Part shown: one piece after another, positions 1 to 64,000 of the stretch
Numbering within the stretch: the first letter of the stretch is position 1
How the letters are laid out: each line of letters opens with the position of its first letter
DNA from: a candidate division Zixibacteria bacterium HGW-Zixibacteria-1
GTDB taxonomy: Bacteria > Zixibacteria > MSB-5A5 > GN15 > PGXB01
Direction of reading: 5' to 3'
NCBI GenBank assembly: GCA_002838945.1
Contig: PGXB01000010.1
Span: 62,001-126,000, forward strand
DNA length: 64,000 bases
Made by a program: the position numbers and the translations under genes
Notes under the pieces: model-generated
What the model was told of the DNA's origin: nothing
Databases searched by the model: none
What the model saw: the letters and a program-made list of their open reading frames with translations, nothing else

Positions 1-1301
1 CCATACAGATTGGGCACACCCGGTTTTATCGAGAAGTCATCCATCTCATTGTTGAGCAGAAAGCCGGCCCCTTCGACGACCAGTTTGCTGCCAAAAGAGG
101 CATTGATGGTATATGTCAGGCTGACCAGATTGCCGTCCTTGTCGGAAATACAAAAGTGCGTCGTCGATTCCGATTCGACCGACTTATCCGGCAATCCGGA
201 ACCAATCTCCTGGGAATTGGCCGCGCTCTGAAGATTGATCAGGGCCCGTCTCGATTCCAAATAATTGGGGTTCAGCAGTTCCGCCACCGGATTATCGACA
301 AAGGCGGGGTCACCGAGATGCACGGCGCGGTCAGCATAAGCCAGCCGGCAGGCTTCGGTGAAAAGATGAATATATTCCGCATGATCGGGACTGTATTGAA
401 AGAAATCGAACGGCTCGATTATCTTGAGAATCTCGCCGATAATAACGCCGCCCGACGAAGGCGGAGGCATCGAATAGATATCAAGTGAATCGAACTTGAA
501 ATGTACCGGCTGACGCCATACGGGCCGATAACCGGACAGGTCCTCATGGCTGATCATGCCCCCGTTTTTTTCCATGGATTGGACGATCAGGTCGGCGGTC
601 TCCCCGGAGTAAAAGCCATCGAGCGAGTCAAGACCGATTCTTTCCAGCGCCGAAGCCAGCTCTTTCTGGGTCAGCTTTTCGCCTTTGGCAGGGGTCGAAC
701 CGCCCTTGAAGAAAACGCTTTTGGTTTCGGGAAAATATGAAAGATCCCGGGCATATTGGGCCAGTCTGCCGGCAAAGTAATCATCCAGCAGAAAACCGGT
801 GTCGGCCAGCTTTATGGCCGGCTCGATTAAGCGGTACCAGTCAAGGGAGCCATATTTTTTCCACATTTCATAAAGACCGGCCACCGTCCCGGGCACTCCG
901 GCCGCCTTGGCCCCAAGCAAAGAGCTGTTCGGGATGACATTTCCCTGCTCGTCAAGGTACATTTCCTTCGTGGCGACAGCGGGTGCGGTCTCACGAAAGT
1001 CCAGCGCTTCGATCCGGCCGGTTTGGGCGTCACGAATCATCGCAAAACCGCCGCCTCCGATATTGCCGGCTTCCGGATAACAGACAGCCAGTGCAAAGCC
1101 GACCGCCACGGCGGCATCAACAGCATTTCCGCCTTCCTTCAATACCTCAAGGCCGATATCGGTGGCGATGGGTGAAGCGGTTGCGACGACACCGTCGGGA
1201 TAATACTTCTCGACCGTCACCATGCCGCAGGCAAAAATCAGAAATGAAACAGCGGCAATCAGCAAAATCGCCGGAAACAAAATAGGACTATGTTTTCTCA
1301 T
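1..1301 (-). CDS. ggt: gamma-glutamyltranspeptidase, 3' end outside window
   Basis: Gamma-glutamyltranspeptidase hydrolyses or transfers the gamma-glutamyl group of glutathione and related peptides, usually in the periplasm or at the surface. The frame is open from an ATG at 1301 to the left edge of the window, giving about 433 residues of a protein usually 530-600 long. The N-terminus has a hydrophobic stretch ending in IFAC, which could be a lipobox, so a lipoprotein is possible. Family landmarks in order are GGNAVDAAVA, YPEAGNIGGGGF, LDFRETAP, PPPSSGGV and, at about residue 385, ESESTTHF. In this family the Thr before HF is the autocatalytic nucleophile that starts the small subunit. GAGFLLNNEMDDF follows. 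The gene starts 38 bases after the glycosidase stop, so the two are probably co-transcribed. The C-terminal part of the small subunit cannot be judged. Confidence 0.93.
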   Translation of the reverse strand, partial: MRKHSPILFPAILLIAAVSFLIFACGMVTVEKYYPDGVVATASPIATDIGLEVLKEGGNAVDAAVAVGFALAVCYPEAGNIGGGGFAMIRDAQTGRIEALDFRETAPAVATKEMYLDEQGNVIPNSSLLGAKAAGVPGTVAGLYEMWKKYGSLDWYRLIEPAIKLADTGFLLDDYFAGRLAQYARDLSYFPETKSVFFKGGSTPAKGEKLTQKELASALERIGLDSLDGFYSGETADLIVQSMEKNGGMISHEDLSGYRPVWRQPVHFKFDSLDIYSMPPPSSGGVIIGEILKIIEPFDFFQYSPDHAEYIHLFTEACRLAYADRAVHLGDPAFVDNPVAELLNPNYLESRRALINLQSAANSQEIGSGLPDKSVESESTTHFCISDKDGNLVSLTYTINASFGSKLVVEGAGFLLNNEMDDFSIKPGVPNLY

Positions 1302-1339
1302 TATCTGCTCGAAGCTTAATCGAAAGCCGCCAAGATGCC

Positions 1340-3526
1340 TTATTTCTTTTCGATCAGGAAAATGCGCCCGTCGGGGAAGTCAATTTTCACCGGTATACCC
1401 TTGCGCATATTGTCCGAAGTTATAACCACCGGTTCCACGCCCTCACCCGCCAGCAGGTCGGTCATTTTGAGACGGGCCGAGGCGATTCCCAGCTTACGCA
1501 GATCCACCCTGACGATAACATCGCGGGAAGAGGTATCATTGATCGACGATAATTCACCCGCCGGCGGCGCCACCATAAACAGCACCGCTTTCTTGCCCGA
1601 TTTATAAACCGAAATATCGACCGAAGGATCGGAACAATACAAATATGGCTGGATGCCGTTTTCGGCCAGAAGGTTTTCCAGAAAGACCATCTTGTTATGG
1701 TCGCAGTTGGAACCAAGATTGAATGTGAAAAGATACAGGGTGCCCTTGTAGCGGGATGAGGCCACACCCACGTTTTTCTTGCTCAGAGTAGCCAGCTTCC
1801 GGACCTTGTTGTCGGTCGAAAGCACGTTGCCGTAGTAGCCGGCGGTAAACTGGATACCTTTCAACTGGATCAGTTTAATAATGTCGATGCCACCGCCAAG
1901 AGCGGTCTTGATTCTCATATGTCGAGATAAAACCGGGCAATCCTTGAACTCTTCGTCATACTTGGGCATCAGGCCGCACATAATGACATTGACGCCTCTT
2001 TTCAACAGTTCGATAATGGCCTCCTGCTGAGCCTCCGGCATAAATTCGGCGCTGGGCATGATCACCAAACTGTATTTCTTCAGCGTATCCGGGTCAATGG
2101 TCTCCCGGATGTCATAGTCGATCTTGAGGCGCATCAAGTCGCGGCACAACCCGCCCTGAGAATCACGCATCAATGACTCAACATAAGTGAATTGCTGAGG
2201 ATTGTTAAGTAGATTCATCCACTGATAATATCTATTCCCTATAAAACAGACCTTGGTTTCTCTTTCCATTTCATTGAGTTTAAGATCAAGGATGGCGCTG
2301 TTGAAGAGCTTGATGACTTCATAACCGCCGGTGATGGTTCCATCGACGGCCAGCGGCGCCCCATGCCAGTGGTCGCGATCGACAAACATATAATGATTGA
2401 AACCATTGAAACCGCTGAGCAGACCGGAGATTAAATAGAAGCGGCGTAACCCGTCCGGATATGAAATATCGCCCATTTTTAATTCTTTGTCAGTGGCCGG
2501 TTTGCCCGATGTGAACGAGGAGGCCCAGGCAAAACCGTATTCACCGCGTAAATAGCGCCCTTTCTGGACGAGGTCGAAGTAGGTCCCCTCCGGAAAGACA
2601 TTGGTCCCAATAACCAATTCCCGTTCCTTGGAATAAAGATTAAAGGCCGGCAGAAAATCTCCCGGTCGGAAATAAAGAGACCTGAAAAATAACGGCTCAA
2701 CCGTGTATGACTTGAATAAATCTTCCAGAAGGGCCAGATATGACCGGATCATAAACTCGCGGAACCGGAACCAGTCAAAAACCTTCGGCAAATCCCGGAT
2801 ATCGAGATCATTGAAGACTCTGGGCGGCTCGATCGCCTCGAAGGTTTCATCCTTGCTTTTATATACCTGTCGTAACTTTTTGATATCTTCATACCTGGAA
2901 GCCAGAAAACCGGGATAGTATTTGGCCAGGACATCAGGGTTGAAGTCAGCCGAACCGGGATCCAGATACCGACCGAATGATGTCTCGAAATCAATCTCCA
3001 GCATAAAAACGGGGCCGCGCGGATAAATATAATTCTTTGTCGCTTCGATAAGGTTCTTAAAATAGGAAGTCAGGAAATGATGAAAATGCGGGTGCATATA
3101 ACTGGGTAAATATCCACCTTCCACGCCGGCATCGTTCTTAAGTTTCAGTTCCTGGCCTTTGGCATCGCGGGCAAAGATTTTTAAATCGGAGAAAAGGAAT
3201 TTCGGCAGCCCGCCGTTCGGCCACTGGGCGGATACCCATGGCCCGGGCCGAAGAATTACCTTAAAGCCGAACTCTCGGGCCAATTCAAGAAAGACAAGCA
3301 AATCCTTCCTGGGGTCGGAGTATCCGGTAAAATCGACATCTCGCTTGTTGTCCTGATGGAGATTCCATGGAACCGAGGTGGAGATAATTCTGAATCCGGC
3401 CTTTTTGATTCTCTCAAAACAGATCGACCAATATCTCTTATCGACGCGGAAATAATGCATTTCCACTGAAAAGGGATAATATTGTTCCTTCCCGATTATG
3501 AATTTGTTGTCAGCGACTCCAAGCAT
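1340..3526 (-). CDS. GH35-like beta-galactosidase family glycosidase
   Basis: This 728-residue protein without signal peptide resembles family 35 glycoside hydrolases, whose TIM barrel removes terminal beta-galactose. The N-terminus carries FSVEMHYFRVDKRYW, ISTSVPWNLHQ and LRPGPWVSAQWPNGGLP, all close to GH35 signatures. The acid/base region reads GPVFMLEIDFETSFG, where the family consensus is GPxxxxQxENEYG. Glu181 sits where the catalytic acid/base is expected, but the preceding Gln, Glu and Asn are changed. A later GEYGFAW could hold the nucleophile. The C-terminal half is Rossmann-like (IMPSAEFMPEAQ, GVNVIMCG) and then beta-rich. The start has a good ribosome site (AAGGATAAGGTG before ATATG). 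The class is fairly sure, but the substrate is unknown and the altered motif means activity is not guaranteed. Confidence 0.75.
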   Translation of the reverse strand: MLGVADNKFIIGKEQYYPFSVEMHYFRVDKRYWSICFERIKKAGFRIISTSVPWNLHQDNKRDVDFTGYSDPRKDLLVFLELAREFGFKVILRPGPWVSAQWPNGGLPKFLFSDLKIFARDAKGQELKLKNDAGVEGGYLPSYMHPHFHHFLTSYFKNLIEATKNYIYPRGPVFMLEIDFETSFGRYLDPGSADFNPDVLAKYYPGFLASRYEDIKKLRQVYKSKDETFEAIEPPRVFNDLDIRDLPKVFDWFRFREFMIRSYLALLEDLFKSYTVEPLFFRSLYFRPGDFLPAFNLYSKERELVIGTNVFPEGTYFDLVQKGRYLRGEYGFAWASSFTSGKPATDKELKMGDISYPDGLRRFYLISGLLSGFNGFNHYMFVDRDHWHGAPLAVDGTITGGYEVIKLFNSAILDLKLNEMERETKVCFIGNRYYQWMNLLNNPQQFTYVESLMRDSQGGLCRDLMRLKIDYDIRETIDPDTLKKYSLVIMPSAEFMPEAQQEAIIELLKRGVNVIMCGLMPKYDEEFKDCPVLSRHMRIKTALGGGIDIIKLIQLKGIQFTAGYYGNVLSTDNKVRKLATLSKKNVGVASSRYKGTLYLFTFNLGSNCDHNKMVFLENLLAENGIQPYLYCSDPSVDISVYKSGKKAVLFMVAPPAGELSSINDTSSRDVIVRVDLRKLGIASARLKMTDLLAGEGVEPVVITSDNMRKGIPVKIDFPDGRIFLIEKK

Positions 3527-3895
3527 ATAACACCTTATCCTTCAAAGAATTACAAAATCCATGGGTTTTCCCCCGTTATCTTGAATCTTAATGAAAATAG
3601 AGAGATAAGTCAACAAAATTTATTTTTTGTCAAAAAATATATCATCAGAATATATTTTAAATAAAAATATAACGCGATAACTCCTTGTTGTATAATATCA
3701 TAAAATATGAGATAATTTTGCATAAAGAGGACATAATGGACTAAAAAACTTTCAAGAACCATAACTCATTGTTCTTAATGGGTTTACAAACTGAATGAAA
3801 GATACTGCAGAATATCAAACCTAATCCATTGTTGTACAAAAAATTAACCCCCCGGCCTTATGGGGCAGGGGGGTCAAATTTCCAAAATCAAATCA
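3527..3895. other. AT-rich intergenic spacer
   Basis: Between the glycosidase start and the stop of the next minus-strand gene there is no open frame with coding character. The middle is very AT-rich. The only structure recognised is the terminator hairpin at 3847-3874. The promoter of the glycosidase-ggt pair should lie here but was not identified. Confidence 0.6.
3847..3874 (-). terminator. rho-independent terminator
   Basis: Read on the minus strand, an ACCCCCC-T-GCC arm and a GGC-C-GGGGGGT arm close on a CCATAA loop, followed by TAATTTTTT. It lies about 20 bases beyond the stop of the 312-residue tail protein. Confidence 0.8.
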
Positions 3896-4834
3896 TTATC
3901 TAATCAGCATCAACTTCTTCGTATTGGTGTAGTTATTGGCTTCGATTTTGTAGAAGTAGATACCGGAAGCGACTTCGCTACCATTATCTGACCGGGAATC
4001 CCAATCCACCGAATAATATCCCGCGGCATATTCGCCGTCAACCAGAGTGGTTATTTTCTGGCCGAGAATGTTGAAAACCGAGATGTTGACATTGGATTTT
4101 TCCGGAACCGCGAATTCAAACCGGGTGGTCGGGTTGAACGGGTTGGGGTAATTCTGGCCCAGTTCAAACTGAGTCGGCAGGATATTCTTGTCCAGGTCGC
4201 GGACATCGGTGCCGGCGGTATCGACAACCTCCCAGCACAGCGGCGTGGACGGGCCTTCAGAAGCGCCAAGGAAAAATGCGTCCATATCTTCCCACAACCA
4301 GTCAAATTTTTGAAGCACCGGAGTCGTATTCGGAACGGAACAGGAATCGATACAGAAAAAGCCTTCGTTCAGGATCTGCATCGCAAAAGTAATATGATTG
4401 GTAGTATCCTGAATGGGCCAGGCGACTATACCGGCGCCGGTCCAGTTCAGGGTATCGGGAAAGATTGCGTCACAACCAATGCCGGTGTAATCGTCATAAA
4501 CATTGAAGTAACCGGGCCAGGCGGCCGACTCCGAAATAAATGTCTCGGTCACCGTGGAGCCCCGATAATCTATGGGAGCCTTGGTTCCGGTACCGATATA
4601 CTGAACATTCATCGGGTTGCCATCTTTCTCAAACAGAGCAAATGGAATACTTCCGCCTGCATGCTCACCATAATCATTAAAGAAATAAATCTTGACGGCG
4701 ATTGTATCATTCAGGGCGATTTTCCCATCAATCAGAGGCTCGACTTTCGCCGTAATGGTCGTGGCCGCATTGGCGACTCCAAATGAAAGAAAGATTACCG
4801 CGACAGCAAATAATAACATCAAATTTCGTTTCAT
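3896..4834 (-). CDS. secreted protein with type IX-like C-terminal tail
   Basis: This is a 312-residue protein of unknown function. Residues 1-23 form a signal peptide (MKRNLMLLFAVAVIFLSFG, then ANA). Residues 24-205 form a beta-rich domain with DTLNWTGAGI, then FCIDSCSVPN and FDWLWED. The same landmarks occur in the N-terminal domain of the 864-residue protein at 32349-34943. The last 90 residues are a FlgD-like or Por-secretion tail: LGQNYPNPFNPTT, VFNILGQ, AGYYSVDWD, ASGIYFYKI and a final KKLMLIR. In Bacteroidota such tails direct export by the type IX system. The start has AGGAG seven bases upstream. A strong promoter at 5088-5116 predicts a leader of about 247 bases. The gene is monocistronic, with a terminator after it. 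Confidence 0.85.
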   Translation of the reverse strand: MKRNLMLLFAVAVIFLSFGVANAATTITAKVEPLIDGKIALNDTIAVKIYFFNDYGEHAGGSIPFALFEKDGNPMNVQYIGTGTKAPIDYRGSTVTETFISESAAWPGYFNVYDDYTGIGCDAIFPDTLNWTGAGIVAWPIQDTTNHITFAMQILNEGFFCIDSCSVPNTTPVLQKFDWLWEDMDAFFLGASEGPSTPLCWEVVDTAGTDVRDLDKNILPTQFELGQNYPNPFNPTTRFEFAVPEKSNVNISVFNILGQKITTLVDGEYAAGYYSVDWDSRSDNGSEVASGIYFYKIEANNYTNTKKLMLIR

Positions 4835-5022
4835 GCTTTTAACTCCTATGTTGGCAGATTATTTTTGTTCCTCACCCAAGTTTTCGACTAACCTTTGCCT
4901 TTAACACGGTCATTATATAAAGACTGACCAGAGGCGCTAAAGGATTAATCGAATTTTAAAGATTGCTAAAAAACGCCTCCCTGCGAAGCAAATTTAAGAT
5001 AGCGTTATCAATAAAGTCCCTG

Positions 5023-5033
5023 TCTCACCTCCC
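5023..5033 (-). promoter_or_regulatory. isolated Shine-Dalgarno-like leader motif
   Basis: The minus strand reads GGGAGGTGAGA, a near-perfect complement of the 16S rRNA 3' end, about 190 bases before the ATG at 4834 and about 50 bases after the predicted transcript start. Similar motifs lie in the leaders of the genes starting at 11354 and 34943. The role is unknown. Confidence 0.45.
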
Positions 5034-5087
5034 TCTATTGGCCATCAATAGTTTAGGCATATTTACCCAATATCTGTTTAATCACAG

Positions 5088-5116
5088 ATTATACAATCTG
5101 ATATAAATTCCGTCAA
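5088..5116 (-). promoter_or_regulatory. sigma70-type promoter
   Basis: On the minus strand a TTGACG -35 box (5111-5116), a 17-base spacer and a perfect TATAAT -10 box (5088-5093) precede the 312-residue tail protein gene. Confidence 0.7.
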
Positions 5117-5159
5117 CAAAAAAATCGATCAACTGCAAAAAATACGTAAAAACCGGCAA

Positions 5160-7574
5160 TCACAACGGAGGTGGGGGACCGCCTTTATATAAATAACTTA
5201 TAAGATAGGTCGCATCCAGAATATTCATGGTTCCGCTGGCGTTGGCATCGCCGCAATATAAGTCGGGCGCCGGGCCGCCTTTGTATAGGTAATTGATTAG
5301 AAATGTCACGTCAAGAATGTTGATGGTGCCGCTAAAGTCGGCATCTCCCCGATCACAAGCAGCAACCGATATCTGCCCCGCAATCTTAACCGGAACATAA
5401 TTACTCACCACCGATCCCAGTTCCAGAATACGTCCGGAAAGCGTGGTGTCCGAAATGGTTAAGACTTCGTTCGAGGGCGGATTTCCGATATAGAAATACA
5501 GCTTCAAAATAACGCCGGTATCGGCCGGCAAATAACTGGAGCCGGGAGTGGTGGTATTGGGAAGCATGCTGATCATAAAACGCTGGCCGACCGGGTCGAA
5601 ATAGATATTTTTGACCTGGTCAAAATACTCGGTGCGCAGACCGACTACGGAAGCCGAGTCAAATCTGACATATGCCGGGTATGCCGGCGGTTGTCCATTG
5701 GGACGCCTGATTTTGAAGGGGAACATGATCGAGCTGTTCAAATATTTGTTATCCAGATAGACCGGAACCACAATACTGTTATTCGGCTGGGTCGAAAGGG
5801 AAGCTATCCGCAGGGTGTCGGCGGTGACCATGACAAGGTTTTTCTGAGTTTCAGTCGCGGTTCCGTTGGCATCGTCAACAGTCAAGGAAACGGTTTTCAG
5901 ACCATAATCATAATAAGTGTGGCTCGGATTTTGACCCAATGATGATCCTCCGTCACCAAAATCCCAACTCCATGTGGTCGGCGAATTGGGTGACTCATCG
6001 ACAAAATCGACCGCCAGAGGCGCTCCGCCCTTTAATACCGGTCCGGCGCTGAAAGCGGCGGTGGGAAGATTTTGCAACGCTTTGTAAGCGTTAAGCCTTC
6101 CCGAACCGAGTTTACCCTGAAGCCAGAGCGGTTCACTGTACATATCATCGGTATTGTTCAAAATCAGGGGCATTATTTCATCATAACCATAGTCCGGCAT
6201 ATGCGACTTGATTAAGGCCACGACACCGGCCACATGCGGTGCGGCCATGGAAGTGCCGCTTAACGAAGCATAAGTCTCCGCGCCGAAATTACAGAAAGTA
6301 TTATAAATATTGGTGCCTGGAGCACAAAGATCGACCCACGTCCCATAATTTGACCAGGTATTTTTCCTGTCATCAGAGTTGGTCCAAGCCACCGATATGA
6401 ACAGCGGATGGCCGGCTCCAAAAGGATCTTCCCAGGTATCATAATAGTCGGGATTGTCGGCTCCGTCATTGCCGGCCGCATGAATCACCGGAATACCGGC
6501 GCTGTCGGCCCGACGAAGAGCCGCGGTCATGGCGGTTGACTGACTTGTGCCGAAACTGCAGTTCATGACACAGGCCCCGGCAGTAACGGCATAGTCAATG
6601 GCGGTGGCCACGTTGGCGCTGTTAACATAACCGGTATAACCGGCCTCCGGCGTGTAGCCGTAGCCGCCGACCCGAAGACACATAATGCGGGCACCGGCAT
6701 TGGGGCCCTTGCCGCCCCCCCAGCCGCCGGCAACACCGGCGACGCCGTAGCCATTGTTGCTTACGGCGGCCGCAATTCCGGCCACATGCGTTCCGTGCCC
6801 GTCATAATCGGACGGCTTATTATCGGGAATACTGCAGTCGGCATCATAACAGGTGGCCCCGCTGAATCCGGTGAAAAAGTCGTATCCGATAAGGTCGTCA
6901 TAACCGTTTCCATCGTCATCGACCATATTCGAATCATCGACATCAAACACGATCATGTCGCCGTCAAGATCCTCACCAGGATTGACCCAGATATTATCTT
7001 TCAAATCGACATGGTTAAACATAACGCCGGTGTCAATTATGGCAATCTTGGCGGTATCCGAGCCCTTTTCTATTCCCCAGGCAAGAGTATCCTGGATTAT
7101 TTTGACGCCCCATTGAAGATTGAAACTGGGGTCATTGGGAATCCACCCGCGGATCGGTAAAATATAAACCGGTTCGGCGGTTCTGACGTAAGGGTTCTGC
7201 AGCAATTTATCAATAACCGCCTGCAAGTCTTTTTCTTCCGGAAAAATAATTTCATAAAATTTCGACATATTGACATTGCCGAAATTATCTTTGTCCTCAT
7301 TATGTCCCGGGAACATTCTGTTTACCTGGTAGACCTCGATCTCTTCAAGAGTATTATCCAGGATTGGTATTCCGAAACCAACTTTATCAATCGACGCCGA
7401 CAACTTATCGGGCAGCACATCGGTTTCGAATTGCACTTCAAGCCGTCCCGGCATAACTTTGGCGCCGTTGCCGGTTTGATTATCCATGAACCTGGCTTCA
7501 AGCGAGGCGGCTGTAAGAAAACATGTGAGGGTCACTAAAAGGATGGCAGGGAGGAACTTAGCTCTTTTCCTCAT
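5160..7574 (-). CDS. secreted subtilisin-like protease with PKD and dockerin modules
   Basis: This 804-residue secreted serine endopeptidase belongs to family S8. A signal peptide (1-28) is followed by a propeptide-like region. The catalytic domain shows IAIIDTGV (Asp, about 182), GHGTHVAGIAAA (His, about 263), HAAGNDG (oxyanion Asn) and GTSMAAPHVAG (Ser, about 445), so the triad is complete. A PKD domain follows (about 510-590, WSWDFGDG), then a cohesin-like beta domain (about 595-735). Two dockerin repeats (GTINILDVTFLINYLYKGG and GTMNILDATYLISYLYKGG) end the protein at PPPPL. It carries a dockerin and no type IX-like tail. The ATG has GGAGA six bases upstream, and a promoter is predicted at 7725-7754. 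The role is probably extracellular or surface protein degradation. Function is sure, substrate unknown. Confidence 0.95.
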   Translation of the reverse strand: MRKRAKFLPAILLVTLTCFLTAASLEARFMDNQTGNGAKVMPGRLEVQFETDVLPDKLSASIDKVGFGIPILDNTLEEIEVYQVNRMFPGHNEDKDNFGNVNMSKFYEIIFPEEKDLQAVIDKLLQNPYVRTAEPVYILPIRGWIPNDPSFNLQWGVKIIQDTLAWGIEKGSDTAKIAIIDTGVMFNHVDLKDNIWVNPGEDLDGDMIVFDVDDSNMVDDDGNGYDDLIGYDFFTGFSGATCYDADCSIPDNKPSDYDGHGTHVAGIAAAVSNNGYGVAGVAGGWGGGKGPNAGARIMCLRVGGYGYTPEAGYTGYVNSANVATAIDYAVTAGACVMNCSFGTSQSTAMTAALRRADSAGIPVIHAAGNDGADNPDYYDTWEDPFGAGHPLFISVAWTNSDDRKNTWSNYGTWVDLCAPGTNIYNTFCNFGAETYASLSGTSMAAPHVAGVVALIKSHMPDYGYDEIMPLILNNTDDMYSEPLWLQGKLGSGRLNAYKALQNLPTAAFSAGPVLKGGAPLAVDFVDESPNSPTTWSWDFGDGGSSLGQNPSHTYYDYGLKTVSLTVDDANGTATETQKNLVMVTADTLRIASLSTQPNNSIVVPVYLDNKYLNSSIMFPFKIRRPNGQPPAYPAYVRFDSASVVGLRTEYFDQVKNIYFDPVGQRFMISMLPNTTTPGSSYLPADTGVILKLYFYIGNPPSNEVLTISDTTLSGRILELGSVVSNYVPVKIAGQISVAACDRGDADFSGTINILDVTFLINYLYKGGPAPDLYCGDANASGTMNILDATYLISYLYKGGPPPPL

Positions 7575-7724
7575 GTCTAATTCTCCGGTTAAAGACCTAT
7601 CTTAACACCATTTTTTCAAATTTATTTCAAACACTTATTTTCGACTTAAAAGGCGGCAAAGAACCACCCCTATCTGTTATTAACAACTGATTTATCAAGT
7701 TGTTTCTACTAATTTGGCTTTGTT

Positions 7725-7754
7725 ACTATATCGGAAAATTATTTAATCTCTCAA
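7725..7754 (-). promoter_or_regulatory. sigma70-type promoter for the subtilase
   Basis: On the minus strand a TTGAGA box (7749-7754), an 18-base spacer and TATAGT (7725-7730) each match the consensus at five of six positions. They lie between the preceding terminator and the subtilase start. Confidence 0.5.
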
Positions 7755-7813
7755 ATAAAACAAGCGAGTAAAATGATCCCCTTTTAATGTCTCTCTTGCG
7801 TGGTTCAAAATTC

Positions 7814-7842
7814 CCGGGGAGCCGTTGTTAGCGGCCCCCCGG
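7814..7842 (-). terminator. probable rho-independent terminator
   Basis: On the minus strand CCGGGG-G-GCCG pairs with CGGC-T-CCCCGG around a CTAACAA loop, followed by GAATTTTGAA. It lies 72 bases after the stop of the BNR-dockerin gene. Confidence 0.7.
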
Positions 7843-7913
7843 TTTAATTACAGCGTAAATTCTGCTGCCAAAATCTTTAATTCAGATTTAAGGCAACATT
7901 CAGTAATCCGTTT

Positions 7914-10900
7914 CTATATACCGGTACACAAAGCACATGGCGGGGTCGGACACTTGGGTGCCGCACCGCCCTTGTACAGGTAACCAATGGTATAAGTCAC
8001 GTCAAGAATATTAATCGTGCAGTTGCCGTTGGCATCAGCCTCGGCCGGACACGGCGGAGGATTGCCACCCTTGTAAAGGTAACCGATCGTATAGGTTACG
8101 TCAAGAATGTTGACGGCACCATTGTTGTTGGCATCGCCCGGAAGATTACAGCAGCACAGTGCTTCTGAACGACTCGGCCAACTGAAGATATCCGGTCTCG
8201 CGGCGATCCAGGCGCGAGCTCTGTCGATAGTAGCCTGGAGGTCGGAAACACCGCCACTCTTCTCGGCCGCAAGAATCTTGACGAAGACAAGCGTATCGGT
8301 CGTCTTAAGATTAAATGTACCGAAGACCGAAACCATATTCAGATCCTGATACAGCGAATCTTCCATCGACGGGTTGGTTGCTTCCCAGGTTTCCCAGGAA
8401 CTGCCCATCGCTTTGACCTTTTTGTACAGCTGTCCGGCGACAAAATCACCGGTAGGACCGACCCAATCATCGTTGATATGAGTCCACCACGGACCAGCCG
8501 GATTTTCAAGACTGTCAACGCCATAAACAACCGGTGAACCTTCGTACCACGGCGCTCTAAAGCCGTTATAGAAGGCCATACCACCGACACGCTGATCGGC
8601 CAGGATACAGTCGTTATTTTCAATACTGTCGGCGTCATATTCGGCGCCATAGCAGTACATCAGGTCGCGACTGGTTGTGCCGGTACCGCGATCAAAGCCG
8701 GAACCGTTTTCAACGCCGGAATCGGAAGGAATATCCCAGTCAAAGATATCGCCGATGATAACATTGTTAAGGTTGCCGCCTTTGTTGATATAGAATCTCT
8801 CTTTCATAACGATGAAATCGCAGTCCACGGGAGTGGTCGGGGCGAAGTACTCAACCTCGACGCCAATGGCCGAGTCTTTGGTCAGGTACTTTCCGGTATA
8901 ACCATAATTGTAGTCGGCATAAGAAGTGGAATCAATAAGGAGACCCTCAGTGGGACGCATGGCGTATTTGGAAAGCCAATCGGTATCGAACATGTAATAG
9001 TTCAGGATGGTGTCACCGGCCTGGTTTATCCGCAGGATAAACGGACTGGCCTCATACAGATAAACACTGATATTGTCATCCTGCCCGGCCACGTTAGCCG
9101 TGGTATCGCAATCACTGAAGTAGCTCATGTTGACACCACCGGTGGGATAATTGCCGCCGTCACCGATATTACCGGCATTGTTGATGCTAATGCTGAGGCA
9201 ATCGGTTCTGATGACAGCCTTCTCCGGGAACTGAACGGTGTCGGCCACAATCAGATAAATCGGGAAGTGGAACAGCGATTTGCCGGCCGCATCGGAATCA
9301 ATAATCAGTTCGCCTTCCAAACCAACACCGTCGGTAGTAACGACACCGCCGGCATTAAGCGTTACGGAAAGCTCATAGAAGTTGGGCGACAGATGAGAAA
9401 TGGTAAGCGGGCCGCTGTTGCCAACACTGATCCAGCCGGTATAACCGGGGGTGATATAGTTGGCGGAAATCGAGGTCACATGCAGCACGGCATTACCGAC
9501 GTTCTCCAGTTTAATGACGGTATCGAGCGGAATGCTCGGTTTTGTCCAGGTGGGATCGTCAATCGTCGCAGGAGAAATGGACAGCACCGGATTCGGAACC
9601 GGATCAACGCAGGGAACGCGGAACCATTTCAACGGGTTATAGGTCCAGATCGCCTTATCCTGGACGGCCCCGCCCGGATGTCTGTCATTTACATAAAAGA
9701 CATCAAGGAAATAATCTCCGGTATATCCGCCCGACGGATCAACTATGGTGGCGTCGGTGAAATCGCCGGAGACAACCTGCATACCGAATCTTGCGATCGA
9801 CGGCCAGTTGTCAGCCTCGCAGAGGACGGCCCCGGTAGTATCGCAGAGCGGGGTATAGGTATTGGTCAGGTTACGGGAGATATCCCAGTTATATCCGCCA
9901 TTGTCGGAAACCGAGATATGGAGCTCGCCGTTGGCCGTTCCCGAAACCGAACCAAAGTTGGTGGCATCTTTATGACAATCGTCGTAAATGCCGGCATTAT
10001 AATCGTTAAACTGCACGAATACCGCATAGAATTTGCCGTCGCATTCGGACAATTGCATTTTGACAACCGACATTTCGTTCCAGGCACCACCATAGCACCA
10101 GGTTCCATCTTCCGGAGGAGCCCAACTCGAGAAATCCTTGATGGTACGCTTTTCATCGGTGGTCTCGTCCCAATGCCAAAGACGGCCGGCTGTCGGCCAG
10201 CCCTGGAAACTGCCGCCATTGACCGGTGACCATGCGAAAGCGTCCCAGATAACATGCAATTTGTCATCGGTGCCGATCAAGGCTGACAAGTCGCAATGCG
10301 CGCGCCATCCAACCACCGAAGAGTCACTCTTGGTGATATTGATCTTGGAACCCCAGGAGGCGCCCATGTTGGTTGAAGTCATATAATAAATATCATTTTC
10401 TCTCTGGCTGCCGCGGGTGACCGACTCGCCGCCACCGGTGACAGCGGGAAGGTTGGCAATCCAGACCAGACAGACTTTGCCGCTGACGCGTGAAGCAGTC
10501 ACTATTTCACCGAGGTCATCAACGGTATCGACCATCATCGGAGGATATGACCAGGCACCCAGAGTATCGCTGCCGACTCTGCGGAAATAAGCGATACCGC
10601 TGGAACCCTGGGTATTACCCTGCTGGGCAATAAGATGGGTTACCGTATCGCCGCCAAAAACATGATATTCATGGTTCGGCCAGATATATTCCGGATCGCC
10701 GGTGTGCTCCAAAGCAGGATAGGCATAAAATGAATCCGGAATGCGGCTCTTATGCGGTGAGAAGAAACAGCCGCCCGGGAAAAAGTCATACCAGAGAGTC
10801 GATGAGTAGCCAGCGCCCTCTTCGTGATGGTTGCTGATATTAACCTTTCCGGTCGTACCGACATCAAGTCCGACATATCCGGAATAGTTGATGCCCTGTC

Positions 10901-11354
10901 CAAGGCGAGGATGAATATCGCAACCGCCGCCGACGCCGGCCTGTGAAAAATCACCGGTCTGGTCGTCCCAAGCTTCATAGCCGGTACCGCGGTCATCACC
11001 CAGGATGCGGGTCAGTGACTTCATCCAGGCAAAATGAACCATTTCGGTGCCACGCCAATCGACCTGGCGGTTCATACGACCGTTGGACTGATAGTCATAA
11101 GTCGTATAACCAACCACCTTACCCGGAGAGGCCGCATTAACCTCATCAAAACCCAGAGACTGGGTTCCGCCGGGATTATAAACATAATCCAGATCTCTCT
11201 CGGCCCCTGCCAGTTTGTACTTCGGAAGCGAACTGGCCGGTGTCAGTTTGGGACCATGATTCTTCTTGGACTCGTGCATACCGAAGGCAGTAACGGACAG
11301 CAAAGCAAAGATCAACAAGGAGAGGAAAAGAATCGTCCAAAGATTCCTTGTCAT
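7914..11354 (-). CDS. large secreted BNR/sialidase-like protein with C-terminal dockerin pair
   Basis: I place the start at ATG 11354 (1146 residues), because AAAGGAGC lies six bases upstream and a good signal peptide follows (MTRNLWTILFLSLLIFALL). The frame stays open to 11432, but those 26 codons lack a ribosome site. Residues about 30-540 look like a beta-propeller. Asp-box-like turns STNMGASWGS and SDNGGYNWDIS are spaced as in BNR/sialidase-like proteins. Residues about 560-680 form an Ig-like domain, then comes a region rich in acidic and aromatic residues of unknown fold. Two dockerin repeats (AVNILDVTYTIGYLYKGG and TINILDVTYTIGYLYKGG) end the protein. No catalytic sialidase residues could be assigned, so it may only bind. 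It probably has its own transcript, bounded by terminators at 11832-11863 and 7814-7842. Confidence 0.85.
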   Translation of the reverse strand: MTRNLWTILFLSLLIFALLSVTAFGMHESKKNHGPKLTPASSLPKYKLAGAERDLDYVYNPGGTQSLGFDEVNAASPGKVVGYTTYDYQSNGRMNRQVDWRGTEMVHFAWMKSLTRILGDDRGTGYEAWDDQTGDFSQAGVGGGCDIHPRLGQGINYSGYVGLDVGTTGKVNISNHHEEGAGYSSTLWYDFFPGGCFFSPHKSRIPDSFYAYPALEHTGDPEYIWPNHEYHVFGGDTVTHLIAQQGNTQGSSGIAYFRRVGSDTLGAWSYPPMMVDTVDDLGEIVTASRVSGKVCLVWIANLPAVTGGGESVTRGSQRENDIYYMTSTNMGASWGSKINITKSDSSVVGWRAHCDLSALIGTDDKLHVIWDAFAWSPVNGGSFQGWPTAGRLWHWDETTDEKRTIKDFSSWAPPEDGTWCYGGAWNEMSVVKMQLSECDGKFYAVFVQFNDYNAGIYDDCHKDATNFGSVSGTANGELHISVSDNGGYNWDISRNLTNTYTPLCDTTGAVLCEADNWPSIARFGMQVVSGDFTDATIVDPSGGYTGDYFLDVFYVNDRHPGGAVQDKAIWTYNPLKWFRVPCVDPVPNPVLSISPATIDDPTWTKPSIPLDTVIKLENVGNAVLHVTSISANYITPGYTGWISVGNSGPLTISHLSPNFYELSVTLNAGGVVTTDGVGLEGELIIDSDAAGKSLFHFPIYLIVADTVQFPEKAVIRTDCLSISINNAGNIGDGGNYPTGGVNMSYFSDCDTTANVAGQDDNISVYLYEASPFILRINQAGDTILNYYMFDTDWLSKYAMRPTEGLLIDSTSYADYNYGYTGKYLTKDSAIGVEVEYFAPTTPVDCDFIVMKERFYINKGGNLNNVIIGDIFDWDIPSDSGVENGSGFDRGTGTTSRDLMYCYGAEYDADSIENNDCILADQRVGGMAFYNGFRAPWYEGSPVVYGVDSLENPAGPWWTHINDDWVGPTGDFVAGQLYKKVKAMGSSWETWEATNPSMEDSLYQDLNMVSVFGTFNLKTTDTLVFVKILAAEKSGGVSDLQATIDRARAWIAARPDIFSWPSRSEALCCCNLPGDANNNGAVNILDVTYTIGYLYKGGNPPPCPAEADANGNCTINILDVTYTIGYLYKGGAAPKCPTPPCALCTGI

Positions 11355-11493
11355 GTTCTTGCTCCTTTCAAATTTTTTACAAATTCCCAATTGAATCCCT
11401 AAATTCCTCAAGGCATTTTTGGATTTTTTCAAAACGATTTCGAGATTGAATCCCGAACAGAAAATTTTTACAAAAAGAACTTATTTTCCCGGA

Positions 11494-11504
11494 TCTCACC
11501 TCCT
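11494..11504 (-). promoter_or_regulatory. isolated Shine-Dalgarno-like leader motif
   Basis: The minus strand reads AGGAGGTGAGA about 140 bases before ATG 11354, with no start codon at usual spacing. It is the second of three similar leader motifs. Confidence 0.45.
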
Positions 11505-11831
11505 CAAAGAACACATAGACGTTTATGACAATAACCAACTACATTTATTGTGCAATTATCATTGGTCACATTAACCAATACGTTCCCGTTTCGATATGCT
11601 GAAGCATAAATTAAGATATTGCCCAGCATATAATTATAGCGTCAGATGTTTACAATACATTAAATCACTTAACGAGTGTACAGCAAGTGAGGCTATACGG
11701 GTAAAACCGTCGTACAGTCAAATTTGTCTATAATTCCAAAAACCCTTGTAGCAACATTAAAATAATCAGAAGTGGTTCTTTTGTCAAGGTATTAATTCTT
11801 TTTCCCCAATAAAGAATCTGTCTTTTGGGCC

Positions 11832-11863
11832 AAAAAAAAGACCGCCCGCAGATGCGGACGGTC
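11832..11863 (-). terminator. strong rho-independent terminator
   Basis: On the minus strand GACCGTCCGC-ATCT-GCGGGCGGTC forms a 10-bp stem (one G-T pair) directly followed by eight T residues. It ends the transcript of the giant Ig-repeat genes. Confidence 0.92.
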
Positions 11864-11891
11864 CGGAAGTAAAGAGGTCTTATATACTAAA

Positions 11892-14800
11892 TTATTGCGG
11901 CGGAGGCGGCCCCGATTTGTAGAAGTAATTCACCAGATAAATGGCATCCAGCAGGTTGAGAGCAGTGTCATAATTGGCATCGGCCGCCTCACTGGAAACC
12001 GGCGCATCTCCGGCCTTGTACAAGTAGTTAATAATAAACAAAACATCCATCAGATTTAGCAGATTGTCGGTATTGGCGTCACCGCGCAAGGTCTGAATTA
12101 CCCTGTAAGTGGCAGTCATAACATTGCTTCCGCCAAGGTTATCGGTAACGGTGAAATTGACCGTGTATGAGGTCCCGGTCTGAGTCATATTGGGAACAAA
12201 AGTGAAGGCGGCGGTCCCGTTGCCGGAATCGACAAATGTAGCGTATGGAATCAGGTTATCGATGGAGAATGTACATGACCCGCCCTCGGGATCCATCGCA
12301 TGAAGGACATCGACATGTGTGAAATCGACCACGGTCACGATGGTATCCGGCAGTTCGGCCATGAAGATCGGCGCCTGATTGCCGGCCTCGACCACCGTTA
12401 TATGGCCCACCAGGGTATCTTCGGAAACACCATCCGAGGCAATAAATCTGACATTATAGATACCGGCCTGGGTGAAATTGGGATAGAATTGGAAGGTTTT
12501 GCGATAGACAAAGATACCGGTAAAATAGGAATTGACCGGCAGGTTTTCGCCACGAAGCGCCGGCAGGCCACCGTCAGGATCGGACGAGATGACTTCGAAA
12601 GTAAGCGTACCGCCCTCGAGGACGGAGAAATTAAGAGTGTCGCCTGTCAGAGTCGATCCCAGGTACTGGACCTGAAGCACCGGCTTTTGGTTCCTGTTAA
12701 ATACATTTATTTTTACAGGATCAATTACGGTAGTATCCGCAGTGTATATCTCATCAACTGCCATAAATGCAATATAGTAGATCACGGGAATGACAGGATT
12801 CGACGAATTTCCCTGAGTATAATCGGGCGCAAAACTGAAGGATCCGGTCCCGTTACCATTGTCGACAAATGTCATGTTTGTCACATATGTCGAAGTTGAC
12901 GTATACACGCCAACACTTGGAATAGTGCTGTCACGATCCAGAGTCAGCACGGTTATACTAATGACATCACCCTCAAAAATATTATAAGTCAAAATATCAG
13001 GGTCAATCGCAATCAGCGGAGGTTGATTCAAATCGGTAACCGTAATACTAACAAATATAGAATCCTGCAAACCGGGATCATCCGAATCGGTAGCGACTAT
13101 TTTGACGGTATAATTTCCGGCAGTATAATAGCTCGTGGTCCAGTTGAATCTTCCTGTAAAATCGCCGTTGTCGGTGAATGTCGCCCCGGTCGGGAGCCCG
13201 CTGGCAGTCAATGTCGGCGGAACCATATCCACGTCCGAAGAAGTGACATTGAAAGTAATCACGGAATTCTCAGAGCCGGTAATGGCGCTCACCGGTGTCA
13301 ATGATGGCGGCTGCGGGCCGGCATCGGTAATGACAATAACAACAATGATGGTATCGACGAACTCGGCATCGGCGGCCATTATATATACATTATAGGTTCC
13401 GGAATCGGTAAAACCGGGCTGAATGAAGATACTTCCCGTGCCGTCACCATGGTTGGTAAAGGTTGCAAATGTGGGCAGCGAATCAACTGTCAGAGTCGGT
13501 ATCGTGCCATCGGGATCAGTCGCATTGATGGCAATTGTCATGGTATCCGTTTCGACGACATTCGGGCTTGTAATCGGATCAATAACCGGTTCCTGGTTGC
13601 CCGCTTCATAAACCTGAATCAGAACATTTTTCTTGGTGACGTCAATGCCGTCATAGGCCTGGACGACGATTCCATAAAGCCCGGCCTGAGTGTAGGCGGG
13701 ACTAAAGGTAAACATCCCGGTGCCGTCGCCATTATCGACGAATGACGAATTGGCCGGAGCCTTTGAAACACTCAATTGCGGGAAGCCGCCGTCGGGGTCG
13801 GTCGCCGAGACCGGAATGTCGAGAGTTCCGCCTTCCCAGACAGTGAAGGCACTGCCTACCACCAGGACCGGCGGGCGGTTCTCCAGAACGATGGTGATCG
13901 TTACCGGCAGAGTCGCCGTCAGCTGCGGGGCACCCATGTCGGTAGCAATAAAGGTCACACTGATGACGCCGGTTTGAGTCGAATCAGGTGTAAAAGTAAA
14001 GGTTCCGGTGTTATTGGCATGATCGACAAAACTGGCATGGGCGGGCGTGCCGACAGCCGTCAGGAAGAGTCGATGAGCGGCGACCGGATCGGTGGAGTCG
14101 GAAGCAGTAATTGTAAAGGTCAGCGTTTCATCGACCACCACACCAAAAGGCCCGGCCGGTTCAATAACCGGCGGCCGGTTGACATCGGTAATAGTTACCA
14201 GCACCTCATTGGTGGATACGGCCGGAGGACTTTGGAAATCAAAGGCCGCAAACCAGATCGTATCCTGGCCGGCATCGAGATAAGTGGCATGATAGCGGAA
14301 AACAGCGACACCATTACCGCTGTCAACAAAGTTGTAATTTAACATGGTGGTGTTGGCCGTAAGATTCACGCCGGAACCATCGGGATCGGTAGCCGTAACC
14401 ACTATTACCAGCGAATCACCCTCGAAAATAGTCGTGTCATTGACAATGCTCATAACCGGCGGCTGGTTGCCCGATTCGGTAACACTGATCGCGACCAGTT
14501 CCGAGTCGGCCAGAGAGCCATCGGAGGCATAGAACAGGACATTGTAAACGCCGGCCTGATTGAAGTTGGGATCAAAGGTAAAGGTCCCGGTGCCGTCGCC
14601 ATTGTCCACGAAACCGCCATTGGTCGGTATCGATTCGGCAATAAGCCCGGGGATGGTACCATCAGGATCGGTCGCGCTGACATTAAATGTCAGGTTGCCG
14701 CCCTCAGACACAAACTTCGCGCCGATGGCGACCAGAACCGGCACCTGATTGCCGGCATCATTGACCGTTATATTAACTAACTCGGAATCAATATCAATAT

Positions 14801-16598
14801 TATCAGAAACATAGAATGTCACCGGATAGAGGCCGGCTTCGGTGAATCCCGGTGTCCAGTCGAAGGTGCCAGTGCCGTCGCCGTTATCGATAAAGGTAGC
14901 GGTTCCCGGCAGCGCCGAAGTGGACAAGACCAGAGGATCGCTATCGCCATCTGTCGCCGTAACCGCGAAATTGAGATTGACCTGCTCATCGGTTGCGCGA
15001 GGTCCGATTGCGGCCAGAACCGGCGGCTGGTTGGTAGTAACAACATCTATCTGAACGACTTCCGAATCGACTAAAGCGCCGTCGAAAGCCTTAAAGGTGA
15101 CGGAATACGTTCCGGCCTGAGTGAGGTCGGGATTGAAGTCAAAGACACCGGTACCATCGCCGTTATCGGTGAAGGTGGCATTGGTCGGAACATCGGTGGC
15201 TGACAATGACGGCGGAATTCCATCAGGATCGGTGGCGCTGATGGCGAAGTTCAAATTCCCACCTTCGACAACCGACCGCGGGCCGATGGCCGCGAGCACC
15301 GGCGGCTGATTGCCGGCATCGGTAACGGTTATGTCAACCAGCTCAGAGACAGTATCGATATTATCGGTAACATAGAATGTCACAGGGTATACTCCGGCCT
15401 CGGTGAATCCGGGCGTCCAGTCGAAGGTCCCGGTTCCATTGCCGTTGTCAATAAACGTGGCCGCACCCGGCAGGGCGGAGGTATAGATAATCAGCGGATC
15501 GCTATCGGAATCAGTCGCAGTCACAGTGAAATTTAAATTAACCGCCTCAACAACATTCCGCGGGCCGATAGCAGTCAGGACCGGCGCCGAATTAGCCAAA
15601 TAAGTGTATCCGCTGACCAGCGGCGAGGAAGGAAGCCCTGATGCGGTATTGGTGACGACGATGTCCGCCAGTCCGGCTGTTCCGGGCGGTGTGATACCGG
15701 TGATCCGATAAGGCGAAACCACCACGGTCGAAACCAGTGAAGCTCCGCCGATAGCTACTGCAGCGCCGTTGATATCGAAATTGCTTCCGTTAATCGTTAC
15801 GGCCGTGCCGCCGACATAGGAACCGGAACTGGGAATGACTGATGCCACGTTCGGTGGTTCGACCAGAGCGGAGTTGACGGTCATCAGGTCGGAATGCGGG
15901 CCGAGAATGCCCGAACCATTCTGCGCAATTACCATATAGGTGTAACTGTCGGTGCCGTTGACGGTATTATCGACAAAGAAACTGTCGGCAGTCCCGGGAT
16001 TAGCCAGTGAACCGGATGGAGCGTCGATTCTGAAGAACGAGCCGCTTGAGGTCGAGGGCCTGCGGTAGACATGATATGTCTGCCCTGCCATATGGTTCCA
16101 GGTGACTATCACCGACGAGCCGGAAACAGCTCTCCCGGCCAAACCGGTCGGTCTTACCGGCCAGGTTACCGGACCAAGGGTTATATTTTCCTGCTGGAAG
16201 GAGTTATTGGGTATCAGTTTGGATAAGACTGCTCCTTCGCCGTTGGCAACATTATAGAAATAATAATCGTATGGAATCCCGGGGGCCTCGGTCAAATAAT
16301 TCTGGAAATCATCGAACCAGTTGCCGGCGTCATAGCCCGCACCGATGGAAGTTTCAAGGCGAACTTCTTCATCGGTATCACCGAGAAATCCATAGAAATT
16401 GACTTCGCCGTTGACCGGGGTTGTCGCATTGGAATTGGCCACCGTTCCGAATATGGACCCCTGCGCAAAGGCTGAAGATGAATATAGAAGTAACATAACC
16501 AACAGCAGATATAGCCACTTTGGTATTTTGCGTTTTGACTTTTTGAAATGCACGTCGGCACCTCCAGATATGTAAAAAACTATTTTATTCATCATCAT
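11892..16598 (-). CDS. giant secreted Ig-repeat protein with C-terminal dockerin
   Basis: This 1568-residue secreted multidomain protein is probably a surface or matrix component. After the signal peptide comes an N-terminal domain (about 45-145), a fibronectin III-like domain (WPVRPTGLAGRAVSG onward), an IPT/TIG domain (VIPSSGSYVGGTAVTINGSN) and about 12 diverged Ig units of He_PIG type (PVLxxIGP ... GDGTGTFDWTP ... AGxYxVTFxxxD). Two dockerin repeats follow, ending YFYKSGPPPPQ. Two starts are possible. ATG 16598 has AAAGGAGAAAAATG. GTG 16553 has GGAGGTGCCGACGTG and gives a shorter, more usual signal peptide (VHFKKSKRK then the hydrophobic core). The gene starts 18 bases after the preceding giant gene and is the last of a four-gene run. 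Its repeats are more diverged from each other than those upstream. No enzyme domain was seen. Confidence 0.88.
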   Translation of the reverse strand: MMMNKIVFYISGGADVHFKKSKRKIPKWLYLLLVMLLLYSSSAFAQGSIFGTVANSNATTPVNGEVNFYGFLGDTDEEVRLETSIGAGYDAGNWFDDFQNYLTEAPGIPYDYYFYNVANGEGAVLSKLIPNNSFQQENITLGPVTWPVRPTGLAGRAVSGSSVIVTWNHMAGQTYHVYRRPSTSSGSFFRIDAPSGSLANPGTADSFFVDNTVNGTDSYTYMVIAQNGSGILGPHSDLMTVNSALVEPPNVASVIPSSGSYVGGTAVTINGSNFDINGAAVAIGGASLVSTVVVSPYRITGITPPGTAGLADIVVTNTASGLPSSPLVSGYTYLANSAPVLTAIGPRNVVEAVNLNFTVTATDSDSDPLIIYTSALPGAATFIDNGNGTGTFDWTPGFTEAGVYPVTFYVTDNIDTVSELVDITVTDAGNQPPVLAAIGPRSVVEGGNLNFAISATDPDGIPPSLSATDVPTNATFTDNGDGTGVFDFNPDLTQAGTYSVTFKAFDGALVDSEVVQIDVVTTNQPPVLAAIGPRATDEQVNLNFAVTATDGDSDPLVLSTSALPGTATFIDNGDGTGTFDWTPGFTEAGLYPVTFYVSDNIDIDSELVNITVNDAGNQVPVLVAIGAKFVSEGGNLTFNVSATDPDGTIPGLIAESIPTNGGFVDNGDGTGTFTFDPNFNQAGVYNVLFYASDGSLADSELVAISVTESGNQPPVMSIVNDTTIFEGDSLVIVVTATDPDGSGVNLTANTTMLNYNFVDSGNGVAVFRYHATYLDAGQDTIWFAAFDFQSPPAVSTNEVLVTITDVNRPPVIEPAGPFGVVVDETLTFTITASDSTDPVAAHRLFLTAVGTPAHASFVDHANNTGTFTFTPDSTQTGVISVTFIATDMGAPQLTATLPVTITIVLENRPPVLVVGSAFTVWEGGTLDIPVSATDPDGGFPQLSVSKAPANSSFVDNGDGTGMFTFSPAYTQAGLYGIVVQAYDGIDVTKKNVLIQVYEAGNQEPVIDPITSPNVVETDTMTIAINATDPDGTIPTLTVDSLPTFATFTNHGDGTGSIFIQPGFTDSGTYNVYIMAADAEFVDTIIVVIVITDAGPQPPSLTPVSAITGSENSVITFNVTSSDVDMVPPTLTASGLPTGATFTDNGDFTGRFNWTTSYYTAGNYTVKIVATDSDDPGLQDSIFVSITVTDLNQPPLIAIDPDILTYNIFEGDVISITVLTLDRDSTIPSVGVYTSTSTYVTNMTFVDNGNGTGSFSFAPDYTQGNSSNPVIPVIYYIAFMAVDEIYTADTTVIDPVKINVFNRNQKPVLQVQYLGSTLTGDTLNFSVLEGGTLTFEVISSDPDGGLPALRGENLPVNSYFTGIFVYRKTFQFYPNFTQAGIYNVRFIASDGVSEDTLVGHITVVEAGNQAPIFMAELPDTIVTVVDFTHVDVLHAMDPEGGSCTFSIDNLIPYATFVDSGNGTAAFTFVPNMTQTGTSYTVNFTVTDNLGGSNVMTATYRVIQTLRGDANTDNLLNLMDVLFIINYLYKAGDAPVSSEAADANYDTALNLLDAIYLVNYFYKSGPPPPQ

Positions 16599-16616
16599 TT
16601 TTCTCCTTTCCTCTTC

Positions 16617-19600
16617 CTATGGTCCGGGAAAAACGTCAACTTGCGCGGCATTGGCCTGATACGGTTTGCCCGGCTTGACCGGGAAATTGACTCCGAATCC
16701 GGCCGCAAAGCGTGATTCATAACTCTGCGAGCCCGCAATATATCTATTAAGCGTATTGAAACTTCCTGGTAAATTATTCAGCACATCCTGCGCCCTCATA
16801 AAATCGGCCTCCCTGTCAAACGGTATCGACAGGAAGCTGAAGTCGGTTGTCGACGTCGTCACCAGTGAATAGCTGATGCTTCCCGGGGCAGGGACAGAAC
16901 CGGCCACGGAGAAGATTGTCGCCGCGGCGGCGTTGACCTGATAAACACCGCCCGGAACAACCGCGAAATTGACACCAAAGCCGGCTGCAAAGCGCGACTC
17001 GAAATTTTGCGAAGCGCTCTGATAATTATTGACCGTATTGACATTGCTGCTGCCAATGGCCGTAATCAACTGAACGGCGTTGGTGATGCCGGTATTCTCG
17101 AAAGGAACGCAAACCAAATTGAAATCGGTCGTCGCCGTGACAATGATCTGATAATCATACTCGCCGACACGGTTGGAAACATCCGATCTGTTTCCGTAAA
17201 TGTCGAAGGCCACCACGACATAGAAATATTGATGCAAGGTATCGCCGACGACATTGACCCCGTTAATATTAAAGTCGGTAAAGGTTAAAGTCAACGGATC
17301 GGTGGTACCGATAGAGTCGGCTGGCTCCGGTGTGAAATAGGCCGTCGTATCGCGATAGATTATATATCCGGCGACCGTCGTGGGGATACCGTCGGTGTCA
17401 AGCGTTATTTCGCTCCATGACAGATCGATGGCATCGGCATTAATCACCGCGGCCAGATCAGATATGGCCTGGGGCGGCGAAGCATTGATGGCCGTCACCA
17501 AGACCGTATCCGGCAGCGAGAACAGGGCGCCGTCATAAACCGTCAGCTCGAACAGGTAGCTGTCCGGCATCGGCGGCATAAAGCTCGGTGACGGATTGGT
17601 CGGGTCGGACAGGGTCACCGAGGCGCCACTCACCTGCACCCAGCTGTATGTCAGCGGGTCGGAGTCGAAGTCGCTCGAGTTGTTGCCGTCGAGGAAGACG
17701 GTCGAATTGACATAGACATCGAACTGATCCGGTCCGGCACTGGCCACCGGCGGCAGATTGACATGATTGACCGTAATGGTCACAAGCTCGCTGTCAATCG
17801 CAATGCCGTCATCGGCATAGAAGGTTATATCATAGATTCCTGATTGCGTATAGTCAGGTGTCCAGTCGAAGACGCCGGTGCCGTCATTGTTATCGGTAAA
17901 GACCGCGCCGAACGGCAAGGTTGACGTGCTCAAAGCCGGGAACGTGCTGTCGGCATCGACCGCCGAGACACCAAAATTGAGATTAACATTTTCATCGATA
18001 ACTTTCGGCCCGATCGGACTGAGGACCGGCGCCTGGTTGCCGGCATCGCTCACGGTTATGCTGACAACCTCGGAGTCAACCGCTGATGAATCATCGGTGG
18101 CATAGAAGGTAACACTGTAAAGGCCGGCCTGTGTGAACAGCGGCGTCCAGTCGAAGGTTCCGGTGCCGTTGCCGTTATCGACAAAACCGGCGCCGAGCGG
18201 CAGAGTTGATGTAGTCAGAACCGGTATTGACTCTATATCCGTCGCAGAGATACCAAAATTCAAATTAACATCTTCGGTCGTTGTCTGCGAACCGATTGTC
18301 GCCAGAATCGGCAACTGGTTGCCGGCTTCAATTACGGTTATTGTTATCGTTTCCGAATCAACTGCCAGCGAATCATCGGTGGCATAGAAAGTGACATCAT
18401 AAGTGCCCGACTGCAGGAAGGTCGGCGTCCAGTTAAAGGTACCGGTGCCGTTACTGTTGTCGGTAAAGCCGGCGCCAACCGGAAGCGTCGAAGTTGTCAG
18501 GGTTGGGATTGACTCTATATCGGTGGCAGATACGCTAAAATTCAAGTTTATATTTTCAGTCGTCGATTGCGCACCGATTGACGCCAGAATCGGCAACTGG
18601 TTGCCGCCCTCGATAACCGTGATGGTAATCGTCTCCGAATCGACCGCCAGCGAGTCATCGGTGGCATAGAAAGTGACATCATATGTACCGGACTGCAGGA
18701 AGGTCGGCGTCCAGTCGAAGGCACCTGTGCCATTTCCATTATCGACAAAGGCGGCGCCGGCAGGAAGTGCCGAGGTCGTCAGGGTCGGAATCGATTCTAT
18801 ATCGGTGGCGGAAACACCAAAGCTTAAATTAACATTTTCATTTGTTGATTGCGAACCTATTGCGGTCAAAATCGGCAACTGGTTGCCGCCGTCATTGACG
18901 GTGATGGTTACCACTTCCGAATCAACGGCCGATGAATCATCAGTCGCATAGAAGGTCACGAAATACGTGCCCGACTGCAGGAAGGTCGGTGTCCAGTCGA
19001 AGGCACCGGTGCTATTTCCATTATTGACAAAGGCGGCGCCGGCAGGAAGTGCCGATGTTGTCAGGGTCGGAGTCGATTCGATGTCAGTGGCCGAGATGCC
19101 GAAGGCCAGATTGACATTTTCCGTCGTTGTCTGCGACCCGATTGCCGCCAGAATCGGCAACTGGTTGCCGGCTTCAATTACGGTTATTGTTATCGTTTCC
19201 GAATCAACCGCCAGCGAATCATCGGTGGCATAGAAAGTCACCATGTAAATACCGGTCTGCAGATAGGTCGGGGTCCAGCTGAAGGCACCTGTGCCATTTG
19301 CATTATCGACAAAGGCGGCGCCGGTCGGCAGAGCCGATGTGGTCAGGGTTGGGATTGACTCTATATCGGTGGCAGATACGCTAAAATTCAAGTTTATATT
19401 TTCAGTCGTTGACTGCGCACCGATCGCGGTCAGAATCGGCAACTGGTTGCCGCCATCAATAACGGTAATGGTAATAGTTTCGGAATCAACCGCCAGCGAG
19501 TCATCGGTAGCATAGAAGGTGACATCATAAGTGCCGGACTGCAGGAAGGTCGGCGTCCAGTCGAAGGCACCTGTGCCATTTCCATTATCGACAAAGGCGG

Positions 19601-22600
19601 CGCCGGCGGGAAGTGCCGAGGTCGTCAAAGTCGGGATTGATTCTATATCGGTGCCTGAGACACCAAAACTCAAATTGACATTTTCGGTAGTTGACTGCGC
19701 CCCGATTGCGGCCAGTATCGGCAACTGGTTGCCCGCTTCGATGACATTGATTGTAATTGTTTCCGAATCAACCGCCAGCGAGTCATCGGTGGCATAGAAG
19801 GTAACATTGTAAATACCGGACTGGAGGAAGGTCGGCGTCCAGTCAAACGACCCTGTGCCATTTCCATTATCGACAAAGCCGGCACCGGCAGGAAGCGCCG
19901 ATGTCATCAAAGCAGGTACTGACTCTATATCAGTAGCGGAGATACCAAAATTCAAATTGACATTCTCGGTGGTCGATTTATTCCCGATAGTCGCCAGAAT
20001 CGGCAACTGGTTGCCGAATTCGGTAACATTAATGGTCACCACTTCCGAATCAACAGCCGAGGAATCATCCGTCGCATAGAAGGTCACAAAATAAGTGCCC
20101 GACTGCAGGAAGGTCGGTGTCCAGTCGAAGGCACCTGTGCCATTTCCATTATCGACGAAGGCGGCGCCGGCAGGAAGTGCCGACGTGGTCAGGATCGGAG
20201 TTGATTCTATATCTGTGGCGGATATGCCAAAACTCAGATTTATATTTTCGGTGGTTGACTGCGCACCAATCGCGGCCAGGATCGGCAGCTGATTGCCCGC
20301 TTCGATCACGGTAACGGTAATTGTCTCCGAATCGACCGCAAGCGAGTCATCGGTGGCATAGAAGGTAACATCATAAGTGCCGGACTGCAAGAAGGTCGGC
20401 GTCCAGTCGAAGGTTCCTGTGCCATTTCCATTATCGACAAAAGCGGCTCCGGCAGGAAGTGCCGAGGTCGTCAAAGTCGGGATTGATTCTATATCGGTGC
20501 CTGAGACACCAAAACTCAAATTGATATTTTCGGTTGTTGACTGCGCCCCGATTGCGGCCAGTATCGGTAACTGGTTGCCCGCTTCGATGACATTGATTGT
20601 AATTGTTTCCGAATCAACCGCCAGCGAGTCATCGGTGGCATAGAAGGTAACATTATAAATACCGGACTGGAGGAAGGTCGGTGTCCAACTGAAGGCACCT
20701 GTGCCATTGCCATTATCGGTGAATCCAGCGCCGGCAGGAAGTGCCGATGTCGTCAAAGTCGGAGTCGATTCTATATCGGTGGCGGATATACCAAAACTCA
20801 GATTTATATTTTCGGTGGTTGACTGCGCACCAATCGCGGCCAGGATCGGCAGCTGATTGCCCGCTTCGATCACGGTAACGGTAATGGTTTCCGAATCGAC
20901 CGCCAGCGAATCATCGGTCGCATAGAAAGTGACATCATATGCTCCTGATTGCAGGAAAGTCGGCGTCCAGGTAAATGATCCGGTGCCATTGCCATTATCG
21001 GTGAATCCAGCACCGGCCGGAAGGATCGACGTTGTCAAAGCCGGAGTCGATTCTATATCACTGGCTGAAATACCAAAGTTCAGATTCACATTCTCGGTTG
21101 TTGATCGGTCACCGATTGCGGCCAGAACCGGTAACTGGTTGCCGAATTCAGTCACGGTTATGGTAACTTCTTCGGAATCCACGGCCAGCGAGTCATCGGT
21201 CGAATAGAAGGTAACATTGTAAATACCGGACTGGAGGAAGGTCGGCGTCCAGGTGAAGGCACCTGTGCCATTGCCATTGTCGGTGAAACCGGCTCCGGTC
21301 GGAAGGGTCGATGTTGTCAAAGCCGGGGTCGATTCAATATCAGTGGCCGATACGCCAAAACTTAGATTGACATTTTCGGTAGTTGTCTGGGTTCCGATTG
21401 CGGCCAGAATCGGCAGCTGATTGCCCGCTTCATTGACCGAAATCGTGATTTTCTCCGAGTCAACCGCCAGCGAGTCATCGGTGGCGTAGAAGGTAACATC
21501 ATAAGTACCGGACTGCAGGAAGGTCGGTGTCCAGTTGAAGGCACCTGTGCCATTTCCATTATCGACAAAAACGGCACCAGCAGGTAGAGTCGATGTCGTC
21601 AGACTCGGGGTTGATTCTATATCGGTAGCGGAAATTATAAAGTTCAAATTGGTATTTTCATTTGTGGACCGCGCTCCAATCGCCGCCAGAATCGGCAATT
21701 GGTTGCCGCCGTCATTAACAGTAATCGTGACCACTTCGGAATCGACCGCCGCGGTATCGTCGGTAGCATAGAAGGTTACACTATAGATGCCGGACTGGAG
21801 GAAGGTCGGTATCCAGCTGAAGCTTCCGGTCCCATTATTATTATCAGTAAAGACGGCCCCGATGGGCAACGAAGACGTTGTCAGATGCGGGATGGTCAAA
21901 TCGGCATCACTCGCTGAGACACCAAAACTGAGGTTCACATTTTCCGTCGTTGATTTCGGGCCGATAGCGGCCAGAACCGGTGTCTGATTACCGGCTTCGT
22001 TGACGGTAATGGTTACCAAATCGGTATCGGAATAGACACCATCGGTGGCATAGAAGGAAATATTGTACGATCCTGATTGCGTAAATCCGGGTGTCCAGTT
22101 AAATGTACCGGTGCCGTTATGATTGTCCACAAACGTTGCGCCGGAAGGCAGCGCCGTCGTCGTCATAACCGGATTGGTTCCATCGGGATCGGACGCGGTG
22201 ACGCCAAAATTAAGATTGACGCCCTCGGTGGTTGACCGATTGCCGATGGTCGTCCAGACCGGAGCCTGGTTGCCGGTTTCAAAAACGTTTATGTATATCT
22301 GCTCGGAATCGGTGGCAACACCATCCGAGGCATAGAATGTCACGCTATAAGCGCCTGCCTGCGTAAAGTTGGGCGTCCAGGTGAAATTGGCGGTGCCGTT
22401 GCCGTTATCGGTAAAGCCGGCGCCGGAAGGCAGAGCCGAGGTTGTCAATGCCGGGGTTGTCGAATCCGCATCGGTCGCGGAAACATTGAAATTCAGGTTG
22501 ACACCTTCACTGATAAATTTATTCCCGACTGCGGCCAGCACCGGAGTCTGGTTGCCGGCCTCAACGACGGTTATCGTCACAACTTCGGAATCAACCGCCA

Positions 22601-25600
22601 AAGAATCATCGGTCGCATAGAATGTAACGGTATATATACCGGACTGATTGAAGACCGGTGTCCAGCCGAAGGTGCCGGTGCCGTTTCCATTATCACTGAA
22701 TGATGCACCAGAAGGTAATGAGGAACTTGTCAATACCGGTATGAAACCATCGGCATCACCGGCCGAAATACCAAAACTCAGATTGACCCCTTCGGTAACT
22801 GATCTTGGGCCGATCGCGGCCAGAACCGGCGGGAGGTTAACCTGATTGACGGTTATGGATATTACTTCCGAATCGACGACGAGCGAATCATCAGTTGCAT
22901 AGAATGTGATCGAATATGGCCCCGCTTGGGTGAAATCAGGTGTCCAGATGAATGTCTCGGTTCCTGTGCCCGTGCTGCTGAATGTTGCACCGGACGGGAG
23001 CGCCGATGTCGTCAGAGTCGGAATTGTACCATCCGGATCGGTGGCCGAGACGGTGAAATTCAGATTGACGCCTTCGTCAACAATTTTATTTCCAATCGCC
23101 GCCAGAACCGGCGGGAGATTGACCTGATTAATGGTAAATGTAACCACCTCGGAATCAACCGCGGTAGAATCATCGGCGGCATAAAATGTAATATTATAAA
23201 TTCCGGACTGCCCAAAATCGGGTGTCCAGTTAAATGTCTCGGTGCCCGTTCCGGCAGCCGTAATTGTCGCGCCGGTAGGAAGCAGGGAAGTGGTTATAGT
23301 CGGAGTCGATTCTATATCGGTGGCGCTGACCGTGAAATTGATATTAACATTTTCATCGGCCGATTTCGGGCCGATCGCGGCCAGAATCGGCAACTGGTTG
23401 CCGGCTTCGATGATATTTATCGTTACGATTTCCGAATCAACCGCAGAAGAATCATCGGTGGCATAGAACGTAACCGTGTATGGCCCTGATTGCAGGAAAG
23501 TCGGGGTCCAGTTGAATGTCCCGGTACCATCACCGTTATCGGTAAAGCCGGCGCCGGTCGGAAGAGACGATGTAGTCAATGCCGGTATGTCACCATCAGA
23601 ATCGGAAGCACTCACCGCAAAATTGAGATTTATATTTTCGGTCGTGGATCGACTGCCGATCGCCGCCAGAATCGGCGGCAGATTGACCTGATTCACCGTA
23701 ATAGAGACAACTTCCGAGTCAACCGCTGATGAATCATCAGTCGCATAGAAAGTAACCGAATATGTACCCGACTGGGTGAAGTCCGGTGTCCAGTTAAAGG
23801 TCCCGGTTCCACCGCCGGCACTCGTAAAGGTGGCGCCGCTCGGTAAGGCCGAACTTGTAATTATCGGGATGGTCCCGTTGGGGTCGGTGGCGCTTACGGC
23901 AAAATTCAGGTTTGCACCTTCGTTAATCGATTTGGAACCGATTGTCGCCAGAACCGGTGCCTGATTACTGTTGAAGACCTGGATGGTCACAGCTTCCGAA
24001 TCAATGGCCAGTGAATCATCAGTCGCATAAAACTTGACGATGTAAACACCGGACTGCGTGAAGTTGGGCGTCCAGCTAAAAACACCGGTACCGTCATGAT
24101 TATCGGTAAATCCGGCACCATCCGGCAATGACGATGTACTTAGGCTCGGAATGGACTCAATATCGGTGGCCGAAACACCAAAACTAAGATTGACACTTTC
24201 GGGTGCCGACTTAAAGCCGATTGCCGCCAGTACTGGAAGCTGATTGCCGGCCTCTATAATATTTATCGTAACGATTTCCGAATCTACCGCCAATGAATCA
24301 TCGGTCGCATAGAAGGTGACCGTGTATGGGCCGGACTGCAGGAAGGTCGGGTTCCAATCGAAGGTGCCGGTGCCGGTGCCATTGCCATTGTCATTGAAAG
24401 CGGCGCCGGCCGGCAAAGTTGAAGTTGTCAATATTGGAGTTGATTCTATATCGGTAGCGGAAATCACAAAATTCAAATTAACATTTTCGATCGTGGACTG
24501 TGTTCCGATCAATGTCAGCACCGGAGCCTGATTGCCGCCGTCAATGACTGTAATGCTTACGACTTCGGAATCAACGGCTGAAGAATCATCCGTCGCATAG
24601 AAGGTCACGGAGTAATTCCCGGACTGCAAATATGTCGGTGTCCAATTGAATGTGCCGGTATTATTGCCATTGTCACTGAAAGTGGCGCCGCCCGGTAAGG
24701 TCGTATGGGTCAGCACGGCAATAGTGCCGTCAATATCGCTGACACTGATGCCAAAATTAAGATTGATCCCCTCAGTTGTTGACTGGGAGCCAATTGCGGC
24801 AAGAACGGGCGGCTGATTTATCTGGTTGACCGTGATCGTCACGACTTCGGAATCAACGGCTGAAGAATCATCCGTCGCATAGAAAGTAACTGTATATGGC
24901 CCGGCCTGAGTGAAATCAGGCGTCCAGTCGAATGTCTCGGTGCCGGTCCCGGTTGACGTGAACGTCGCGCCGGTATTCTTGGAGCCGATCGAAGCCAGAA
25001 CCGGTACTAAATTAACCTGGTTGACGGTTATCGATACAACTTCGGAATCGACGGCTGAAGAATCATCCGTGGCATAAAATGTCACTGTATATGGACCGGC
25101 TTGCGTGAAGCCGGGCGTCCAGTCGAATGTCTCGGTGCCGGTTCCGGTTGACGTGAACGTCGCGCCGGTCGGGAGCGCCGAGGTTGTTATTATCGGGGTC
25201 GTGCCGTCGGCATCGGTCGCTGATACGGTGAAATTCAGATTGACGCCTTCATCGGTGCTCTTTGAACCGATCGAAGCCAGGACGGGTATTAAATTAACCT
25301 GGTTGACCGTGATTGAGACGACTTCGGAATCAACCGCCGAAGAATCATCAGTCGCATAGAAAGTAACTGTATATGGCCCGGACTGGGTAAAGTTGGGTGT
25401 CCAGTCGAAAGTTTCGGTGCCGGTTCCGGTACTCGTGAAAGTCGCGCCGGTCGGGAGCGCCGAGGTTGTTATAATCGGTGTCGTGCCGTCGGCATCAGTC
25501 GCCGAAACACTGAAATTCAGATTGACGCCTTCATTGATGTTCTTTGCGCCGATAGCTGCCAGAACCGGTGTCAGATTGACCTGGTTGACCGTTATCGATA

Positions 25601-26013
25601 CAACTTCGGAGTCAACGGATGAAGAATCATCAGTCGCGTAAAATGTAACTGTATATGGCCCGGACTGCGTGAAGTTGGGTGTCCAGTCGAATGTCTCGGT
25701 GCCGGTTCCGGTACTTGTGAATGTCGCACCGGTCGGGAGGGCCGAGGTTGTTATTATCGGAGTGGTGCCGTCGGCATCGGTCGCCGAGACACTGAAGTTC
25801 AGATTGACACCTTCATCGGTGCTCTTTGAACCGATCGAAGCCAGGACGGGTGTCAGATTGATCTGACCAACTGTAATGGTTACAACTTCGGAATCAACGG
25901 CTGAAGAGTCATCAGTCGCATAGAAAGTAACTGTATATGGCCCGGCCTGAGTGAAATCAGGCGTCCAGTCGAATGTCTCGGTGCCGGTCCCGGTTGACGT
26001 GAACGTCGCGCCG
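16617..26013 (-). CDS. giant Ig-repeat surface protein, main part after a frameshift
   Basis: This is the long 3' part of a secreted repeat protein whose 5' part is at 25880-27028. The frame is open from the junction near 26013 to the stop at 16617. Its first conventional start codon is a GTG at 25085, inside a repeat and without ribosome site, so this is not an independent gene. It holds units 5 to 33 of a He_PIG-type Ig array. A K319L/REJ-like domain (PPVASAGPDQFDVYVNST), a fibronectin III-like domain and two copies of an 80-residue terminal domain follow (each with ESRFAAGFGVNF, then PGGVYQVNAA or PGKPYQANAA). It has neither dockerin nor type IX-like tail. With the N-terminal part the protein would be about 3470 residues. 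It is probably an adhesin or matrix protein. Confidence 0.85.
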
Positions 26014-26935
26014 AAACACTAAAGTTCAGATTGACACCTTCATCGGTGCTCTTCGAGCCGATCGAAGCCAGAACCGGTACTAAATTAACCTGGTTGACCG
26101 TGATTGAGACAACTTCGGAATCAACCGCCGAAGAATCATCAGTCGCATAGAAAGTCACCGTATATGGCCCGGCCTGAGTGAAATCAGGCGTCCAGTCGAA
26201 TGTCTCGGTGCCGGTCCCGGTCGAGGTGAACGTCGCGCCGGTTGGGAGCGCCGAGGTTGTTATAATCGGGGTAGTACCATCGGCATCAGTCGCTGAAACA
26301 CTGAAATTCAGATTGACACCTTCATTGGTGTTTTTCGCGCCGATCGAAGCCAGAACCGGTACTAAATTAACCTGATTGACTGTTATCGTCACAACTTCGG
26401 AATCAACCGCCGAAGAATCATCCGTGGCATAAAATGTCACCGTATATGGCCCGGCCTGTGTGAAATCAGGCGTCCAGTCGAAAGTCTCGGTGCCGGTCCC
26501 GGTCGATGTGAACGTCGCGCCGGTCGGGAGCGCCGAGGTTGTTATAATCGGGGTCGTGCCATCGGCATCGGTCGCCGAAACACTGAAATTCAGATTGACG
26601 CCTTCATTGGTGTTCTTCGAGCCAATCGAAGCCAAAACCGGTACTAAATTGACCTGGTTGACGGTGATTGAGACGACTTCGGAGTCAACGGATGAAGAAT
26701 CATCCGTGGCATAAAATGTAACAGTATATGGCCCGGCCTGAGTGAAATCAGGTGTCCAGTCGAAGGTCTCGGTGCCGGTTCCGGTACTTGTGAATGTCGC
26801 ACCGGTCGGGAGTGCCGAGGTTGTTATGGTCGGGATGCCTTCGGTGTCAGTTGCGGAGACGCTAATATTAAGATTAACGCCTTCATCAACCGATCGATTT
26901 CCAATCGCATTTAATACCGGTGGTTGATTGGCCTG
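17757..26935 (-). repeat. tandem array of about 33 Ig-like (He_PIG type) units
   Basis: The unit is about 280 bases (about 93 residues). The pattern is NQxPxLAAIGxxSTxExxNLxF, then DIESxPxLTTSxLPxGA, GNGTGxFxWTP, SGxYxVTFYATDDS and AVDSExVTIxV. Units 1-8 (transcript order) form a near-identical group with GTGTETFDWTP and VNQVNL linkers. Units 9-19 are diverged. Units 20-32 form a second similar group with GNQLPILAAIG. Unit 4 lacks 55 bases (frameshift) and unit 8 lacks 87 bases (in frame). Confidence 0.9.
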
Positions 26936-27028
26936 GGCCATGGCCGAACCTGATAAAAAGACGGCCATTGCCGCGATGTATATTAGAATCCTTATATTCA
27001 TACCTCTTATACTTCCTCTTGTATTCAT
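25880..27028 (-). CDS. giant Ig-repeat surface protein, N-terminal part ending in a frameshift
   Basis: This is the 5' part of the giant gene. The 382-codon frame starts at 27028, with an alternative ATG ten codons in (MNIRILIYIAAMAVFLSG) that opens a typical signal peptide ending at AMAQA. Three full He_PIG units follow. In the fourth the frame breaks after NLNFSVSA, and the last 46 residues are out-of-frame repeat sequence. At the break (about 26009-26014) the unit lacks 55 bases present in its neighbours, between two CGGCG copies. Gene length 10412 plus 55 is 10467, or 3489 codons, so restoring them restores the whole frame. The gene starts 15 bases after the upstream stop. Mutation, programmed variation and assembly error in repeats are all possible. 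Confidence 0.85.
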   Translation of the reverse strand: MNTRGSIRGMNIRILIYIAAMAVFLSGSAMAQANQPPVLNAIGNRSVDEGVNLNISVSATDTEGIPTITTSALPTGATFTSTGTGTETFDWTPDFTQAGPYTVTFYATDDSSSVDSEVVSITVNQVNLVPVLASIGSKNTNEGVNLNFSVSATDADGTTPIITTSALPTGATFTSTGTGTETFDWTPDFTQAGPYTVTFYATDDSSAVDSEVVTITVNQVNLVPVLASIGAKNTNEGVNLNFSVSATDADGTTPIITTSALPTGATFTSTGTGTETFDWTPDFTQAGPYTVTFYATDDSSAVDSEVVSITVNQVNLVPVLASIGSKSTDEGVNLNFSVSARRSRQPGPAPRHSTGRLISLRPGHIQLLSMRLMTLQPLIPKL

Positions 27029-27043
27029 TGCCAGTCCTCCGGT

Positions 27044-29767
27044 CTATTTCAGTAAGAGCATCTTTTTGGACTCGGCTCTGTCTCCGACCTCGAGTCTGTA
27101 TAGATAAATTCCGGTTGCGACGCGCTTTCCATAGTTATCGGTCGCATCCCAAATCACTGTATGTCGTCCGGCCGACATTTCTTCATTTACCAGCGTCTTA
27201 ACCTGTTGGCCAAGGATGTTATAGACATTTAATTTCACTTTTTCCATGGCAATTCCATTAAGACCGATTTCGAAATCGATTCTGGTCGCCGGATTGAACG
27301 GATTGGGGTAATTCTGATATAGTTCGAAAGTGGTCGGAAGAATCGGCGGATTATCAGGTTCAGTCGGTATTTCCGTGGCTTTGGCGGTCGACAAAAAGAC
27401 CTGTGAAATTTTGATTTTCGACTTATCGTTGGCCTGAATATCCTGCTTTGCGACGGCCGGGATGCTGATAATATCAGAGGCTCCGGCCGGTATTAATGAT
27501 TCGGGGTTGGCCAGGTCGAAGCTGTTATACATGACAATTTTCAGACGACCATTAAGATTGTCATTGGATATCAATGTGAATTTTTTGTCCGTGAAGGCCA
27601 GTTCCGGCTTCAGCAGATCGATGGCATGGGGGTCATAATCGACCCGCAATTCGATTCCGGCGACATCATCAGGAAATTCCCCGCGAACATTCAGAGTCGT
27701 AAATTTACCGGCCATCAGATTGTCGTAATCCATATCAACAGTGGCATAAACGCCATCATAGGACACCGGCGACGGGGTTGATTCGACCGGAATACCGAGT
27801 ATCATATTAATGATACCAACCAAATCGATGACATTAACGATCGTATCCTGTATGATGTTGGCACAGTCGAAGTTACGTTTCGGGAGGATATTCAGTTCCA
27901 AAATGTGGGCCACAATAGCGGTCAGATCGGCGACGTCAATACGTCCTTCGAGGTTAACATCCCCAAGCCGATCAACCTGAATAATTCCGGAATCGACCTT
28001 GAGAGCCAGCGATGAATCCTGATAGCTCGGGCTGATTGACTCCCAGGCGTCGAAGAAATGCACCCAGTAATCGCCGGGCGTGGCCGATGAATCCATGGAA
28101 AAATAGGCGTTCAATATCGCCTGCGAGGAGCCATCGGCAACCGGCTCGCTGGCCAGACCAAAAGTAATGATCCTCATGACATCCGGTGTCTGACCGAGAG
28201 CATAGACAATGTATTCAGGAATTCGATCCGTTACGTTAACGGAATCCAATTCGACAATAGAAAGTGGAAATTGCATGTCAAAATTAAGGCCATAAACGGT
28301 TCGTGACGTGACAAGATCAATCGGCATTACGATAGGAGTTGTCCCTGGAATACCACCCACAGGCCAGTTGTTGGGACTCTTGACCGATGACGTAAAGAGT
28401 CGATCCTGATCAAGCTCTTTTACTACAACGGTTACTGTCTTTTCACCGGTAGCATTCAAAATATCAGTGCCTCTGAAAGTGATATTGAATGACCCCTTCT
28501 GGCTGAAATTTGGGGTCCAACTGAAAGTGGTTGTAATCGGCCCGACTCCGCAGGGATTTGCAGGAGATACGCTCGCGCCCGCCGGAAGAGTACCAATGGC
28601 GGCAAGACAAAGACTCTGGCCGTCGGGATCAGTAGCGCTAACCGTGAAGGCCAGCAATTCGCCCTGCATAATTTCATAACTTGACTGCGAAACCGTCACG
28701 ATAGGAGCATTGTTTGTGCTGGTGCCTGAAACAGTAATCGTCACCGACTTGGTCACCGGCGCCGCGATACTGTCGGTCAGCTGAAATGTTGCGGTATAAG
28801 TGCCGTTAGCGCTCGGTACCCAGCTGAACTGGCGAGAGACCGCGCCCGCACCCGAAGCGGACGAAAAACTTGCGCCCGCGGGCAGGTTGGTGGCGGTCAA
28901 ATAGATCATATCACCGTCGATGTCGCTGCCGTTGACCGTGAAATTGACCGCGGTACCGGGCGTAACATTATAAGTATCCGGAGAAATCGCCAGAACCGGA
29001 GCATGATTAATTTTGGGCGCCACCCGGAAAAGTCCCCGGGTTTTCATCGGCTCAATATAGAGAAGACCGGTGCTGTCGGAGAATTGGCAGACCGGGTCGG
29101 TCGCGTCATACTGGTTATTTTTCGGTGTAACCCACGTCGTTTGATCAAGAACAGCATTGGGATTGACCACCATCGGAATATACATGATAACATCCTGAGT
29201 AGCCGAAGACGGCAATAGCGGCCAGTTTGAATATTTCAGGGGATCAGGCGCCGTCGGCAAAAATTGAATATACATGACATCGGAACTTCGGGCCTCAGGC
29301 GGATCATTCTTGACATTAATATGACTATAAATCGTATCCGGAAGCTGCCCCGGCAATGGAAACAGCCCCATTTTAATACCACGACCCACCATCTCAAACT
29401 GGAAATAGTAAACGGCCGTATCGCCGGAAGGGAGGACGGCGGCTTGATCAACAACCGGGACAAGCAGCGGGTTGGTGGGTGTCCAAGCGGCTTCCGTATT
29501 TAGCTCGAATCTAAGTATAAAACCGCCCAGCGAACCGTCAGCGGCGAGCTCCTCACTGGTCACCGGGTCCGTCACCACGTGAGTCGTATCATAGTTCTTG
29601 ATTATTATCGGCATCAGGACCGTATCGCCCGGCAAGGCCTGAAAGCCGCCGACAATGACGGTATAATTGGGATCATTAAAGACCGGTTCATTGACCTGTG
29701 AATTGCCATATATAGGCATCAGCAAAATCATCATTGACAGTAATAGCGGGATTTTGACAAATCGCAT
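27044..29767 (-). CDS. secreted Ig, cohesin-like and dockerin-like protein with type IX-like tail
   Basis: The ATG at 29767 has AGAGGTGG just upstream and opens a clean signal peptide (MRFVKIPLLLSMMILLMP), giving 907 residues. An in-frame ATG at 29815 also has GAGG, overlapping the upstream stop, and would add 16 residues. After an N-terminal beta-rich region of about 230 residues come two Ig units (APVLAISPDTYNVTPG and APIVTVSQSSYEIMQG), a cohesin-like domain, a dockerin-like pair (GDVNLEGRIDVADLTAIVAHI and DTIVNVIDLVGIINMILG), a second cohesin-like domain and a FlgD-like tail (YQNYPNPFNPATR, VYNILGQ, ATGIYLYRL, SKKMLLLK). It is the second gene of the four-gene run, 11 bases after the first. 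It probably sits on the cell surface; its ligand is unknown. Confidence 0.88.
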   Translation of the reverse strand: MRFVKIPLLLSMMILLMPIYGNSQVNEPVFNDPNYTVIVGGFQALPGDTVLMPIIIKNYDTTHVVTDPVTSEELAADGSLGGFILRFELNTEAAWTPTNPLLVPVVDQAAVLPSGDTAVYYFQFEMVGRGIKMGLFPLPGQLPDTIYSHINVKNDPPEARSSDVMYIQFLPTAPDPLKYSNWPLLPSSATQDVIMYIPMVVNPNAVLDQTTWVTPKNNQYDATDPVCQFSDSTGLLYIEPMKTRGLFRVAPKINHAPVLAISPDTYNVTPGTAVNFTVNGSDIDGDMIYLTATNLPAGASFSSASGAGAVSRQFSWVPSANGTYTATFQLTDSIAAPVTKSVTITVSGTSTNNAPIVTVSQSSYEIMQGELLAFTVSATDPDGQSLCLAAIGTLPAGASVSPANPCGVGPITTTFSWTPNFSQKGSFNITFRGTDILNATGEKTVTVVVKELDQDRLFTSSVKSPNNWPVGGIPGTTPIVMPIDLVTSRTVYGLNFDMQFPLSIVELDSVNVTDRIPEYIVYALGQTPDVMRIITFGLASEPVADGSSQAILNAYFSMDSSATPGDYWVHFFDAWESISPSYQDSSLALKVDSGIIQVDRLGDVNLEGRIDVADLTAIVAHILELNILPKRNFDCANIIQDTIVNVIDLVGIINMILGIPVESTPSPVSYDGVYATVDMDYDNLMAGKFTTLNVRGEFPDDVAGIELRVDYDPHAIDLLKPELAFTDKKFTLISNDNLNGRLKIVMYNSFDLANPESLIPAGASDIISIPAVAKQDIQANDKSKIKISQVFLSTAKATEIPTEPDNPPILPTTFELYQNYPNPFNPATRIDFEIGLNGIAMEKVKLNVYNILGQQVKTLVNEEMSAGRHTVIWDATDNYGKRVATGIYLYRLEVGDRAESKKMLLLK

Positions 29768-29826
29768 TACCCACCTCTCGGTATTATCATTTTTGAATAT
29801 TTTTTCCCTGTTCATATATCAATACC

Positions 29827-31830
29827 TCACTTAAGAAGTAACATTTTTTTCCTGGCTGAAAATATATCGCTGTCCAGACTGTAAAAATATATCCCGCTGG
29901 CGACTGCCTGCCCCTGATCATCACGGGCGTCCCATACGGCAACATGTCGGCCCGCGGGAAGAATCTGATCGACAAGGCTCCGGATTTCCTGACCAAGAAT
30001 ATTATAAACGGTCAAGCGCACCGAAGCGGCCTGTGTAAGGTCGAATCTTATTTCTGTCGACGGATTGAACGGATTGGGATAATTCTGATAAAGAGTGAAA
30101 GACTCGGGAAGGAAAGCATCCGAATTATTTTCGAGACTCGATTTCATGATGTACCCGTCAACCGTCGAAAGTTGAATATCTTTTATCGTGAAACCGGAAT
30201 GATTCACAACCTCGATAAACTCATGCCGGCCGGACGGCATAATCTCACCTTCATCACTGTAAATCAAAAACCTGATGAGATTGCCCTCCACGGCCGACTT
30301 CACTGTCATTCCGGACATTTCAAATTGCGACCTGATAACTGTTTCAATATCTAACTTATTATCTCCCTGCAAAGTAATGGCCAATCCACCCAGATTCTCC
30401 GGGGAATCATAAATAAGGCGGTAATAGCCTTCATTATTGTCAATGCCGATACGCACAATCCCGTCAAAGGGCGAAATTTTGGGACTGCCCATCCCCGCAT
30501 TCACAATAACGTTAAGCAAATAGACCAGATCGGCGATCGTTCCGCCATGGCCGTCCCGGTTGACATCCGAATTGAGCCACTGAGCCGGTGACAACGGCAC
30601 CAGGGTCGGATTAATAAAATAATTCGTAAAATAAATAACATCGCCGATCTCATAAGGGACGCCATTGAGGTTGATATCCCCCAGACTGTTGAGAGAAGTC
30701 GACTTAATTTTGATATAACCGCGGGTAAAAGTGATCTGATTCGGAATTATTTTATCACCGAGTTCATTGGTCAAAGAGTTGTCATTTTGCTCGATCGGAT
30801 CGCGAAAAACAAATATCAAAGGAATTGAAAGACCGGCATACTGTAGATTATTACTGACGTAAAATTGCATCGCCGCCAGCGGCCCTGAACCGGGCTGAAT
30901 ATCGGTTCCAGCCACGCCCCCTTCAAGATCGGCGATACCGGTCAGAAGGACATCCCCGAAGATGCCGCGATTATTCAGCTTATATGTAAAATACTCAAAA
31001 CCTCCCGACCTGGTCCCGGTTTTCGTGATTGAGGACAGTGTCAGAACGCTGACATCATAATTGAAAAGAATGTTAAATCCGGAAATTGCCTCAAGATTAT
31101 CAAACATCAAATGTGCCGTCGCATATTCACCCGGATAAACCGAAATGGTGTCAAGCGCCAGACTGTAAACATCCGTCGATAGGACATTCAGGGCCACCGT
31201 GGCGGTATCGGCAGCGCCAAACTGATCGACCAGACAAACCTTAACATCATAAAAGCCGGAGTCGGAAAAAGCCGTTTTCCAGGTAAATGTTCCGGGATTG
31301 CCGCCGAGAAATTCCACGCCGCCGGGAGCGTCAAGTATCATCCAGTTGACCGGATCCAGGTCGGGATCGTAACCGGAAACATCAAAAGCCAGTTCTTCGC
31401 CCGAATTAATGGTCACGGTCCCGGGTGATGTTATAACAGGATTTCTATTACGATTTATTACAATCACTTCCGTCTGCAAAACGGCGGTATTCTGGCCGTC
31501 GCCGGCCCAGAATGTCAGGGCATAAGGCGAGCCCTCGGATGAATTCGGGCCGCCGAAATCGGTCTGCCATATTAAAACGCCGGTTCCATCTCCATGATCG
31601 GCAAACGAGGCGCCGGCGGGACGGGTCAAAGTGCCCAGCGAAAGCGGATCACCATCACTATCAACAGCTTCGACAGCCAGTTGAAGCCTATTACCCTCAA
31701 GAACATACTGGCGCGATATCGGCTTAAACTCGGGAACGGCGCTTCCGGCTACCGCCAAAGACGGTAACACCATGGCCCCCAAGCCGATTATGAGCAGGAT
31801 TATGATAATAGTTACTATTCTATAAAACAT
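29827..31830 (-). CDS. secreted Ig, cohesin-like and dockerin-like protein with type IX-like tail
   Basis: This 667-residue protein is the first gene of the four-gene run. The hydrophobic N-terminus (MFYRIVTIIIILLIIGLG) is a signal peptide. Two Ig units follow (about 35-130 and 130-225, with DHGDGTGVLIWQTDF and GNPGTFTWKTAFSDSG), then a cohesin-like domain (VYPGEYATAHLMFDN to PNQITFTRGYIKI). A dockerin-like pair follows in which the two halves are far apart (LGDINLNGVPYEIGDVIYFT and DVNRDGHGGTIADLVYLLNV). After a second beta domain comes a FlgD-like tail (YQNYPNPFNPST, VYNILGQ, ASGIYFYSL, ARKKMLLLK). The stop TGA is embedded in a sequence that serves as ribosome site for the next gene, suggesting coupled translation. 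Confidence 0.88.
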   Translation of the reverse strand: MFYRIVTIIIILLIIGLGAMVLPSLAVAGSAVPEFKPISRQYVLEGNRLQLAVEAVDSDGDPLSLGTLTRPAGASFADHGDGTGVLIWQTDFGGPNSSEGSPYALTFWAGDGQNTAVLQTEVIVINRNRNPVITSPGTVTINSGEELAFDVSGYDPDLDPVNWMILDAPGGVEFLGGNPGTFTWKTAFSDSGFYDVKVCLVDQFGAADTATVALNVLSTDVYSLALDTISVYPGEYATAHLMFDNLEAISGFNILFNYDVSVLTLSSITKTGTRSGGFEYFTYKLNNRGIFGDVLLTGIADLEGGVAGTDIQPGSGPLAAMQFYVSNNLQYAGLSIPLIFVFRDPIEQNDNSLTNELGDKIIPNQITFTRGYIKIKSTSLNSLGDINLNGVPYEIGDVIYFTNYFINPTLVPLSPAQWLNSDVNRDGHGGTIADLVYLLNVIVNAGMGSPKISPFDGIVRIGIDNNEGYYRLIYDSPENLGGLAITLQGDNKLDIETVIRSQFEMSGMTVKSAVEGNLIRFLIYSDEGEIMPSGRHEFIEVVNHSGFTIKDIQLSTVDGYIMKSSLENNSDAFLPESFTLYQNYPNPFNPSTEIRFDLTQAASVRLTVYNILGQEIRSLVDQILPAGRHVAVWDARDDQGQAVASGIYFYSLDSDIFSARKKMLLLK

Positions 31831-32348
31831 ATTTTCTCGAAGCAGAATTATCCGCTATCTCTTTGAGCAATTAGCAGACCAATAACCGGTCAATTTAAGA
31901 CGCGGCTCCGTCACCGGCCCAAGCTGGGTCAGCTGCCCCAACTGCTCTTCCGCAATCTCCTATAAAATCTTATAATCCCTTATCAAACAACGCTTTACAA
32001 TCCATGCAAACATTTTGCGCGCAATTAACTTATACTCAATACTCATCCCCTGAAAGAAAGCCTGTTGTTGTAAGGTTTAGTATGGCGGGTAATCTTGAAA
32101 ACTTGTTACAGACTTTGCTATTTTGATGCAAACTGATGCAAATAAAAATGCTGGCTATCCGTGCCAGAACAAAAAAGCCCCGGTACCTCCCTGGTATCAT
32201 ATCTCTTAAGGTTTTAAGGGCCATTAAACTCTTTCCCAAGTAATTCGAAAATCTTTACTCTTATCGATCCCTCAAAAATTTTATCTCCCTCTCTTATTTA
32301 TTCCCCGCAGGGAGGGTTACCCCTCCCCGCGAAGAAAATTAATGCCGT
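31831..32348 (-). other. intergenic region upstream of the giant-protein operon
   Basis: No credible gene lies here. It should contain the promoter of the four-gene run, but only a weak candidate was seen (TTGTAA, 17 bases, GATTAT on the minus strand near 31970-32000). A GGGAGGTAC stretch lies at about 32183-32192. The right end holds the hairpin at 32307-32330. Confidence 0.5.
32307..32330 (-). terminator. stem-loop after the 864-residue tail protein gene
   Basis: GC-A-GGGAGG pairs with CCTCCC-C-GC around GTTACC, 19 bases after the stop. No clear T run follows on the minus strand, so its role as a terminator is uncertain. Confidence 0.4.
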
Positions 32349-34943
32349 TTACTTCAGCATTACCATCTTCTCTGTAGCCGAGAAAGCACCGGCCTGAGCA
32401 CGATAGAAGAATACACCTGATCCGACCTGTGAGCCGTCGAATTCGACAGTCACAATACCGGCTTCACTGGTGCCACTGTAGTTCGCAACCTTCTGACCAA
32501 GGACGTTATAAACGTCGATCGACCAGTCGGCGGCAAGCGGCAGAGACATCTCAATGGTGGTAGCCGGGTTGAACGGGTTAGGATAGTTCTTCAGGCTGAA
32601 ATTGGCCGGAAGTATCTTAGCTGTGTAGCCAATACCATTGTAGTCGGCAGCTTCAACCGAAATGAGCTCGCCGTTGGTATTGATGACATTACCGGAGGCA
32701 GTCATGCCTTTTTCAAAGCTGTAAACCAGAGCGACGGTGTTACCATCGATCATTCCGGTCGCCAGCTCCATACCGGCAGCGCCACTACCCAGAGTCACCG
32801 GGACATCGCCGGCCAACACGAAGTAGGCGGCGCCGACTTCACTGTTGAGCACAACACTGTGGCCATCGGCAACAGCGTTCAGGACGATGTTTGGGTTTTC
32901 TTTCGGCAGCGGAAGGGCATCACCAACGATGACACGAATGAGATAAACGAGGTCGGCAACCGTCAGAGCGATACCGTCGCCATTGATCTCAGTCGCAGCC
33001 TTCTGACCTTCATAGTTGACTGTGAAGGCAGCGGGGCCATAGATGAAGTAGTTGGTGAACACAACCGCGTCCGCGATTTCGTTGGCAACGCCGTTCAAGT
33101 TGACGTCGCCGCGGGCATCGATCTCATCCGTTGAGATAATATCAACGCCGCCGCCATAGAAGTATACGAAATCAGCCGGTACCGGCTTGTCAGGAAGCGG
33201 ATTCACGAAGCATTCTTCCTGAGCGCCGAAATAAGTCGGGAATCCGTACAGCGGATTGGTGACTTCAATATAAGGATTGCCGTTGTACCAGAAGACACCC
33301 AGTGACAAACCGGTGGTGACTTCAAGCGGACTGGACGATCTGTAGTTGAAAGCTATGGCGTTGTCGCCACAATCCATCCAGAAGAAATTCACCGGAGCGA
33401 ACATGCCGGCGACATTATAGTTATTCGAGACCAGGAAGTCGAGGGTGAACAGGACTGTCCCGCCCGGAAGAACCATAATGGTCGGATTGTGCGGACCATC
33501 GTTGTATTCAGCCATACCGACGACACGGAGCAGGCCGCTCGGGCAGCCATTGCCGCAGTTGCCGTTATAGTTGTAACGATAGGTGAAGTATTCCCATTCA
33601 TTGGCGCCCGGAATATCAAAGATAGCGCCGGGGATCGCGCCAACAAACGCCAGCACGGAAGGATCATAGCCGATCAGCATGTCAAAGCCGAGCAGGTTCT
33701 CGGAACCTTCTTCGACGGTGACATCGACATAAGCATGATGACCCTGGAGCTGACCATGGATCTTCTCGATGACGATCTTGAACGGAACTTCACTGATGAC
33801 ACGGAGTGTAAAGGTGCACTCTGAGAATTGACCGGCACAGTCAGTCACACGAACGGTGACGGTCCAGTCACCATCATCATCGGTTACCGGCGAAGCAGTT
33901 ACAAGACCACTGTTATTAACAGTTACTGAACCCCCAAAAGTACCGGGACCAACTATTGATTCGACGGTCCAGGCTTTGGTATCACCCAGGTTGGCATCGG
34001 TAGCGGTAAACTGCAGGGTCTTGGTCGCGCCAGTACCCACGGTCAGTACCGAACCGCATCCGCCGCCAATAACCGGTGGTGTATCCAGAACATTAACCGT
34101 GAAAGCACATTCCGTGAAATCACTGTGCTCGGTATCCTGGACGCCGACGACGACATCATGGGAACCGACCTGCGCACAGGTAGGATTGAATGTCCAGACA
34201 CCGGATGTCGCAACAATCGCGCCGGGACCGGAAATCAGGGCAAAGTTCAGAGGAAGATTGCCTTCCACATCGGTCGCATTGAAATCATAATTGAAGCCAA
34301 CATGGAACTGAGCGGACAACTCCACTGTCGGGCAGTTGGAAAATTCCGCATTCACGTTCGGCTGCTTCTTGATGGTCATGCAATACGGGCCGCCAAATGT
34401 CGGGACTGGATCTTCGAACAACCAGTCATACTTTCCCGGAGGAACCTGATTCGGGATACTGCAGCTGTCGATACAGAATGTAGCGAGCTGGGTAGGATCC
34501 AGAGCGGGCGCCGTGAAAGTAAAGATAAAGCGAGGCACCATTGGAGCGCCATTGGGCATACCGGCAATACCGGAACCGGTCCAGTTTACGGTGTCAGCCA
34601 CCGCACCGTTCCAGCCCCAATACGCGAATTCATTCATCAGGGCCCACCAGGCACTGCCGGCTTCAAAGCCGTTTAATCCCACAGGATTGTTGGTTGTCCA
34701 GGTAGTCGCATCACCGCTCATGTAAAATGTAAGCGGGATACTCATACCGGTGCGATCAAAACCATCCGGATTGTCCAAAGAAAGAGTAAGGGTGAACGTA
34801 GCGCCCGCCTTAATATGGTCGGCGCCGTCGTTCCAAATCGCAGTAGTTGGACCAAATTCATGCTGGATGGTCATCGCGTTTGCTAGCCCAAAAGAAAGAA
34901 GAATAATCGAAGCGAATACGAATGCAAACAAAACGCGTTTCAT
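32349..34943 (-). CDS. secreted cohesin/dockerin-like protein with type IX-like tail
   Basis: This is an 864-residue secreted protein. The signal peptide (MKRVLFAFVFASIILLSFG, then LANA) is followed by an N-terminal domain with DTVNWTGSGI, FCIDSCSIPN and YDWLFED, clearly related to the 312-residue protein at 3896-4834. Next come two cadherin/Ig-like domains (about 205-395), a cohesin-like domain (about 400-560, VDVTVEEGSENLLGFDMLIG) and a split dockerin-like pair (ARGDVNLNGVANEIADAVVF and EINGDGIALTVADLVYLIRV). Another beta domain leads to a FlgD-like tail (KNYPNPFNPATT, VYNVLGQ, GSGVFFYRA, ATEKMVMLK). AGGAG lies six bases before the ATG. The architecture after the N-domain parallels the proteins at 29827 and 27044. 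The function is probably structural or binding. Confidence 0.87.
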   Translation of the reverse strand: MKRVLFAFVFASIILLSFGLANAMTIQHEFGPTTAIWNDGADHIKAGATFTLTLSLDNPDGFDRTGMSIPLTFYMSGDATTWTTNNPVGLNGFEAGSAWWALMNEFAYWGWNGAVADTVNWTGSGIAGMPNGAPMVPRFIFTFTAPALDPTQLATFCIDSCSIPNQVPPGKYDWLFEDPVPTFGGPYCMTIKKQPNVNAEFSNCPTVELSAQFHVGFNYDFNATDVEGNLPLNFALISGPGAIVATSGVWTFNPTCAQVGSHDVVVGVQDTEHSDFTECAFTVNVLDTPPVIGGGCGSVLTVGTGATKTLQFTATDANLGDTKAWTVESIVGPGTFGGSVTVNNSGLVTASPVTDDDGDWTVTVRVTDCAGQFSECTFTLRVISEVPFKIVIEKIHGQLQGHHAYVDVTVEEGSENLLGFDMLIGYDPSVLAFVGAIPGAIFDIPGANEWEYFTYRYNYNGNCGNGCPSGLLRVVGMAEYNDGPHNPTIMVLPGGTVLFTLDFLVSNNYNVAGMFAPVNFFWMDCGDNAIAFNYRSSSPLEVTTGLSLGVFWYNGNPYIEVTNPLYGFPTYFGAQEECFVNPLPDKPVPADFVYFYGGGVDIISTDEIDARGDVNLNGVANEIADAVVFTNYFIYGPAAFTVNYEGQKAATEINGDGIALTVADLVYLIRVIVGDALPLPKENPNIVLNAVADGHSVVLNSEVGAAYFVLAGDVPVTLGSGAAGMELATGMIDGNTVALVYSFEKGMTASGNVINTNGELISVEAADYNGIGYTAKILPANFSLKNYPNPFNPATTIEMSLPLAADWSIDVYNVLGQKVANYSGTSEAGIVTVEFDGSQVGSGVFFYRAQAGAFSATEKMVMLK

Positions 34944-35234
34944 CTTTTACTCCTGTTTTGTTTCGTTAACAAATAAATTCATATTCAAATGACTCCTTTG
35001 AGTCAATTTCCCCCTCGGAATCCGAATCTTTAATTGTTCTCTCCGGCGAGAGCCACCAGGCCCGAGAAAAGCGACAGATTCGAAAAGAAGAATCTGAAGT
35101 ATAAATTCTTTTTCTTCTGAGCGCGTGTCCAAAGAATTACCTCTCTAAAGTTTCACCTCCTTTCTTTCTTTTCAAAATAATTTCCAACTTATCAGTTAAT
35201 GTCAGCCTTTTATTAAAGCTGTATAATTTTCATG
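34944..35234 (-). other. leader with a possible coupled upstream frame
   Basis: The gap carries an isolated AAAGGAGGTGAAAC at about 35152-35164. A 61-codon frame starting at TTG 35132 ends at a TAA (34947-34949) inside the ribosome site of the 864-residue gene. Whether this frame is translated is unclear. No terminator was seen after the cohesin-dockerin gene to the right, so read-through from it is possible. Confidence 0.4.
35152..35164 (-). promoter_or_regulatory. isolated Shine-Dalgarno-like leader motif
   Basis: The minus strand reads AAAGGAGGTGAAA about 210 bases before ATG 34943. It is the longest of three similar leader motifs. A GTG overlaps it, but that frame closes after three codons. 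Confidence 0.45.
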
Positions 35235-36338
35235 TTAACCGCAATTGGGAGGCGGACCACCCTTGTACAGGTAATTTATCAGGTATGTGGCATCCAGCAA
35301 ATTAATGCCACCCGAATGATTAACGTCGCACATAGCCGGCAATTCCGGTGCCGCGCCGCCCTTATACAGGTAATTTATCAGAAAAACCACATCCAGGATA
35401 TTGATCGCACCGTTATTATTCATATCGCCGCACAAACCGGCAGGCAAAACAAAAAGAGAACCGTTGTAAATGGCAACATAGTCGCTGTCGAGACGGCCGC
35501 TCAAGATTGTGTCGCAACACCAGAATGAATCGTCGGGCCCATTTTGAACTTCGCTGAAATAATAACAGGTGTCGAAAGAGGCATTCCAAACATCACAATG
35601 ATACCAGGTGGTATCAAAGGTGGTATCAGTAATAACACCAATGGCGTTGCCGGCCTCATCCGAAAAGCTGAAATTGTCCAGATTTGTCGCCTGAATAATA
35701 ATATTCACCGTCCGATCTTCCTGATCATCCGGGATATTATAAATATCAGCCCTAATTTTGATTAAAGGCTTGTTGGTCGTTTGCGGATAAGGAATACCCG
35801 GTGTATATGGCGGCGCAATCTCGTTGGCATAAGCCGCTATTTTCAAATCATGCCCGGTATAATTGCTGGACCGGGAACGAACGAATTCCCATCCCGAACA
35901 TAGGGTTCCGGTAGTGTCGTGATTTCCAACTAATAAACTATAAATGTTGACATCGACCGAATCGTAATCAATTTCCAACTCCGGGAAAGCTATCACCGAA
36001 TCGGTCACATCCATCCAATACTGACAAATTCCCGGCGCGGCATAAGTGGTACAGCGCCAGAAAGCAGAGTCATAAAACGTTGCAGTATCGGTTTGAAATT
36101 CCATTATGTCGGGTCTGTCGAGAACCAGCCATAATTCAAAACCGGCCACGGTATCCGCATAGGACTTCATGTAAATCGAAATAACGGAATTTTGCTGTCC
36201 CGATGTACCCGTGGTATCACCAACTCTTACGCGCAGATTTTCAAACTGCCCGAAGGCTGGAAGCGCAAAAAACATGGCGACAGCCACGGCAATGGGAACC
36301 AGCCTGTTCAGCCGAAGGGATAAAAAGCTGAAGGACAT
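35235..36338 (-). CDS. secreted cohesin-like protein with C-terminal dockerin pair
   Basis: The start is placed at ATG 36338 (367 residues), where AAGGAGGAGGATA gives a strong ribosome site. The longer frame to 36365 has none. The N-terminus (MSFSFLSLRLNRL, then a hydrophobic core ending ALPAFGQ) is a signal peptide. Residues about 28-300 form one long beta-rich region that resembles a cohesin/carbohydrate-binding fold (ISIYMKSYADTVAGFELWL) and is rich in Cys and aromatic residues. Two dockerin repeats (INILDVVFLINYLYKGG and INLLDATYLINYLYKGG) end in PPPNCG. A strong promoter at 36676-36704 implies a leader of about 330 bases. Like the other dockerin proteins here it lacks a FlgD-like tail. 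Confidence 0.85.
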   Translation of the reverse strand: MSFSFLSLRLNRLVPIAVAVAMFFALPAFGQFENLRVRVGDTTGTSGQQNSVISIYMKSYADTVAGFELWLVLDRPDIMEFQTDTATFYDSAFWRCTTYAAPGICQYWMDVTDSVIAFPELEIDYDSVDVNIYSLLVGNHDTTGTLCSGWEFVRSRSSNYTGHDLKIAAYANEIAPPYTPGIPYPQTTNKPLIKIRADIYNIPDDQEDRTVNIIIQATNLDNFSFSDEAGNAIGVITDTTFDTTWYHCDVWNASFDTCYYFSEVQNGPDDSFWCCDTILSGRLDSDYVAIYNGSLFVLPAGLCGDMNNNGAINILDVVFLINYLYKGGAAPELPAMCDVNHSGGINLLDATYLINYLYKGGPPPNCG

Positions 36339-36675
36339 TATCCTCCTCCTTGATTGAATTTCCAAGCTCGTCGACTCTTCCTTAGCTATTCCGGCCTATA
36401 CAAAACACCTACAGCTTAACCGTTACAATCTAAGTGAATAGCCAAGGAGGTCTTAACCATCCTATCGGCCTTTTCACTTTTTTTTTCAGCAGCTTAAATC
36501 CATCAATCAAGTTAACGTGCAGTTGCTTCCTTTAAGCAGCTTCCCCCTCGCCAACTTAAAGCTGATTTTCGTAAATTTGACAGTGTACTTCTAGAGTATG
36601 TAGAAGACCAATTTTGTTCACCTTATTGTTTTAACAAGGTTGTTCTGCGGACATTACACCTATCATCCGAACTTG

Positions 36676-36704
36676 AATATATACATAAAGTCATTATCTG
36701 TCAA
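36676..36704 (-). promoter_or_regulatory. sigma70-type promoter
   Basis: On the minus strand a perfect TTGACA (36699-36704), a 17-base spacer and TATATT (36676-36681) form a strong promoter for the cohesin-dockerin gene at 35235-36338. Confidence 0.7.
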
Positions 36705-36757
36705 TAAGAAAATCAGTATAATTTTACAATTTCTTTATATAGCAAATAAGCGACCAA

Positions 36758-36793
36758 ACCGGCCGGGCCGGTCACAGCGCCGCCAGGCGGCGC
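36758..36793. repeat. pair of GC-rich hairpins
   Basis: ACCGGCC-G-GGCCGGT (36758-36772) and GCGCCGCC-A-GGCGGCGC (36777-36793) are both near-perfect palindromes, followed by CCCCCCCTCTGACTAGTGTGA. A related CGCCGCCAGGCGG ... GAGTGTGA segment occurs at about 44881-44903, so this is probably a small dispersed intergenic repeat. Confidence 0.5.
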
Positions 36794-37079
36794 CCCCCCT
36801 CTGACTAGTGTGAAAAACGAAGCATATAATAGGCAAGATAATGTTCATTTTACCGGACTGCTGCAATTACTAAATTTGACAATAATGACCCGATATGATG
36901 ATAAAAAATATTTTTGTGACAAATTTGGTCGTAAGGAAGCCTGCCTTATAGACGGGATGATTTTTCTCCCAAAAGCCTTCAGCTTCAAAGCTGTGTCCAA
37001 AATTATGGTTGCGATAATCATAATTAATGCGTAACCTTAGCCATTATTAAAGCTCAATAACTGAGGGATTAGAATAAAT

Positions 37080-38009
37080 ATGGCCAAATTAATGAGTAAA
37101 AAAACCAAAGAAACCGTCCAGACAATCGTTGTTCTGGCCCTGATCATACTTTTCGTCGGCTTCTATATAATATATCCATTGATAACTGTTCGAAAAATGA
37201 CCAGTCGTCCAGATGCCGGAAATTTCGGGGATCCGGAATACGTCCTCGAAAACAACCCGGCCGCTTTTGTCGAAGAAGGCCTCCGGCCGGACACTTTTGC
37301 TGTTTCCACCGATGATAATATCCGCCTGGCGGCCGCCTATTTTTACCCCGATTCCACCCTTTTTGCTTCGCCGCTCGCCACGGTGATTCTGATTCATGGT
37401 ACCGGCCAGGACAGAACCGCGATGATTCCGTTTATTCGACCGCTTATCGATTCAGGCATGGCTGTGGCCCTATATGATCAACGGGCCGGCGGTGTTTCGG
37501 GCGGAAGATACCATACGCCGGGAAGGTATGAAGCGGAAGATCTCAACCAGTTGATTACCAATCTCAAATTCAATGATAGAATCTTCAGACCGCTGATAGC
37601 AGTCGGTTTTGGCGGCGGCGCTGATGCCGCCATGCTGGCTTCGGAAGAGGAAATGCGGCTTGACCGGATAATCGCCGTCGAGCCGAATTTAACGCCGAAT
37701 CGATGGATCACAAATCTAAAGAACAGGCGCGGTTCACTGCCCATCCCGTTTTACCGAATGGTCTATTACTGGTGGTATAAAAAGATTTTCGGTTATCCCT
37801 ATGACCGTTTCGGCACCGACGGCATCCAGGCCCTGACGGCCAAAACCAGTCTGATAATGGATGAAGGAAGCCTGGCCCTGGATGAGGTCGCGCGGCTCAA
37901 GGAAATATCGGGCGAACTTCTGACGACATTTCCGAAACCCGACAATGACCTGACCCTTCGGGAGATGATTCTTGGTGAGATATATTCGGCAGTTAAAGAA
38001 GCAAAGTAA
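37080..38009 (+). CDS. membrane-anchored alpha/beta-hydrolase-like protein lacking nucleophile serine
   Basis: This is a 309-residue protein with one N-terminal membrane segment (about 14-36, VVLALIILFVGFYIIYPL), so most of it should lie outside the cytoplasm. The rest resembles alpha/beta-hydrolases: VILIHGTGQDRTAM (oxyanion region), VALYDQRAGGVSGG, and AVGFGGGADAAM where the nucleophile elbow GxSxG is expected. The elbow reads G-F-G-G-G, so the serine is replaced by glycine and ordinary esterase or peptidase chemistry is unlikely. The ribosome site is modest (GAGGGAT, about ten bases upstream). An in-frame ATG lies four codons in. It is convergent with the DUF5686 gene, 29 bases apart. A binding or structural role is possible. 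Confidence 0.7.
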   Translation: MAKLMSKKTKETVQTIVVLALIILFVGFYIIYPLITVRKMTSRPDAGNFGDPEYVLENNPAAFVEEGLRPDTFAVSTDDNIRLAAAYFYPDSTLFASPLATVILIHGTGQDRTAMIPFIRPLIDSGMAVALYDQRAGGVSGGRYHTPGRYEAEDLNQLITNLKFNDRIFRPLIAVGFGGGADAAMLASEEEMRLDRIIAVEPNLTPNRWITNLKNRRGSLPIPFYRMVYYWWYKKIFGYPYDRFGTDGIQALTAKTSLIMDEGSLALDEVARLKEISGELLTTFPKPDNDLTLREMILGEIYSAVKEAK

Positions 38010-38038
38010 TAAAGACTTCTGCCAATAATTGTCATTTC

Positions 38039-40399
38039 TTAAAATTCTATGCCGAGATCAACCGAGAAATCCTCGGTATTATAATCGGATAATTGCCAGG
38101 TAAAAAGTAATTTCATATTCATCAGGGGAAGCCGCCCGATGCCAAAACCTATTTCGCTATATGGCCGGGCCGCCGACATACTCAGTTGGTCATCAGGAAG
38201 CGGGTCCTGATTATGGAAATCTGTCCAGAAAATCCCGCCATTTAAGCTCAAAGAAAAGGGAATGTTTTTTATCAGGGGAAGACCGCTTTTCTTGAAAAGA
38301 AGCCGCCCGAAATTATGGTCCAGATAGACCAGGGCGGCCCTGTTTCCGATAAAATTATTTTCGCCCAGAGTTTTAAATGAGCGATTGGCCACCATTTCCT
38401 CGGCCCCGAAATCGACCGTGAAATATCTTTGTGGAGGAAGGATTTTATCCGAGGCGCCGGCATAAATCGACAGTGAGCTGATGCCCAGACCGAGCGTCCG
38501 CTGGCGGCGCTCGAGCATCAGATAATATTTTGAAAACTCGAAATCATTGTCGATAAAATCGGGCGAAGCATACTCAATCCCGGCCTTGAAAATAGTATAT
38601 GGTATGGTCTGAAGCCGCTGAATCTGTCTTTTACTTTTCATAAGCGGCCGGCTGTCCCAGGTAAATTGACCGGTGACAGCGCGAAGCTTGCCGGGGCTGA
38701 TTCTTGGATTCAAACGATGCGGCTCGCCGTTATCGAAAAAGCTGAAAGTCGTATTATTGGGTGCCGAAAGCTGGTCGAAATCATTGTATATGATCGAGAC
38801 CCTGGTCTGGTTAATGACTTTGGTTTCGACTCCGACTTCGAATCCCCGTTCATGGTAATAATCAAGATTGTCATAACGATTGAGCAGCGAAAAAAGGGTC
38901 GGATTGTATGCCGGACTTGATATAATTGTCGGGCGGCGGGCTATCAGATCCCGATATTCTATCCCAACCTTCAAAGCCTGCCGCTTCGAAAGCGTGTAGT
39001 CAAAGGCATAGCGGTGCTGCCAGTACTCACCATCGAAGGCCCAGCCGGTTTTCAGCGCAACATCAAGCCGCGGGAATAACTCCCGCCGGCTGAAAGCCGC
39101 ACCAAGGTACGGCCCCTCGACCCGGTTGAAATGAAAATAATCATACGCCGCAATGGTCAGGGCAATGGCTCCCAGTCCGACCCGGGCCGCGATTTTGGCT
39201 ATCGATTTGGGCACATTTTCGAGAGAGTCGATTCGCTTGTAACCGCCCAGCTCGTTCTCGGTCAGTGGTATCAACTGGCTGGCCAGCCAGGCCGAGGAAT
39301 CGATATTGTCGGCATCTTCCGCGACCTCAAGAATATATTCGTCGAAAGTGTTATCGGGAAATTCGACATCAAAACGATAATTATGAATAGCCGCGGCATA
39401 ATCGAAACGAAAGACCGGGATACCGGGAAAGGTAATATCGACAAGGGCGGCCATCCGCTGCTCGATCGGCATCCAGTAATTATTATCGAACTGGGCAAAA
39501 CTCTGGCGGAATCTAAGGCTGTCGATAAACGGCAAATCGACCACATCATTGAAACCAAGGTCGGCCCCGACCACCGCGAACTGCGAATCGACAATGTCGA
39601 TTGTCCCGTAAAAAAGCGGCCGGCTTTGACTTTTCGGTTCCACCTCAAGCCGGAAAATGGCGGTGCTGTCTATATATATGGTATCGAGCAGGTAGTAATT
39701 ATAATGGTCGAGGGCATCGCGCGCGGTCGGTGAAACAATCGAATATTTGTCGATATCAAGGCGATTCCGGTTAAGATTCAATATCCCCCCGACCGATACC
39801 AGATTCTGCTCCGGGGAAAGATTAGCCGACTGCTTGCGGGCCGTGATAATTTCCTTTTGCTTATCCGGATATTGCCAGAAATATTTAACCTGGGTTTCGG
39901 TCAAAATTCTGATATTTTCGCTGTCGGCTTTGGCGGTATCCCGCACTACCAGCTTGGTATAGGCATCGAATGAATAACTCTTGAGCCGCGAAAGAATATC
40001 ATCCTTGCGGTCAATCGCTTCGACAATAATCCGCTGGGCCGGATCATAAGCCCGCTGATAAACCTTCATGCCTTTAATCGTCAATACCGATGGGCGCAGC
40101 CTGATATCCAGGGTCAGCACCGAATCGACAATATCTACATTAACCTTCTCGGAATAATGGGCAATATGGCTGAACTTGAGTTGATATTGTCCTGGCTTAA
40201 GCATCAGCCGATACTGCCCGTCCTGATTGGCCACCATTGACCGCCCGGTTCCCTCGACGCGGATTGTGGCAAACGGGACCGGTTCGCCGGAATCATAATC
40301 GGTGACCAACCCCTCAACAACGGCATTGGCGGAAAAACCGGGCAGAGCGATAAGTATTAATATTATAAGGAGTAGTGACGGCGTCAGCTTATTTATCAT
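38039..40399 (-). CDS. DUF5686-type outer-membrane protein with carboxypeptidase-like N-domain
   Basis: This is a 786-residue protein. The signal peptide (1-26) is followed by a carboxypeptidase-regulatory-like beta-sandwich (about 28-105, VEGLVTDYDSGEPVPFATIRV and DGQYRLMLKPGQYQL). The DUF5686 core runs over about 110-400 (YDPAQRIIVEAIDRKDD, SFDAYTKL, YIDSTAIFRLEVEP). The C-terminal half is a predicted beta-barrel of alternating strands and ends in Phe (VDLGIEF), as outer-membrane barrels do. Such proteins are common in Bacteroidota and their precise function is not established. The sequence supports an outer-membrane location. The gene is monocistronic by position. The start was chosen for the signal peptide; the ribosome site is weak. 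Confidence 0.85.
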   Translation of the reverse strand: MINKLTPSLLLIILILIALPGFSANAVVEGLVTDYDSGEPVPFATIRVEGTGRSMVANQDGQYRLMLKPGQYQLKFSHIAHYSEKVNVDIVDSVLTLDIRLRPSVLTIKGMKVYQRAYDPAQRIIVEAIDRKDDILSRLKSYSFDAYTKLVVRDTAKADSENIRILTETQVKYFWQYPDKQKEIITARKQSANLSPEQNLVSVGGILNLNRNRLDIDKYSIVSPTARDALDHYNYYLLDTIYIDSTAIFRLEVEPKSQSRPLFYGTIDIVDSQFAVVGADLGFNDVVDLPFIDSLRFRQSFAQFDNNYWMPIEQRMAALVDITFPGIPVFRFDYAAAIHNYRFDVEFPDNTFDEYILEVAEDADNIDSSAWLASQLIPLTENELGGYKRIDSLENVPKSIAKIAARVGLGAIALTIAAYDYFHFNRVEGPYLGAAFSRRELFPRLDVALKTGWAFDGEYWQHRYAFDYTLSKRQALKVGIEYRDLIARRPTIISSPAYNPTLFSLLNRYDNLDYYHERGFEVGVETKVINQTRVSIIYNDFDQLSAPNNTTFSFFDNGEPHRLNPRISPGKLRAVTGQFTWDSRPLMKSKRQIQRLQTIPYTIFKAGIEYASPDFIDNDFEFSKYYLMLERRQRTLGLGISSLSIYAGASDKILPPQRYFTVDFGAEEMVANRSFKTLGENNFIGNRAALVYLDHNFGRLLFKKSGLPLIKNIPFSLSLNGGIFWTDFHNQDPLPDDQLSMSAARPYSEIGFGIGRLPLMNMKLLFTWQLSDYNTEDFSVDLGIEF

Positions 40400-40500
40400 A
40401 ATACATTTTATCTATCATGATTTGGTATAATGTATCATACGCCGCTCAATGCTATTAGTTCTGAGTTGATGAGTTTATTTTGTATTAAATTGCCTAAAAC

Positions 40501-40530
40501 ATAACCGCCGGGACAAGTCCCGGCGGTTAT
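40501..40530. repeat. perfect 14-bp stem hairpin
   Basis: ATAACCGCCGGGAC and GTCCCGGCGGTTAT are exact complements around an AA loop. On the minus strand GTTTTAGG follows, so it could end minus-strand transcription, but no gene in this window ends there. Confidence 0.6.
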
Positions 40531-40884
40531 GGTGTGTGAATGGGTTCGGGAGCGTTGCACCCCCGAGGATAGTAACAAGCGTGATAGAGTCTCTTTTATG
40601 TCATATAATTACGGCAATTCTAATTCGCAGAAGCTTCTTCAAAATCCCGGAAACTAATACCGGATGCCAAAGTGCCGGTTCCCGTTATGTTCTGTGAAAC
40701 AAAAAAGCTTCAATAAAAAGGTGATGTGACCTTTTAAAAACCTTTCAACAAGTATGTCGAGTTAGACTAAGCTTCCCCTTAATATTTCGAGTATATAAAA
40801 CAGGATATAATTTGTCAAGTTTATTTTTTGATAAATTTTGAAGTGTTTTTTTGATGAAGAACGCGCCGCCCTAGTTCACCCAGG

Positions 40885-40913
40885 CGCCCTTCGGGCACCC
40901 CTCTCAAGAGGGG
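40885..40913. repeat. copy 1 of the CCCCTCTC palindromic repeat
   Basis: CGCCCTTCGGGCA followed by CCCCTCTCAAGAGGGG (40898-40913). The same block, with one base changed in the palindrome, recurs at 41431-41458 at the end of the DUF559 remnant. Confidence 0.75.
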
Positions 40914-41020
40914 AAAATAATAATCTTGTTTAAAAGTCATTTGTTCATGGATATTCCTCTTTCTTGGACCGAATTTATGATTGACTCGGAGATATTATTA
41001 TCGATTATTTATCATTAAGT

Positions 41021-41055
41021 CCCCTCTTGAGAGGGGATTTAGGGGTGTGTAAAAC
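41021..41055. repeat. copy 2 of the palindromic repeat, inverted
   Basis: CCCCTCTTGAGAGGGG (41021-41036) followed by ATTTAGGGGTGTGTAAAA. It is inverted relative to copy 1 and ends ten bases before the start of the DUF559 remnant. A near-identical block lies at 41575-41607. Confidence 0.75.
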
Positions 41056-41064
41056 AGCGCCTAT

Positions 41065-41467
41065 ATGAAGAAGAAAATCATTACATATAATCCCTCACTT
41101 AAAGATACTGCCCTGAAACTGCGGAAGAACAGCACCCCGGCGGAAATTCGACTATGGCAACACCTGAAAGGAAAGTAGCTTATGGGGTTTGATTTTCACA
41201 GACAAAAACCTGTCGATAATTTCATTGTGGATTTCTTTTGCCCGGCATTAATGCTGGCCATAGAAATTGACGGATCATCACATATATAGCAAATATGACG
41301 CCGATATAAAAAGACAGAAAAGACTTGAGTCTTTTGGGTTGAGATTTCTAAGATTTTCTGAAAAAGATGTTATGCAGAATATTGATGGCGTCATGACCAC
41401 AATTGGGTCTTGGATTGAAGAACACACCCCGCCCTTCGGGCACCCCTCTCGAGAGGGGAAAGAGTGA
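41065..41467 (+). pseudogene. decayed DUF559 endonuclease-fold gene
   Basis: The conceptual protein starts MKKKIITYNPSLKDTALKL and carries the DUF559 landmarks LRKNSTPAEIRLWQHL, GFDFHRQKPV, NFIVDFFCP and LAIEIDG, then KYDADIKRQKRLESFG and LRFLRF. DUF559 proteins have a restriction-endonuclease-like (Vsr-related) fold. The gene is broken twice. A TAG stands at codon 38 where family members usually have a residue such as Gln before LxGFDFHRQ. A frameshift follows the EIDGSSH region at about 41275. The C-terminus, TPPFGHPSREGKE, is encoded by the third palindromic repeat copy, so gene and repeat form one unit. It is inferred to be a dead remnant of a small mobile element. Confidence 0.8.
41431..41458. 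repeat. copy 3 of the palindromic repeat
   Basis: GCCCTTCGGGCA then CCCCTCTCGAGAGGGG (41443-41458). It is read through as the last codons of the DUF559 remnant. Confidence 0.75.
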
Positions 41468-41574
41468 CGCAATATTAATTGCTAAAAGAATATCTGATTT
41501 ATCAAAATCATCTCACCGTAGACCGAACCTGCAATCGACTGGGCGAATATATTATCTCAAAGATTATTCTTGAT

Positions 41575-41607
41575 CCCCTCTTGAGAGGGGATATAGGGGT
41601 ATGTAAA
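41575..41607. repeat. copy 4 of the palindromic repeat, inverted
   Basis: CCCCTCTTGAGAGGGG (41575-41590) followed by ATATAGGGGTATGTAAA. It lies just beyond the stop of the minus-strand DUF58 gene. Confidence 0.75.
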
Positions 41608-41624
41608 ATGGTAATAATTAATTA

Positions 41625-42521
41625 CTAATACAACCTCTCCCGTTTCGCCAGGAAGGCGTAAAGGGCGATGTCGAACGGGACCGAAGTATCGATCAGGTGG
41701 TAATCAATCCGGCTCTGGCGGCATTCGGCAGCAATACGGTCCGAAAATTCCTGCGTCATCCGGGCATAATGTTTCTTGATCTGCCACGGAAGCGTCGTCA
41801 GTTCCTCGCCGGTCTCGATATCCTTGAATATCGCCTCGCGCGGGAAAGCAAAGTCGCGCTCGCGCGGATCCAGAATATGAAAGACGATCATTTCATGATT
41901 TCTGTACCGGAAGTGCTTCAACCCCGAAATAATCTTGTCGGCGTCATCGAGTAGGTCGGAGAAGATAATTATCAAACCGCGGCGGTGAATCCGCTCGGCC
42001 ATCTCATGGAGGGTCGATGAAATATCGGTCTTGTCCGACGGTGCCTGGTTGGCGATTTCCTGCAAAAGGACATGCAGGTGCCCCGATTTCGAGCGCGGCG
42101 GCACATAGCGCCGGATTTTCTCATCGAAGGTCACCAGCCCGACCGCGTCGCGCTGACGCAGCATCATATATGACAGCGCCGCCGCCAGGGTGGCGGCATA
42201 GTCATGTTTGACCGTGCCGCCGGAGGAATATTTCATCGAGGCCGAACAATCGAGAAGCAGATATGCCTTGAGATTGGTTTCTTCTTCATACTGCTTGATA
42301 TAATACCGGTCCGATTTGGCATAAACTTTCCAGTCGATATCGCGGATATTGTCGCCCGGCATATACTGCCGATGTTCGGCAAATTCGACCGAGAAACCAT
42401 GATAGGGCGATTTGTGCATCCCGGCGATAAACCCCTCGACCACCATCCGGGCGCGAAGTTCCATCCCTTTCAATTTCCCGACCACTTCGGGATCAAGATA
42501 TTTTCTATATTCAACCGGCAT
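41625..42521 (-). CDS. DUF58 family protein with von Willebrand A-like fold
   Basis: This soluble protein of about 298 residues is the usual partner of MoxR AAA+ ATPases. It carries the DUF58 signature SPYHGFSVEFAEHRQYMPGD, then IRDIDWKVYAKSDRYYIKQY. A vWA-like domain follows with LLLDCSASM, a MIDAS-type DxSxS motif for metal binding, and later FSDLLDDAD. The start is set at ATG 42521 (MPVEYRKYLDPEVV) because GGTGGA stands just before it. An ATG four codons upstream lacks a ribosome site. The gene lies downstream of a DUF4097 gene and, past an AT-rich insertion, of moxR (45691-46689), so it was probably once part of a tighter moxR-DUF58 operon. MoxR-DUF58 pairs are thought to help assemble or activate metal proteins or envelope complexes. 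Confidence 0.9.
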   Translation of the reverse strand: MPVEYRKYLDPEVVGKLKGMELRARMVVEGFIAGMHKSPYHGFSVEFAEHRQYMPGDNIRDIDWKVYAKSDRYYIKQYEEETNLKAYLLLDCSASMKYSSGGTVKHDYAATLAAALSYMMLRQRDAVGLVTFDEKIRRYVPPRSKSGHLHVLLQEIANQAPSDKTDISSTLHEMAERIHRRGLIIIFSDLLDDADKIISGLKHFRYRNHEMIVFHILDPRERDFAFPREAIFKDIETGEELTTLPWQIKKHYARMTQEFSDRIAAECRQSRIDYHLIDTSVPFDIALYAFLAKRERLY

Positions 42522-42540
42522 ATTTTCCACCATCTGTGAA

Positions 42541-42589
42541 CGGTCGGTTCAGAAAAAAACCGACCGCGGCAAGTCTGAGGACTTGCCGA
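42541..42589. repeat. two adjacent hairpins before the DUF58 gene
   Basis: CGGTCGGTT and AACCGACCG (42541-42566) form a 9-bp stem, directly followed by CGGCAAGTC and GACTTGCCG (42567-42589). Transcribed from the minus strand they lie just before the DUF58 start and could act as terminator, attenuator or mRNA stabiliser. Confidence 0.5.
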
Positions 42590-42683
42590 TCACATGAATC
42601 TTTATATTTTCTATTATACGCTTTTATCGTCCAATCGGCAAATGGGAAGATTTGTTTCATAGAATTGATAAATATAAAAGTAG

Positions 42684-42737
42684 GGACAGCACATTGTGCT
42701 GTCCACGAATAACAAAGGACAGAACAATGTTCTGTCC
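42684..42737. repeat. two 21-base perfect palindromes
   Basis: GGACAGCACA-T-TGTGCTGTCC (42684-42704) and GGACAGAACA-A-TGTTCTGTCC (42717-42737), 12 bases apart, flanked by AGG and CCT. The outer GGACAG/CTGTCC arms are shared and the inner halves differ. This could be a dispersed intergenic repeat or a pair of operator-like sites. Confidence 0.65.
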
Positions 42738-42810
42738 CTGCACTTTAACTAAAGCACTGTGTCTTCGGCCCTGAAGACCCCAGACAGGGGATTTCGACGC
42801 CAGCCCGTTA

Positions 42811-43608
42811 TTATTTCTTCAAAACGGCTCTTCCCGAAGCGGTCCCGATATGAACGAAAGGAACATCGCTGCCGCGAACAAATGATTTTCTGATATAGAC
42901 CTGATCGCCGTTGTAATACTCTTCCTCGTCATCGAAATCATATGGGCATTCAATATGCCCCTTTCCCGGCCGGTATGAAAATTCGAAATTGCCTTTAATC
43001 TCATGACCGTTGTACATCAGAATCGCTTTGCCCGAGGCGGAACCGACCCGGATATCATACTCCGGGGTTTCGGCCAGATCGACCCGCACCGTCCCCGAAG
43101 CGGTCCCGAAAACGGCGTCATCCTCAATGGTTATCCCGGAAGCATCAATATCCCCCGAAGCGGTGTTGATATCGAAAACTCCGGAGCAGTTGGTAATGTC
43201 GATATTACCAGACGCGGTGTTTACTTTGAAATCTCCGGTCATATCCTCGACACTGAAACTGCCCGAGGCGGTTGTGAACTCGATTTTGGTACCTTCAGGC
43301 ACACGGACAATCCATCTTGAGTCGCCCGAAGATGAGCCCCTGATGATTTCCTCCAGTTCCAGGACCGATGAACTCTCGGTAAATTTCGGCTTCATGGCCC
43401 CATCGGGCCGCGTGTGCTGGATAAAAGTGGCCGTTATTTCATTGGTCTCACTCTTTTCGACAATGCAGTCGCCGGAAACAGTGTTGACAGTAACTCGTTT
43501 TTTGGCCTCAAACTTTTTGGTGACTTCATCGCCATAGACTTGAACGGCAGCAAGCATAATCAAGAGAGCCGCCGTGAATATGACAATTATTTTGACGGAT
43601 TTTGACAT
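42811..43608 (-). CDS. DUF4097-type beta-helix exported protein
   Basis: The start is set at ATG 43608 (265 residues). GGAGG lies four bases upstream, and a typical signal peptide follows (MSKSVKIIVIFTAALLIML to VQVYGD). The upstream frame to 43662 has no ribosome site. The body is a series of short beta repeats with the motif TASG (TASGSFSVEDMTG, TASGNIDITNCSG, TASGDIDASG, TASGTVRVD, SASGKAI, TASGRAVLKK), as in DUF4097/adhesin-like proteins that form a right-handed beta-solenoid. The protein is probably periplasmic or surface-exposed, and its function is not known. It lies between an AT-rich insertion and the DUF58 gene, and may share a transcript with the latter (about 290 bases apart, with hairpins between). 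Confidence 0.8.
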   Translation of the reverse strand: MSKSVKIIVIFTAALLIMLAAVQVYGDEVTKKFEAKKRVTVNTVSGDCIVEKSETNEITATFIQHTRPDGAMKPKFTESSSVLELEEIIRGSSSGDSRWIVRVPEGTKIEFTTASGSFSVEDMTGDFKVNTASGNIDITNCSGVFDINTASGDIDASGITIEDDAVFGTASGTVRVDLAETPEYDIRVGSASGKAILMYNGHEIKGNFEFSYRPGKGHIECPYDFDDEEEYYNGDQVYIRKSFVRGSDVPFVHIGTASGRAVLKK

Positions 43609-43750
43609 AAAACCTCCGGAGCTTTTAAGATTTGCTACCCTTGAATACGGAGATGCGGTCAATCTGTTTCGGCTGTGATTCGGAAAGGCAGCCGGATAGC
43701 TGTTTTTTGAACGGAATGATGATAAATGGTCAGCTGCTTGACGAGTTACG

Positions 43751-43787
43751 GCAGGTCACATCCCGTTTTTAACGGGACAAGACCTGC
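43751..43787. repeat. intergenic hairpin repeat, copy B
   Basis: Outer arms GCAGGTC and GACCTGC, inner stem CCCGTT-TTT-AACGGG. Its reverse complement shares AGGTC-Y-TGTCCC and GGGATGTGACCT with copy A (44929-44974), so the two lie in opposite orientation around the DUF5677-like gene. Confidence 0.75.
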
Positions 43788-43800
43788 TACGACATTTAGG

Positions 43801-44841
43801 TTACTGACTCACTTTGCCATTGTAAAATATATTAAACATCCAAGTTCTGAGATTTTCAGATTTTGCAAGAAGTTTTTTATAGATACAAAGTAGGTCGATA
43901 TTTCTATTTGCCAAAAGAAATTCTCCAAAATTTTGCATAGTATAATCCAATATTAAAAACATCTCTTTTTCAACATCGAAGAGACTGGAATCATTATAAT
44001 CATAAAAGAATTGAAATTCACCAGTCTTAAGATCATAATGTGGGATACAGCTATAGGGGCTTCCATGCACATAGTTTGAATAATGTTTATAACTAAATAA
44101 TAATGTCTCCAACCATGGATATTCTCCCAATTTTCTTGTAATTTCATCAATTGATGCTTCTTCCTGGATATCATTCGCAATAATATAATAATCAGAATGA
44201 GCTTTAATTGCATTCAAGATTTCTGATGGATTGTTTTTTATATCAGCAGTTTTAAGTAATTTTTCTAGTCTTGCCTTGCCTGTAATATTAATAACCCTAT
44301 TTAGCTTATCAGGAAAACTTAAGCCAGACCAGTTTTTCTTATATATTGATCTAATTTTTTTATCAATCAAATTCGGGCCAATAATCGGAGATTTTTCAGA
44401 TTCTGGATCATGGTTTAATTTCGCGTTTAATATGATATCTTGAAAATCAGAATATATATATTCATTGTATTCTTTTTCAATCCTTGGAATATCATCCTTT
44501 AAAAATTGGATGAGATCCTTTACCCAATATCTCTGTAATAAATAATAGTTTGAGAATTGCCGATTTAGTTTCACGTCATCGGATATGCATAAGAATTGCA
44601 TATCAATCATATATTCAATAATACTTCTATTCACGATTTCACTAATAAGCTTATTTCTGATGACAATGCTTTGATAACAGCCCCGGATAGCCTCAAAAAT
44701 GGTTGTTACAATGCACCTCGCTACCGAATCCGTCACTTGTAGATTCTTCGCAAATGAGTACTCTTTTAATTCAAGTTGAATTTGATTAATAATGTTTTCA
44801 ATTTCATCCTTGAATCGCGGCTTATATAAATTTGTTTTCAT
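43801..44841 (-). CDS. DUF5677-like protein in an AT-rich cassette
   Basis: This 346-residue soluble, mostly helical protein is rich in Ile, Lys and Asn, and its base composition is clearly more AT-rich than its neighbours. I recognise only a weak resemblance to DUF5677-type proteins: a helical body and a late conserved-looking FSYKHYSNYVHGSPYS region, similar to the His-Gly segment of that family. There is no signal peptide or membrane segment. The ATG at 44841 lacks a strong ribosome site. The gene is bracketed by inverted copies of an intergenic hairpin (43751-43787 and 44929-44974) and sits between moxR-linked genes, which suggests horizontal arrival. In other genomes DUF5677 genes often lie in accessory or defence regions. 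Function here is unknown. Confidence 0.6.
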   Translation of the reverse strand: MKTNLYKPRFKDEIENIINQIQLELKEYSFAKNLQVTDSVARCIVTTIFEAIRGCYQSIVIRNKLISEIVNRSIIEYMIDMQFLCISDDVKLNRQFSNYYLLQRYWVKDLIQFLKDDIPRIEKEYNEYIYSDFQDIILNAKLNHDPESEKSPIIGPNLIDKKIRSIYKKNWSGLSFPDKLNRVINITGKARLEKLLKTADIKNNPSEILNAIKAHSDYYIIANDIQEEASIDEITRKLGEYPWLETLLFSYKHYSNYVHGSPYSCIPHYDLKTGEFQFFYDYNDSSLFDVEKEMFLILDYTMQNFGEFLLANRNIDLLCIYKKLLAKSENLRTWMFNIFYNGKVSQ

Positions 44842-44928
44842 TAAAAATCAAATCCCAATGTACCGGCGGGTCTTGGTCGGACGCCGCCAGGCGGACGAGT
44901 GTGATCCACTGGCGATATACTTAATGTC

Positions 44929-44974
44929 CTGTCAGGTCCTGTCCCCGATTTTAATCGGGGATGTGACCTGACAG
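44929..44974. repeat. intergenic hairpin repeat, copy A
   Basis: Outer arms CTGTCAGGTC and GACCTGACAG pair perfectly. An asymmetric CTGT/ATGT step follows, and then the inner stem CCCCGATT-TT-AATCGGGG. Just to its left, at about 44881-44903, lies a CGCCGCCAGGCGG ... GAGTGTGA segment shared with 36777-36830. Confidence 0.8.
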
Positions 44975-44991
44975 TAAAAACTATATTTGTA

Positions 44992-45615
44992 CTACGCTTT
45001 CTTCCGTACGTTCGTCAGGATCATCAGGGACATGATGAACAACGTGATCAACAGAAGCGGGCCGCATACCCAGGTGAAAAATTTAGCCGGCCAGCAGAAA
45101 TCAAAACCGGAAATGCCGAGCACATGCAATATGATCAATATCGCCGGCAGCCATAAGAAGAATTTCTTGACCCCGGCCGGATAAGTCGTGAAGATAAACA
45201 GCAAACCGAGTCCGAAAAATATCAATGTCTGGGTGGAGAGATGCTCGATGGCCCATTCCATATTTTCCTTGAACTTCTCCCAGAAAGTCAGCGCCTCATC
45301 ATCCGCGTCAACCTGATCCTCGGCATACTCTTCGTAATCGTCAAGTTCTTCCGAGTCGATCGGTTCCTGCTCGCCCGAATCGGACCAGTCGGGCGGGGTC
45401 ACCGCCTTGTCATCCAGTTCGATCGTATTGAGATCGGCCTGGGCGTCATATTCTTCGAATGCCTGCTCTTCATTGGCGAAATCGCCGATAAGGCGCGCTT
45501 CCATCATTCCAAGTATGCTCATCCAGATGACAATGAATAATACCAGCACGCAGAAAAGTGTCACGAACAATTTTCCATACGGCGGCAGCTTGGTCAGATT
45601 GAAATCATTAAGCAT
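44992..45615 (-). CDS. membrane protein with acidic central loop
   Basis: I do not recognise a family for this 207-residue protein. It has one membrane segment near the N-terminus (about 15-37, LFVTLFCVLVLFIVIWM), a very acidic central stretch (about 45-110, many Asp and Glu, for example DDYEEYAEDQVDADDE), and three closely spaced membrane segments in the C-terminal half (LIFFGLGLLFIFTTYP, FLWLPAILIILHVLG, GPLLLITLFIMSLMIL). AGGAGGAGAC lies before the ATG. It follows moxR by 75 bases, with a hairpin (45639-45658) in the gap, and is probably co-transcribed with it. The acidic loop could bind a partner or a cation. The role is likely tied to the MoxR-DUF58 system but unproven. Confidence 0.7.
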   Translation of the reverse strand: MLNDFNLTKLPPYGKLFVTLFCVLVLFIVIWMSILGMMEARLIGDFANEEQAFEEYDAQADLNTIELDDKAVTPPDWSDSGEQEPIDSEELDDYEEYAEDQVDADDEALTFWEKFKENMEWAIEHLSTQTLIFFGLGLLFIFTTYPAGVKKFFLWLPAILIILHVLGISGFDFCWPAKFFTWVCGPLLLITLFIMSLMILTNVRKKA

Positions 45616-45638
45616 AGTCTCCTCCTATCTGAGGGATC

Positions 45639-45658
45639 GGCCGGCATCCCTGCCGGCC
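45639..45658 (-). terminator. hairpin between moxR and the membrane protein gene
   Basis: GGCCGGCA-TCCC-TGCCGGCC is a perfect 8-bp stem without a T run. It may reduce read-through or mark an mRNA processing point. Confidence 0.4.
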
Positions 45659-45690
45659 TGTTATAAATTTTCCATGTAAACTATAAAAGA

Positions 45691-46689
45691 TTAACTTTTT
45701 TCTTTGACAGTATCAAGAAGTTTTTGAACGATGGCCGGGGTATCGACACCATCAGCCTCGGCATTGAAGGAAGTCACGATTCGATGTCTCAGCACCGGCA
45801 GCGCCGCAAATCTTACATCCTCCGGCCCCGGTGTCGGGCGGCCGTCGAGAATGGCGCGTGTCTTGGCGGCCAGAATCAAATATTGCGAGGCGCGCGGGCC
45901 GGCTCCCCACGAGACCCAATTTTTGATAAAATCAAGCCCTCCGTTTTCGGGCCGGGTGGCGCGGGCAATATTGACGGCATACTGAATCAGGTGATCCGAA
46001 ACCGGCACCCGCCGGACCAGCCGCTGTAAAGCAATTATCTGTTCGGCATTTAATATTTTTTCGAGTTTATATTCCGGGGTCACCGTGGTCGTTCGGACAA
46101 TCTGCTGCTCCTCGGCATTGGATGGGTAATCGACACTGACATGAAACATAAACCGGTCGAGCTGAGCTTCAGGCAGCGGGTAAGTGCCTTCCTGCTCAAT
46201 CGGGTTTTGCGTGGCCAGAACAAAGAACGGCTCATCAAGACGGAAAGTCTGGCCATGTGAAGTCACTTCATGTTCCTGCATGGCCTGCAGAAGCGCCGCC
46301 TGCGTTTTTGGCGGGGTTCGGTTGATTTCATCTGCCAAAATGACATTGGCAAAAACCGGCCCTTTGACAAACTTGAATTCACGCCGGCCGGTTGAGCGAT
46401 CCTCTTCAATAATCTCCGTTCCGGTAATATCCGAAGGCATTAAATCAGGAGTAAATTGAATGCGGCTGAATTTGAGATCTAAGATATTAGCCAATACAGA
46501 GATAAGTAAAGTTTTGGCCAGACCCGGGACGCCCACCAGCAAGCAGTGCCCGGAGGCAAGAAAGGCAATCAGGAGTTGCTCAATTACTTTATCCTGTCCG
46601 ACAATAACTTTGGCTATTTCTTTCTTTATATTCGCGTATGCGGCGTTAAGTTGTTCGACAGCTTGAAGATCACTTTTATTTTCGGCCAT
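45691..46689 (-). CDS. MoxR family AAA+ ATPase
   Basis: This 332-residue cytoplasmic ATPase has Walker A GVPGLAKT (about 38-45), Walker B VILADEINR (about 117-125), sensor 1 LATQNPIEQEGTYPLPEAQLD and the C-terminal AAA lid (GPRASQYLILAAKTRA, DGRPTPGPEDV). MoxR proteins act with DUF58/vWA proteins as chaperones that insert metals or mature envelope complexes. The start has AGGAGGAATAAAATG. The membrane protein gene follows, and the DUF58 partner lies about 3.2 kb further on, beyond the AT-rich cassette. The upstream region holds DnaA-box-like sequences and may be the replication origin. Confidence 0.96.
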   Translation of the reverse strand: MAENKSDLQAVEQLNAAYANIKKEIAKVIVGQDKVIEQLLIAFLASGHCLLVGVPGLAKTLLISVLANILDLKFSRIQFTPDLMPSDITGTEIIEEDRSTGRREFKFVKGPVFANVILADEINRTPPKTQAALLQAMQEHEVTSHGQTFRLDEPFFVLATQNPIEQEGTYPLPEAQLDRFMFHVSVDYPSNAEEQQIVRTTTVTPEYKLEKILNAEQIIALQRLVRRVPVSDHLIQYAVNIARATRPENGGLDFIKNWVSWGAGPRASQYLILAAKTRAILDGRPTPGPEDVRFAALPVLRHRIVTSFNAEADGVDTPAIVQKLLDTVKEKS

Positions 46690-46779
46690 TTTATTCCTCC
46701 TATGAACCGATTAGAGGCAGAATATCGCACTGATCCAAGTAATCATTTCGGCACTATATATAATGGTAGCGGGGAAATA

Positions 46780-46935
46780 ACAACCATAGCTATAAGTCTT
46801 TTAGGGCAGGCAATTTGTGGAAAAGCGGCTAAAATTAGGCTTCATATATATGATGCAAGCTTCAACCGCACATAGCAATAGCTACATATCCACAATATCG
46901 GTTAGTTATCCACACTATCAACCGCTTGTTGATAA
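46780..46935. other. candidate replication origin (DnaA-box cluster)
   Basis: Within 121 bases lie TTATCCACA (46906-46914, exact consensus), ATATCCACA (46886-46894, one mismatch), TGTGGAAAA (46815-46823, reverse TTTTCCACA, one mismatch) and TGTTGATAA (46927-46935, reverse TTATCAACA, one mismatch). AT-rich runs with ATATATAT-type steps stand beside them. The segment lies between moxR and the bactofilin gene, next to parAB and within 10 kb of rpmH, mnmG and rsmG. oriC commonly lies in such a neighbourhood. The dnaA gene itself is not in the window. The assignment is inference from boxes and context. Confidence 0.55.
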
Positions 46936-47334
46936 TTACTTCTTCAGCTCCGTACCGACCTTAACCTGATCCTTCAGTTGTTCATTTTTCTCCTGCGGCG
47001 GGATAAATCCCAAACTGGACTTTCCCTCTTTCATATGACAGGAGCCGCAAAACACTGCGCCTTGCTCAACCACCAAAGATTTAGTCCTGATATCACCTTC
47101 GATATCGGACTTGGCCTGGAGTTCTATCTTTTCGGAGGCAACCAGATTACCGACCACTTTGCCGGCGATAACGGCGGTCTGGGAATCGACATCCGCTTCA
47201 ACATAGCCGCCGGATCCAACCGTGACCACATCGGAGCAAATAATCTTGCCCTTGACCGTTCCGTCGACGCGCACAGCGCCCTTAACTTCGAGTGTGCCGG
47301 TAAAAACGGTATCCTTGCCGATGATAGTGTTCAT
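46936..47334 (-). CDS. bactofilin
   Basis: Bactofilins polymerise without nucleotide into cytoplasmic scaffolds that localise envelope or chromosome-segregation proteins. The sequence has the family start NTIIGKDTVFTGTLEVKG and the beta-helix repeats VDGTVKGKI, VGSGGYVEADV and AVIAGKVVGNLVAS, in a DUF583 core of about 100 residues. A C-terminal tail contains CGSCHM, a CxxC pair that is unusual for the family. I choose ATG 47334 because AGGTGGAG directly follows the M23 stop and precedes it. An ATG at 47358, inside the M23 gene, is also possible, and the frame is open to 47376. The gene is tightly linked to the M23 peptidase and parAB, as in bactofilin systems that act with peptidoglycan hydrolases or ParABS. 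Confidence 0.93.
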   Translation of the reverse strand: MNTIIGKDTVFTGTLEVKGAVRVDGTVKGKIICSDVVTVGSGGYVEADVDSQTAVIAGKVVGNLVASEKIELQAKSDIEGDIRTKSLVVEQGAVFCGSCHMKEGKSSLGFIPPQEKNEQLKDQVKVGTELKK

Positions 47335-47344
47335 AACTCCACCT

Positions 47345-48133
47345 TCATTTTTGCTCATTAGTTCCCTCATGTTCACTAATATATATTAAAGGGTTAACTG
47401 GTATGTCATTTTCTCTAATTTCATAATGCAAATGCGGTGCCGTCGATTTGCCGGTATTGCCCGACAGGGCGATTCTTCCGCCGACCAGAACATCCTGACC
47501 CGCCTCCACCAGCAGTTCGCTGTTGTGACCGTATAGAGTCGAGATGCCGTCATCATGCTCAATAACCACCATCAGGCCGTAGGTCGAGTCTTCACCTGCA
47601 AAAGTTACTTTGCCCGAAGCGGTCGCCAGCACGGCGGTTCCTTCGGCCACGGCAATATCGACGCCGGGATGATAATCTTCCTGGCCGTCTTTGAAACCGC
47701 GTGTCATGTAGCCCTGCAGCGGCAATCCCTCGGGTCGTCCGAACCCCGACAATACCGAGCGAGTCATCACCGCCGGCCGGGGGTTATCGATCTCCGCGAA
47801 AATTATCGAGTCGGGAGGAATCTCGGCCAATTGGATATCAACTCCGGCCAGTTTCGAGATTCGGCTGACCACCTCGCGCGCCTCGCTCATTCTTTCTTCC
47901 AGAAGCGAAACCTTGTATTTATATCTCTTGAGCGATTCGTTTTCCTCTTCCAGCCGGCCGGCCAGGGCGGCCCTCACTACAATCTTGCCATAGAAGGCGA
48001 AAAACAGAATCAACCCCACCATTAATAGAGCCGCGATCGCAATACCGGTCTTGAACAGCCATGCCCTGACTCTGATTCCAAAGGGGTTCTCGACTCCGTC
48101 CGGAACAATCATCAAATTGTAGTACTTGCCCAT
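47345..48133 (-). CDS. M23 family metallopeptidase, membrane-anchored
   Basis: This 262-residue protein starts with a short cytoplasmic part, a membrane segment (about 28-50, TGIAIAALLMVGLILFFAFYG) and a coiled-coil (LEEENESLKRYKYKVSLLEERMSEAREVV). The C-terminal lysostaphin-like domain (about 145-255) has the zinc ligands HPGVDIA and HLHYEI and the motif LYGHNSEL, so it should be an active peptidoglycan endopeptidase in the periplasm. It starts 13 bases after parB, and its stop is fused to the ribosome site of the bactofilin gene. M23-bactofilin pairs are known from other bacteria, where the bactofilin positions the hydrolase for cell shape control; that role is inferred here. Confidence 0.95.
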   Translation of the reverse strand: MGKYYNLMIVPDGVENPFGIRVRAWLFKTGIAIAALLMVGLILFFAFYGKIVVRAALAGRLEEENESLKRYKYKVSLLEERMSEAREVVSRISKLAGVDIQLAEIPPDSIIFAEIDNPRPAVMTRSVLSGFGRPEGLPLQGYMTRGFKDGQEDYHPGVDIAVAEGTAVLATASGKVTFAGEDSTYGLMVVIEHDDGISTLYGHNSELLVEAGQDVLVGGRIALSGNTGKSTAPHLHYEIRENDIPVNPLIYISEHEGTNEQK

Positions 48134-48146
48134 GTTTATCAGTTTC

Positions 48147-48998
48147 TCAATTTATTTTGCGGAACAATTCCAGTAATCGCTCCAGATCTTCCTCACCATA
48201 GTAATCGACCTCAATCCGGCCTCGCTTGAGCCCCGGTGTAATTTTTACCGCCGTTCCTAACAACTGTTTCAAATAATTTTCCGTTTCGATAATCGAAGGA
48301 TTTTTCCTGCGGGGCAGCGAACGCCTGCGCTTGCTGTGTCGGGCCGTCTCCTCGGCATCGCGCACCGACATATTCTCGCTGATAATCCGCTCTGCCAGCC
48401 GCACTTGCGACACCCCGCCGTCCACCGCCAAAACGGCCCGCGCATGACCCTCCGTCAATTTGCCGGCCCGTATCATTTCCTTGATTTTATCCGGAAGACC
48501 CAGCAGCCTGAGACTGTTGGCCACCGCGGCACGGCTCTTGCCGACCCTGGTCGCGAGCTGATTCTGTGTCATGGCGCCGTCATCCATCAGCCGCTGAAAA
48601 GCCTCGGCGGCTTCGAGCGGATTGAGGTCCTCGCGCTGAAGGTTCTCCACCAGGGCCATCTGAAGCATCTCGCCTTCGTTGCTCTGGTCGATGATAATCG
48701 CCGGGATGTTTTTCATTTCCGCCAGATGCGCCGCACGGTACCGCCGCTCCCCGGCAATAAGGATAAACATGTCATTATTTTGCCGGACAAGAATCGGCTG
48801 AAGGACACCCTGGCTCTTGAATGATTCGGCCAGTTCATGCAGGGAGCTCTCGTCAAACTGCTGACGCGGCTGCATCGGATTCGGTGCAATTTTATCCAGC
48901 GGGATCAACCGATATGTACCATTGGCCCTGGCCCCGCTTTCTTCCAGGGTCGGAATAAGGGCATCAAGGCCCCGACCCAATACTATCTTGCTGCTCAT
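48147..48998 (-). CDS. parB: chromosome partitioning protein ParB
   Basis: ParB binds parS sites, spreads as a CTP-dependent clamp and helps segregate the replicated origin. The 283-residue protein has the N-terminal domain with LRIPLDKI-like start (TYRLIPLDKIAPNPMQPR) and the CTP-binding motif GERRYRAAHLA. The helix-turn-helix lies at about 140-175 (MTQNQLATRVGKSRAAVANSLRLL), and a C-terminal dimerisation domain follows. The ATG overlaps the parA stop (ATGA), so translation is probably coupled. Two parS sites occur nearby (50320-50335, 52347-52362). Confidence 0.97.
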   Translation of the reverse strand: MSSKIVLGRGLDALIPTLEESGARANGTYRLIPLDKIAPNPMQPRQQFDESSLHELAESFKSQGVLQPILVRQNNDMFILIAGERRYRAAHLAEMKNIPAIIIDQSNEGEMLQMALVENLQREDLNPLEAAEAFQRLMDDGAMTQNQLATRVGKSRAAVANSLRLLGLPDKIKEMIRAGKLTEGHARAVLAVDGGVSQVRLAERIISENMSVRDAEETARHSKRRRSLPRRKNPSIIETENYLKQLLGTAVKITPGLKRGRIEVDYYGEEDLERLLELFRKIN

Positions 48999-49753
48999 CG
49001 ACTCAACACCTCCTTGGTCAGAGCCATATAATTTTCCGCTCCGCTCGACAGAATATCATAAAGGATGATCGGTTTCCCGAAACTCGGCGCCTCCGACAAA
49101 CGCACGTTGCGATTGATGATGGTGTCATACACGCGGCTGTCGAAAAACCGCCGGGCTTCATCGGCCACCTGGCGCGAAAGATTCAAACGCCGGTCGTACA
49201 TCGTCAGCAACACTCCCTCGATCTCCAGACCGGGATTGAGATTACCCTGCACCAGCTTGATCGTATGAAGCAGCTGCCCCAGCCCCTCCAGAGCATAGTA
49301 CTCGCACTGGATCGGGATCAGCACCGAATGCGCCGCCGTCAGGGCATTGACGGTGAGCAGGCCGAGCGACGGGGGACAATCGATAATAATGTAGTCATAC
49401 ATGTCGATGATAGGTGCAAGCGCATGGGCCAGGATTTTTTCACGCGACATCATCCCGACCATCTCGACCTCGGCGCCGACGAGGGATATCGAGGACGGCG
49501 CGACGTTGAAATAGGATAATTCTGTCGGCGTTATAATATCGACCATATTTTTGCGGCCAATCAGGACATCATAGATTGATGATTCAACCTTAGCCTTGTC
49601 GAACCCGACCCCGGAGGTGGAATTGGCCTGCGGATCAATATCGATCAACAGCGTTTTCTTTTCCGCCACCGCCAGACAGGACGACAGGTTAATCGCGGTG
49701 GTGGTCTTGCCGACACCGCCCTTCTGATTGGCTACCGCAATAACTTTTGCCAC
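48995..49753 (-). CDS. parA: chromosome partitioning ATPase ParA (Soj)
   Basis: This 252-residue ATPase binds nucleoid DNA and drives segregation of ParB-parS complexes. It has the deviant Walker A ANQKGGVGKTTTAINLS (residues 7-23), Walker A' LLIDIDPQANST and Walker B DYIIIDCPPSLG. There is no N-terminal DNA-binding extension, so it is a chromosomal Soj-type protein. It follows rsmG by 77 bases and overlaps parB by four. The usual order mnmG-rsmG-parA-parB is kept. Confidence 0.97.
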   Translation of the reverse strand: MAKVIAVANQKGGVGKTTTAINLSSCLAVAEKKTLLIDIDPQANSTSGVGFDKAKVESSIYDVLIGRKNMVDIITPTELSYFNVAPSSISLVGAEVEMVGMMSREKILAHALAPIIDMYDYIIIDCPPSLGLLTVNALTAAHSVLIPIQCEYYALEGLGQLLHTIKLVQGNLNPGLEIEGVLLTMYDRRLNLSRQVADEARRFFDSRVYDTIINRNVRLSEAPSFGKPIILYDILSSGAENYMALTKEVLSR

Positions 49754-49830
49754 ACAAACCTCAACCGAAAGATTTTATTAATTTTACGTGAAGAGGTTAC
49801 TTCTTTTATAACCTTTGCGCAAGTAAAATA

Positions 49831-50457
49831 TCAGTCGCGTTTGGAAAAAATAGTTATGGCGCGAAGTTGTTTAATATCATCCAAATAATAATTGTGGATA
49901 ACTCGCTCGAAAGAACCGGGGACGTCGCTGGAGATCTTTTCCGCGGAGGCATAATAAATGAGCCTCCCGCTCGGCCTAAGAAGCGAGCCGGCGCCGCGGA
50001 ATATCTTTCTATCGGGGCGAACCAGCTTGATCGTGCCGAAATCGAAAGAACCCGGCTCGAGCCGGCGGACCGCTTCGGCAAAATCAAGGTCGATCACCTC
50101 GGCCGGGAGGTGAGACTGTCTGATGAAATCACGCAGGAAGACCGCCTTTTTCCCGATTCGCTCGAAAAGGGTCGCTTCCACACCGGGGAAGGCCAGAAGA
50201 AAAACGATCGCGGGGAAGCCTCCTCCTGAGCCGATATCGAAAAAACGGCCTCGAGGCAGCATTCCGAACTCAAGAGGAACCAGGCAGTCGGCCGCGATTT
50301 TCAGAAGATCCGGGACCGATGTTTCACGTGAAACAATATTGACTTTCTTATTATAATCCAGAACGGCGTTGATGAAGCCATTCACAGCATCTTTTATATT
50401 ATATTTGGCGATAATATCTTCTGAGTGGAAAAGGGGGATTTTTGCCGAAACAGCCAT
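49831..50457 (-). CDS. rsmG: 16S rRNA (guanine-N7) methyltransferase RsmG
   Basis: RsmG methylates G527 of 16S rRNA with S-adenosylmethionine. The protein has the start NIVSRETSVPDLL, the SAM motif FFDIGSGGGFPAIVF (family DIGSGAGFPG) and the late segment RPSGRLIYYAS. I place the start at ATG 50457 (208 residues). The frame is open to 50616, but that stretch overlaps mnmG and does not resemble RsmG. ATG 50484 would overlap mnmG by 17 bases. A perfect parS site lies inside the gene and encodes VSRETS. The length fits the family (about 210). Confidence 0.93.
   Translation of the reverse strand: MAVSAKIPLFHSEDIIAKYNIKDAVNGFINAVLDYNKKVNIVSRETSVPDLLKIAADCLVPLEFGMLPRGRFFDIGSGGGFPAIVFLLAFPGVEATLFERIGKKAVFLRDFIRQSHLPAEVIDLDFAEAVRRLEPGSFDFGTIKLVRPDRKIFRGAGSLLRPSGRLIYYASAEKISSDVPGSFERVIHNYYLDDIKQLRAITIFSKRD
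50320..50335. other. parS site (perfect)
   Basis: TGTTTCACGTGAAACA, the exact 16-base palindrome bound by chromosomal ParB, lies inside rsmG about 1.3 kb from the parB start. Confidence 0.95.
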
Positions 50458-50467
50458 ACTCTGCCGA

Positions 50468-52354
50468 TCAATGATTACTGGCATCGGGATGAATCGCCCG
50501 GTGCTTTTTGAGGTGAATCGATAGCGCCGCCAGGTCGCCGGTGGTGACCCCCTCAATACGCCCCGCCTGGCCAAGCGAAGTCGGCCGGAATCTGGCGAAT
50601 TTCTCGCGGGCCTCATTGCGAAGGCCGGTCAGACTCTCGAAGGGAAGATCGTCCGGAATGATTTCACTTTCCATCCGCTGAAAACGCTCTACCTCACGCT
50701 CCTGTTTTTTGATATAACCCTCATACTTTATATAAATCGAAGCGCGTTCGATAATTTCCGGGAACAGAGCCACGGCGCTATTATCGGCGATGTCCATATG
50801 GGCAATCTCGGCGTAGGAGACGTTGGGGACCTTGAGAAGGTCGGCCAGCGAAATATGCTCCTTCTTTATAAAGTGCTGCGCCAGTCCGTCAAGCTTCGAA
50901 ACCGGGACCACTATCTTTTTCAACCTTCGAATCTCTTCCTTAGTCGCCTTCTGAATCTGCTCAAACCTGTCATAATCCTCACCAGGAATCAGCCCCAATT
51001 TCCCGGCGTAATCAAAAAGCCGGTCTCTGGCATTATCTTCCCGAAGCCGCAAGCGGTATTCGGCACGGGAAGTGAACATTCGATAAGGTTCTGTAGTCGA
51101 TAATGTTATCAAATCATCAATCATGACACCAAGATATGACTCAGCCCGACTGGGAACAAAGGGCAGCTGACCGGTGATTTTCAAACAGGCGTTGACAGCC
51201 GCTACCAGACCTTGTCCGCCCGCTTCCTCGTAGCCGGAAGTGCCGTTTATCTGACCCGCAAAATATAATCCCTCAATCTTCCTCGTCTCGAGTGTCGCCC
51301 TGATCTGATAGGCCGGGCAGTAATCATACTCAATAGCATATCCCGGCTTGGTGATAATAGCTTCCTCCAGGCCGATCACGGTCCGGATCGACTCAAACTG
51401 GACCTCTTCCGGAAGCGATGTCGAAAAACCGTTGGGATAAATCTCATCGGTTCCGCTTCCTTCCGGCTCAAGAAATATCTGGTGCCGCGGTTTATCGCTG
51501 AAACGATGTATCTTATCTTCTATGGAAGGACAGTATCGCGGCCCGATCGACTTAATTTGCCCGGAGAACATCGGCGACCGCAACAGGTTTCGGGTGATGA
51601 TTTCCTTTGTCTTGTCGGTCGTATAGGTCAAATGGCAGGGAACTTGATCAATATGAAACGGTCGGGTGGTATATGAGAAGAACGGAATCGGCTCCATTCC
51701 GGGTTGCAGCTCACACCGGTCGAAATCAATGGTCTTACCATCCAGCCGAGGCGGCGTTCCGGTCTTAAGCCGGCCCACCTCGAAACCAAGGTTTCGCAGC
51801 GATTCGCTCAGACTATAAGCCGCTTTGTCACCACGACGGCCGGCAGGGATTTTTGTCTCACCAATATGAATCAGGCCGCCCAGAAAAGTCCCGGTACACA
51901 AAATCACCGCGCGGGAGAATATCTTATGCCCATCCTCGGTCTCAATCCCAATAGCCTTGCCGCCTTCAGTCAAAATTGACCCGGCGGTAGCTTCGATTAC
52001 TGTGACTCCCGGCGCACTGGTGACAAACTGCGAGACGAATCTCGTATAGGCCGCCCGATCGGCCTGGGCGCGCGTGGACCATACGGCCGGTCCTCGCGAA
52101 AGATTGAGCTTCCGGAACTGTATGCCGGTGGCGTCTATGGCCTTGCCCATCAAGCCGCCAAGCGCATCTATCTCTTTGACAATATGTGATTTACCCAAGC
52201 CGCCAATCGCCGGGTTGCAGGACATCAGGGCCAGCTTGTTGCGATCCATGGTAACCAGGGCGGCTGTTCGGCCCATCCTTGAGGCCGCCAGAACCGCCTC
52301 GACCCCGGCATGTCCGCCGCCAACCACAATTATGTCAAAATCAATTTGTTTCAC
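50468..52354 (-). CDS. mnmG: tRNA modification enzyme MnmG (GidA)
   Basis: With MnmE this FAD enzyme adds carboxymethylaminomethyl to wobble uridine 34 of several tRNAs. The 628-residue protein has the FAD Rossmann motif DIIVVGGGHAGVEAVLA at its start, MSCNPAIGGLGKSHIVKEIDALGG, LKTGTPPRLDG and the C-terminal domain (RTLEIRRL-like RATLETRKIEGLYFAGQ, GTSGYEEAGGQG). The start is GTG 52354 (the next residues are KQIDFD). That start codon lies inside a second parS site. It follows mnmE by 29 bases. Confidence 0.97.
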   Translation of the reverse strand: MKQIDFDIIVVGGGHAGVEAVLAASRMGRTAALVTMDRNKLALMSCNPAIGGLGKSHIVKEIDALGGLMGKAIDATGIQFRKLNLSRGPAVWSTRAQADRAAYTRFVSQFVTSAPGVTVIEATAGSILTEGGKAIGIETEDGHKIFSRAVILCTGTFLGGLIHIGETKIPAGRRGDKAAYSLSESLRNLGFEVGRLKTGTPPRLDGKTIDFDRCELQPGMEPIPFFSYTTRPFHIDQVPCHLTYTTDKTKEIITRNLLRSPMFSGQIKSIGPRYCPSIEDKIHRFSDKPRHQIFLEPEGSGTDEIYPNGFSTSLPEEVQFESIRTVIGLEEAIITKPGYAIEYDYCPAYQIRATLETRKIEGLYFAGQINGTSGYEEAGGQGLVAAVNACLKITGQLPFVPSRAESYLGVMIDDLITLSTTEPYRMFTSRAEYRLRLREDNARDRLFDYAGKLGLIPGEDYDRFEQIQKATKEEIRRLKKIVVPVSKLDGLAQHFIKKEHISLADLLKVPNVSYAEIAHMDIADNSAVALFPEIIERASIYIKYEGYIKKQEREVERFQRMESEIIPDDLPFESLTGLRNEAREKFARFRPTSLGQAGRIEGVTTGDLAALSIHLKKHRAIHPDASNH

Positions 52355-52362
52355 GTGAAACG
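52347..52362. other. parS site (15 of 16 match) over the mnmG start
   Basis: TGTTTCACGTGAAACG differs from the consensus only in the last base. It spans the GTG start codon of mnmG, so ParB binding could influence mnmG expression. Confidence 0.85.
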
Positions 52363-52383
52363 AGCCGCAACCCGCTGTCCTTT

Positions 52384-53795
52384 CTACTTACCGATACAAA
52401 ATCTCGAGAAAATATTCTCCAGTATCTCATCATTATATATTCTGCCGGTTATCTCGTCAATTTGATTTATTCCCGACCGCAATTCGAAAGCGATCAACTC
52501 CGGCGATTCCTCTTTGACAATATTCTTTCTTGCTTTTCCAAATGCTGCCAGAAAATCGTCCAGCTTCTTCTTGTGACGCGCCGAGGTCACCACCAGCCGA
52601 TCGGTCAGATCCGGCATGCTTTCATTTATACGCTTAATCAGCTCTTTTCTCAAGAGCTTAAAACCGGTGTCAGTTTTACAGGACATTGGAATTACTTTGA
52701 GCGCTTTATTCTGACAGTCAATTGATCCGGCCGCACTTTTGTCGAAATTCCCTATTTTATCAATCTTATTGAGGGCAACTAATGTCTTTTTATCTTTGGA
52801 TATCTCATTTATATCTTTGATTGTCTCAGACTTCCACTCTTTTCGGGAAATATCGACAATCCAGATCACCAGGTCGGAATCATTTATTATGCCTTTTGCC
52901 GATACCTGACCCGCCTTTTCGATTTGCCCGCCTTTGGCCCGCAGGCCGGCTGTGTCGGTTATCGAAACCGCGGCACCCTCCATATCAATCCATTCGGTCA
53001 GATAGTCGCGGGTGGTCCCGGGAGTGGGTGCCACAATAGCTCGGTTCTGATTCAGCATCAGGTTAAATAGCGATGATTTGCCGGCATTGGGACGACCCGC
53101 AATAGCAATCTTGAAACCTTCCTTGATAATTTGCCCGGCCCGGTATGATTCACTCAATTCCTTCGCATGGAAGATAATAGTGTCAATCGATTCCAGCAGT
53201 CGTGCTTTATCCCCGGCTTCCAAGCCTTCTTCGGGATAGTCAACCGAAACTTCAATCTCAGCCAGAAGCGCTATGGCGCCGCTTCGAATCGAGTCGATAT
53301 AATCGGTCATCCGGCCCAGAAGATTGTTCATTGCGGCATGGTATGAGTACTCCGTCTTTGAAGCAATCAAATCGGCGACCGCTTCGGCTTTGGCCAAATC
53401 GATTCGTCCGGCCAGAAAGGCTCTCCTGGTGAACTCGCCCGGTTCCGCCGGCCGAACCTGATTCCCATAAATTACCTCAAGTATCTGCTTCAGCACATAC
53501 TGGCCGCCATGGCAAAATATCTCGGCCTGATTCTGGCCGGTATATGATTGCCCCTGAGGCATTTGAACCATCGTAACTTCGTCGATTATATTACTTTGAT
53601 TATTGATTATATGGCCATAATAAAGATGAAAAAAGCGATCCGGAGTTATTTCCGGATCAGCGGGACGAAATATTTTCCTGATGACTTTCGGGGTCTCGGG
53701 GCCGGAGATACGAATCGCCCCGATGCCGCCCTCACCGGGCGGCGTGATTATCGCGGCAATCGTATCATCTTTTGATATATTCTTTTTTTTTTCAT
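52384..53795 (-). CDS. mnmE: tRNA modification GTPase MnmE (TrmE), frame break at start
   Basis: MnmE is the GTPase partner of MnmG. The frame encodes the whole family sequence: SKDDTIAAIITPPGEGGIG at the N-terminus (folate-binding domain), GQNQAEIFCHGGQYVL, the G domain with P-loop GRPNAGKSSLFN, switch TPGTTRD, DTAG and NKID, and the C-terminal CIGK. It has no ATG, GTG or TTG before 53571, inside the protein. An ATG at 53795, seven bases after the yidC stop, is out of frame. It is followed by A10 (53783-53792), and A11 would give MKKKKNISKDDTIAAI in frame. So the start needs one extra A, by slippage or by correction of a sequencing error. An ATA start at 53778 (ISKDDT) is less likely. Confidence 0.9.
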
Positions 53796-53801
53796 CGAAG
53801 C

Positions 53802-55526
53802 CTATTTAAGAACCTGGACATCCGCCGTTTGCGGTTTTCTGAAAACAAGCTGCTCGACAAAGGAAAAGAGCGAGAAACAGGTCCAGTATAGCACCAATCC
53901 GGCCGAGGCGGAGTAGAAAAAGAAGCCCAGCATCAGCGGCATAATATATGTCAGAGCCTTATTCTTCGGGTCCGTCATGGTCATCTTCTGCTGGACAAAC
54001 ATCAGCGCCACCATCAGAACCACAAGAATAATATAGGGATCGGTCACCGACAGCGCCCCACGCGAAAGATCGTCCCACCATAAAATAAACGGTGCCTGGC
54101 GCAGCAAAATGGTCGAACGGAAGACGGCAAAAAGAGCAAAGAAAAGAGGCATCTGCGGCAAATACGGCAGACATCCGGATAACGGATTAATACCCCTCTC
54201 CTTATAAAGTTTCATCATTTCTTTATTTAACGCCTGAGGATTATTCTTGTGCTTCTCCTGAAGCTCCTTCATCCTCGGCTGAATTTCCTTCATGGCCTGC
54301 ATCGACTGAACCGTCTTCCGGGACAGCGGCCAGGTGATCAGTTTGATAAATGCCGAGAAGATGATAATCACCAAACCATAGTTGGGGATGATGCTGTACA
54401 TTCGCGGCAGAAGCCACATGATCGGAATGGCAAAGATCTTGATAATCCATCCGATAAATGGGGTCGTTCCGATATCGATTATATCGACAACACCATTGTT
54501 AAAATCTTTGAGACGTTCATAGTCCATCGGGCCGATATAAACCGAAAAGCTGTCTTTCATCGGCTCACTCAGTGGCGGCTCCATCAAGATACCGATCGCG
54601 AGCTCGCGAGCCTTGACCTTCTTGCCGTTAATAAGCAGATGATCCTGAATGCCCGAGGCAATGGTGCCGGTACCCAGTCGTGACCGTGGAATCATCACGG
54701 CCGCAAAATATTTCGACCTGGTGGCCACCCAGCTGGTGGTGCCGTCATATGTCCCGCTGAACTGATCATTATTGTAATCATCGAATTTTATCCGCTCGCC
54801 GGCCTGCAGGGCCATTGCCCACATGGAATTGTAGTCATCCTGAAAATCCAGCTCTGTCGGCATAAGCTTGTTGTTCCACTCCAACGTATATCGGCGGTCA
54901 AAACCCAGGGCCTCCGGATTGTTAACCTCAACCACCAGATCATAATCAAACCGGTCGGCATAAAAATGGTAACGCTTGGTGATAGTCGAATTGTCCTTGC
55001 GATAAGTATAGATAACATCAGCCGAGCCGCTTGAGATTCGAAAATTTCGCTCACGAGACTGGCAATTGAAAATATAACTTCCGGTCGAAATCGACCGGCT
55101 GCTAAACTTGAGTTCAGGCGTTGCGATTGCATTATCAGGAAGCATCTCAACCGGTTCACCATCACCAGGATACAAATAATTAACCAGTTTCAACGAAACC
55201 GGGCCGCCCCCATAGTTGGATAAGGCGACTTTCATGACGTTGGTTTCGACAAAAACAGTTTCCGCCGGCGGCGGTGGAATCGAGCCATTATCAGCCTGTG
55301 TCAATTCAGCCATTTGGGCAGTAACATCTGTCACATCGGCAGCAGTCGGCTGTGACGGAGTTGCCTGTTGTGTCTTTACTTGTTGTGTATCAGCTTGTTG
55401 TGTTATCTGTTCGGTGGCAACAGGGCGCTCAATTGGCTGGAGAAAGCCAAGCTTTGTCATTATTGGAACCCAGAATATTACTAGGACTCCGAGAAGTATT
55501 ATTATTGGTATGGTTCTTTTGTCCAA
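53802..55526 (-). CDS. yidC: membrane protein insertase YidC
   Basis: YidC inserts and folds inner-membrane proteins, alone or with SecYEG. The 574-residue protein has an N-terminal membrane anchor (MDKRTIPIIILLGVLVIFW), a Gln/Thr-rich linker, the periplasmic beta-sandwich domain (about 85-330) and the conserved C-terminal core of five membrane segments (WPLSRKTVQSMQAMKEIQPR, YKERGINPLSGCLPYLPQMP). It ends before mnmE, whose ATG lies only six bases past this stop. The length is that of a Gram-negative-type YidC. It starts 13 bases after yidD. Confidence 0.97.
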   Translation of the reverse strand: MDKRTIPIIILLGVLVIFWVPIMTKLGFLQPIERPVATEQITQQADTQQVKTQQATPSQPTAADVTDVTAQMAELTQADNGSIPPPPAETVFVETNVMKVALSNYGGGPVSLKLVNYLYPGDGEPVEMLPDNAIATPELKFSSRSISTGSYIFNCQSRERNFRISSGSADVIYTYRKDNSTITKRYHFYADRFDYDLVVEVNNPEALGFDRRYTLEWNNKLMPTELDFQDDYNSMWAMALQAGERIKFDDYNNDQFSGTYDGTTSWVATRSKYFAAVMIPRSRLGTGTIASGIQDHLLINGKKVKARELAIGILMEPPLSEPMKDSFSVYIGPMDYERLKDFNNGVVDIIDIGTTPFIGWIIKIFAIPIMWLLPRMYSIIPNYGLVIIIFSAFIKLITWPLSRKTVQSMQAMKEIQPRMKELQEKHKNNPQALNKEMMKLYKERGINPLSGCLPYLPQMPLFFALFAVFRSTILLRQAPFILWWDDLSRGALSVTDPYIILVVLMVALMFVQQKMTMTDPKNKALTYIMPLMLGFFFYSASAGLVLYWTCFSLFSFVEQLVFRKPQTADVQVLK

Positions 55527-55539
55527 AATCTAACTCCGT

Positions 55540-55794
55540 TTATATATCATCCTGATTTTTCAATGGAACCGGATCATAGCCGCCTTCATGCCAGGGGTGG
55601 CAGCGAAATATCCTTTTAACCGCCATAATTGCTCCGTGCCAGGCGCCGTAATGCCGGATAGCGTCCTCGGCATAATGCGAACAGGTCGGGTAGTACCGGC
55701 ACTGATTGCCGATCATTGGCGACAATGTATATCGATAAATTGTAATAAGCAGAAGCAGCGGATAGCTGAATATGGATATTTTGCGGTCAAGCAT
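55540..55794 (-). CDS. yidD: membrane protein insertion efficiency factor YidD
   Basis: This 84-residue protein has the conserved YidD core YRYTLSPMIGNQCRYYPTCS followed by HYAEDAIRHYGAWHG and RCHPWHEGGYDPVP. It is a small membrane-associated factor that aids YidC/Sec insertion. It overlaps rnpA by eight bases, in the usual order rnpA-yidD-yidC. Confidence 0.97.
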   Translation of the reverse strand: MLDRKISIFSYPLLLLITIYRYTLSPMIGNQCRYYPTCSHYAEDAIRHYGAWHGAIMAVKRIFRCHPWHEGGYDPVPLKNQDDI

Positions 55795-56128
55795 TTAGAT
55801 TCAACGATTTAAATAGACGTTCCAGTTCGCTTTCAAGCAGTTTATGGTCGATACCATCGGCCGCGCCCTTAAAACGGACAATAAAAGTGCCGGCGATATT
55901 TTCCTGCTCTTGAAGCTTTCTGAAGTCTTCTCGCATCCAGCGTTTTATTCGATTGCGCGCCACAGCCTTACCAGCCCGCCCCGAAATTAAAAAAGCAACC
56001 TGATAATTCCCGGCTTTCTCCGGCAGTGCCTTATCATAATAAAGCTCCAGCCGACTGGAAGTATGTTTTTTCCCGGAGCGAAGCAGTGATTGAATCATCG
56101 TTTTGCTTTTCAGGCTGTAACGGGACAA
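55787..56128 (-). CDS. rnpA: ribonuclease P protein component
   Basis: This basic protein of 113 residues assists the RNase P RNA in cutting the 5' leaders of tRNA precursors. The signature GRAGKAVARNRIKRWMRE is present, with VAFLISGRAG before it. An alternative internal ATG exists at residue 11, but the first start fits the family length. It follows rpmH by eight bases and shares its promoter. Confidence 0.95.
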   Translation of the reverse strand: MSRYSLKSKTMIQSLLRSGKKHTSSRLELYYDKALPEKAGNYQVAFLISGRAGKAVARNRIKRWMREDFRKLQEQENIAGTFIVRFKGAADGIDHKLLESELERLFKSLNLNA

Positions 56129-56136
56129 TTATTATT

Positions 56137-56289
56137 CTATTTTTCTTTTTTGGTGCTGACAGTCAGTCTTTTTCTGCCTTTGGCCCGACGGCGAGCCAGA
56201 ACCTGACGGCCCGTCCGAGTGGACATTCTTTTCCTGAAACCGTGGTCGTTTATCTTCTTCCGGTTCGATGGCTGAAATGTTCTTTTCAT
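56137..56289 (-). CDS. rpmH: 50S ribosomal protein L34
   Basis: This 50-residue protein is very basic, with the L34 start [12 protein letters not shown] followed by [20 protein letters not shown] and a final KKEK. It is the first gene of the block and is preceded by a clear promoter. In many bacteria dnaA and oriC lie just upstream, but here a secreted metalloprotease gene does. Confidence 0.97.
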
Positions 56290-56644
56290 TTTCGTCTCAC
56301 TTTCAATTCTATTATAGAATGGCTAATATAACCAAATTTCCGCAATCGTCAAGCAAAATTGCCGACTATATACCCCATAAATTATACCTCCAAATCTATT
56401 ACGGGTCGAATATCAAAAAGTTTAAAAATGCAAAACCCCGAATTTCCCAACCAATTAGGGAATAATACGGCCCATCAGCGGGTATCACGCGATATACCTA
56501 TCATCAATCCCCGGCCGGCTGTATTTTTAACCTGGGTTCTTCAGGAAATAATTGTTTTTATATATTACATTTAAATTCGATTATATAATATACTGCTGAC
56601 GGATAGATCAAGGAAATCATAACCTCTGGACCATGGAGGGAGCC
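56290..56644. other. divergent intergenic region upstream of rpmH
   Basis: The left end holds the rpmH promoter (56325-56352). The rest is AT-rich and should contain the promoter of the plus-strand metalloprotease; a TATAAT at 56584-56589 lacks a good -35 box. No DnaA boxes (TTATCCACA type) were seen, so I do not place oriC here. Confidence 0.5.
56325..56352 (-). promoter_or_regulatory. rpmH: sigma70-type promoter of the rpmH operon
   Basis: On the minus strand TTGACG (56347-56352), a 16-base spacer and TATATT (56325-56330) lie about 36 bases before the rpmH start. Confidence 0.65.
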
Positions 56645-58555
56645 ATGAGATTCATGATTGACAACACCGATAAAACCATCATTTTTCTGGCGGCAATACT
56701 GGCCGCAGCCATATTAATCCTGCCATCATCAGGGCAATCAGCCGGTCTTTCTAAAGAATATCAGCAGGAACTTGATGCCCGCATACTGTTTCTCCGAAAC
56801 ATGGGGCCGGCGCCGGTCCTGGTCAAAGATCAGCCGCCGCAGCGCTGCGGCACTCCGACCGCGCTCGAGTATTTCATACGCCTCGATAATTTAACAATTA
56901 AATCCGAAACCGCCGCCACCGCCTACAACCGGCCGTCGCTGCAATATTCTTATAAATCACCCGGCGGATATTTCTGGGTGCATTATGACATTGACGGCGC
57001 CGATGCCGTTTATTTGCCGGGAACCGACACCCTTGCGGGCGGCGATGGGATCCCCGATTATGTCAACAAAATCGGCGAAATGGCCGACTCGGTCTGGGAA
57101 TTCGAAATTAATCATCTCGACTATCCGGCGCCCTACGACCTCACCGGCGGCGGCGACTCGCTTATGGATATATATATTATCAACCTGGGCACCGGCTACT
57201 ACGGCATCACTTATCCGGAATCGACTTTGAGCGTCCAGGCGGTTACTTCATACATCGTTATCGACAACAACTACGATTTCTGGCCGTACAACACCGGCCC
57301 GGAGCTGAACCGGCGGCTCGATGCCGCCCGGGTCACCGTGGCCCACGAGTTTTTTCATACTGTCCACTTCATTCTCGATTACACCGAATATGAGGAAGAG
57401 GACAGTTATTTTAAATTGTATTGGTGGGAGATGTCTTCGACCTGGATGGAAGAAATGATGTATGACGGCATCAACGACTACTATTACTATCTCGAATATT
57501 ATCTCGATTACACCTGGCTCGGTCTTCAATTTGTCGATTATCCATCACAGACCATCCATCAGTACGGCGCCATGCTGTTCCCGTTATTTTTAACAGAGAA
57601 ATTCGACACTTCGATCGTGTACGATATTTGGGCGCGCTGTCAATCATATGGTCCCGGCTCGCAGTTTCCGCTGGCGGCCAATTCGGCCATCTTAAATATA
57701 AGCGCCGGCACTTATGACCTTCTGATCGCTTTCAACGAATTCGCAGCCTGGAATTACTTTACGGCGATTGGTTTCGATGCCGCCCCCAATGAAATGGGTT
57801 ACCCTGAAGCCGCAAATTACCCGGCCATCCCCGACTCGGTCATACTTGACATCAACGATTATGCCGATGTCAATCTGGTCTGGCCGGTCTGGCCGGACAC
57901 GCTGCCCGATGGTTCCTCGCTGACTTTTTTCAAGACGCACATGCCGCAGAATATGGCCGCTCATTATGTAAGATTAAACAATCTCGGTCAATTCAATGAC
58001 ACTCTCTTTATCGGCGGTGACCCTTCGATTGACTGGGCCGTTATCGCTTTCGGCTATAATCCTTACACTTTCCACTATGAGTTCATGCAGCAGTCGGAAA
58101 TGTCGGGCGGGGATGTTTTGAGATTCACGAAACCGGCCTTTGAATACAGCCAAATCCTTATTATCTTATCACCGGTTTCGACCAGTATCGACCTTTATCC
58201 CGATAAATTTGGATACAGTTTGGTTGCGGGGATTTACGCCGACGTCGATGATCAACCGGAGAATGACATTCTTCCGGAGCAGTTCCTGCTTCAGCAGAAT
58301 TATCCCAACCCGTTTAATCCGATAACAACCATTGCCTATTCGGTACCGTGGCGGTCTGAGGTAAAACTGGTGGTTTATAATGTCCTTGGTCAGGCTGTCA
58401 AAACGCTTTTACAGGGAACCCGGGCGGCCGGGGATTATACTATTATATGGGATGGAACCGACCAGTCGGGAAAACCGGTCCCGTCGGGCATTTATTTCTA
58501 TCAGTTCAGTTGCGGCGATTTCCAGACCTCGAGAAAAATGATCCTGTCCAAATAG
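56645..58555 (+). CDS. secreted MXAN_6640-like metalloprotease with type IX-like tail
   Basis: The start is ATG 56645 (636 residues), with GGAGGGAGCC before it. An ATG at 56633 overlaps that ribosome site. A signal peptide (FMIDNTDKTIIFLAAILAAAILIL) is followed by a domain with YFWVHYDIDGADAV and DGIPDYVNKIGEMADSVW, as in MXAN_6640-type putative zinc proteases. The active-site region reads VTVAHEFFHTVHF, a HExxH motif, with STWMEEMMYD about 30 residues later giving the likely third ligand Glu. A beta domain precedes the C-terminal FlgD-like tail (LQQNYPNPFNPITT, VYNVLGQ, AGDYTIIWDG, PSGIYFYQF, SRKMILSK). It is the only tail protein in the window on the plus strand and is followed by a bidirectional terminator. 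Confidence 0.88.
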   Translation: MRFMIDNTDKTIIFLAAILAAAILILPSSGQSAGLSKEYQQELDARILFLRNMGPAPVLVKDQPPQRCGTPTALEYFIRLDNLTIKSETAATAYNRPSLQYSYKSPGGYFWVHYDIDGADAVYLPGTDTLAGGDGIPDYVNKIGEMADSVWEFEINHLDYPAPYDLTGGGDSLMDIYIINLGTGYYGITYPESTLSVQAVTSYIVIDNNYDFWPYNTGPELNRRLDAARVTVAHEFFHTVHFILDYTEYEEEDSYFKLYWWEMSSTWMEEMMYDGINDYYYYLEYYLDYTWLGLQFVDYPSQTIHQYGAMLFPLFLTEKFDTSIVYDIWARCQSYGPGSQFPLAANSAILNISAGTYDLLIAFNEFAAWNYFTAIGFDAAPNEMGYPEAANYPAIPDSVILDINDYADVNLVWPVWPDTLPDGSSLTFFKTHMPQNMAAHYVRLNNLGQFNDTLFIGGDPSIDWAVIAFGYNPYTFHYEFMQQSEMSGGDVLRFTKPAFEYSQILIILSPVSTSIDLYPDKFGYSLVAGIYADVDDQPENDILPEQFLLQQNYPNPFNPITTIAYSVPWRSEVKLVVYNVLGQAVKTLLQGTRAAGDYTIIWDGTDQSGKPVPSGIYFYQFSCGDFQTSRKMILSK

Positions 58556-58591
58556 ACGGATATTATCGGTGGCGAAGACTCAGGATTTCGA

Positions 58592-58619
58592 ACGGCGGGT
58601 CAAAAAAATGACCCGCCGT
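58592..58619. terminator. bidirectional terminator hairpin
   Basis: ACGGCGGGTCA and TGACCCGCCGT form a perfect 11-bp stem around six A residues between the convergent genes ending at 58555 and 58630. CTTCATTGCTTT follows on the plus strand. Confidence 0.7.
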
Positions 58620-58629
58620 CTTCATTGCT

Positions 58630-58881
58630 TTAATTAATCAGGAATTGGTTAATAGCCAGAAGAATTAATCCGGCCATCAATGTATATTGTCCCAGCATAA
58701 AGATTAAATATCCCGACGAAACCCACATCTGCTTATACTTCCACGGGAAAATGGAATATCTCCAGCTGCTCTCGCCTGTAATCGTCGGGTGATCCGGCTT
58801 GCGAAGCCACATCGAGCGCATCAACAAAATGAAACCGATCAAAACCAATATTAATCCGGCCAGCGGCAATGCTGTCTGCAT
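58630..58881 (-). CDS. small two-segment membrane protein
   Basis: I do not recognise this 83-residue protein. It has membrane segments at about 5-24 (LPLAGLILVLIGFILLM) and about 55-80 (GYLIFMLGQYTLMAGLILLAI) joined by a basic, aromatic loop (WRYSIFPWKYKQMWVS). It follows the nuclease-like gene by 30 bases and is probably co-transcribed. Coding is supported by the well-formed membrane segments and by the tight fit between its neighbours. Confidence 0.65.
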   Translation of the reverse strand: MQTALPLAGLILVLIGFILLMRSMWLRKPDHPTITGESSWRYSIFPWKYKQMWVSSGYLIFMLGQYTLMAGLILLAINQFLIN

Positions 58882-58911
58882 AATGCTAATCCCGCCTTAA
58901 ATGGGTTTTAC

Positions 58912-59889
58912 CTATTTCTTATTTTTCTTACGCTGCTTTGCTTCCCAATCCTTGTGGCGACGCCAGATATGAAGCCATACTCGCGCGATCGAATCGATGG
59001 CATCGGCAAGCATTATGGCGCTCATTTTTTCAAAATCATATTTCTGATTCTTGAGTGAACTCAGGTTTGTCTTGGTAACATTGTTCTGGTTATAGTTCTT
59101 TGGAATAAAATCAAAGGAAATCAGGTACGAGTACTGACAGACGGCATACATAAAATCCCATATATTATTATTACCCTTACCATAATCCCACAGGAAATCC
59201 CTCTTCATCGACTCTTCTTCCACTTTTTTCAAAAATGATCCGCTGAAGGGATGCTTCGGATCATCCTGGAAAAGAGGAAACCCTTCCGGGTCATACAGAA
59301 AACGTTCATTGTCCTTATCGACCTGATAGTACTTTGCAATTTCCTTATCCCACAATCCCTCGACATGCCCGTGAATATTCTTCCCCTTGGAAAATTGTCG
59401 GTAGTCGCTGTGAAACGGTACATGGGCATCGGCGACATAGTGACTGAGCATAAAAAATCGCAATGTTATATGATTATCGGTGGTGACAACCGGGGAGCCT
59501 TTGTGTTCCATTTCCAGCATTTTCAAATTATCTATAATCGAATGTGCGATCGATTCACACCGGTCCGGGAGATTGTTGCCTTCCTCGATGGAATATGGTT
59601 TTTTGTAAAGTGAAGATGTTTTCCCGGCGGCATACATCTTATATGTTTTCGGCAGTTCCCGGAAATGGTCTTTTCCTTTTACGACCGGCTTCATCTTATA
59701 GACATGACTGGTGGCCATATCCTTGATAACTTCATCGGGGTACCATGCGCCCTGCATTACATCATCTTTGTGGTCACCGAACCAGTCAACCAGACCGTCA
59801 GCATAAGTTCGCAGGTCTTTTTTCAATTTGGCTCTTTTAAGTCTTTCGACCGCCTTAAAGGCCAGCCATGCATGCGAATATTGTTTCAT
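58912..59889 (-). CDS. zinc-dependent phospholipase C / P1-nuclease-like protein
   Basis: The start is ATG 59889 (325 residues), preceded by GGAGGAATT. The frame is open to 59961 without a ribosome site. The fold class is suggested by SHAWLAFKA at the N-terminus, AWYPDEVIKDMATSHVY and above all LRFFMLSHYVADAHVPFHSDYR, which matches the HxxxDxHxPxH zinc-ligand pattern of phospholipase C/P1 nuclease proteins. Later conserved-looking parts include HVEGLWDKEIAKYY. There is no signal peptide, although most family members are secreted, so it may act in the cytoplasm or leave by another route. The C-terminus is very basic (KQRKKNKK). Confidence 0.75.
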   Translation of the reverse strand: MKQYSHAWLAFKAVERLKRAKLKKDLRTYADGLVDWFGDHKDDVMQGAWYPDEVIKDMATSHVYKMKPVVKGKDHFRELPKTYKMYAAGKTSSLYKKPYSIEEGNNLPDRCESIAHSIIDNLKMLEMEHKGSPVVTTDNHITLRFFMLSHYVADAHVPFHSDYRQFSKGKNIHGHVEGLWDKEIAKYYQVDKDNERFLYDPEGFPLFQDDPKHPFSGSFLKKVEEESMKRDFLWDYGKGNNNIWDFMYAVCQYSYLISFDFIPKNYNQNNVTKTNLSSLKNQKYDFEKMSAIMLADAIDSIARVWLHIWRRHKDWEAKQRKKNKK

Positions 59890-60135
59890 AATTCCTCCAC
59901 GGAAAGATAGTAAAAAACAACTTTCGTTTTTAACAATTCGGATACTGTGGCAAATTCCCAAAGATGTCTTGACGCTGATGTCGTGTGCCTGAATTGGACC
60001 GTCAATTTAATAGTAGCCTGCTTGGGGGCTGTCTGTCAAGCCAAAATAATCCTCTGAATCTTCTTTTTTGTCCTTGTCCGGCCATACAAACTTGATTAAG
60101 ATTATATCAAAACGACTTCCGGAGAGGATAAGACT
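59890..60135. other. divergent intergenic region
   Basis: This region separates the minus-strand nuclease-like gene and the plus-strand dipeptidase gene and should hold both promoters. No clear pair of boxes or repeat was recognised. TTGTCC and AAGATTATA stretches lie near 60071-60108. Confidence 0.4.
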
Positions 60136-61791
60136 ATGAGAAATTCCGCCAAAATACTTTTGCTGACGGCGATTTTTGTCGCAATGACATTCATGTCACC
60201 TTATGCCTGCACCAATTTGCTGGTGACCAAAGGAGCCTCGGCCGACGGCTCGGTGATGATCACTTATACCTGTGACGGCGAGTTTCACCCGCACATGGGC
60301 TATTCACCGGCGGCCGATTACCCGCCGGGCGATTCGCTCAAAATCGAGGACTGGCATGGCAATGCTCGCGGCTATATCAAACAGGTCCCCCACACGTATG
60401 CCGTGGTCGATATGATGAATGAGCACCAGTTGGCCATCAGCGAGACGACTTTCGACGGCCGCGAAGAACTCCAGAACAAACAGGGGATGCTGGGCTACTG
60501 GGATCTGATCGATCTGGCTCTTCGGCGCGCCAAAACGGCCCGCGAGGCGATCAAGGTGATGATCGACCTGGCGGAAGAATACGGCTATCGCTCGACCGGC
60601 GAGTCGATCTCAATTGCCGACCCCAATGAAGCCTGGATTCTGGAAATAATCGGGCCGGGCGAAGAGGGCAAAGGAGTGGTCTGGGTGGCGGTGAGAGTCC
60701 CCGACGGTTATATTTCCTGTCACGCCAACAAGGCCCGAATCGGCACCTTTCCGACCGATGACCCGGAAAACTGCCTTTATTCCAAAAATGTCAAATCATT
60801 CGCTGTCGAAAAAGGGTACTACAATCCCGATTCCGGCGAACCGTTCCGATTCTGCGAAGCTTACTGCCCGGCCACGCCTAAAAACCAGCGCTGGGCCGAC
60901 GGCCGGGTCTGGTCGATTTTGCGCCGCGCCGCCCCGTCGCAGAATTTTTCGCCCGACTATTATCGCGCCGTTTCGGGCACGGAGCCATATCCACTCTGGA
61001 TCCGCCCCGATAAGAAGCTTTCTCTTTCAGACGTAACCGCCCTTATGCGCGACCATTTCGAAGGCACCGATTGGGATATGACCAAAGGGGTCGATGCTGG
61101 CCCGTACGGTTTGCCGTATCGCTGGCGGCCGCTCGACTGGAAAGTGACCGATGAGAACGGCGACAGTGTCGAGTATGCCTGGGAGCGGGCCGTCTCGACC
61201 CAGCAGACCGGCTTCACGTTCGTCTCGCAGTCGCGTTCCTGGCTTCCGAATCCGGTCGGCGGAGTGTACTGGTACGGTCTCGATGACACCTGGTTCACCT
61301 GCTACACCCCGATGTACTGCGGTATCGATGCCATTCCATATTCATTCACGGTCGGCTCGCTTCAGAAATTTTCATGGGAATCGGCCTGGTGGGTGTTCAA
61401 TTTCGTCTCCAATATCGCCGGTTTGAAATATTCGTTCATGATCGAAGATATTCAGAAAGTGCAGTCTGAAATCGAGGGGGAATACATCGCCCTGCAACCG
61501 GCGATCGAAAAAACGGCGCTTGAATTGCATAAGTCCGATCCCGCTCTGATGACAAAGTACCTGACCGACTATTGTGTCAGCCATGCCGAGACAATGGTTG
61601 ACAAATGGCGCGCACTGGGCGAACATCTGCTGACTAAGTACAATGACGGTTATGTCAAAGATTCGACCGGCGAGCCGCAGAATGCCGGTTATCCCGAAAG
61701 CTGGCTGCGCGCGGTCCTCCGCGAGAACCCGGAAAAATACAAATTGCCTGTCTCAGACACCGCCAAAGCCGAATCGAGATTGGTGGATTGA
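60136..61791 (+). CDS. peptidase family C69 dipeptidase, exported
   Basis: This 551-residue protein starts with a signal peptide (MRNSAKILLLTAIFVAMTFM to SPYA). The mature part begins CTNLLVTKGASADGS, where the N-terminal Cys is the expected nucleophile of family C69 (dipeptidase A-like, an N-terminal-nucleophile fold). Further landmarks are HTYAVVDMMNEHQLAISE, DLIDLALRRAKTAREAI and SISIADPNEAWILEI. The C-terminal half has WDMTKGVDAGPYG, as in the family. The gene lies alone. GGAGAGGATAAGACT precedes the ATG. It probably cleaves dipeptides in the periplasm. The length is within the usual 480-560 range. Confidence 0.9.
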   Translation: MRNSAKILLLTAIFVAMTFMSPYACTNLLVTKGASADGSVMITYTCDGEFHPHMGYSPAADYPPGDSLKIEDWHGNARGYIKQVPHTYAVVDMMNEHQLAISETTFDGREELQNKQGMLGYWDLIDLALRRAKTAREAIKVMIDLAEEYGYRSTGESISIADPNEAWILEIIGPGEEGKGVVWVAVRVPDGYISCHANKARIGTFPTDDPENCLYSKNVKSFAVEKGYYNPDSGEPFRFCEAYCPATPKNQRWADGRVWSILRRAAPSQNFSPDYYRAVSGTEPYPLWIRPDKKLSLSDVTALMRDHFEGTDWDMTKGVDAGPYGLPYRWRPLDWKVTDENGDSVEYAWERAVSTQQTGFTFVSQSRSWLPNPVGGVYWYGLDDTWFTCYTPMYCGIDAIPYSFTVGSLQKFSWESAWWVFNFVSNIAGLKYSFMIEDIQKVQSEIEGEYIALQPAIEKTALELHKSDPALMTKYLTDYCVSHAETMVDKWRALGEHLLTKYNDGYVKDSTGEPQNAGYPESWLRAVLRENPEKYKLPVSDTAKAESRLVD

Positions 61792-62234
61792 TCGCGTCAA
61801 TGGCTGAGTACTGATATTCTGTCATGTCTTGTCCCGCCCTTGGCAGGATGTGACATGACGGACTTTGCCGATAATGTTTCATCGATCGGGTGGCCGCGCC
61901 AAATTTATTTGGGGCGGGGCTTTAAAAAACATCCCCAAACAAGTTTGGGAATGCCACCCGCCCGCAATTATACCTTATTGGGGGCAGACTATTCATTGCC
62001 GGGGAATGAACATTCAAATATTTTAAAAACGCAAAAACAAAGCCAATTTCTTGTAAGCGAAAGGAAACATTAAAATTACACGTAATTTTCGACCCGTAAA
62101 AACCACCGCATTACATCATTTTGATAGTAATTTTGTTGGGCCGGATTGCCATAACAATCGAACCCACAGCCCGCCGAGGCGGGTGGGGCACCCGGTCATC
62201 GGCGAAGAAAGGACCTGACACAAAGAAAACTCCA
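61792..62234. other. intergenic region with hairpin repeats
   Basis: No gene lies here. It holds a third copy of the intergenic hairpin (61819-61860), a palindrome CCCAAAC-AA-GTTTGGG (61934-61949), an AT-rich part and a small hairpin CCCGCC-GA-GGCGGG (62170-62183) 51 bases beyond the aldehyde dehydrogenase stop, which lacks a T run. Confidence 0.5.
61819..61860. repeat. intergenic hairpin repeat, copy C
   Basis: Outer arms GTCATGTC and GACATGAC pair perfectly. The inner TTGTCCC and GGATGTG positions match copies A and B. It lies just after the C69 dipeptidase stop. Confidence 0.7.
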
Positions 62235-63593
62235 TCATGCGATCCAGATGCTTTTGATGTTGACGAATTCCCTGATGCCGTAATGCGACAGCTCACGTCC
62301 GTAACCGGAGCGCTTGATACCGCCGAACGGCAAACGCGGATCGGATTTGGTCATGCCGTTGATAAAGACCGCGCCCGTCTCGATCCGCCGCGCCAGCGCC
62401 TCGGCTTTCTTTATATCCTTCGACCAGAGCGCACCGCCCAGCCCGAACACCGAATCATTGGCCACCGCAATAGCTTCCTCGGCGTCTTTCACCGGGATAA
62501 TCGCCGAAACCGGGCCGAATGTTTCCTGCTCATACACCGGCATGCCTTTTTTGACATCGGTCAGCACGGTCGGCTCATAGAACGCGCCCAGCCGGTCGAC
62601 TTTTTTGCCGCCGCAGAGAAGCCGCGCGCCCATCTCGATCGACTGTTGCACCTGCTCATTGAGTTCCTCGAGCAGATCCATCCGCGCCATCGCGCCCACT
62701 TTGCTGCTCGGATCGAGCGGGTCGCCGATCTTGAGTGATTGCATGATGGCCGCCTGCTGTTTTTCGAATTCCTTCACGACCGCTTCGACCACAATAAACC
62801 GCTTGGCCGCAATACAGCTCTGCCCGGCATTGATCATACGCGCCGTGGCCGATGTCGCCACGCACGCCGGAAGGTCGGCATCTTCGAGGACAATAAACGG
62901 ATCGGATCCGCCCAGCTCAAGGACGGTCTTTTTCAACTCGCGTCCGGCAATCGAAGCCACCGACATCCCGGCCGGCTCGGACCCGGTCAGAGTCACCGCT
63001 TTGATCCGCCAGTCCTTGATGGCATCCTCGACCAGCTTCGATGATATCAGCATGGTGCGGAAAATATGTTCCGGAAAGCCGGCCTCGCGGAAGATTTCTT
63101 CGATGGCCAGGGCGCTTCCGGGGACATTCGAAGCGTGCTTCAGCACACCGCCGTTGCCGGCCATCAACGCCGGCGCCGCAAACCGGAACACCTGCCAGAA
63201 CGGAAAATTCCACGGCATCACCGCCAGAACAATCCCGATCGGTTCGAACGCCACAAAACTGCGGGAAGCATCGGTTTGCACCATTTCATCGGCCAAAAAT
63301 TTCTCGGCATTGTCGGCATAGTAATCGCACACCCAGGCACATTTTTCGACTTCGGATTTAGATTCATTGATAACCTTACCCATCTCGACTGTAATTATGC
63401 GGGCGTACTTATCGCTATTTTTCCTGAGGACAGCCGCCGCCTGGTGCATCAATTGACTCCGATGCGCAAAGGTAGTGGTGCGCCAGAGCTTCTGGGCCTC
63501 ATCGGTCAGACCGATAATGTCATGCACATCATCAACGGTATGTTCCGGGTAATCCATAATAAGTTCATTGGTCGCCGGATTAATTGCTTTCAT
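62235..63593 (-). CDS. NAD(P)-dependent aldehyde dehydrogenase, succinate-semialdehyde type
   Basis: This is a 452-residue soluble enzyme. Cofactor and active-site landmarks are PIGIVLAVMPWNFPFWQVFR, VTLTGSEPAG, LELGGSDPFIVLEDAD (general base Glu) and NAGQSCIAAKRF (nucleophile Cys). The short form beginning KAINPATNELI and the motif SCIAAKR resemble succinate-semialdehyde dehydrogenases of the Sad/GabD2 group. The substrate is inferred only from that likeness. It starts 12 bases after the acetolactate-synthase-like gene and is probably co-transcribed with it, so the pair may work in one pathway of keto acid or aldehyde conversion. Confidence 0.93.
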   Translation of the reverse strand: MKAINPATNELIMDYPEHTVDDVHDIIGLTDEAQKLWRTTTFAHRSQLMHQAAAVLRKNSDKYARIITVEMGKVINESKSEVEKCAWVCDYYADNAEKFLADEMVQTDASRSFVAFEPIGIVLAVMPWNFPFWQVFRFAAPALMAGNGGVLKHASNVPGSALAIEEIFREAGFPEHIFRTMLISSKLVEDAIKDWRIKAVTLTGSEPAGMSVASIAGRELKKTVLELGGSDPFIVLEDADLPACVATSATARMINAGQSCIAAKRFIVVEAVVKEFEKQQAAIMQSLKIGDPLDPSSKVGAMARMDLLEELNEQVQQSIEMGARLLCGGKKVDRLGAFYEPTVLTDVKKGMPVYEQETFGPVSAIIPVKDAEEAIAVANDSVFGLGGALWSKDIKKAEALARRIETGAVFINGMTKSDPRLPFGGIKRSGYGRELSHYGIREFVNIKSIWIA

Positions 63594-63605
63594 AATATCC
63601 TCATT

Positions 63606-64000
63606 CTATTCAAACTTAAACAATTCACACAGATTGGAATTCAGCTTTTTGGTCAAATCATAATTGACCGACGGCTGAATCGGTATCTCCACCACTGACA
63701 GTTCCTGACTGGTGATGGCCTCTTTCAAATTACTTTCCAGTTCGGCCGGTGTCAACGGACAATATCCCTTGATGCCGAAACTTTCGGCGTATTTCACAAA
63801 ATCGGGATTGGTCAACGCCGTCGATGTTGACCGGCCGGTATGGCTCATCTGTTTCCACGATATCAAGCCATAATCGTTATCGTTAAGCACGATAATGGTA
63901 AAACCGACGCCGATTCTTTTGGCGGTTTCGATTTCCTGCGAATTCATCATGAAACCGCCGTCACCCATGACCGCCACCACTTGCCGCTTCGGATGCGCCA
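63606..64000 (-). CDS. acetolactate-synthase-like TPP enzyme, 5' part outside window
   Basis: Only the C-terminal 131 codons or so are in the window. The frame is open to the right edge (AHPKRQVVAVMGDGGFMMN). GDGG ... MNSQE is the thiamine-diphosphate/Mg2+ motif of the acetolactate synthase and related decarboxylase family. VLNDNDYGLISWKQ and NPDFVKYAESFGIKG follow, as in catabolic acetolactate synthases. The end (VVEIPIQPSVNYDLT) fits the same group. The N-terminal domains that would decide between synthase, oxidase and decarboxylase are not seen. The aldehyde dehydrogenase follows at 12 bases. Confidence 0.85.
   Translation of the reverse strand, partial: AHPKRQVVAVMGDGGFMMNSQEIETAKRIGVGFTIIVLNDNDYGLISWKQMSHTGRSTSTALTNPDFVKYAESFGIKGYCPLTPAELESNLKEAITSQELSVVEIPIQPSVNYDLTKKLNSNLCELFKFE

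Follow-up and report, generated by a model that had tools for sequence, protein, structure and literature searches.

Four adjacent secreted-protein genes of a candidate division Zixibacteria bacterium raise the question of whether they encode one surface structure and, if so, how its parts would be held at the cell. They lie in a window of 64,000 nucleotides from contig PGXB01000010.1 of the genome HGW-Zixibacteria-1 (GCA_002838945.1), for which a sequence-only reading had proposed four giant repeat proteins, made together from one operon and attached to the surface by different routes. Zixiibacteriota are a little-studied phylum whose surface, to our knowledge, is seemingly poorly known. The analysis reported here favors, with a probability of roughly 0.6, a single cell-surface assembly in which a split fiber of Ig units is docked on cohesins anchored by type IX secretion (T9SS).

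Operon layout and conserved neighborhood

Genes 1 to 4 are encoded on the minus strand (Table 1), and their coordinates bear out intergenic gaps of 11, 15, and 18 bases as called. The first two of these gaps stand. The last is probably 63 bases, because a perfect GGAGG and a GTG start are conserved before the signal peptide of gene 4; all 20 upstream regions in the alignment contain GGAGG, 18 of them at one shared position, and the gene probably starts at this GTG (16553). As had been noticed earlier, the stop codon of gene 1 shares bases with a TGAGGT ribosome site, and a strong terminator-like hairpin (11 pairs, 8 of them GC, with a T-run) lies 3' of gene 4. In the scan containing this hairpin, 2 terminator-like sites were observed versus 0.4 expected; between 16400 and 35300, such sites occurred at chance level (20 versus 19.2). 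Promoter-like sites outnumbered those in shuffles (40 versus 21.9), an excess that leaves room for a promoter inside the operon. With one strand, short gaps, no strong internal terminator, and a terminator at the end, genes 1 to 4 have the layout of a single operon, for which one transcript is predicted. Purifying selection was detected in all four genes (dN/dS of 0.09 to 0.18 versus a sister species, G001).

An HMM built from the gene 3 unit found copies in every gene (2 in gene 1, 2 in gene 2, 4 plus 30 in gene 3, and 12 in gene 4), and the shared Ig unit is therefore real. The C-termini also differ as had been described: genes 1 and 2 end in T9SS type A tails, gene 3 in an FnIII unit and a duplicated domain, and gene 4 in a dockerin. 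Two points of the earlier description were revised: only genes 3 and 4 encode giants (lengths are given in Table 1), and the limits 11892 to 31830 proved too narrow, since positions 32349 to 36365 upstream and, often, 1340 to 11432 downstream belong to the conserved neighborhood.

The gene set, on whose conservation the sequence-only reading had staked its proposal, survives the comparison of genomes. Gene 1 was followed by gene 2 in all 23 genomes where both were read, and in each of the 21 with contig sequence beyond gene 2, a repeat ORF begins directly behind that gene; a gene of the 7914-to-11432 type usually follows gene 4, or the fused giant, in relatives. Because this neighborhood is kept across families of one phylum, Zixiibacteriota, one coordinately made surface assembly is the best reading. 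An alignment of the gene 3 end, used as a probe of genome contigs, recovered 24 loci. The 23 strong ones were titled Zixiibacteriota, Zixibacteria, GN15, "bacterium," "FCB group bacterium," or "Ignavibacterium sp.," and the other was a weak match in Moheibacter (L095; 42% over 51 residues). With gene 2 as the probe against genome contigs, no related locus was confirmed, and the gene 2 N-terminus alone is a poor probe (6/146 genomes).

Table 1. Features of the locus, in window positions
Feature	Position	Strand	Content
Small secreted dockerin protein	35235..36365	minus	376 aa; Dockerin_1, 48.6 bits (cutoff, 22.9); syntenic in relatives; first gene of neighborhood
Surface protein	32349..34943	minus	864 aa; Ig-like, cohesin-like, and dockerin-like modules, T9SS type A tail
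Gene 1	29827..31830	minus	667 aa; 2 Ig units, cohesin, dockerin-like module (by eye), T9SS type A tail
Gene 2	27044..29815 (alternative start, 29767)	minus	923 aa; N-terminal cohesin, 2 Ig units, dockerin, second cohesin-like module, T9SS type A tail
Gene 3, full extent	16617..27028	minus	
Gene 3, first frame	25880..27028	minus	382 aa as assembled; signal peptide and Ig units to frameshift
Join of 55-base loss in gene 3	~26009..26013	minus	5-base microhomology; join sequence
Gene 3, second frame	16617..26018	minus	3,133 aa; 30 Ig-unit matches, PKD-like unit, FnIII, duplicated domain
Gene 3 C-terminal module	16620..17459	minus	FnIII (residues 1 to 102) and twofold repeated domain
Gene 4	11892..16598	minus	1,568 aa from ATG; conserved head, TIG, 12 Ig units, C-terminal dockerin
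Ribosome site and GTG of gene 4	16551..16567	minus	GGAGGT; probable true start, 16553
Gene 4 conserved head	15867..16463	minus	Beta-sandwich and FnIII; alignment A7; model mean pLDDT, 81
Terminator-like hairpin after gene 4	11839..11864	minus	Terminator-like site scan
Secreted dockerin protein	7914..11432	minus	1,172 aa; Dockerin_1, 27.6 bits; usually next gene in relatives
Subtilisin-like protease with PKD and dockerin	5160..7574	minus	Peptidase_S8, 128.7 bits; Dockerin_1, 30.0 bits; wider neighborhood
T9SS-tailed protein (3896 to 4834) and GH35-like protein (1340 to 3526)	1340..4834	minus	Outer neighborhood edge

Putatively anchored cohesins and the dockerin of gene 4

Genes 1 and 2 scored 30.8 and 31.0 bits, respectively, against TIGR04183 (cutoff, 23), and Por_Secre_tail was found in 9/9 gene 1 and 10/10 gene 2 orthologs (E, 0.01). 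The genome encodes SprA (620 bits), the PorU sortase (663 bits), and 10 PorV-family genes over the cutoff, and it contains 51 T9SS tails. By tails above the curated cutoff and the presence of this machinery, genes 1 and 2 are predicted to encode T9SS type A cargo located at the surface. Pfam and TIGR04183 scans found no such tail on gene 3 or gene 4.

Cohesin modules, absent from the sequence-only reading, were also recognized in genes 1 and 2. Cohesin (PF00963) was matched in 8/9 gene 1 orthologs (best E, 2.7e-13) and 8/10 gene 2 orthologs (best E, 3.5e-15), the window's own copies scoring below the Pfam cutoff (17.6 and 16.4 bits versus 24.1), and scaffoldin cohesins in the PDB matched the profiles of both genes. 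The second cohesin-like module of gene 2 is a weak match (715 to 812). Orthologs of the surface protein at 32349 carried Por_Secre_tail in 7/7 cases and Cohesin in 2/7, and a scan of the protein's own genome gave a cohesin match at its position. Dockerin_1 was found in 6/10 gene 2 orthologs, where cohesin and dockerin matches co-occur in single chains; beside the cohesins of gene 1 and the 32349 protein, dockerin-like modules were seen by eye. Because the two module types share chains in genes 1 and 2, their pairing could be internal.

The C-terminal dockerin of gene 4 scored 25.0 bits (cutoff, 22.9), and no cohesin match was found in this gene by Pfam scan. Since genes 1 and 2 carry cohesins, the dockerin route most likely leads back to the operon's own T9SS-anchored proteins. 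The earlier idea of separate attachment routes calls for revision accordingly. With cohesins on the anchored proteins, as seen in their orthologs, and a dockerin on gene 4, a cohesin-dockerin assembly working like a cellulosome, with binding across chains, is predicted. In the whole genome, dockerin matches occurred at 109 places versus only 4 cohesin matches (E, 0.001), and the sockets would accordingly be few or divergent.

One-piece and two-piece forms of the giant

Among 132 Zixiibacteriota genomes, the gene 3 C-terminal module and the full gene 4 head were found together in 36, each of which gave a single strong match to the former; the head occurred alone in 2 (G003 and G103), and neither was found in 94. 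The two modules were adjacent in 36/36 genomes, with a spacing of 145 to 186 bases in 34 of them and of about 1.3 kb in the other 2, and gene 4, with its conserved head and C-terminal dockerin, was always the next gene after gene 3. In five other genomes, both conserved ends were absent, and a single protein of 3,056 to 5,949 aa occupies the place of gene 3, directly after gene 2. In all five, the last 150 aa were most similar to gene 4 (117 to 145 bits, versus 59 to 86 bits for the best other dockerin class). Two of these fused giants were scanned for dockerin, with 26.8 bits in G046 and, in G030, no match at an E of 1e-5 and a C-terminus that is dockerin-like by eye. Misassembly was rejected as the source of the fused forms: the end modules were unmatched elsewhere in the five genomes at the thresholds used, and G094 is a single contig of 99% completeness.

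The occurrence of the giant as one gene in some species and two in others suggests that both parts work as one fiber. Fused genomes occupied four places in a gene 1 plus gene 2 tree (16 genomes of known state), and the two states were no more clustered than in shuffles (4 changes, P = 0.49); given the small sample, the support below 0.9 at some nodes, and this P value, the number of switches is a parsimony count only.

The conserved ends of genes 3 and 4 may be the joint between the fiber parts. Fold searches with the gene 4 head returned generic Ig/FnIII pairs only. For the gene 3 end module, a PDB sequence search gave nothing useful (best E, 0.96), and Foldseek and VIA searches with the model returned FnIII matches only, at residues 1 to 102; the duplicated part was modeled at lower confidence, and the lack of a fold match there is no sign of a new fold. 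In a fuller version of the joint idea, genes 3 and 4 would form one giant fiber in two pieces, joined after secretion, with the gene 3 C-terminal module and the gene 4 head substituting for a peptide bond. Small paralogs of the head, at least one of them beside a dockerin, would serve as short adaptors linking gene 3 directly to a cohesin, and recombination between flanking Ig repeats would delete both halves of the joint at once, yielding a one-piece fiber several times in the phylum. As a whole, this scheme is tentative and less likely than not. Short head paralogs were found in 19/36 split and 0/5 fused genomes, a distribution that fits a joint weakly; against it, 19 genomes carry a short head paralog with no gene 3 end match, by hand count in assemblies that may be incomplete, and G003 and G103 carry the full head with no gene 3 end.

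The proposed assembly, its alternatives, and known systems

In the favored reading, T9SS would export the products of genes 1 and 2 and the 32349 protein and retain them on the outer surface, as their tails and the machinery indicate, and their cohesin modules, recognized by homology, would act as sockets. The giant Ig-repeat protein would be a long stalk, which in some lineages is one polypeptide with a terminal dockerin as the plug. In the window's lineage, the stalk appears to come in two parts: gene 3, whose C-terminus consists of FnIII and the duplicated domain, and gene 4, which has the conserved head, further Ig units, and the dockerin. Gene 4 would dock on a cohesin and gene 3 would lengthen the stalk, and the two together would therefore equal the one-piece protein. 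These sockets probably also receive the neighboring dockerin proteins (35235, 7914, and the protease at 5160). The ordinary function, the weakest step of the proposal, is probably adhesion or the retention of enzymes and matrix at the surface.

Gene 3 had been described as one gene starting at 27028. As assembled, the frame from that position ends after 382 aa (stop at 25880), and the reading goes on in another frame, from 26018 to 16617. The first 272 aa are intact in the sister species G001 and 77% identical. One 282-base unit lacks 55 bases (spacing, 227 versus 282), and this loss within a repeat accounts for the shift; programmed frameshifting was rejected on that ground and also in view of intact orthologs of 3,317, 5,200, and 5,339 aa. 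The frameshifting loss would fit a dying pseudogene and an assembly no longer made as described, but this is very unlikely: dN/dS stays at about 0.09 both before and after the frameshift (0.09 versus G001 for the last 538 aa). The damaged unit and a second one, 87 bases short but in frame (about 24973), are joined to one right-hand partner and share the 98 bases that follow, a pattern that repeat misassembly could yield. In relatives, too, contigs break off within gene 3; in the single-contig genome G008, both ends do so. Because both sides are under purifying selection, the break is read as an assembly error or a recent lesion.

The genes might, alternatively, be linked only through clustering and duplication of secreted Ig-repeat proteins that each act alone, for example as an independent adhesin, with cohesin-dockerin pairs formed within a chain for stability. 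The mixed chains of gene 2 orthologs, the dockerin-like modules beside the cohesins of gene 1 and the 32349 protein, and the abundance of dockerin-like C-termini in the genome are in keeping with such proteins, yet many families preserve the gene order, no cohesin match accompanies the dockerin of gene 4, and genes 3 and 4 behave as one unit, fused in five genomes with the gene 4 C-terminus retained. We consider independent action unlikely. Docked enzymes could instead be the main purpose: in a cellulosome-like complex, the anchored cohesins would mainly carry dockerin enzymes such as the protease at 5160, and the giant would only space them from the cell. This arrangement has a dockerin protease within the conserved neighborhood to recommend it, as well as the dockerin peptidases and surface-anchored scaffoldin reported for "Candidatus Stygibacter" (PMC8542988). 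It is nevertheless quite improbable, as the Pfam scan found no credible catalytic domain in genes 1 to 4, no run of cohesins lies on one scaffold, and several loci (G034, G059, and G084) retain the giant but have no 5160-type gene following gene 4. No cellulase or cellulose-binding module was among the Pfam matches of genes 1 to 4 and ten neighboring proteins, and a cellulosome in the strict sense, with cellulose-degrading dockerin enzymes and cellulose-binding modules, is not predicted from this set.

In the open-licence PMC literature, no earlier description was found of a giant Ig fiber or its split form, nor of Zixibacteria with dockerin, type IX secretion, or giant Ig-like repeats. With this locus, Zixiibacteriota would have a defined and conserved surface apparatus that combines T9SS anchoring with cohesin-dockerin docking on giant Ig fibers, the longest reaching about 59 Ig units; from unit numbers, a fiber length of roughly 100 to 200 nm is estimated. 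A specific protein-protein joint is predicted from the recurrent switch between one-piece and two-piece forms, in which the end modules involved are always the same two, and this switch offers a natural experiment on how bacteria join very long extracellular proteins.

A T9SS-anchored cohesin-dockerin assembly is known from Cloacimonadota, in the cellulosome-like structure of "Candidatus Stygibacter" (PMC8542988). Both systems have large noncatalytic cohesin surface proteins with a conserved C-terminal domain for self-attachment to the surface, described there with reference to T9SS, and secreted dockerin proteins that include S8 peptidases. That organism has one scaffoldin of 3,755 aa with tandem cohesins and CBMs, whereas here several smaller proteins, each with a T9SS tail, share the cohesins, and the dockerin is borne by the giant, an Ig rod made as a single piece or as two. 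Clostridial cellulosomes follow the cohesin-dockerin logic as well, and scaffoldin cohesins in the PDB match genes 1 and 2; the differences are the anchoring, Gram-positive there and by T9SS here, and the absence of cellulase or cellulose-binding module matches from genes 1 to 4. Genes 1 and 2 fit T9SS type A cargo (TIGR04183), and genes 3 and 4 are without such a tail. The long runs of about 94-aa Ig-like units resemble the Tandem-95 and He_PIG giants (NF012211 and PF05345), but in some lineages here the repeat chain is split over two genes with dedicated conserved ends.

Module composition of the four-gene cluster

The genome comprises 3.8 Mb in 82 contigs, with the window on contig C10 (62001 to 126000), where genes 1 to 4 are all encoded on the minus strand and separated by gaps of 11, 15, and 18 bases. 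The close packing proposed in the sequence-only reading was therefore confirmed, as were an overlap at one junction (the gene 1 stop codon lies within the gene 2 ribosome site) and a strong terminator 3' of gene 4. That reading described four giant proteins; only genes 3 and 4 encode giants. An HMM of the gene 3 Ig unit matched each of the genes (2, 2, 34 [4 + 30], and 12 units in genes 1 to 4), in line with the shared unit type that had been claimed, and the C termini differ as described: T9SS type A tails in genes 1 and 2, FnIII and a duplicated domain in gene 3, and a dockerin in gene 4.

Cohesin modules in genes 1 and 2 had been overlooked. Pfam Cohesin matched 8 of 9 gene 1 orthologs (best, 2.7e-13) and 8 of 10 gene 2 orthologs (best, 3.5e-15), with the window's own copies scoring under the cut-off, and scaffoldin cohesins of solved structure matched both gene profiles. 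The neighboring gene 32349 is similar in type to genes 1 and 2, and 2 of its 7 orthologs carry a cohesin. The genome encodes SprA, PorU, and PorV-family proteins and 51 T9SS type A tails. It contains 109 dockerin matches versus 4 cohesin matches (E, 0.001); most dockerins thus have few partners, or partners that have diverged beyond the reach of the Pfam model.

The model of the gene 3 end module (mean pLDDT, 77) contained an FnIII domain at residues 1 to 102 (best Z, 10.8; rmsd, 1.7; 79 residues); the duplicated part was modeled with lower confidence, and structure matches hardly bear on it. The gene 4 head model (mean pLDDT, 81) was beta-rich with one FnIII-like half, and its fold search returned generic matches only.

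Features of the cluster and its downstream neighbors
Feature	Position	Strand	Remark
Gene 1	31830-29827	-	
Gene 2	29815-27044	-	
Gene 3	27028-16617	-	
Gene 3 end module	16620-17459	-	C-terminal FnIII and duplicated domain
Gene 4	16598-11892	-	
GGAGGT and GTG	16551-16567	-	gene 4 ribosome site and probable start; conserved across the phylum
Gene 4 head	15867-16463	-	conserved N-terminal part
Genes 7914, 5160, 3896, and 1340	1340-11432	-	dockerin protein; S8 protease with dockerin; T9SS tail; GH35-like

Conserved gene order and split or fused giants

Conservation of gene order in relatives, suggested earlier as a check, was examined, and the order was kept across families of the phylum. Loci from five family relatives (L007, L008, L009 with L010, L011, and L012) contained, within contig reach, a dockerin protein, a 32349-type gene, gene 1, gene 2, and a repeat gene in that order; the contigs of all five end in or near gene 3. 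The same order was found in further loci, picked because they carried either a full gene 1 or the end of gene 3. In 57 of 132 genomes, gene 1 was matched over its full length (profile start ≤30, end ≥667, E < 1e-160). Wherever both genes were found (23 genomes), gene 2 followed gene 1 without exception (gap, -109 to 171 bases, the lower value hinging on start choice); in the 21 of them whose contig extends further, a repeat ORF always started 4 to 218 bases past gene 2. A 32349-type gene lay upstream of gene 1 in 21 of the 22 genomes with room (the contig of G020 begins inside gene 1); G060 has an intervening dockerin ORF, and in G051 its place is taken by a stretch of N together with unrelated genes. 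All or some of the 7914-, 5160-, 3896-, and 1340-type genes follow the giant gene in many relatives, which extends the conserved neighborhood to about 10 genes. Upstream of the cluster is a DUF5686/CarbopepD_reg gene (38039-40399); a 56% identical gene is likewise upstream in G009 (L012:5163-7523).

The gene 3 end module was strongly matched in 36 of 132 genomes, at a single place in each (two pieces in G118), with weak partial matches in 5 more. A full gene 4 head lay downstream on the same strand in 36/36, at 145 to 186 bases in 34; in G019 and G025 the distance is ~1.3 kb, with a head paralog in between. Two genomes had the full head without the gene 3 end, and 94 had neither (Fisher, P = 2e-30, a value qualified by the relatedness of the genomes and by contig breaks, which remove both modules together). 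Among those with neither, five (G026, G030, G046, G060, and G094) encode after gene 2 one protein of 3,056 to 5,949 aa with a dockerin-like end; of two scanned, Pfam dockerin matched in G046, with none at 1e-5 in G030. The last 150 aa best matched gene 4 orthologs in 5/5 (117 to 145 bits; next class, 59 to 86 bits), and downstream are some or all of the 7914-, 5160-, 3896-, and 1340-type genes, as in the window. From this position and C terminus, genes 3 and 4 together correspond to the single protein of the fused genomes. The fused state required four changes on the gene 1 plus gene 2 tree (16 genomes of known state). In the single-contig genome G094, small related dockerin and T9SS-tail proteins form a run after the fused giant (L126, C1:656001-676000).

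The gene 4 start and the gene 3 break

GGAGG followed by GTG precedes the gene 4 signal peptide in 20/20 aligned upstream regions, at an identical position in 18; one of the others is displaced by a 6-base deletion and one is arranged differently. Because of this conservation, gene 4 probably starts at 16553, 63 bases from gene 3, although an ATG further upstream is also retained in most. Several ORFs carry an in-frame peptide, "GGA.V", which is the ribosome site translated, and ORF finders have likely misannotated starts in this family as such extensions.

The gene 3 frame from 27028 stops at 25880 (382 aa), and a 3133-aa frame continues from 26018. Units are spaced at 282 bases, except for one at 227, one at 195, and a few off by 3 or 6 bases. 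The 227-base spacing reflects the absence of 55 bases, which shifts the frame; a second loss of 87 bases is in frame. The first join shows five-base microhomology, and the two damaged units share a right-hand partner, with the following 98 bases identical. dN/dS against the same-genus G001 was 0.09 over both the first 272 and the last 538 aa, and orthologs in G017, G019, and G033 are unbroken (3,317, 5,200, and 5,339 aa). We take the break to be a misassembly or a recent event; the sequence was kept as assembled. In single-contig G008, both contig ends (L058 and L108 of C1) fall inside the gene 3 repeat array, one after the 35235-type gene through gene 2 and the other ahead of gene 4, showing how this array defeats assembly.

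A putative surface assembly and known systems

The comparison establishes which modules are present, the order of the genes, their co-occurrence, and the fusion. By inference, genes 1, 2, and 32349 probably encode T9SS-anchored sockets, into which gene 4, or the fused giant, would plug by its dockerin, with gene 3 lengthening the stalk. More speculatively, the gene 3 end module and gene 4 head could bind each other, as supported by the fact that they strictly co-occur and are absent together. In 19 genomes, however, short head paralogs are present where the gene 3 end was not matched; unless gaps in the assemblies account for this, it speaks against a strict dependence of one on the other. Such paralogs (~300 aa), possibly adaptors, also occur in 19/36 split genomes; the one in this genome (C21:49912-50502, outside the window) adjoins a dockerin match (50524-50685).

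By analogy, the locus would work like cohesin-dockerin surface assemblies. It differs from a strict cellulosome in that genes 1 to 4 and the neighbors scanned yielded neither a cellulase nor a cellulose-binding module. PMC8542988 describes a surface-anchored scaffoldin with dockerin enzymes in "Candidatus Stygibacter," and open-licence PMC yielded no papers on Zixibacteria with dockerin or with type IX secretion; the locus thus appears to be a new version of a known kind of assembly.

Follow-up and report, generated by a model that had tools for sequence, protein, structure and literature searches.

Repeat-rich surface-protein genes can be broken in bacteria and can also be broken on the way to a genome sequence. 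In one Bartonella henselae strain, a 262-bp deletion in badA causes a frameshift, as long reads have shown (PMC8859334). Work on the curation of MAGs, in turn, describes gaps in scaffolds, local misassemblies, and incorrect repeat counts as common, and these lead to wrong protein-coding sequences (PMC7111523). The window analyzed here, 64,000 nucleotides spanning positions 62001-126000 of contig C10 in a Zixibacteria MAG with 82 contigs (G000), contains a giant repeat gene for which both explanations of a frame break have to be weighed.

The gene (16617..27028, minus strand) consists of 33 He_PIG (putative Ig) repeat units, two of them truncated, and is frame-broken as assembled. Its 5' open frame (25880..27028, minus strand; 382 aa) covers a signal-like N terminus, units 1-3, and the start of unit 4, and closes with a stop at 25882-25880, leaving a 382-codon ORF. 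The 3' open frame (16617..26018, minus strand; 3133 aa) begins just upstream of a junction in unit 4 and ends at the gene's stop. Translation of the assembled gene gave zero stops from 26021 to 16619, so the downstream frame stays open as the original prediction held, and no ATG, GTG, or TTG start occurs in this frame before 25085. In a Pfam profile search, He_PIG (PF05345) reached 467.5 bits over 20 stretches in the downstream part and 69.8 bits over three stretches in the upstream part, compared with a gathering score of 24; multiple domains above this score place the product among He_PIG Ig-repeat proteins. The N terminus, judged by eye, resembles a Sec-type signal, and the product is most likely a putative secreted surface protein. 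The region after the array (~290 residues) is conserved and has no match in Pfam. On either side of the break, units differ from one another chiefly in the third base of codons, and both parts therefore have the look of coding sequence under constraint. As biology, we regard the locus as an ordinary conserved, uncharacterised Ig-repeat protein.

Unit lengths within the array range from 279 to 288 bp, except in unit 4 (25851..26077, minus strand; 227 bp) and unit 8 (24810..25004, minus strand; 195 bp). The original prediction had described a loss of 55 bases from unit 4 between two CGGCG copies, and this is what we found; the gene frame is split at that point. The CGGCG of the junction lies at 26013-26009, within GTGTTT-CGGCG-CGACGTTC (~26018-26001), a sequence with a single occurrence. 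The accompanying length arithmetic was also correct, as 10,412 bp plus 55 gives 10,467, or 3489 codons including the stop. When 55-bp deletions were placed at random in intact units, ~1% had a 5-bp microhomology, so the unit-4 junction is homology-guided. Unit 8, the second truncated unit, is located 1 kb downstream and lacks 87 bp, with ACC microhomology, and its right breakpoint falls on the same base as that of unit 4. This second loss had been overlooked because it is in frame, and annotation would miss it for the same reason.

From their junctions onward, units 4 and 8 are identical for exactly 99 bp. The first copy of this repeat (25915..26013, minus strand) starts at the unit-4 junction and the second (24874..24972, minus strand) at the unit-8 junction, and no longer exact repeat exists in the gene or in the whole 153,037-bp contig C10. 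Among 94 contig tips compared, 327 tip pairs share a block and then diverge, with the inner edge mostly 92-99 bp from the tip; a single edge each lay deeper, at 100 and at 180 bp, and a near-whole match reached 600. Because these edges lie mostly at 92-99 bp and practically never deeper, the contig-tip overlap of the assembler is 99 bp. Tips of this length fit a maxK of 99 (metaSPAdes, MEGAHIT) or maxK-1 (IDBA_UD, maxK 100) (PMC10914622). The repeat at both junctions thus has exactly the tip-overlap length, and we presume that its two copies are contig-tip nodes.

Repeats of this kind were rare elsewhere in the genome. In the ~567 kb sampled for direct repeats, exact 99-bp copies outside C10 were present only in C2 and C29, each time spanning a join with an N gap, and the other sampled stretches outside C10 were free of exact direct repeats of at least 40 bp. 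In C2, two pieces with an identical 99-bp start are joined by 18 Ns (C2:2763-2780). The C2 pieces also have 91- and 52-bp blocks in common at equal spacing, and one of them may be a variant copy. In C29, 31 Ns (C29:46852-46882) link a 46,851-bp piece to another one, and the 99 bp that both carry stand at the end of the latter; this join is located at dockerin-like coding sequence. In a search of the bin, the beginning of the 99-bp node was found only at both junctions and, with one mismatch, in unit 7. Seven small contigs were read as N, and the missing repeat piece could lie in them or be unbinned. Many contigs of this MAG end in few repeat families, one of which is common to ~17 tips, so the bin lacks multi-copy elements.

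Contigs in the assembly are listed by decreasing length, with the exception of C2, C10, C16, C24, C29, C31, and a few small ones, and these out-of-order contigs are too long for their rank. The 46,851 bp of C29 before its N gap fit the slot that the contig occupies (47,199-46,359), which indicates that the length-order anomaly marks later joining. The slot of C10 is 86,011-99,099 bp, and cutting this contig at the 99-bp nodes leaves 86,972 or 88,013 bp, both of which fit, as expected if this contig had been changed, at a place that agrees with the junctions, once the contigs had been sorted by length. About 17% of random C10 positions would fit the slot by chance; we consider this evidence modest alone and strong in combination with the 99-bp identity and the common breakpoint. 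The idea that C10 was instead joined at an insertion element at some other place was rejected, as the interior contains no tip sequence of another contig and no N run. A search for N-free joins in the sampled stretches of C2, C16, C24, and C31 revealed no marker.

Homologues of the C-terminal region were found in 14 loci, mostly in Zixibacteria MAGs, with 53-79% identity. At all 14, the array reached the edge of the stretch first fetched, and for most this edge is a contig end, suggesting that such arrays are generally hard to assemble. The comparison with related genomes proposed alongside the original prediction turned up intact units and an unbroken gene: the ~190 units in the long stretches of relatives are all 93-96 aa, with no partial unit, and in the G002 orthologue 5215 codons form one open frame that includes a signal-like N terminus as well as the conserved C-terminal region. 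In G001, which belongs to the same genus, the array is broken over contigs, with the gene start on C74 and the next part on C354. The latter contig starts in the unit-8 orthologue at a point that corresponds to window position 24967, which leaves 5 bp to the unit-8 junction.

The surroundings of the gene are also shared with relatives. Its upstream neighbour (27044..29815, minus strand), a He_PIG/Big_9 protein with a FlgD_ig or weak Por_Secre_tail C terminus, likewise precedes the orthologue in G001 and in G002, where its homologue adjoins the array gene. A homologue of the downstream neighbour (11892..16598, minus strand), a Big_9/Cadherin_5/dockerin protein, comes after the array in most relatives. 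The cluster of FlgD_ig-tailed protein, He_PIG array, and Big_9/dockerin protein (11892-29815, minus strand) is wholly or partly kept in several Zixibacteria MAGs. The downstream neighbour is one of several dockerin type I proteins in succession (5160-7574, 7914-11432, and 11892-16598, minus strand), one of which has a subtilase domain, and a protein at 32349-34943 carries a Por_Secre_tail together with a cohesin match that is weak and below the cutoff.

Together, the 99-bp tips, the length slot, the twin truncation, the intact relatives, and the start of the G001 contig strongly favour an assembly origin. We put at roughly 87% the probability that unit 4 lost its 55 bp and unit 8 its 87 bp only in the assembly, as artefacts of two contig joins. 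The MAG would be of short-read type, from a de Bruijn assembler with a 99-bp contig-tip overlap, and at a branch node within the array, near-identical Ig units would have interrupted the contig. Two pieces with an identical 99-bp branch-node start would later have been chained to the upstream piece, and the true intervening sequence before the node (55 and 87 bp) would have been dropped at both joins, perhaps with whole units as well. We infer that the joins lie exactly at the unit-4 and unit-8 junctions and that reads would not support them, and likewise the program step that made them. The 1140 bp between the two presumed joins (24874..26013, minus strand) would then be a separate contig piece, in which the assembled number and order of units are probably not reliable. 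In the living bacterium, the gene is probably intact and the break a computer error; a single open frame would most likely encode a secreted Ig-repeat protein of at least roughly 3500 residues. The original prediction had named assembly collapse as one possible meaning of the break; this idea is strongly favoured in the form of a contig join with lost sequence, but not as collapse of whole units, since neither 55 nor 87 bp corresponds to a whole number of units.

Several observations run against an artefact. The C10 joins carry no Ns, unlike those in C2 and C29, and the upstream pieces at both joins do not have a 99-bp tip in common, so the graph would have been more complex than one simple node. 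A junction in a pure de Bruijn contig needs read support, and a scaffolding or gap-closing step must therefore be assumed. The 5-bp microhomology, moreover, would equally be left by slipped-strand deletion. One or more real, recent deletions by slippage or recombination in the sampled population, with the gene inactivated or polymorphic among strains, would agree with the rarity of the CGGCG microhomology, with the lack of any other obvious frame break in the rest of the window, and with the known susceptibility of repeat adhesins to such events (badA, PMC8859334). We nevertheless consider this unlikely, as two independent events with the same right breakpoint would be needed in one array, compared with zero truncations among the units of relatives, and the common stretch would equal the assembly overlap by coincidence in a contig that also stands out of length order. 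A bolder reading, which is very unlikely, would take both truncations as real and the CGGCGCGACG site of the Ig unit as a hot spot repeatedly cut to the same base; the in-frame and frame-breaking versions of the unit that result would switch off a giant surface protein of Zixibacteria.

Functional on/off (phase) variation, in which a deletion allele coexists with intact alleles, was a further suggestion of the original prediction, and nothing was found in its support. An array of similar units could recombine, and the frame is open on either side of the break, but the junction has only CGGCG in place of a short simple repeat, and C10 contains no exact inverted repeats reaching 50 bp, so the reversible repeat (SSR or invertible element) of a phase-variable switch is missing. 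Unless another unit acts as donor for conversion, 55 bp lost between 5-bp repeats are not easily regained; the assembly contains one allele and no second one was seen, and the assembly signature already accounts for the data; we regard such switching as extremely improbable. The same low probability applies to a decayed pseudogene, or to a programmed bypass that joins both frames in translation. A single break in a 10.4-kb gene could suggest either, yet the many further downstream breaks that the original prediction associated with an old pseudogene were absent up to the gene's stop, the third-position bias of unit differences holds on either side of the break, and orthologues are unbroken. 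The homologous left part of unit 3 shows no structure above chance that would favour bypass, and a hairpin-driven deletion was rejected because the folding of this part is only slightly stronger than that of shuffled sequences (z -1.5).

Taken at face value, breaks of this kind would be recorded as pseudogenes or as phase variation. Comparing the repeat beside a break with the tip-overlap length, together with contig order, offers a cheap test for apparent breaks in repeat-rich MAG genes. Among described systems, the array resembles the giant Ig-like adhesin of Mobiluncus mulieris (PMC10619420) in being a giant surface protein with tandem Ig-like domains, a likeness that goes by the description of that protein; cross-linked domains are described for the Mobiluncus protein. 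Like badA of Bartonella (PMC8859334), it is a long surface-protein repeat array, hard for short reads, of a type in which frame-shifting deletions are known. However, badA encodes a trimeric autotransporter and its deletions come from long reads, whereas the protein here is of a different class and its break is seen in an assembly. The errors described for de Bruijn assemblies and MAGs (COBRA, PMC10914622; Chen et al. 2020, PMC7111523) share with this locus the exact tips and the duplicated tip at joins. In contrast with those described joins, the ones proposed here contain no Ns, have lost 55 and 87 bp, and look like clean deletions.

Follow-up and report, generated by a model that had tools for sequence, protein, structure and literature searches.

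Does chromosome replication start in the short gap between a bactofilin gene (bacA) and moxR, where DnaA boxes cluster beside parAB? An initial annotation of this DNA had proposed a candidate chromosomal origin at this junction. The sequence analysed, called the window below, is the 64-kb stretch G000:C10:62001-126000 of a Zixibacteria MAG (3.83 Mb, 82 contigs; genome G000).

A box cluster between bacA and moxR

One exact and three one-mismatch DnaA boxes had been reported within 121 bases, and all four were found where they had been placed. Compared with TTATCCACA, they span 120 bases of the bactofilin-moxR gap. Coordinates of the boxes and of the neighbouring genes are collected in Table 1.

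Table 1. Features of the box array and its surroundings (window coordinates)
Feature	Position	Strand	Remarks
Box 0	46927..46935	-	TTATCAACA; adjoins bacA stop
Box 1	46906..46914	+	TTATCCACA, exact; TGTGGATAA when read from bacA to moxR; 21 bp past bacA stop
Box 2	46886..46894	+	ATATCCACA; tandem with box 1, 20-bp pitch
Box 3	46816..46824	-	TTTTCCACA; inverted; 90 bp to box 1, 70 bp to box 2
Intergenic segment with array	46690..46935		246 bp, 38.6% GC
moxR, AAA+ ATPase	45691..46689	-	PF07726; downstream gene in the order
Bactofilin gene bacA	46936..47376	-	PF04519; array begins at bacA 3' end
M23 peptidase gene	47345..48133	-	
parB	48147..48998	-	
parA	48995..49753	-	
rsmG, mnmG, mnmE, yidC, rnpA, rpmH block	49831..56289	-	transcription directed at array
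parS	50320..50335		exact TGTTTCACGTGAAACA; inside rsmG
parS, one mismatch	52347..52362		at mnmG start

Within the 64-kb window, 24 sites differ from TTATCCACA by no more than one base, and nowhere else do four of them fall within 121 bp. When 144 kb of the contig were scored for clustering, the array reached 11 and the runner-up 6; the best of 20 Markov-shuffled copies reached 8. The cluster is the densest in the window and exceeds chance.

Read from the right on the minus strand, the gene order is rpmH-rnpA-yidC-mnmE-mnmG-rsmG-parA-parB-M23-bactofilin-gap-moxR. The block rsmG-mnmG-mnmE-yidC-rnpA-rpmH is usually found near bacterial origins. Most of the initial description of the surroundings was borne out. 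The neighbours are indeed moxR, bactofilin, M23, ParB and ParA, and the two parS sites announced within 6 kb (50320, exact; 52347, one mismatch) lie 3.4 and 5.4 kb from the box cluster; the whole G000 assembly has no further parS with at most one mismatch. As claimed, the region upstream of rpmH (56130-57200) contains no site within one mismatch of TTATCCACA, and dnaA is missing from the window: dnaA and dnaN of this genome are on contig C14. The segment had also been called AT-rich. Its GC content is below that of the window (38.6% versus 49.4%), but the AT-richness is only moderate; the AT content was 57-62% in the first 200 bp of the array region and 42-65% in the preceding 600 bp.

Other features of the window were recorded in passing. 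Beside rpmH, positions 56633-58555 encode a putative metalloprotease of the MXAN_6640 family with a T9SS type A sorting domain. An ORF of 2822 aa occupies 16617-25085 on the minus strand; copies of the 9-mer TTATCGACA in it lie multiples of 282 bp apart, from 18175 to 21559, which suggests tandem repeats of 94 aa. The whole 64-kb window yielded neither a tRNA nor an Rfam match at gathering score.

Conservation of the array in relatives

The initial annotation had named conservation of the boxes in relatives as a check, and here its expectation held: the array is conserved across the order with fixed geometry. In the family of the window (f1), all 12 loci from 11 genomes had box 1 at 0, box 2 at 20 and the inverted box 3 at 89-90, and the sequence between the boxes had diverged in the bacA-moxR gaps. 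A pattern describing this exact layout matched 49 of 132 genomes of the phylum: 48 of the 80 order genomes (families f1 and f4) and one of the 52 elsewhere in the class. The latter match lacked good boxes and looks like chance. A backward control pattern had no match among the 132 genomes. The exact pattern occurred once per genome; the exception was G005, an assembly of joined contigs whose positions and copy numbers mislead, and its two loci were therefore uninformative. In 15 of the 32 order genomes negative for the exact pattern the gap was readable, and all 15 had a relaxed array (spacings of 19-21 and 87-91), which did not appear in any of 100 shuffles of each.

In total, 46 distinct exact-pattern arrays were collected. 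The median distance from the inferred stop of bacA to the start of box 1 was 21 bp (IQR 19-24), with one array in which that stop falls beyond box 1, and the distance from box 3 to the next gene start varied from 96 to 678 bp. A fourth site like box 0 at the bacA stop was present in only 12 of the 46. The motif YAWNNNNTTG, IHF/HU-like by comparison with the IHF consensus, was present at offset 33-35, in the stretch separating box 2 from box 3, in 21 of 34 f4 arrays, compared with 0.6% of shuffles, and in one of 12 f1 arrays. The search for a covarying hairpin between boxes 2 and 3 gave only a slight excess over controls. DnaA-trios within 0-16 bp of a box were not consistently enriched at the three boxes of the 46 arrays; one of six tests was above control (box 1, read for the middle A).

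Outside the order, an inverted pair at 88-90 bp was found in four of 30 moxR loci of the class: G061 and G062 (f5), G109 (f14) and G120 (f17). These arrays directly follow bacA and mostly have a weaker middle box; an extra gene of about 225-245 aa, without significant Pfam match, lies between array and moxR. In f16 and f19 bacA is present and the three-box layout is absent. In f7 (G067, G068) an inverted pair at 69-70 bp follows an M23 gene and lies about 1.4 kb from the dnaA start; this M23 gene is divergent from dnaA (L257, L263, positions 1-960), and its protein is 22% identical to the M23 protein of the window. The f7 sequences suggest that the element can sit by dnaA. In summary, the three-box array at the bactofilin 3' end beside parABS is conserved across the order, and some further families of the class share it.

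In the 10 genomes searched, parS sites were found only near parB, apart from one extra one-mismatch site in G016. An array-parB separation in G055 was rejected as an artefact of a join inside bacA. The array contig carried dnaA in all nine order genomes checked in which this contig was at least 188 kb long, at a distance of 16-58 kb in eight and 215 kb in G008; the 153-kb array contig of G000 is without dnaA. The confinement of parS to the vicinity of parB, together with the linkage to dnaA in nine of nine genomes, places the array locus near the origin, and parA, parB and parS all lie in the origin domain.

Strand asymmetry around the array and dnaA

Third-position GC skew was read in the bacA-to-moxR direction, with yidC to M23 as the rnpA side and moxR plus its conserved neighbour as the moxR side. 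The set comprised 24 genomes; G022 was dropped because it has no moxR side, and G005 and G055 were omitted because they are broken by joins. The two sides of the array agreed (r=0.91; step -0.007 ± 0.032; mean absolute value 0.155), and the sign was the same on either side in 21 of 24. Genes on the opposite strand agreed in sign as well (r=0.81, n=17), which indicates an asymmetry of the DNA strands as produced by replication, not codon usage. Raw GC skew over up to 8 kb per side gave a step of -0.022 ± 0.017 (21 loci), in the direction opposite to that of an origin. As a positive control, E. coli oriC did switch sign (raw skew -0.035 to +0.019; third-position skew -0.023 to +0.026); this step is small, about 0.05, yet above the confidence limit of the array measurement. 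Equal sign and size on either side mean that forks run through the array, with the reservations that strand asymmetry is an indirect, long-term average, that a G-rich leading strand is the premise and that most of the genomes are fragmented MAGs. At the array most genomes had a positive sign; it was negative in G006, G013 and G027, and weakly so in G026. The block as a whole has thus been turned relative to the fork, which is not expected of a block containing the origin. The proposal of the initial annotation therefore stands in part: the array is real, conserved order-wide and close to the origin, but replication start at the junction is not supported by the 24 genomes, which lack an asymmetry switch there.

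Cumulative skew could be read in one usable single-contig relative, G008. Over 468 kb the minimum lay at 55.3 kb, on the rnpA side; its distance was 34 kb to the array and 181 kb to dnaA. A second local minimum was present near 201 kb. A minimum away from the array is the outcome that the initial annotation had itself counted against its proposal, yet this minimum was not beside dnaA either. The whole-contig fit of G008 was weak and multi-peaked, too weak to place the origin. With the terminus set near 1.85 Mb, the best origin was at about 40-60 kb, ahead of the array and dnaA, which tied; the unconstrained best fit, a segment at 550-950 kb, was rejected as spurious. The skews of the 'one-contig' genomes G044 and G055 were discarded, as G044, G051, G055 and G005 are contigs joined by 100-N runs.

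Symmetric inversions were also considered as a locator: dnaA occurred on either side of the array, and neither the direction of dnaA nor that of the array relative to dnaA was constant. A comparison of G000 with G008 showed collinearity between -9 and +67 kb, and an X centre was not clearly visible. The position of 16S gave little information on the origin. Four f4 genomes have one copy each of the dif-like 24-mer GTCCCATAAKATATATTATGTTAA (G044:C1:160562, G051:C1:918328, G055:C1:446562 and G041:C5:87913), and it is probably the dif of this family; distances to it were uninformative, since G044, G051 and G055 are joined assemblies.

The dnaA locus was compared in 30 order genomes. For sites deviating from the box in no more than one position, the mean density per 300 nt was 4.52 upstream of dnaA (n=29), 4.59 downstream of it (n=29), 3.67 for the array (n=21) and 0.25-1.25 within the dnaA coding sequence. 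Exact sites were commonest at the array (2.24 versus 1.14 upstream and 0.72 downstream of dnaA). The sites flanking dnaA were mostly in one orientation; in the dnaA-dnaN gap the two orientations had 5.0 and 0.23 sites per 300 nt. One-way rows of box-like sites were seen at these flanks (e.g. L033-L062, G000:C14:10043-14434), often at a spacing of about 12 bp or of 74/88 bp; they were densest in G035 and G039. DnaA-trios were not consistently enriched at dnaA. In f4 the asymmetry changed across dnaA from -0.118 to +0.103 (14 of 16 genomes, p=1e-4), whereas in f1 (10 genomes) it went from +0.088 to 0.000, opposite to an origin-like step. The side on which dnaA lies predicted the sign of the array asymmetry in four of seven genomes (right in G008, G041, G021 and G006; wrong in G026, G016 and G019). 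As the two families disagree and the sign was predicted in only four of seven, it is only in f4 that dnaA makes a fair candidate for oriC.

Control site or start site

E. coli provides the best-known DnaA control sites with a fixed architecture. Its datA, DARS1 and DARS2 are intergenic, non-coding sites that lie outside oriC and whose DnaA boxes keep a conserved spacing; the DARS core consists of three boxes (PMC4585315, PMC5295017). In datA the IHF site lies between boxes 2 and 3; both boxes are required, as are the IHF site and its spacing to each of them (PMC4585315). The array likewise consists of a few intergenic boxes with conserved spacing, outside oriC as judged from the asymmetry data, and in 21 of 34 f4 arrays, but only one of 12 f1 arrays, an IHF-like motif stands where datA has its IHF site. 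The comparison is one of architecture alone; the array lies beside parABS in another phylum, and the IHF-like motif belongs to one family. In B. subtilis six DnaA-box clusters lie outside oriC, and their joint removal advances initiation (PMC5295017); the array shares the clustering of boxes, but there is only one of it, conserved in a constant place and strict in its geometry. Chromosomal ParABS systems are usually found in the origin domain (PMC7022226). Here, too, parA, parB and parS lie in the rsmG-mnmG-rpmH block; the difference is the DnaA-box array at the operon 3' end, by bactofilin. A literature search, largely short of full text, returned no recognisable description of a Zixibacteria oriC or of this array.

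With a probability that we put just short of even, the array is a dedicated origin-proximal nucleoprotein site at which DnaA is controlled, of the datA, DARS or DnaA-box-cluster type, and not a start site. DnaA is predicted to occupy the tandem boxes 1 and 2 and the inverted box 3, and the DNA between them would be bent, in f4 perhaps at the IHF/HU-like motif. By analogy, the complex would titrate DnaA or alter its nucleotide state soon after initiation, and early duplication of the array could help to time the following round. By lying within the ParB-parS region, the array may also tie initiation to segregation. The origin itself would lie elsewhere, possibly at dnaA-dnaN in f4.

In another reading oriC would be at dnaA-dnaN, with a bipartite structure like that of B. 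subtilis, and the bacA array would be only one of several accessory DnaA sites. This reading is compatible with a control site and bears on where oriC is. We consider it somewhat unlikely: the dense, mostly one-way boxes at the dnaA flanks and the step in 14 of 16 f4 genomes argue for it, but f1 has no origin-like step, dnaA of G008 is 181 kb from the skew minimum, and the side on which dnaA lies predicts the array sign in four of seven genomes only. Moreover, the boxes there may serve dnaA autoregulation, and gene-specific codon bias can imitate a step across single genes. That the array is itself oriC or its core, with DnaA on the three boxes melting the adjacent AT-richer gap and loading the helicase, is unlikely. 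It does have the intergenic box cluster of an oriC, the best in the 468 kb around the G008 skew minimum and in 144 kb of G000 C10; in G055, with 43 TTWTCCACA sites, no other triplet of strict boxes occurs. It adjoins parS and mnmG; an oriC, too, would show strong boxes in fixed geometry beside parS order-wide, and the f7 pair after a distant M23 relative lies close to dnaA. E. coli oriC (mnmG-mioC type) is similar in its strong boxes and its intergenic gap near mnmG/rsmG, away from dnaA, as an origin at the end of the par operon would be. But the array, unlike E. coli oriC, has no asymmetry switch and no detected DnaA-trios, and its flanking operon runs toward it, so that rpmH-bactofilin transcription would meet the fork head-on; the G008 minimum is 34 kb off. 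The absence of a switch and of consistent trio enrichment, and the modest AT-richness (about 60% AT), indicate that the array is probably not the replication start.

A side observation concerns E. coli K-12, where the pair ravA-viaA (L281, 23153-26094), presumably including a MoxR-family gene, ravA, lies a few kb from oriC and mnmG; the parallel with moxR here may be coincidence. DnaA regulates transcription elsewhere, and the array could be a DnaA-controlled promoter or 3'-end element that puts moxR or bactofilin expression under cell-cycle control. Its position upstream of moxR in the order agrees with this, but f5, f14 and f17 have another gene in between, the distance to the next start varies whereas that to the bacA stop is nearly fixed, and the 0/20/90 three-box layout exceeds the needs of a simple repressor site; we hold such a role to be highly doubtful.

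A control site could also have a more specific form, which we rate as decidedly unlikely: a rigid, lineage-wide three-box station in a centromere-like region (parS-parAB-M23-bactofilin), reachable by ParA/ParB, that would couple an origin tens of kb away to segregation. A Soj-DnaA link is known in B. subtilis (PMC5295017). If true, the station would be the cis-encoded counterpart of that link and would represent a hitherto undescribed kind of replication-control site.

The array also calls for caution in MAGs, where box clusters and indicator genes alone can mislead origin calls: it satisfies those rules, yet the asymmetry says that forks traverse it. For the order, an invariant array tied to parABS would show a linkage of initiation and segregation in cis, and it offers a defined element to test.
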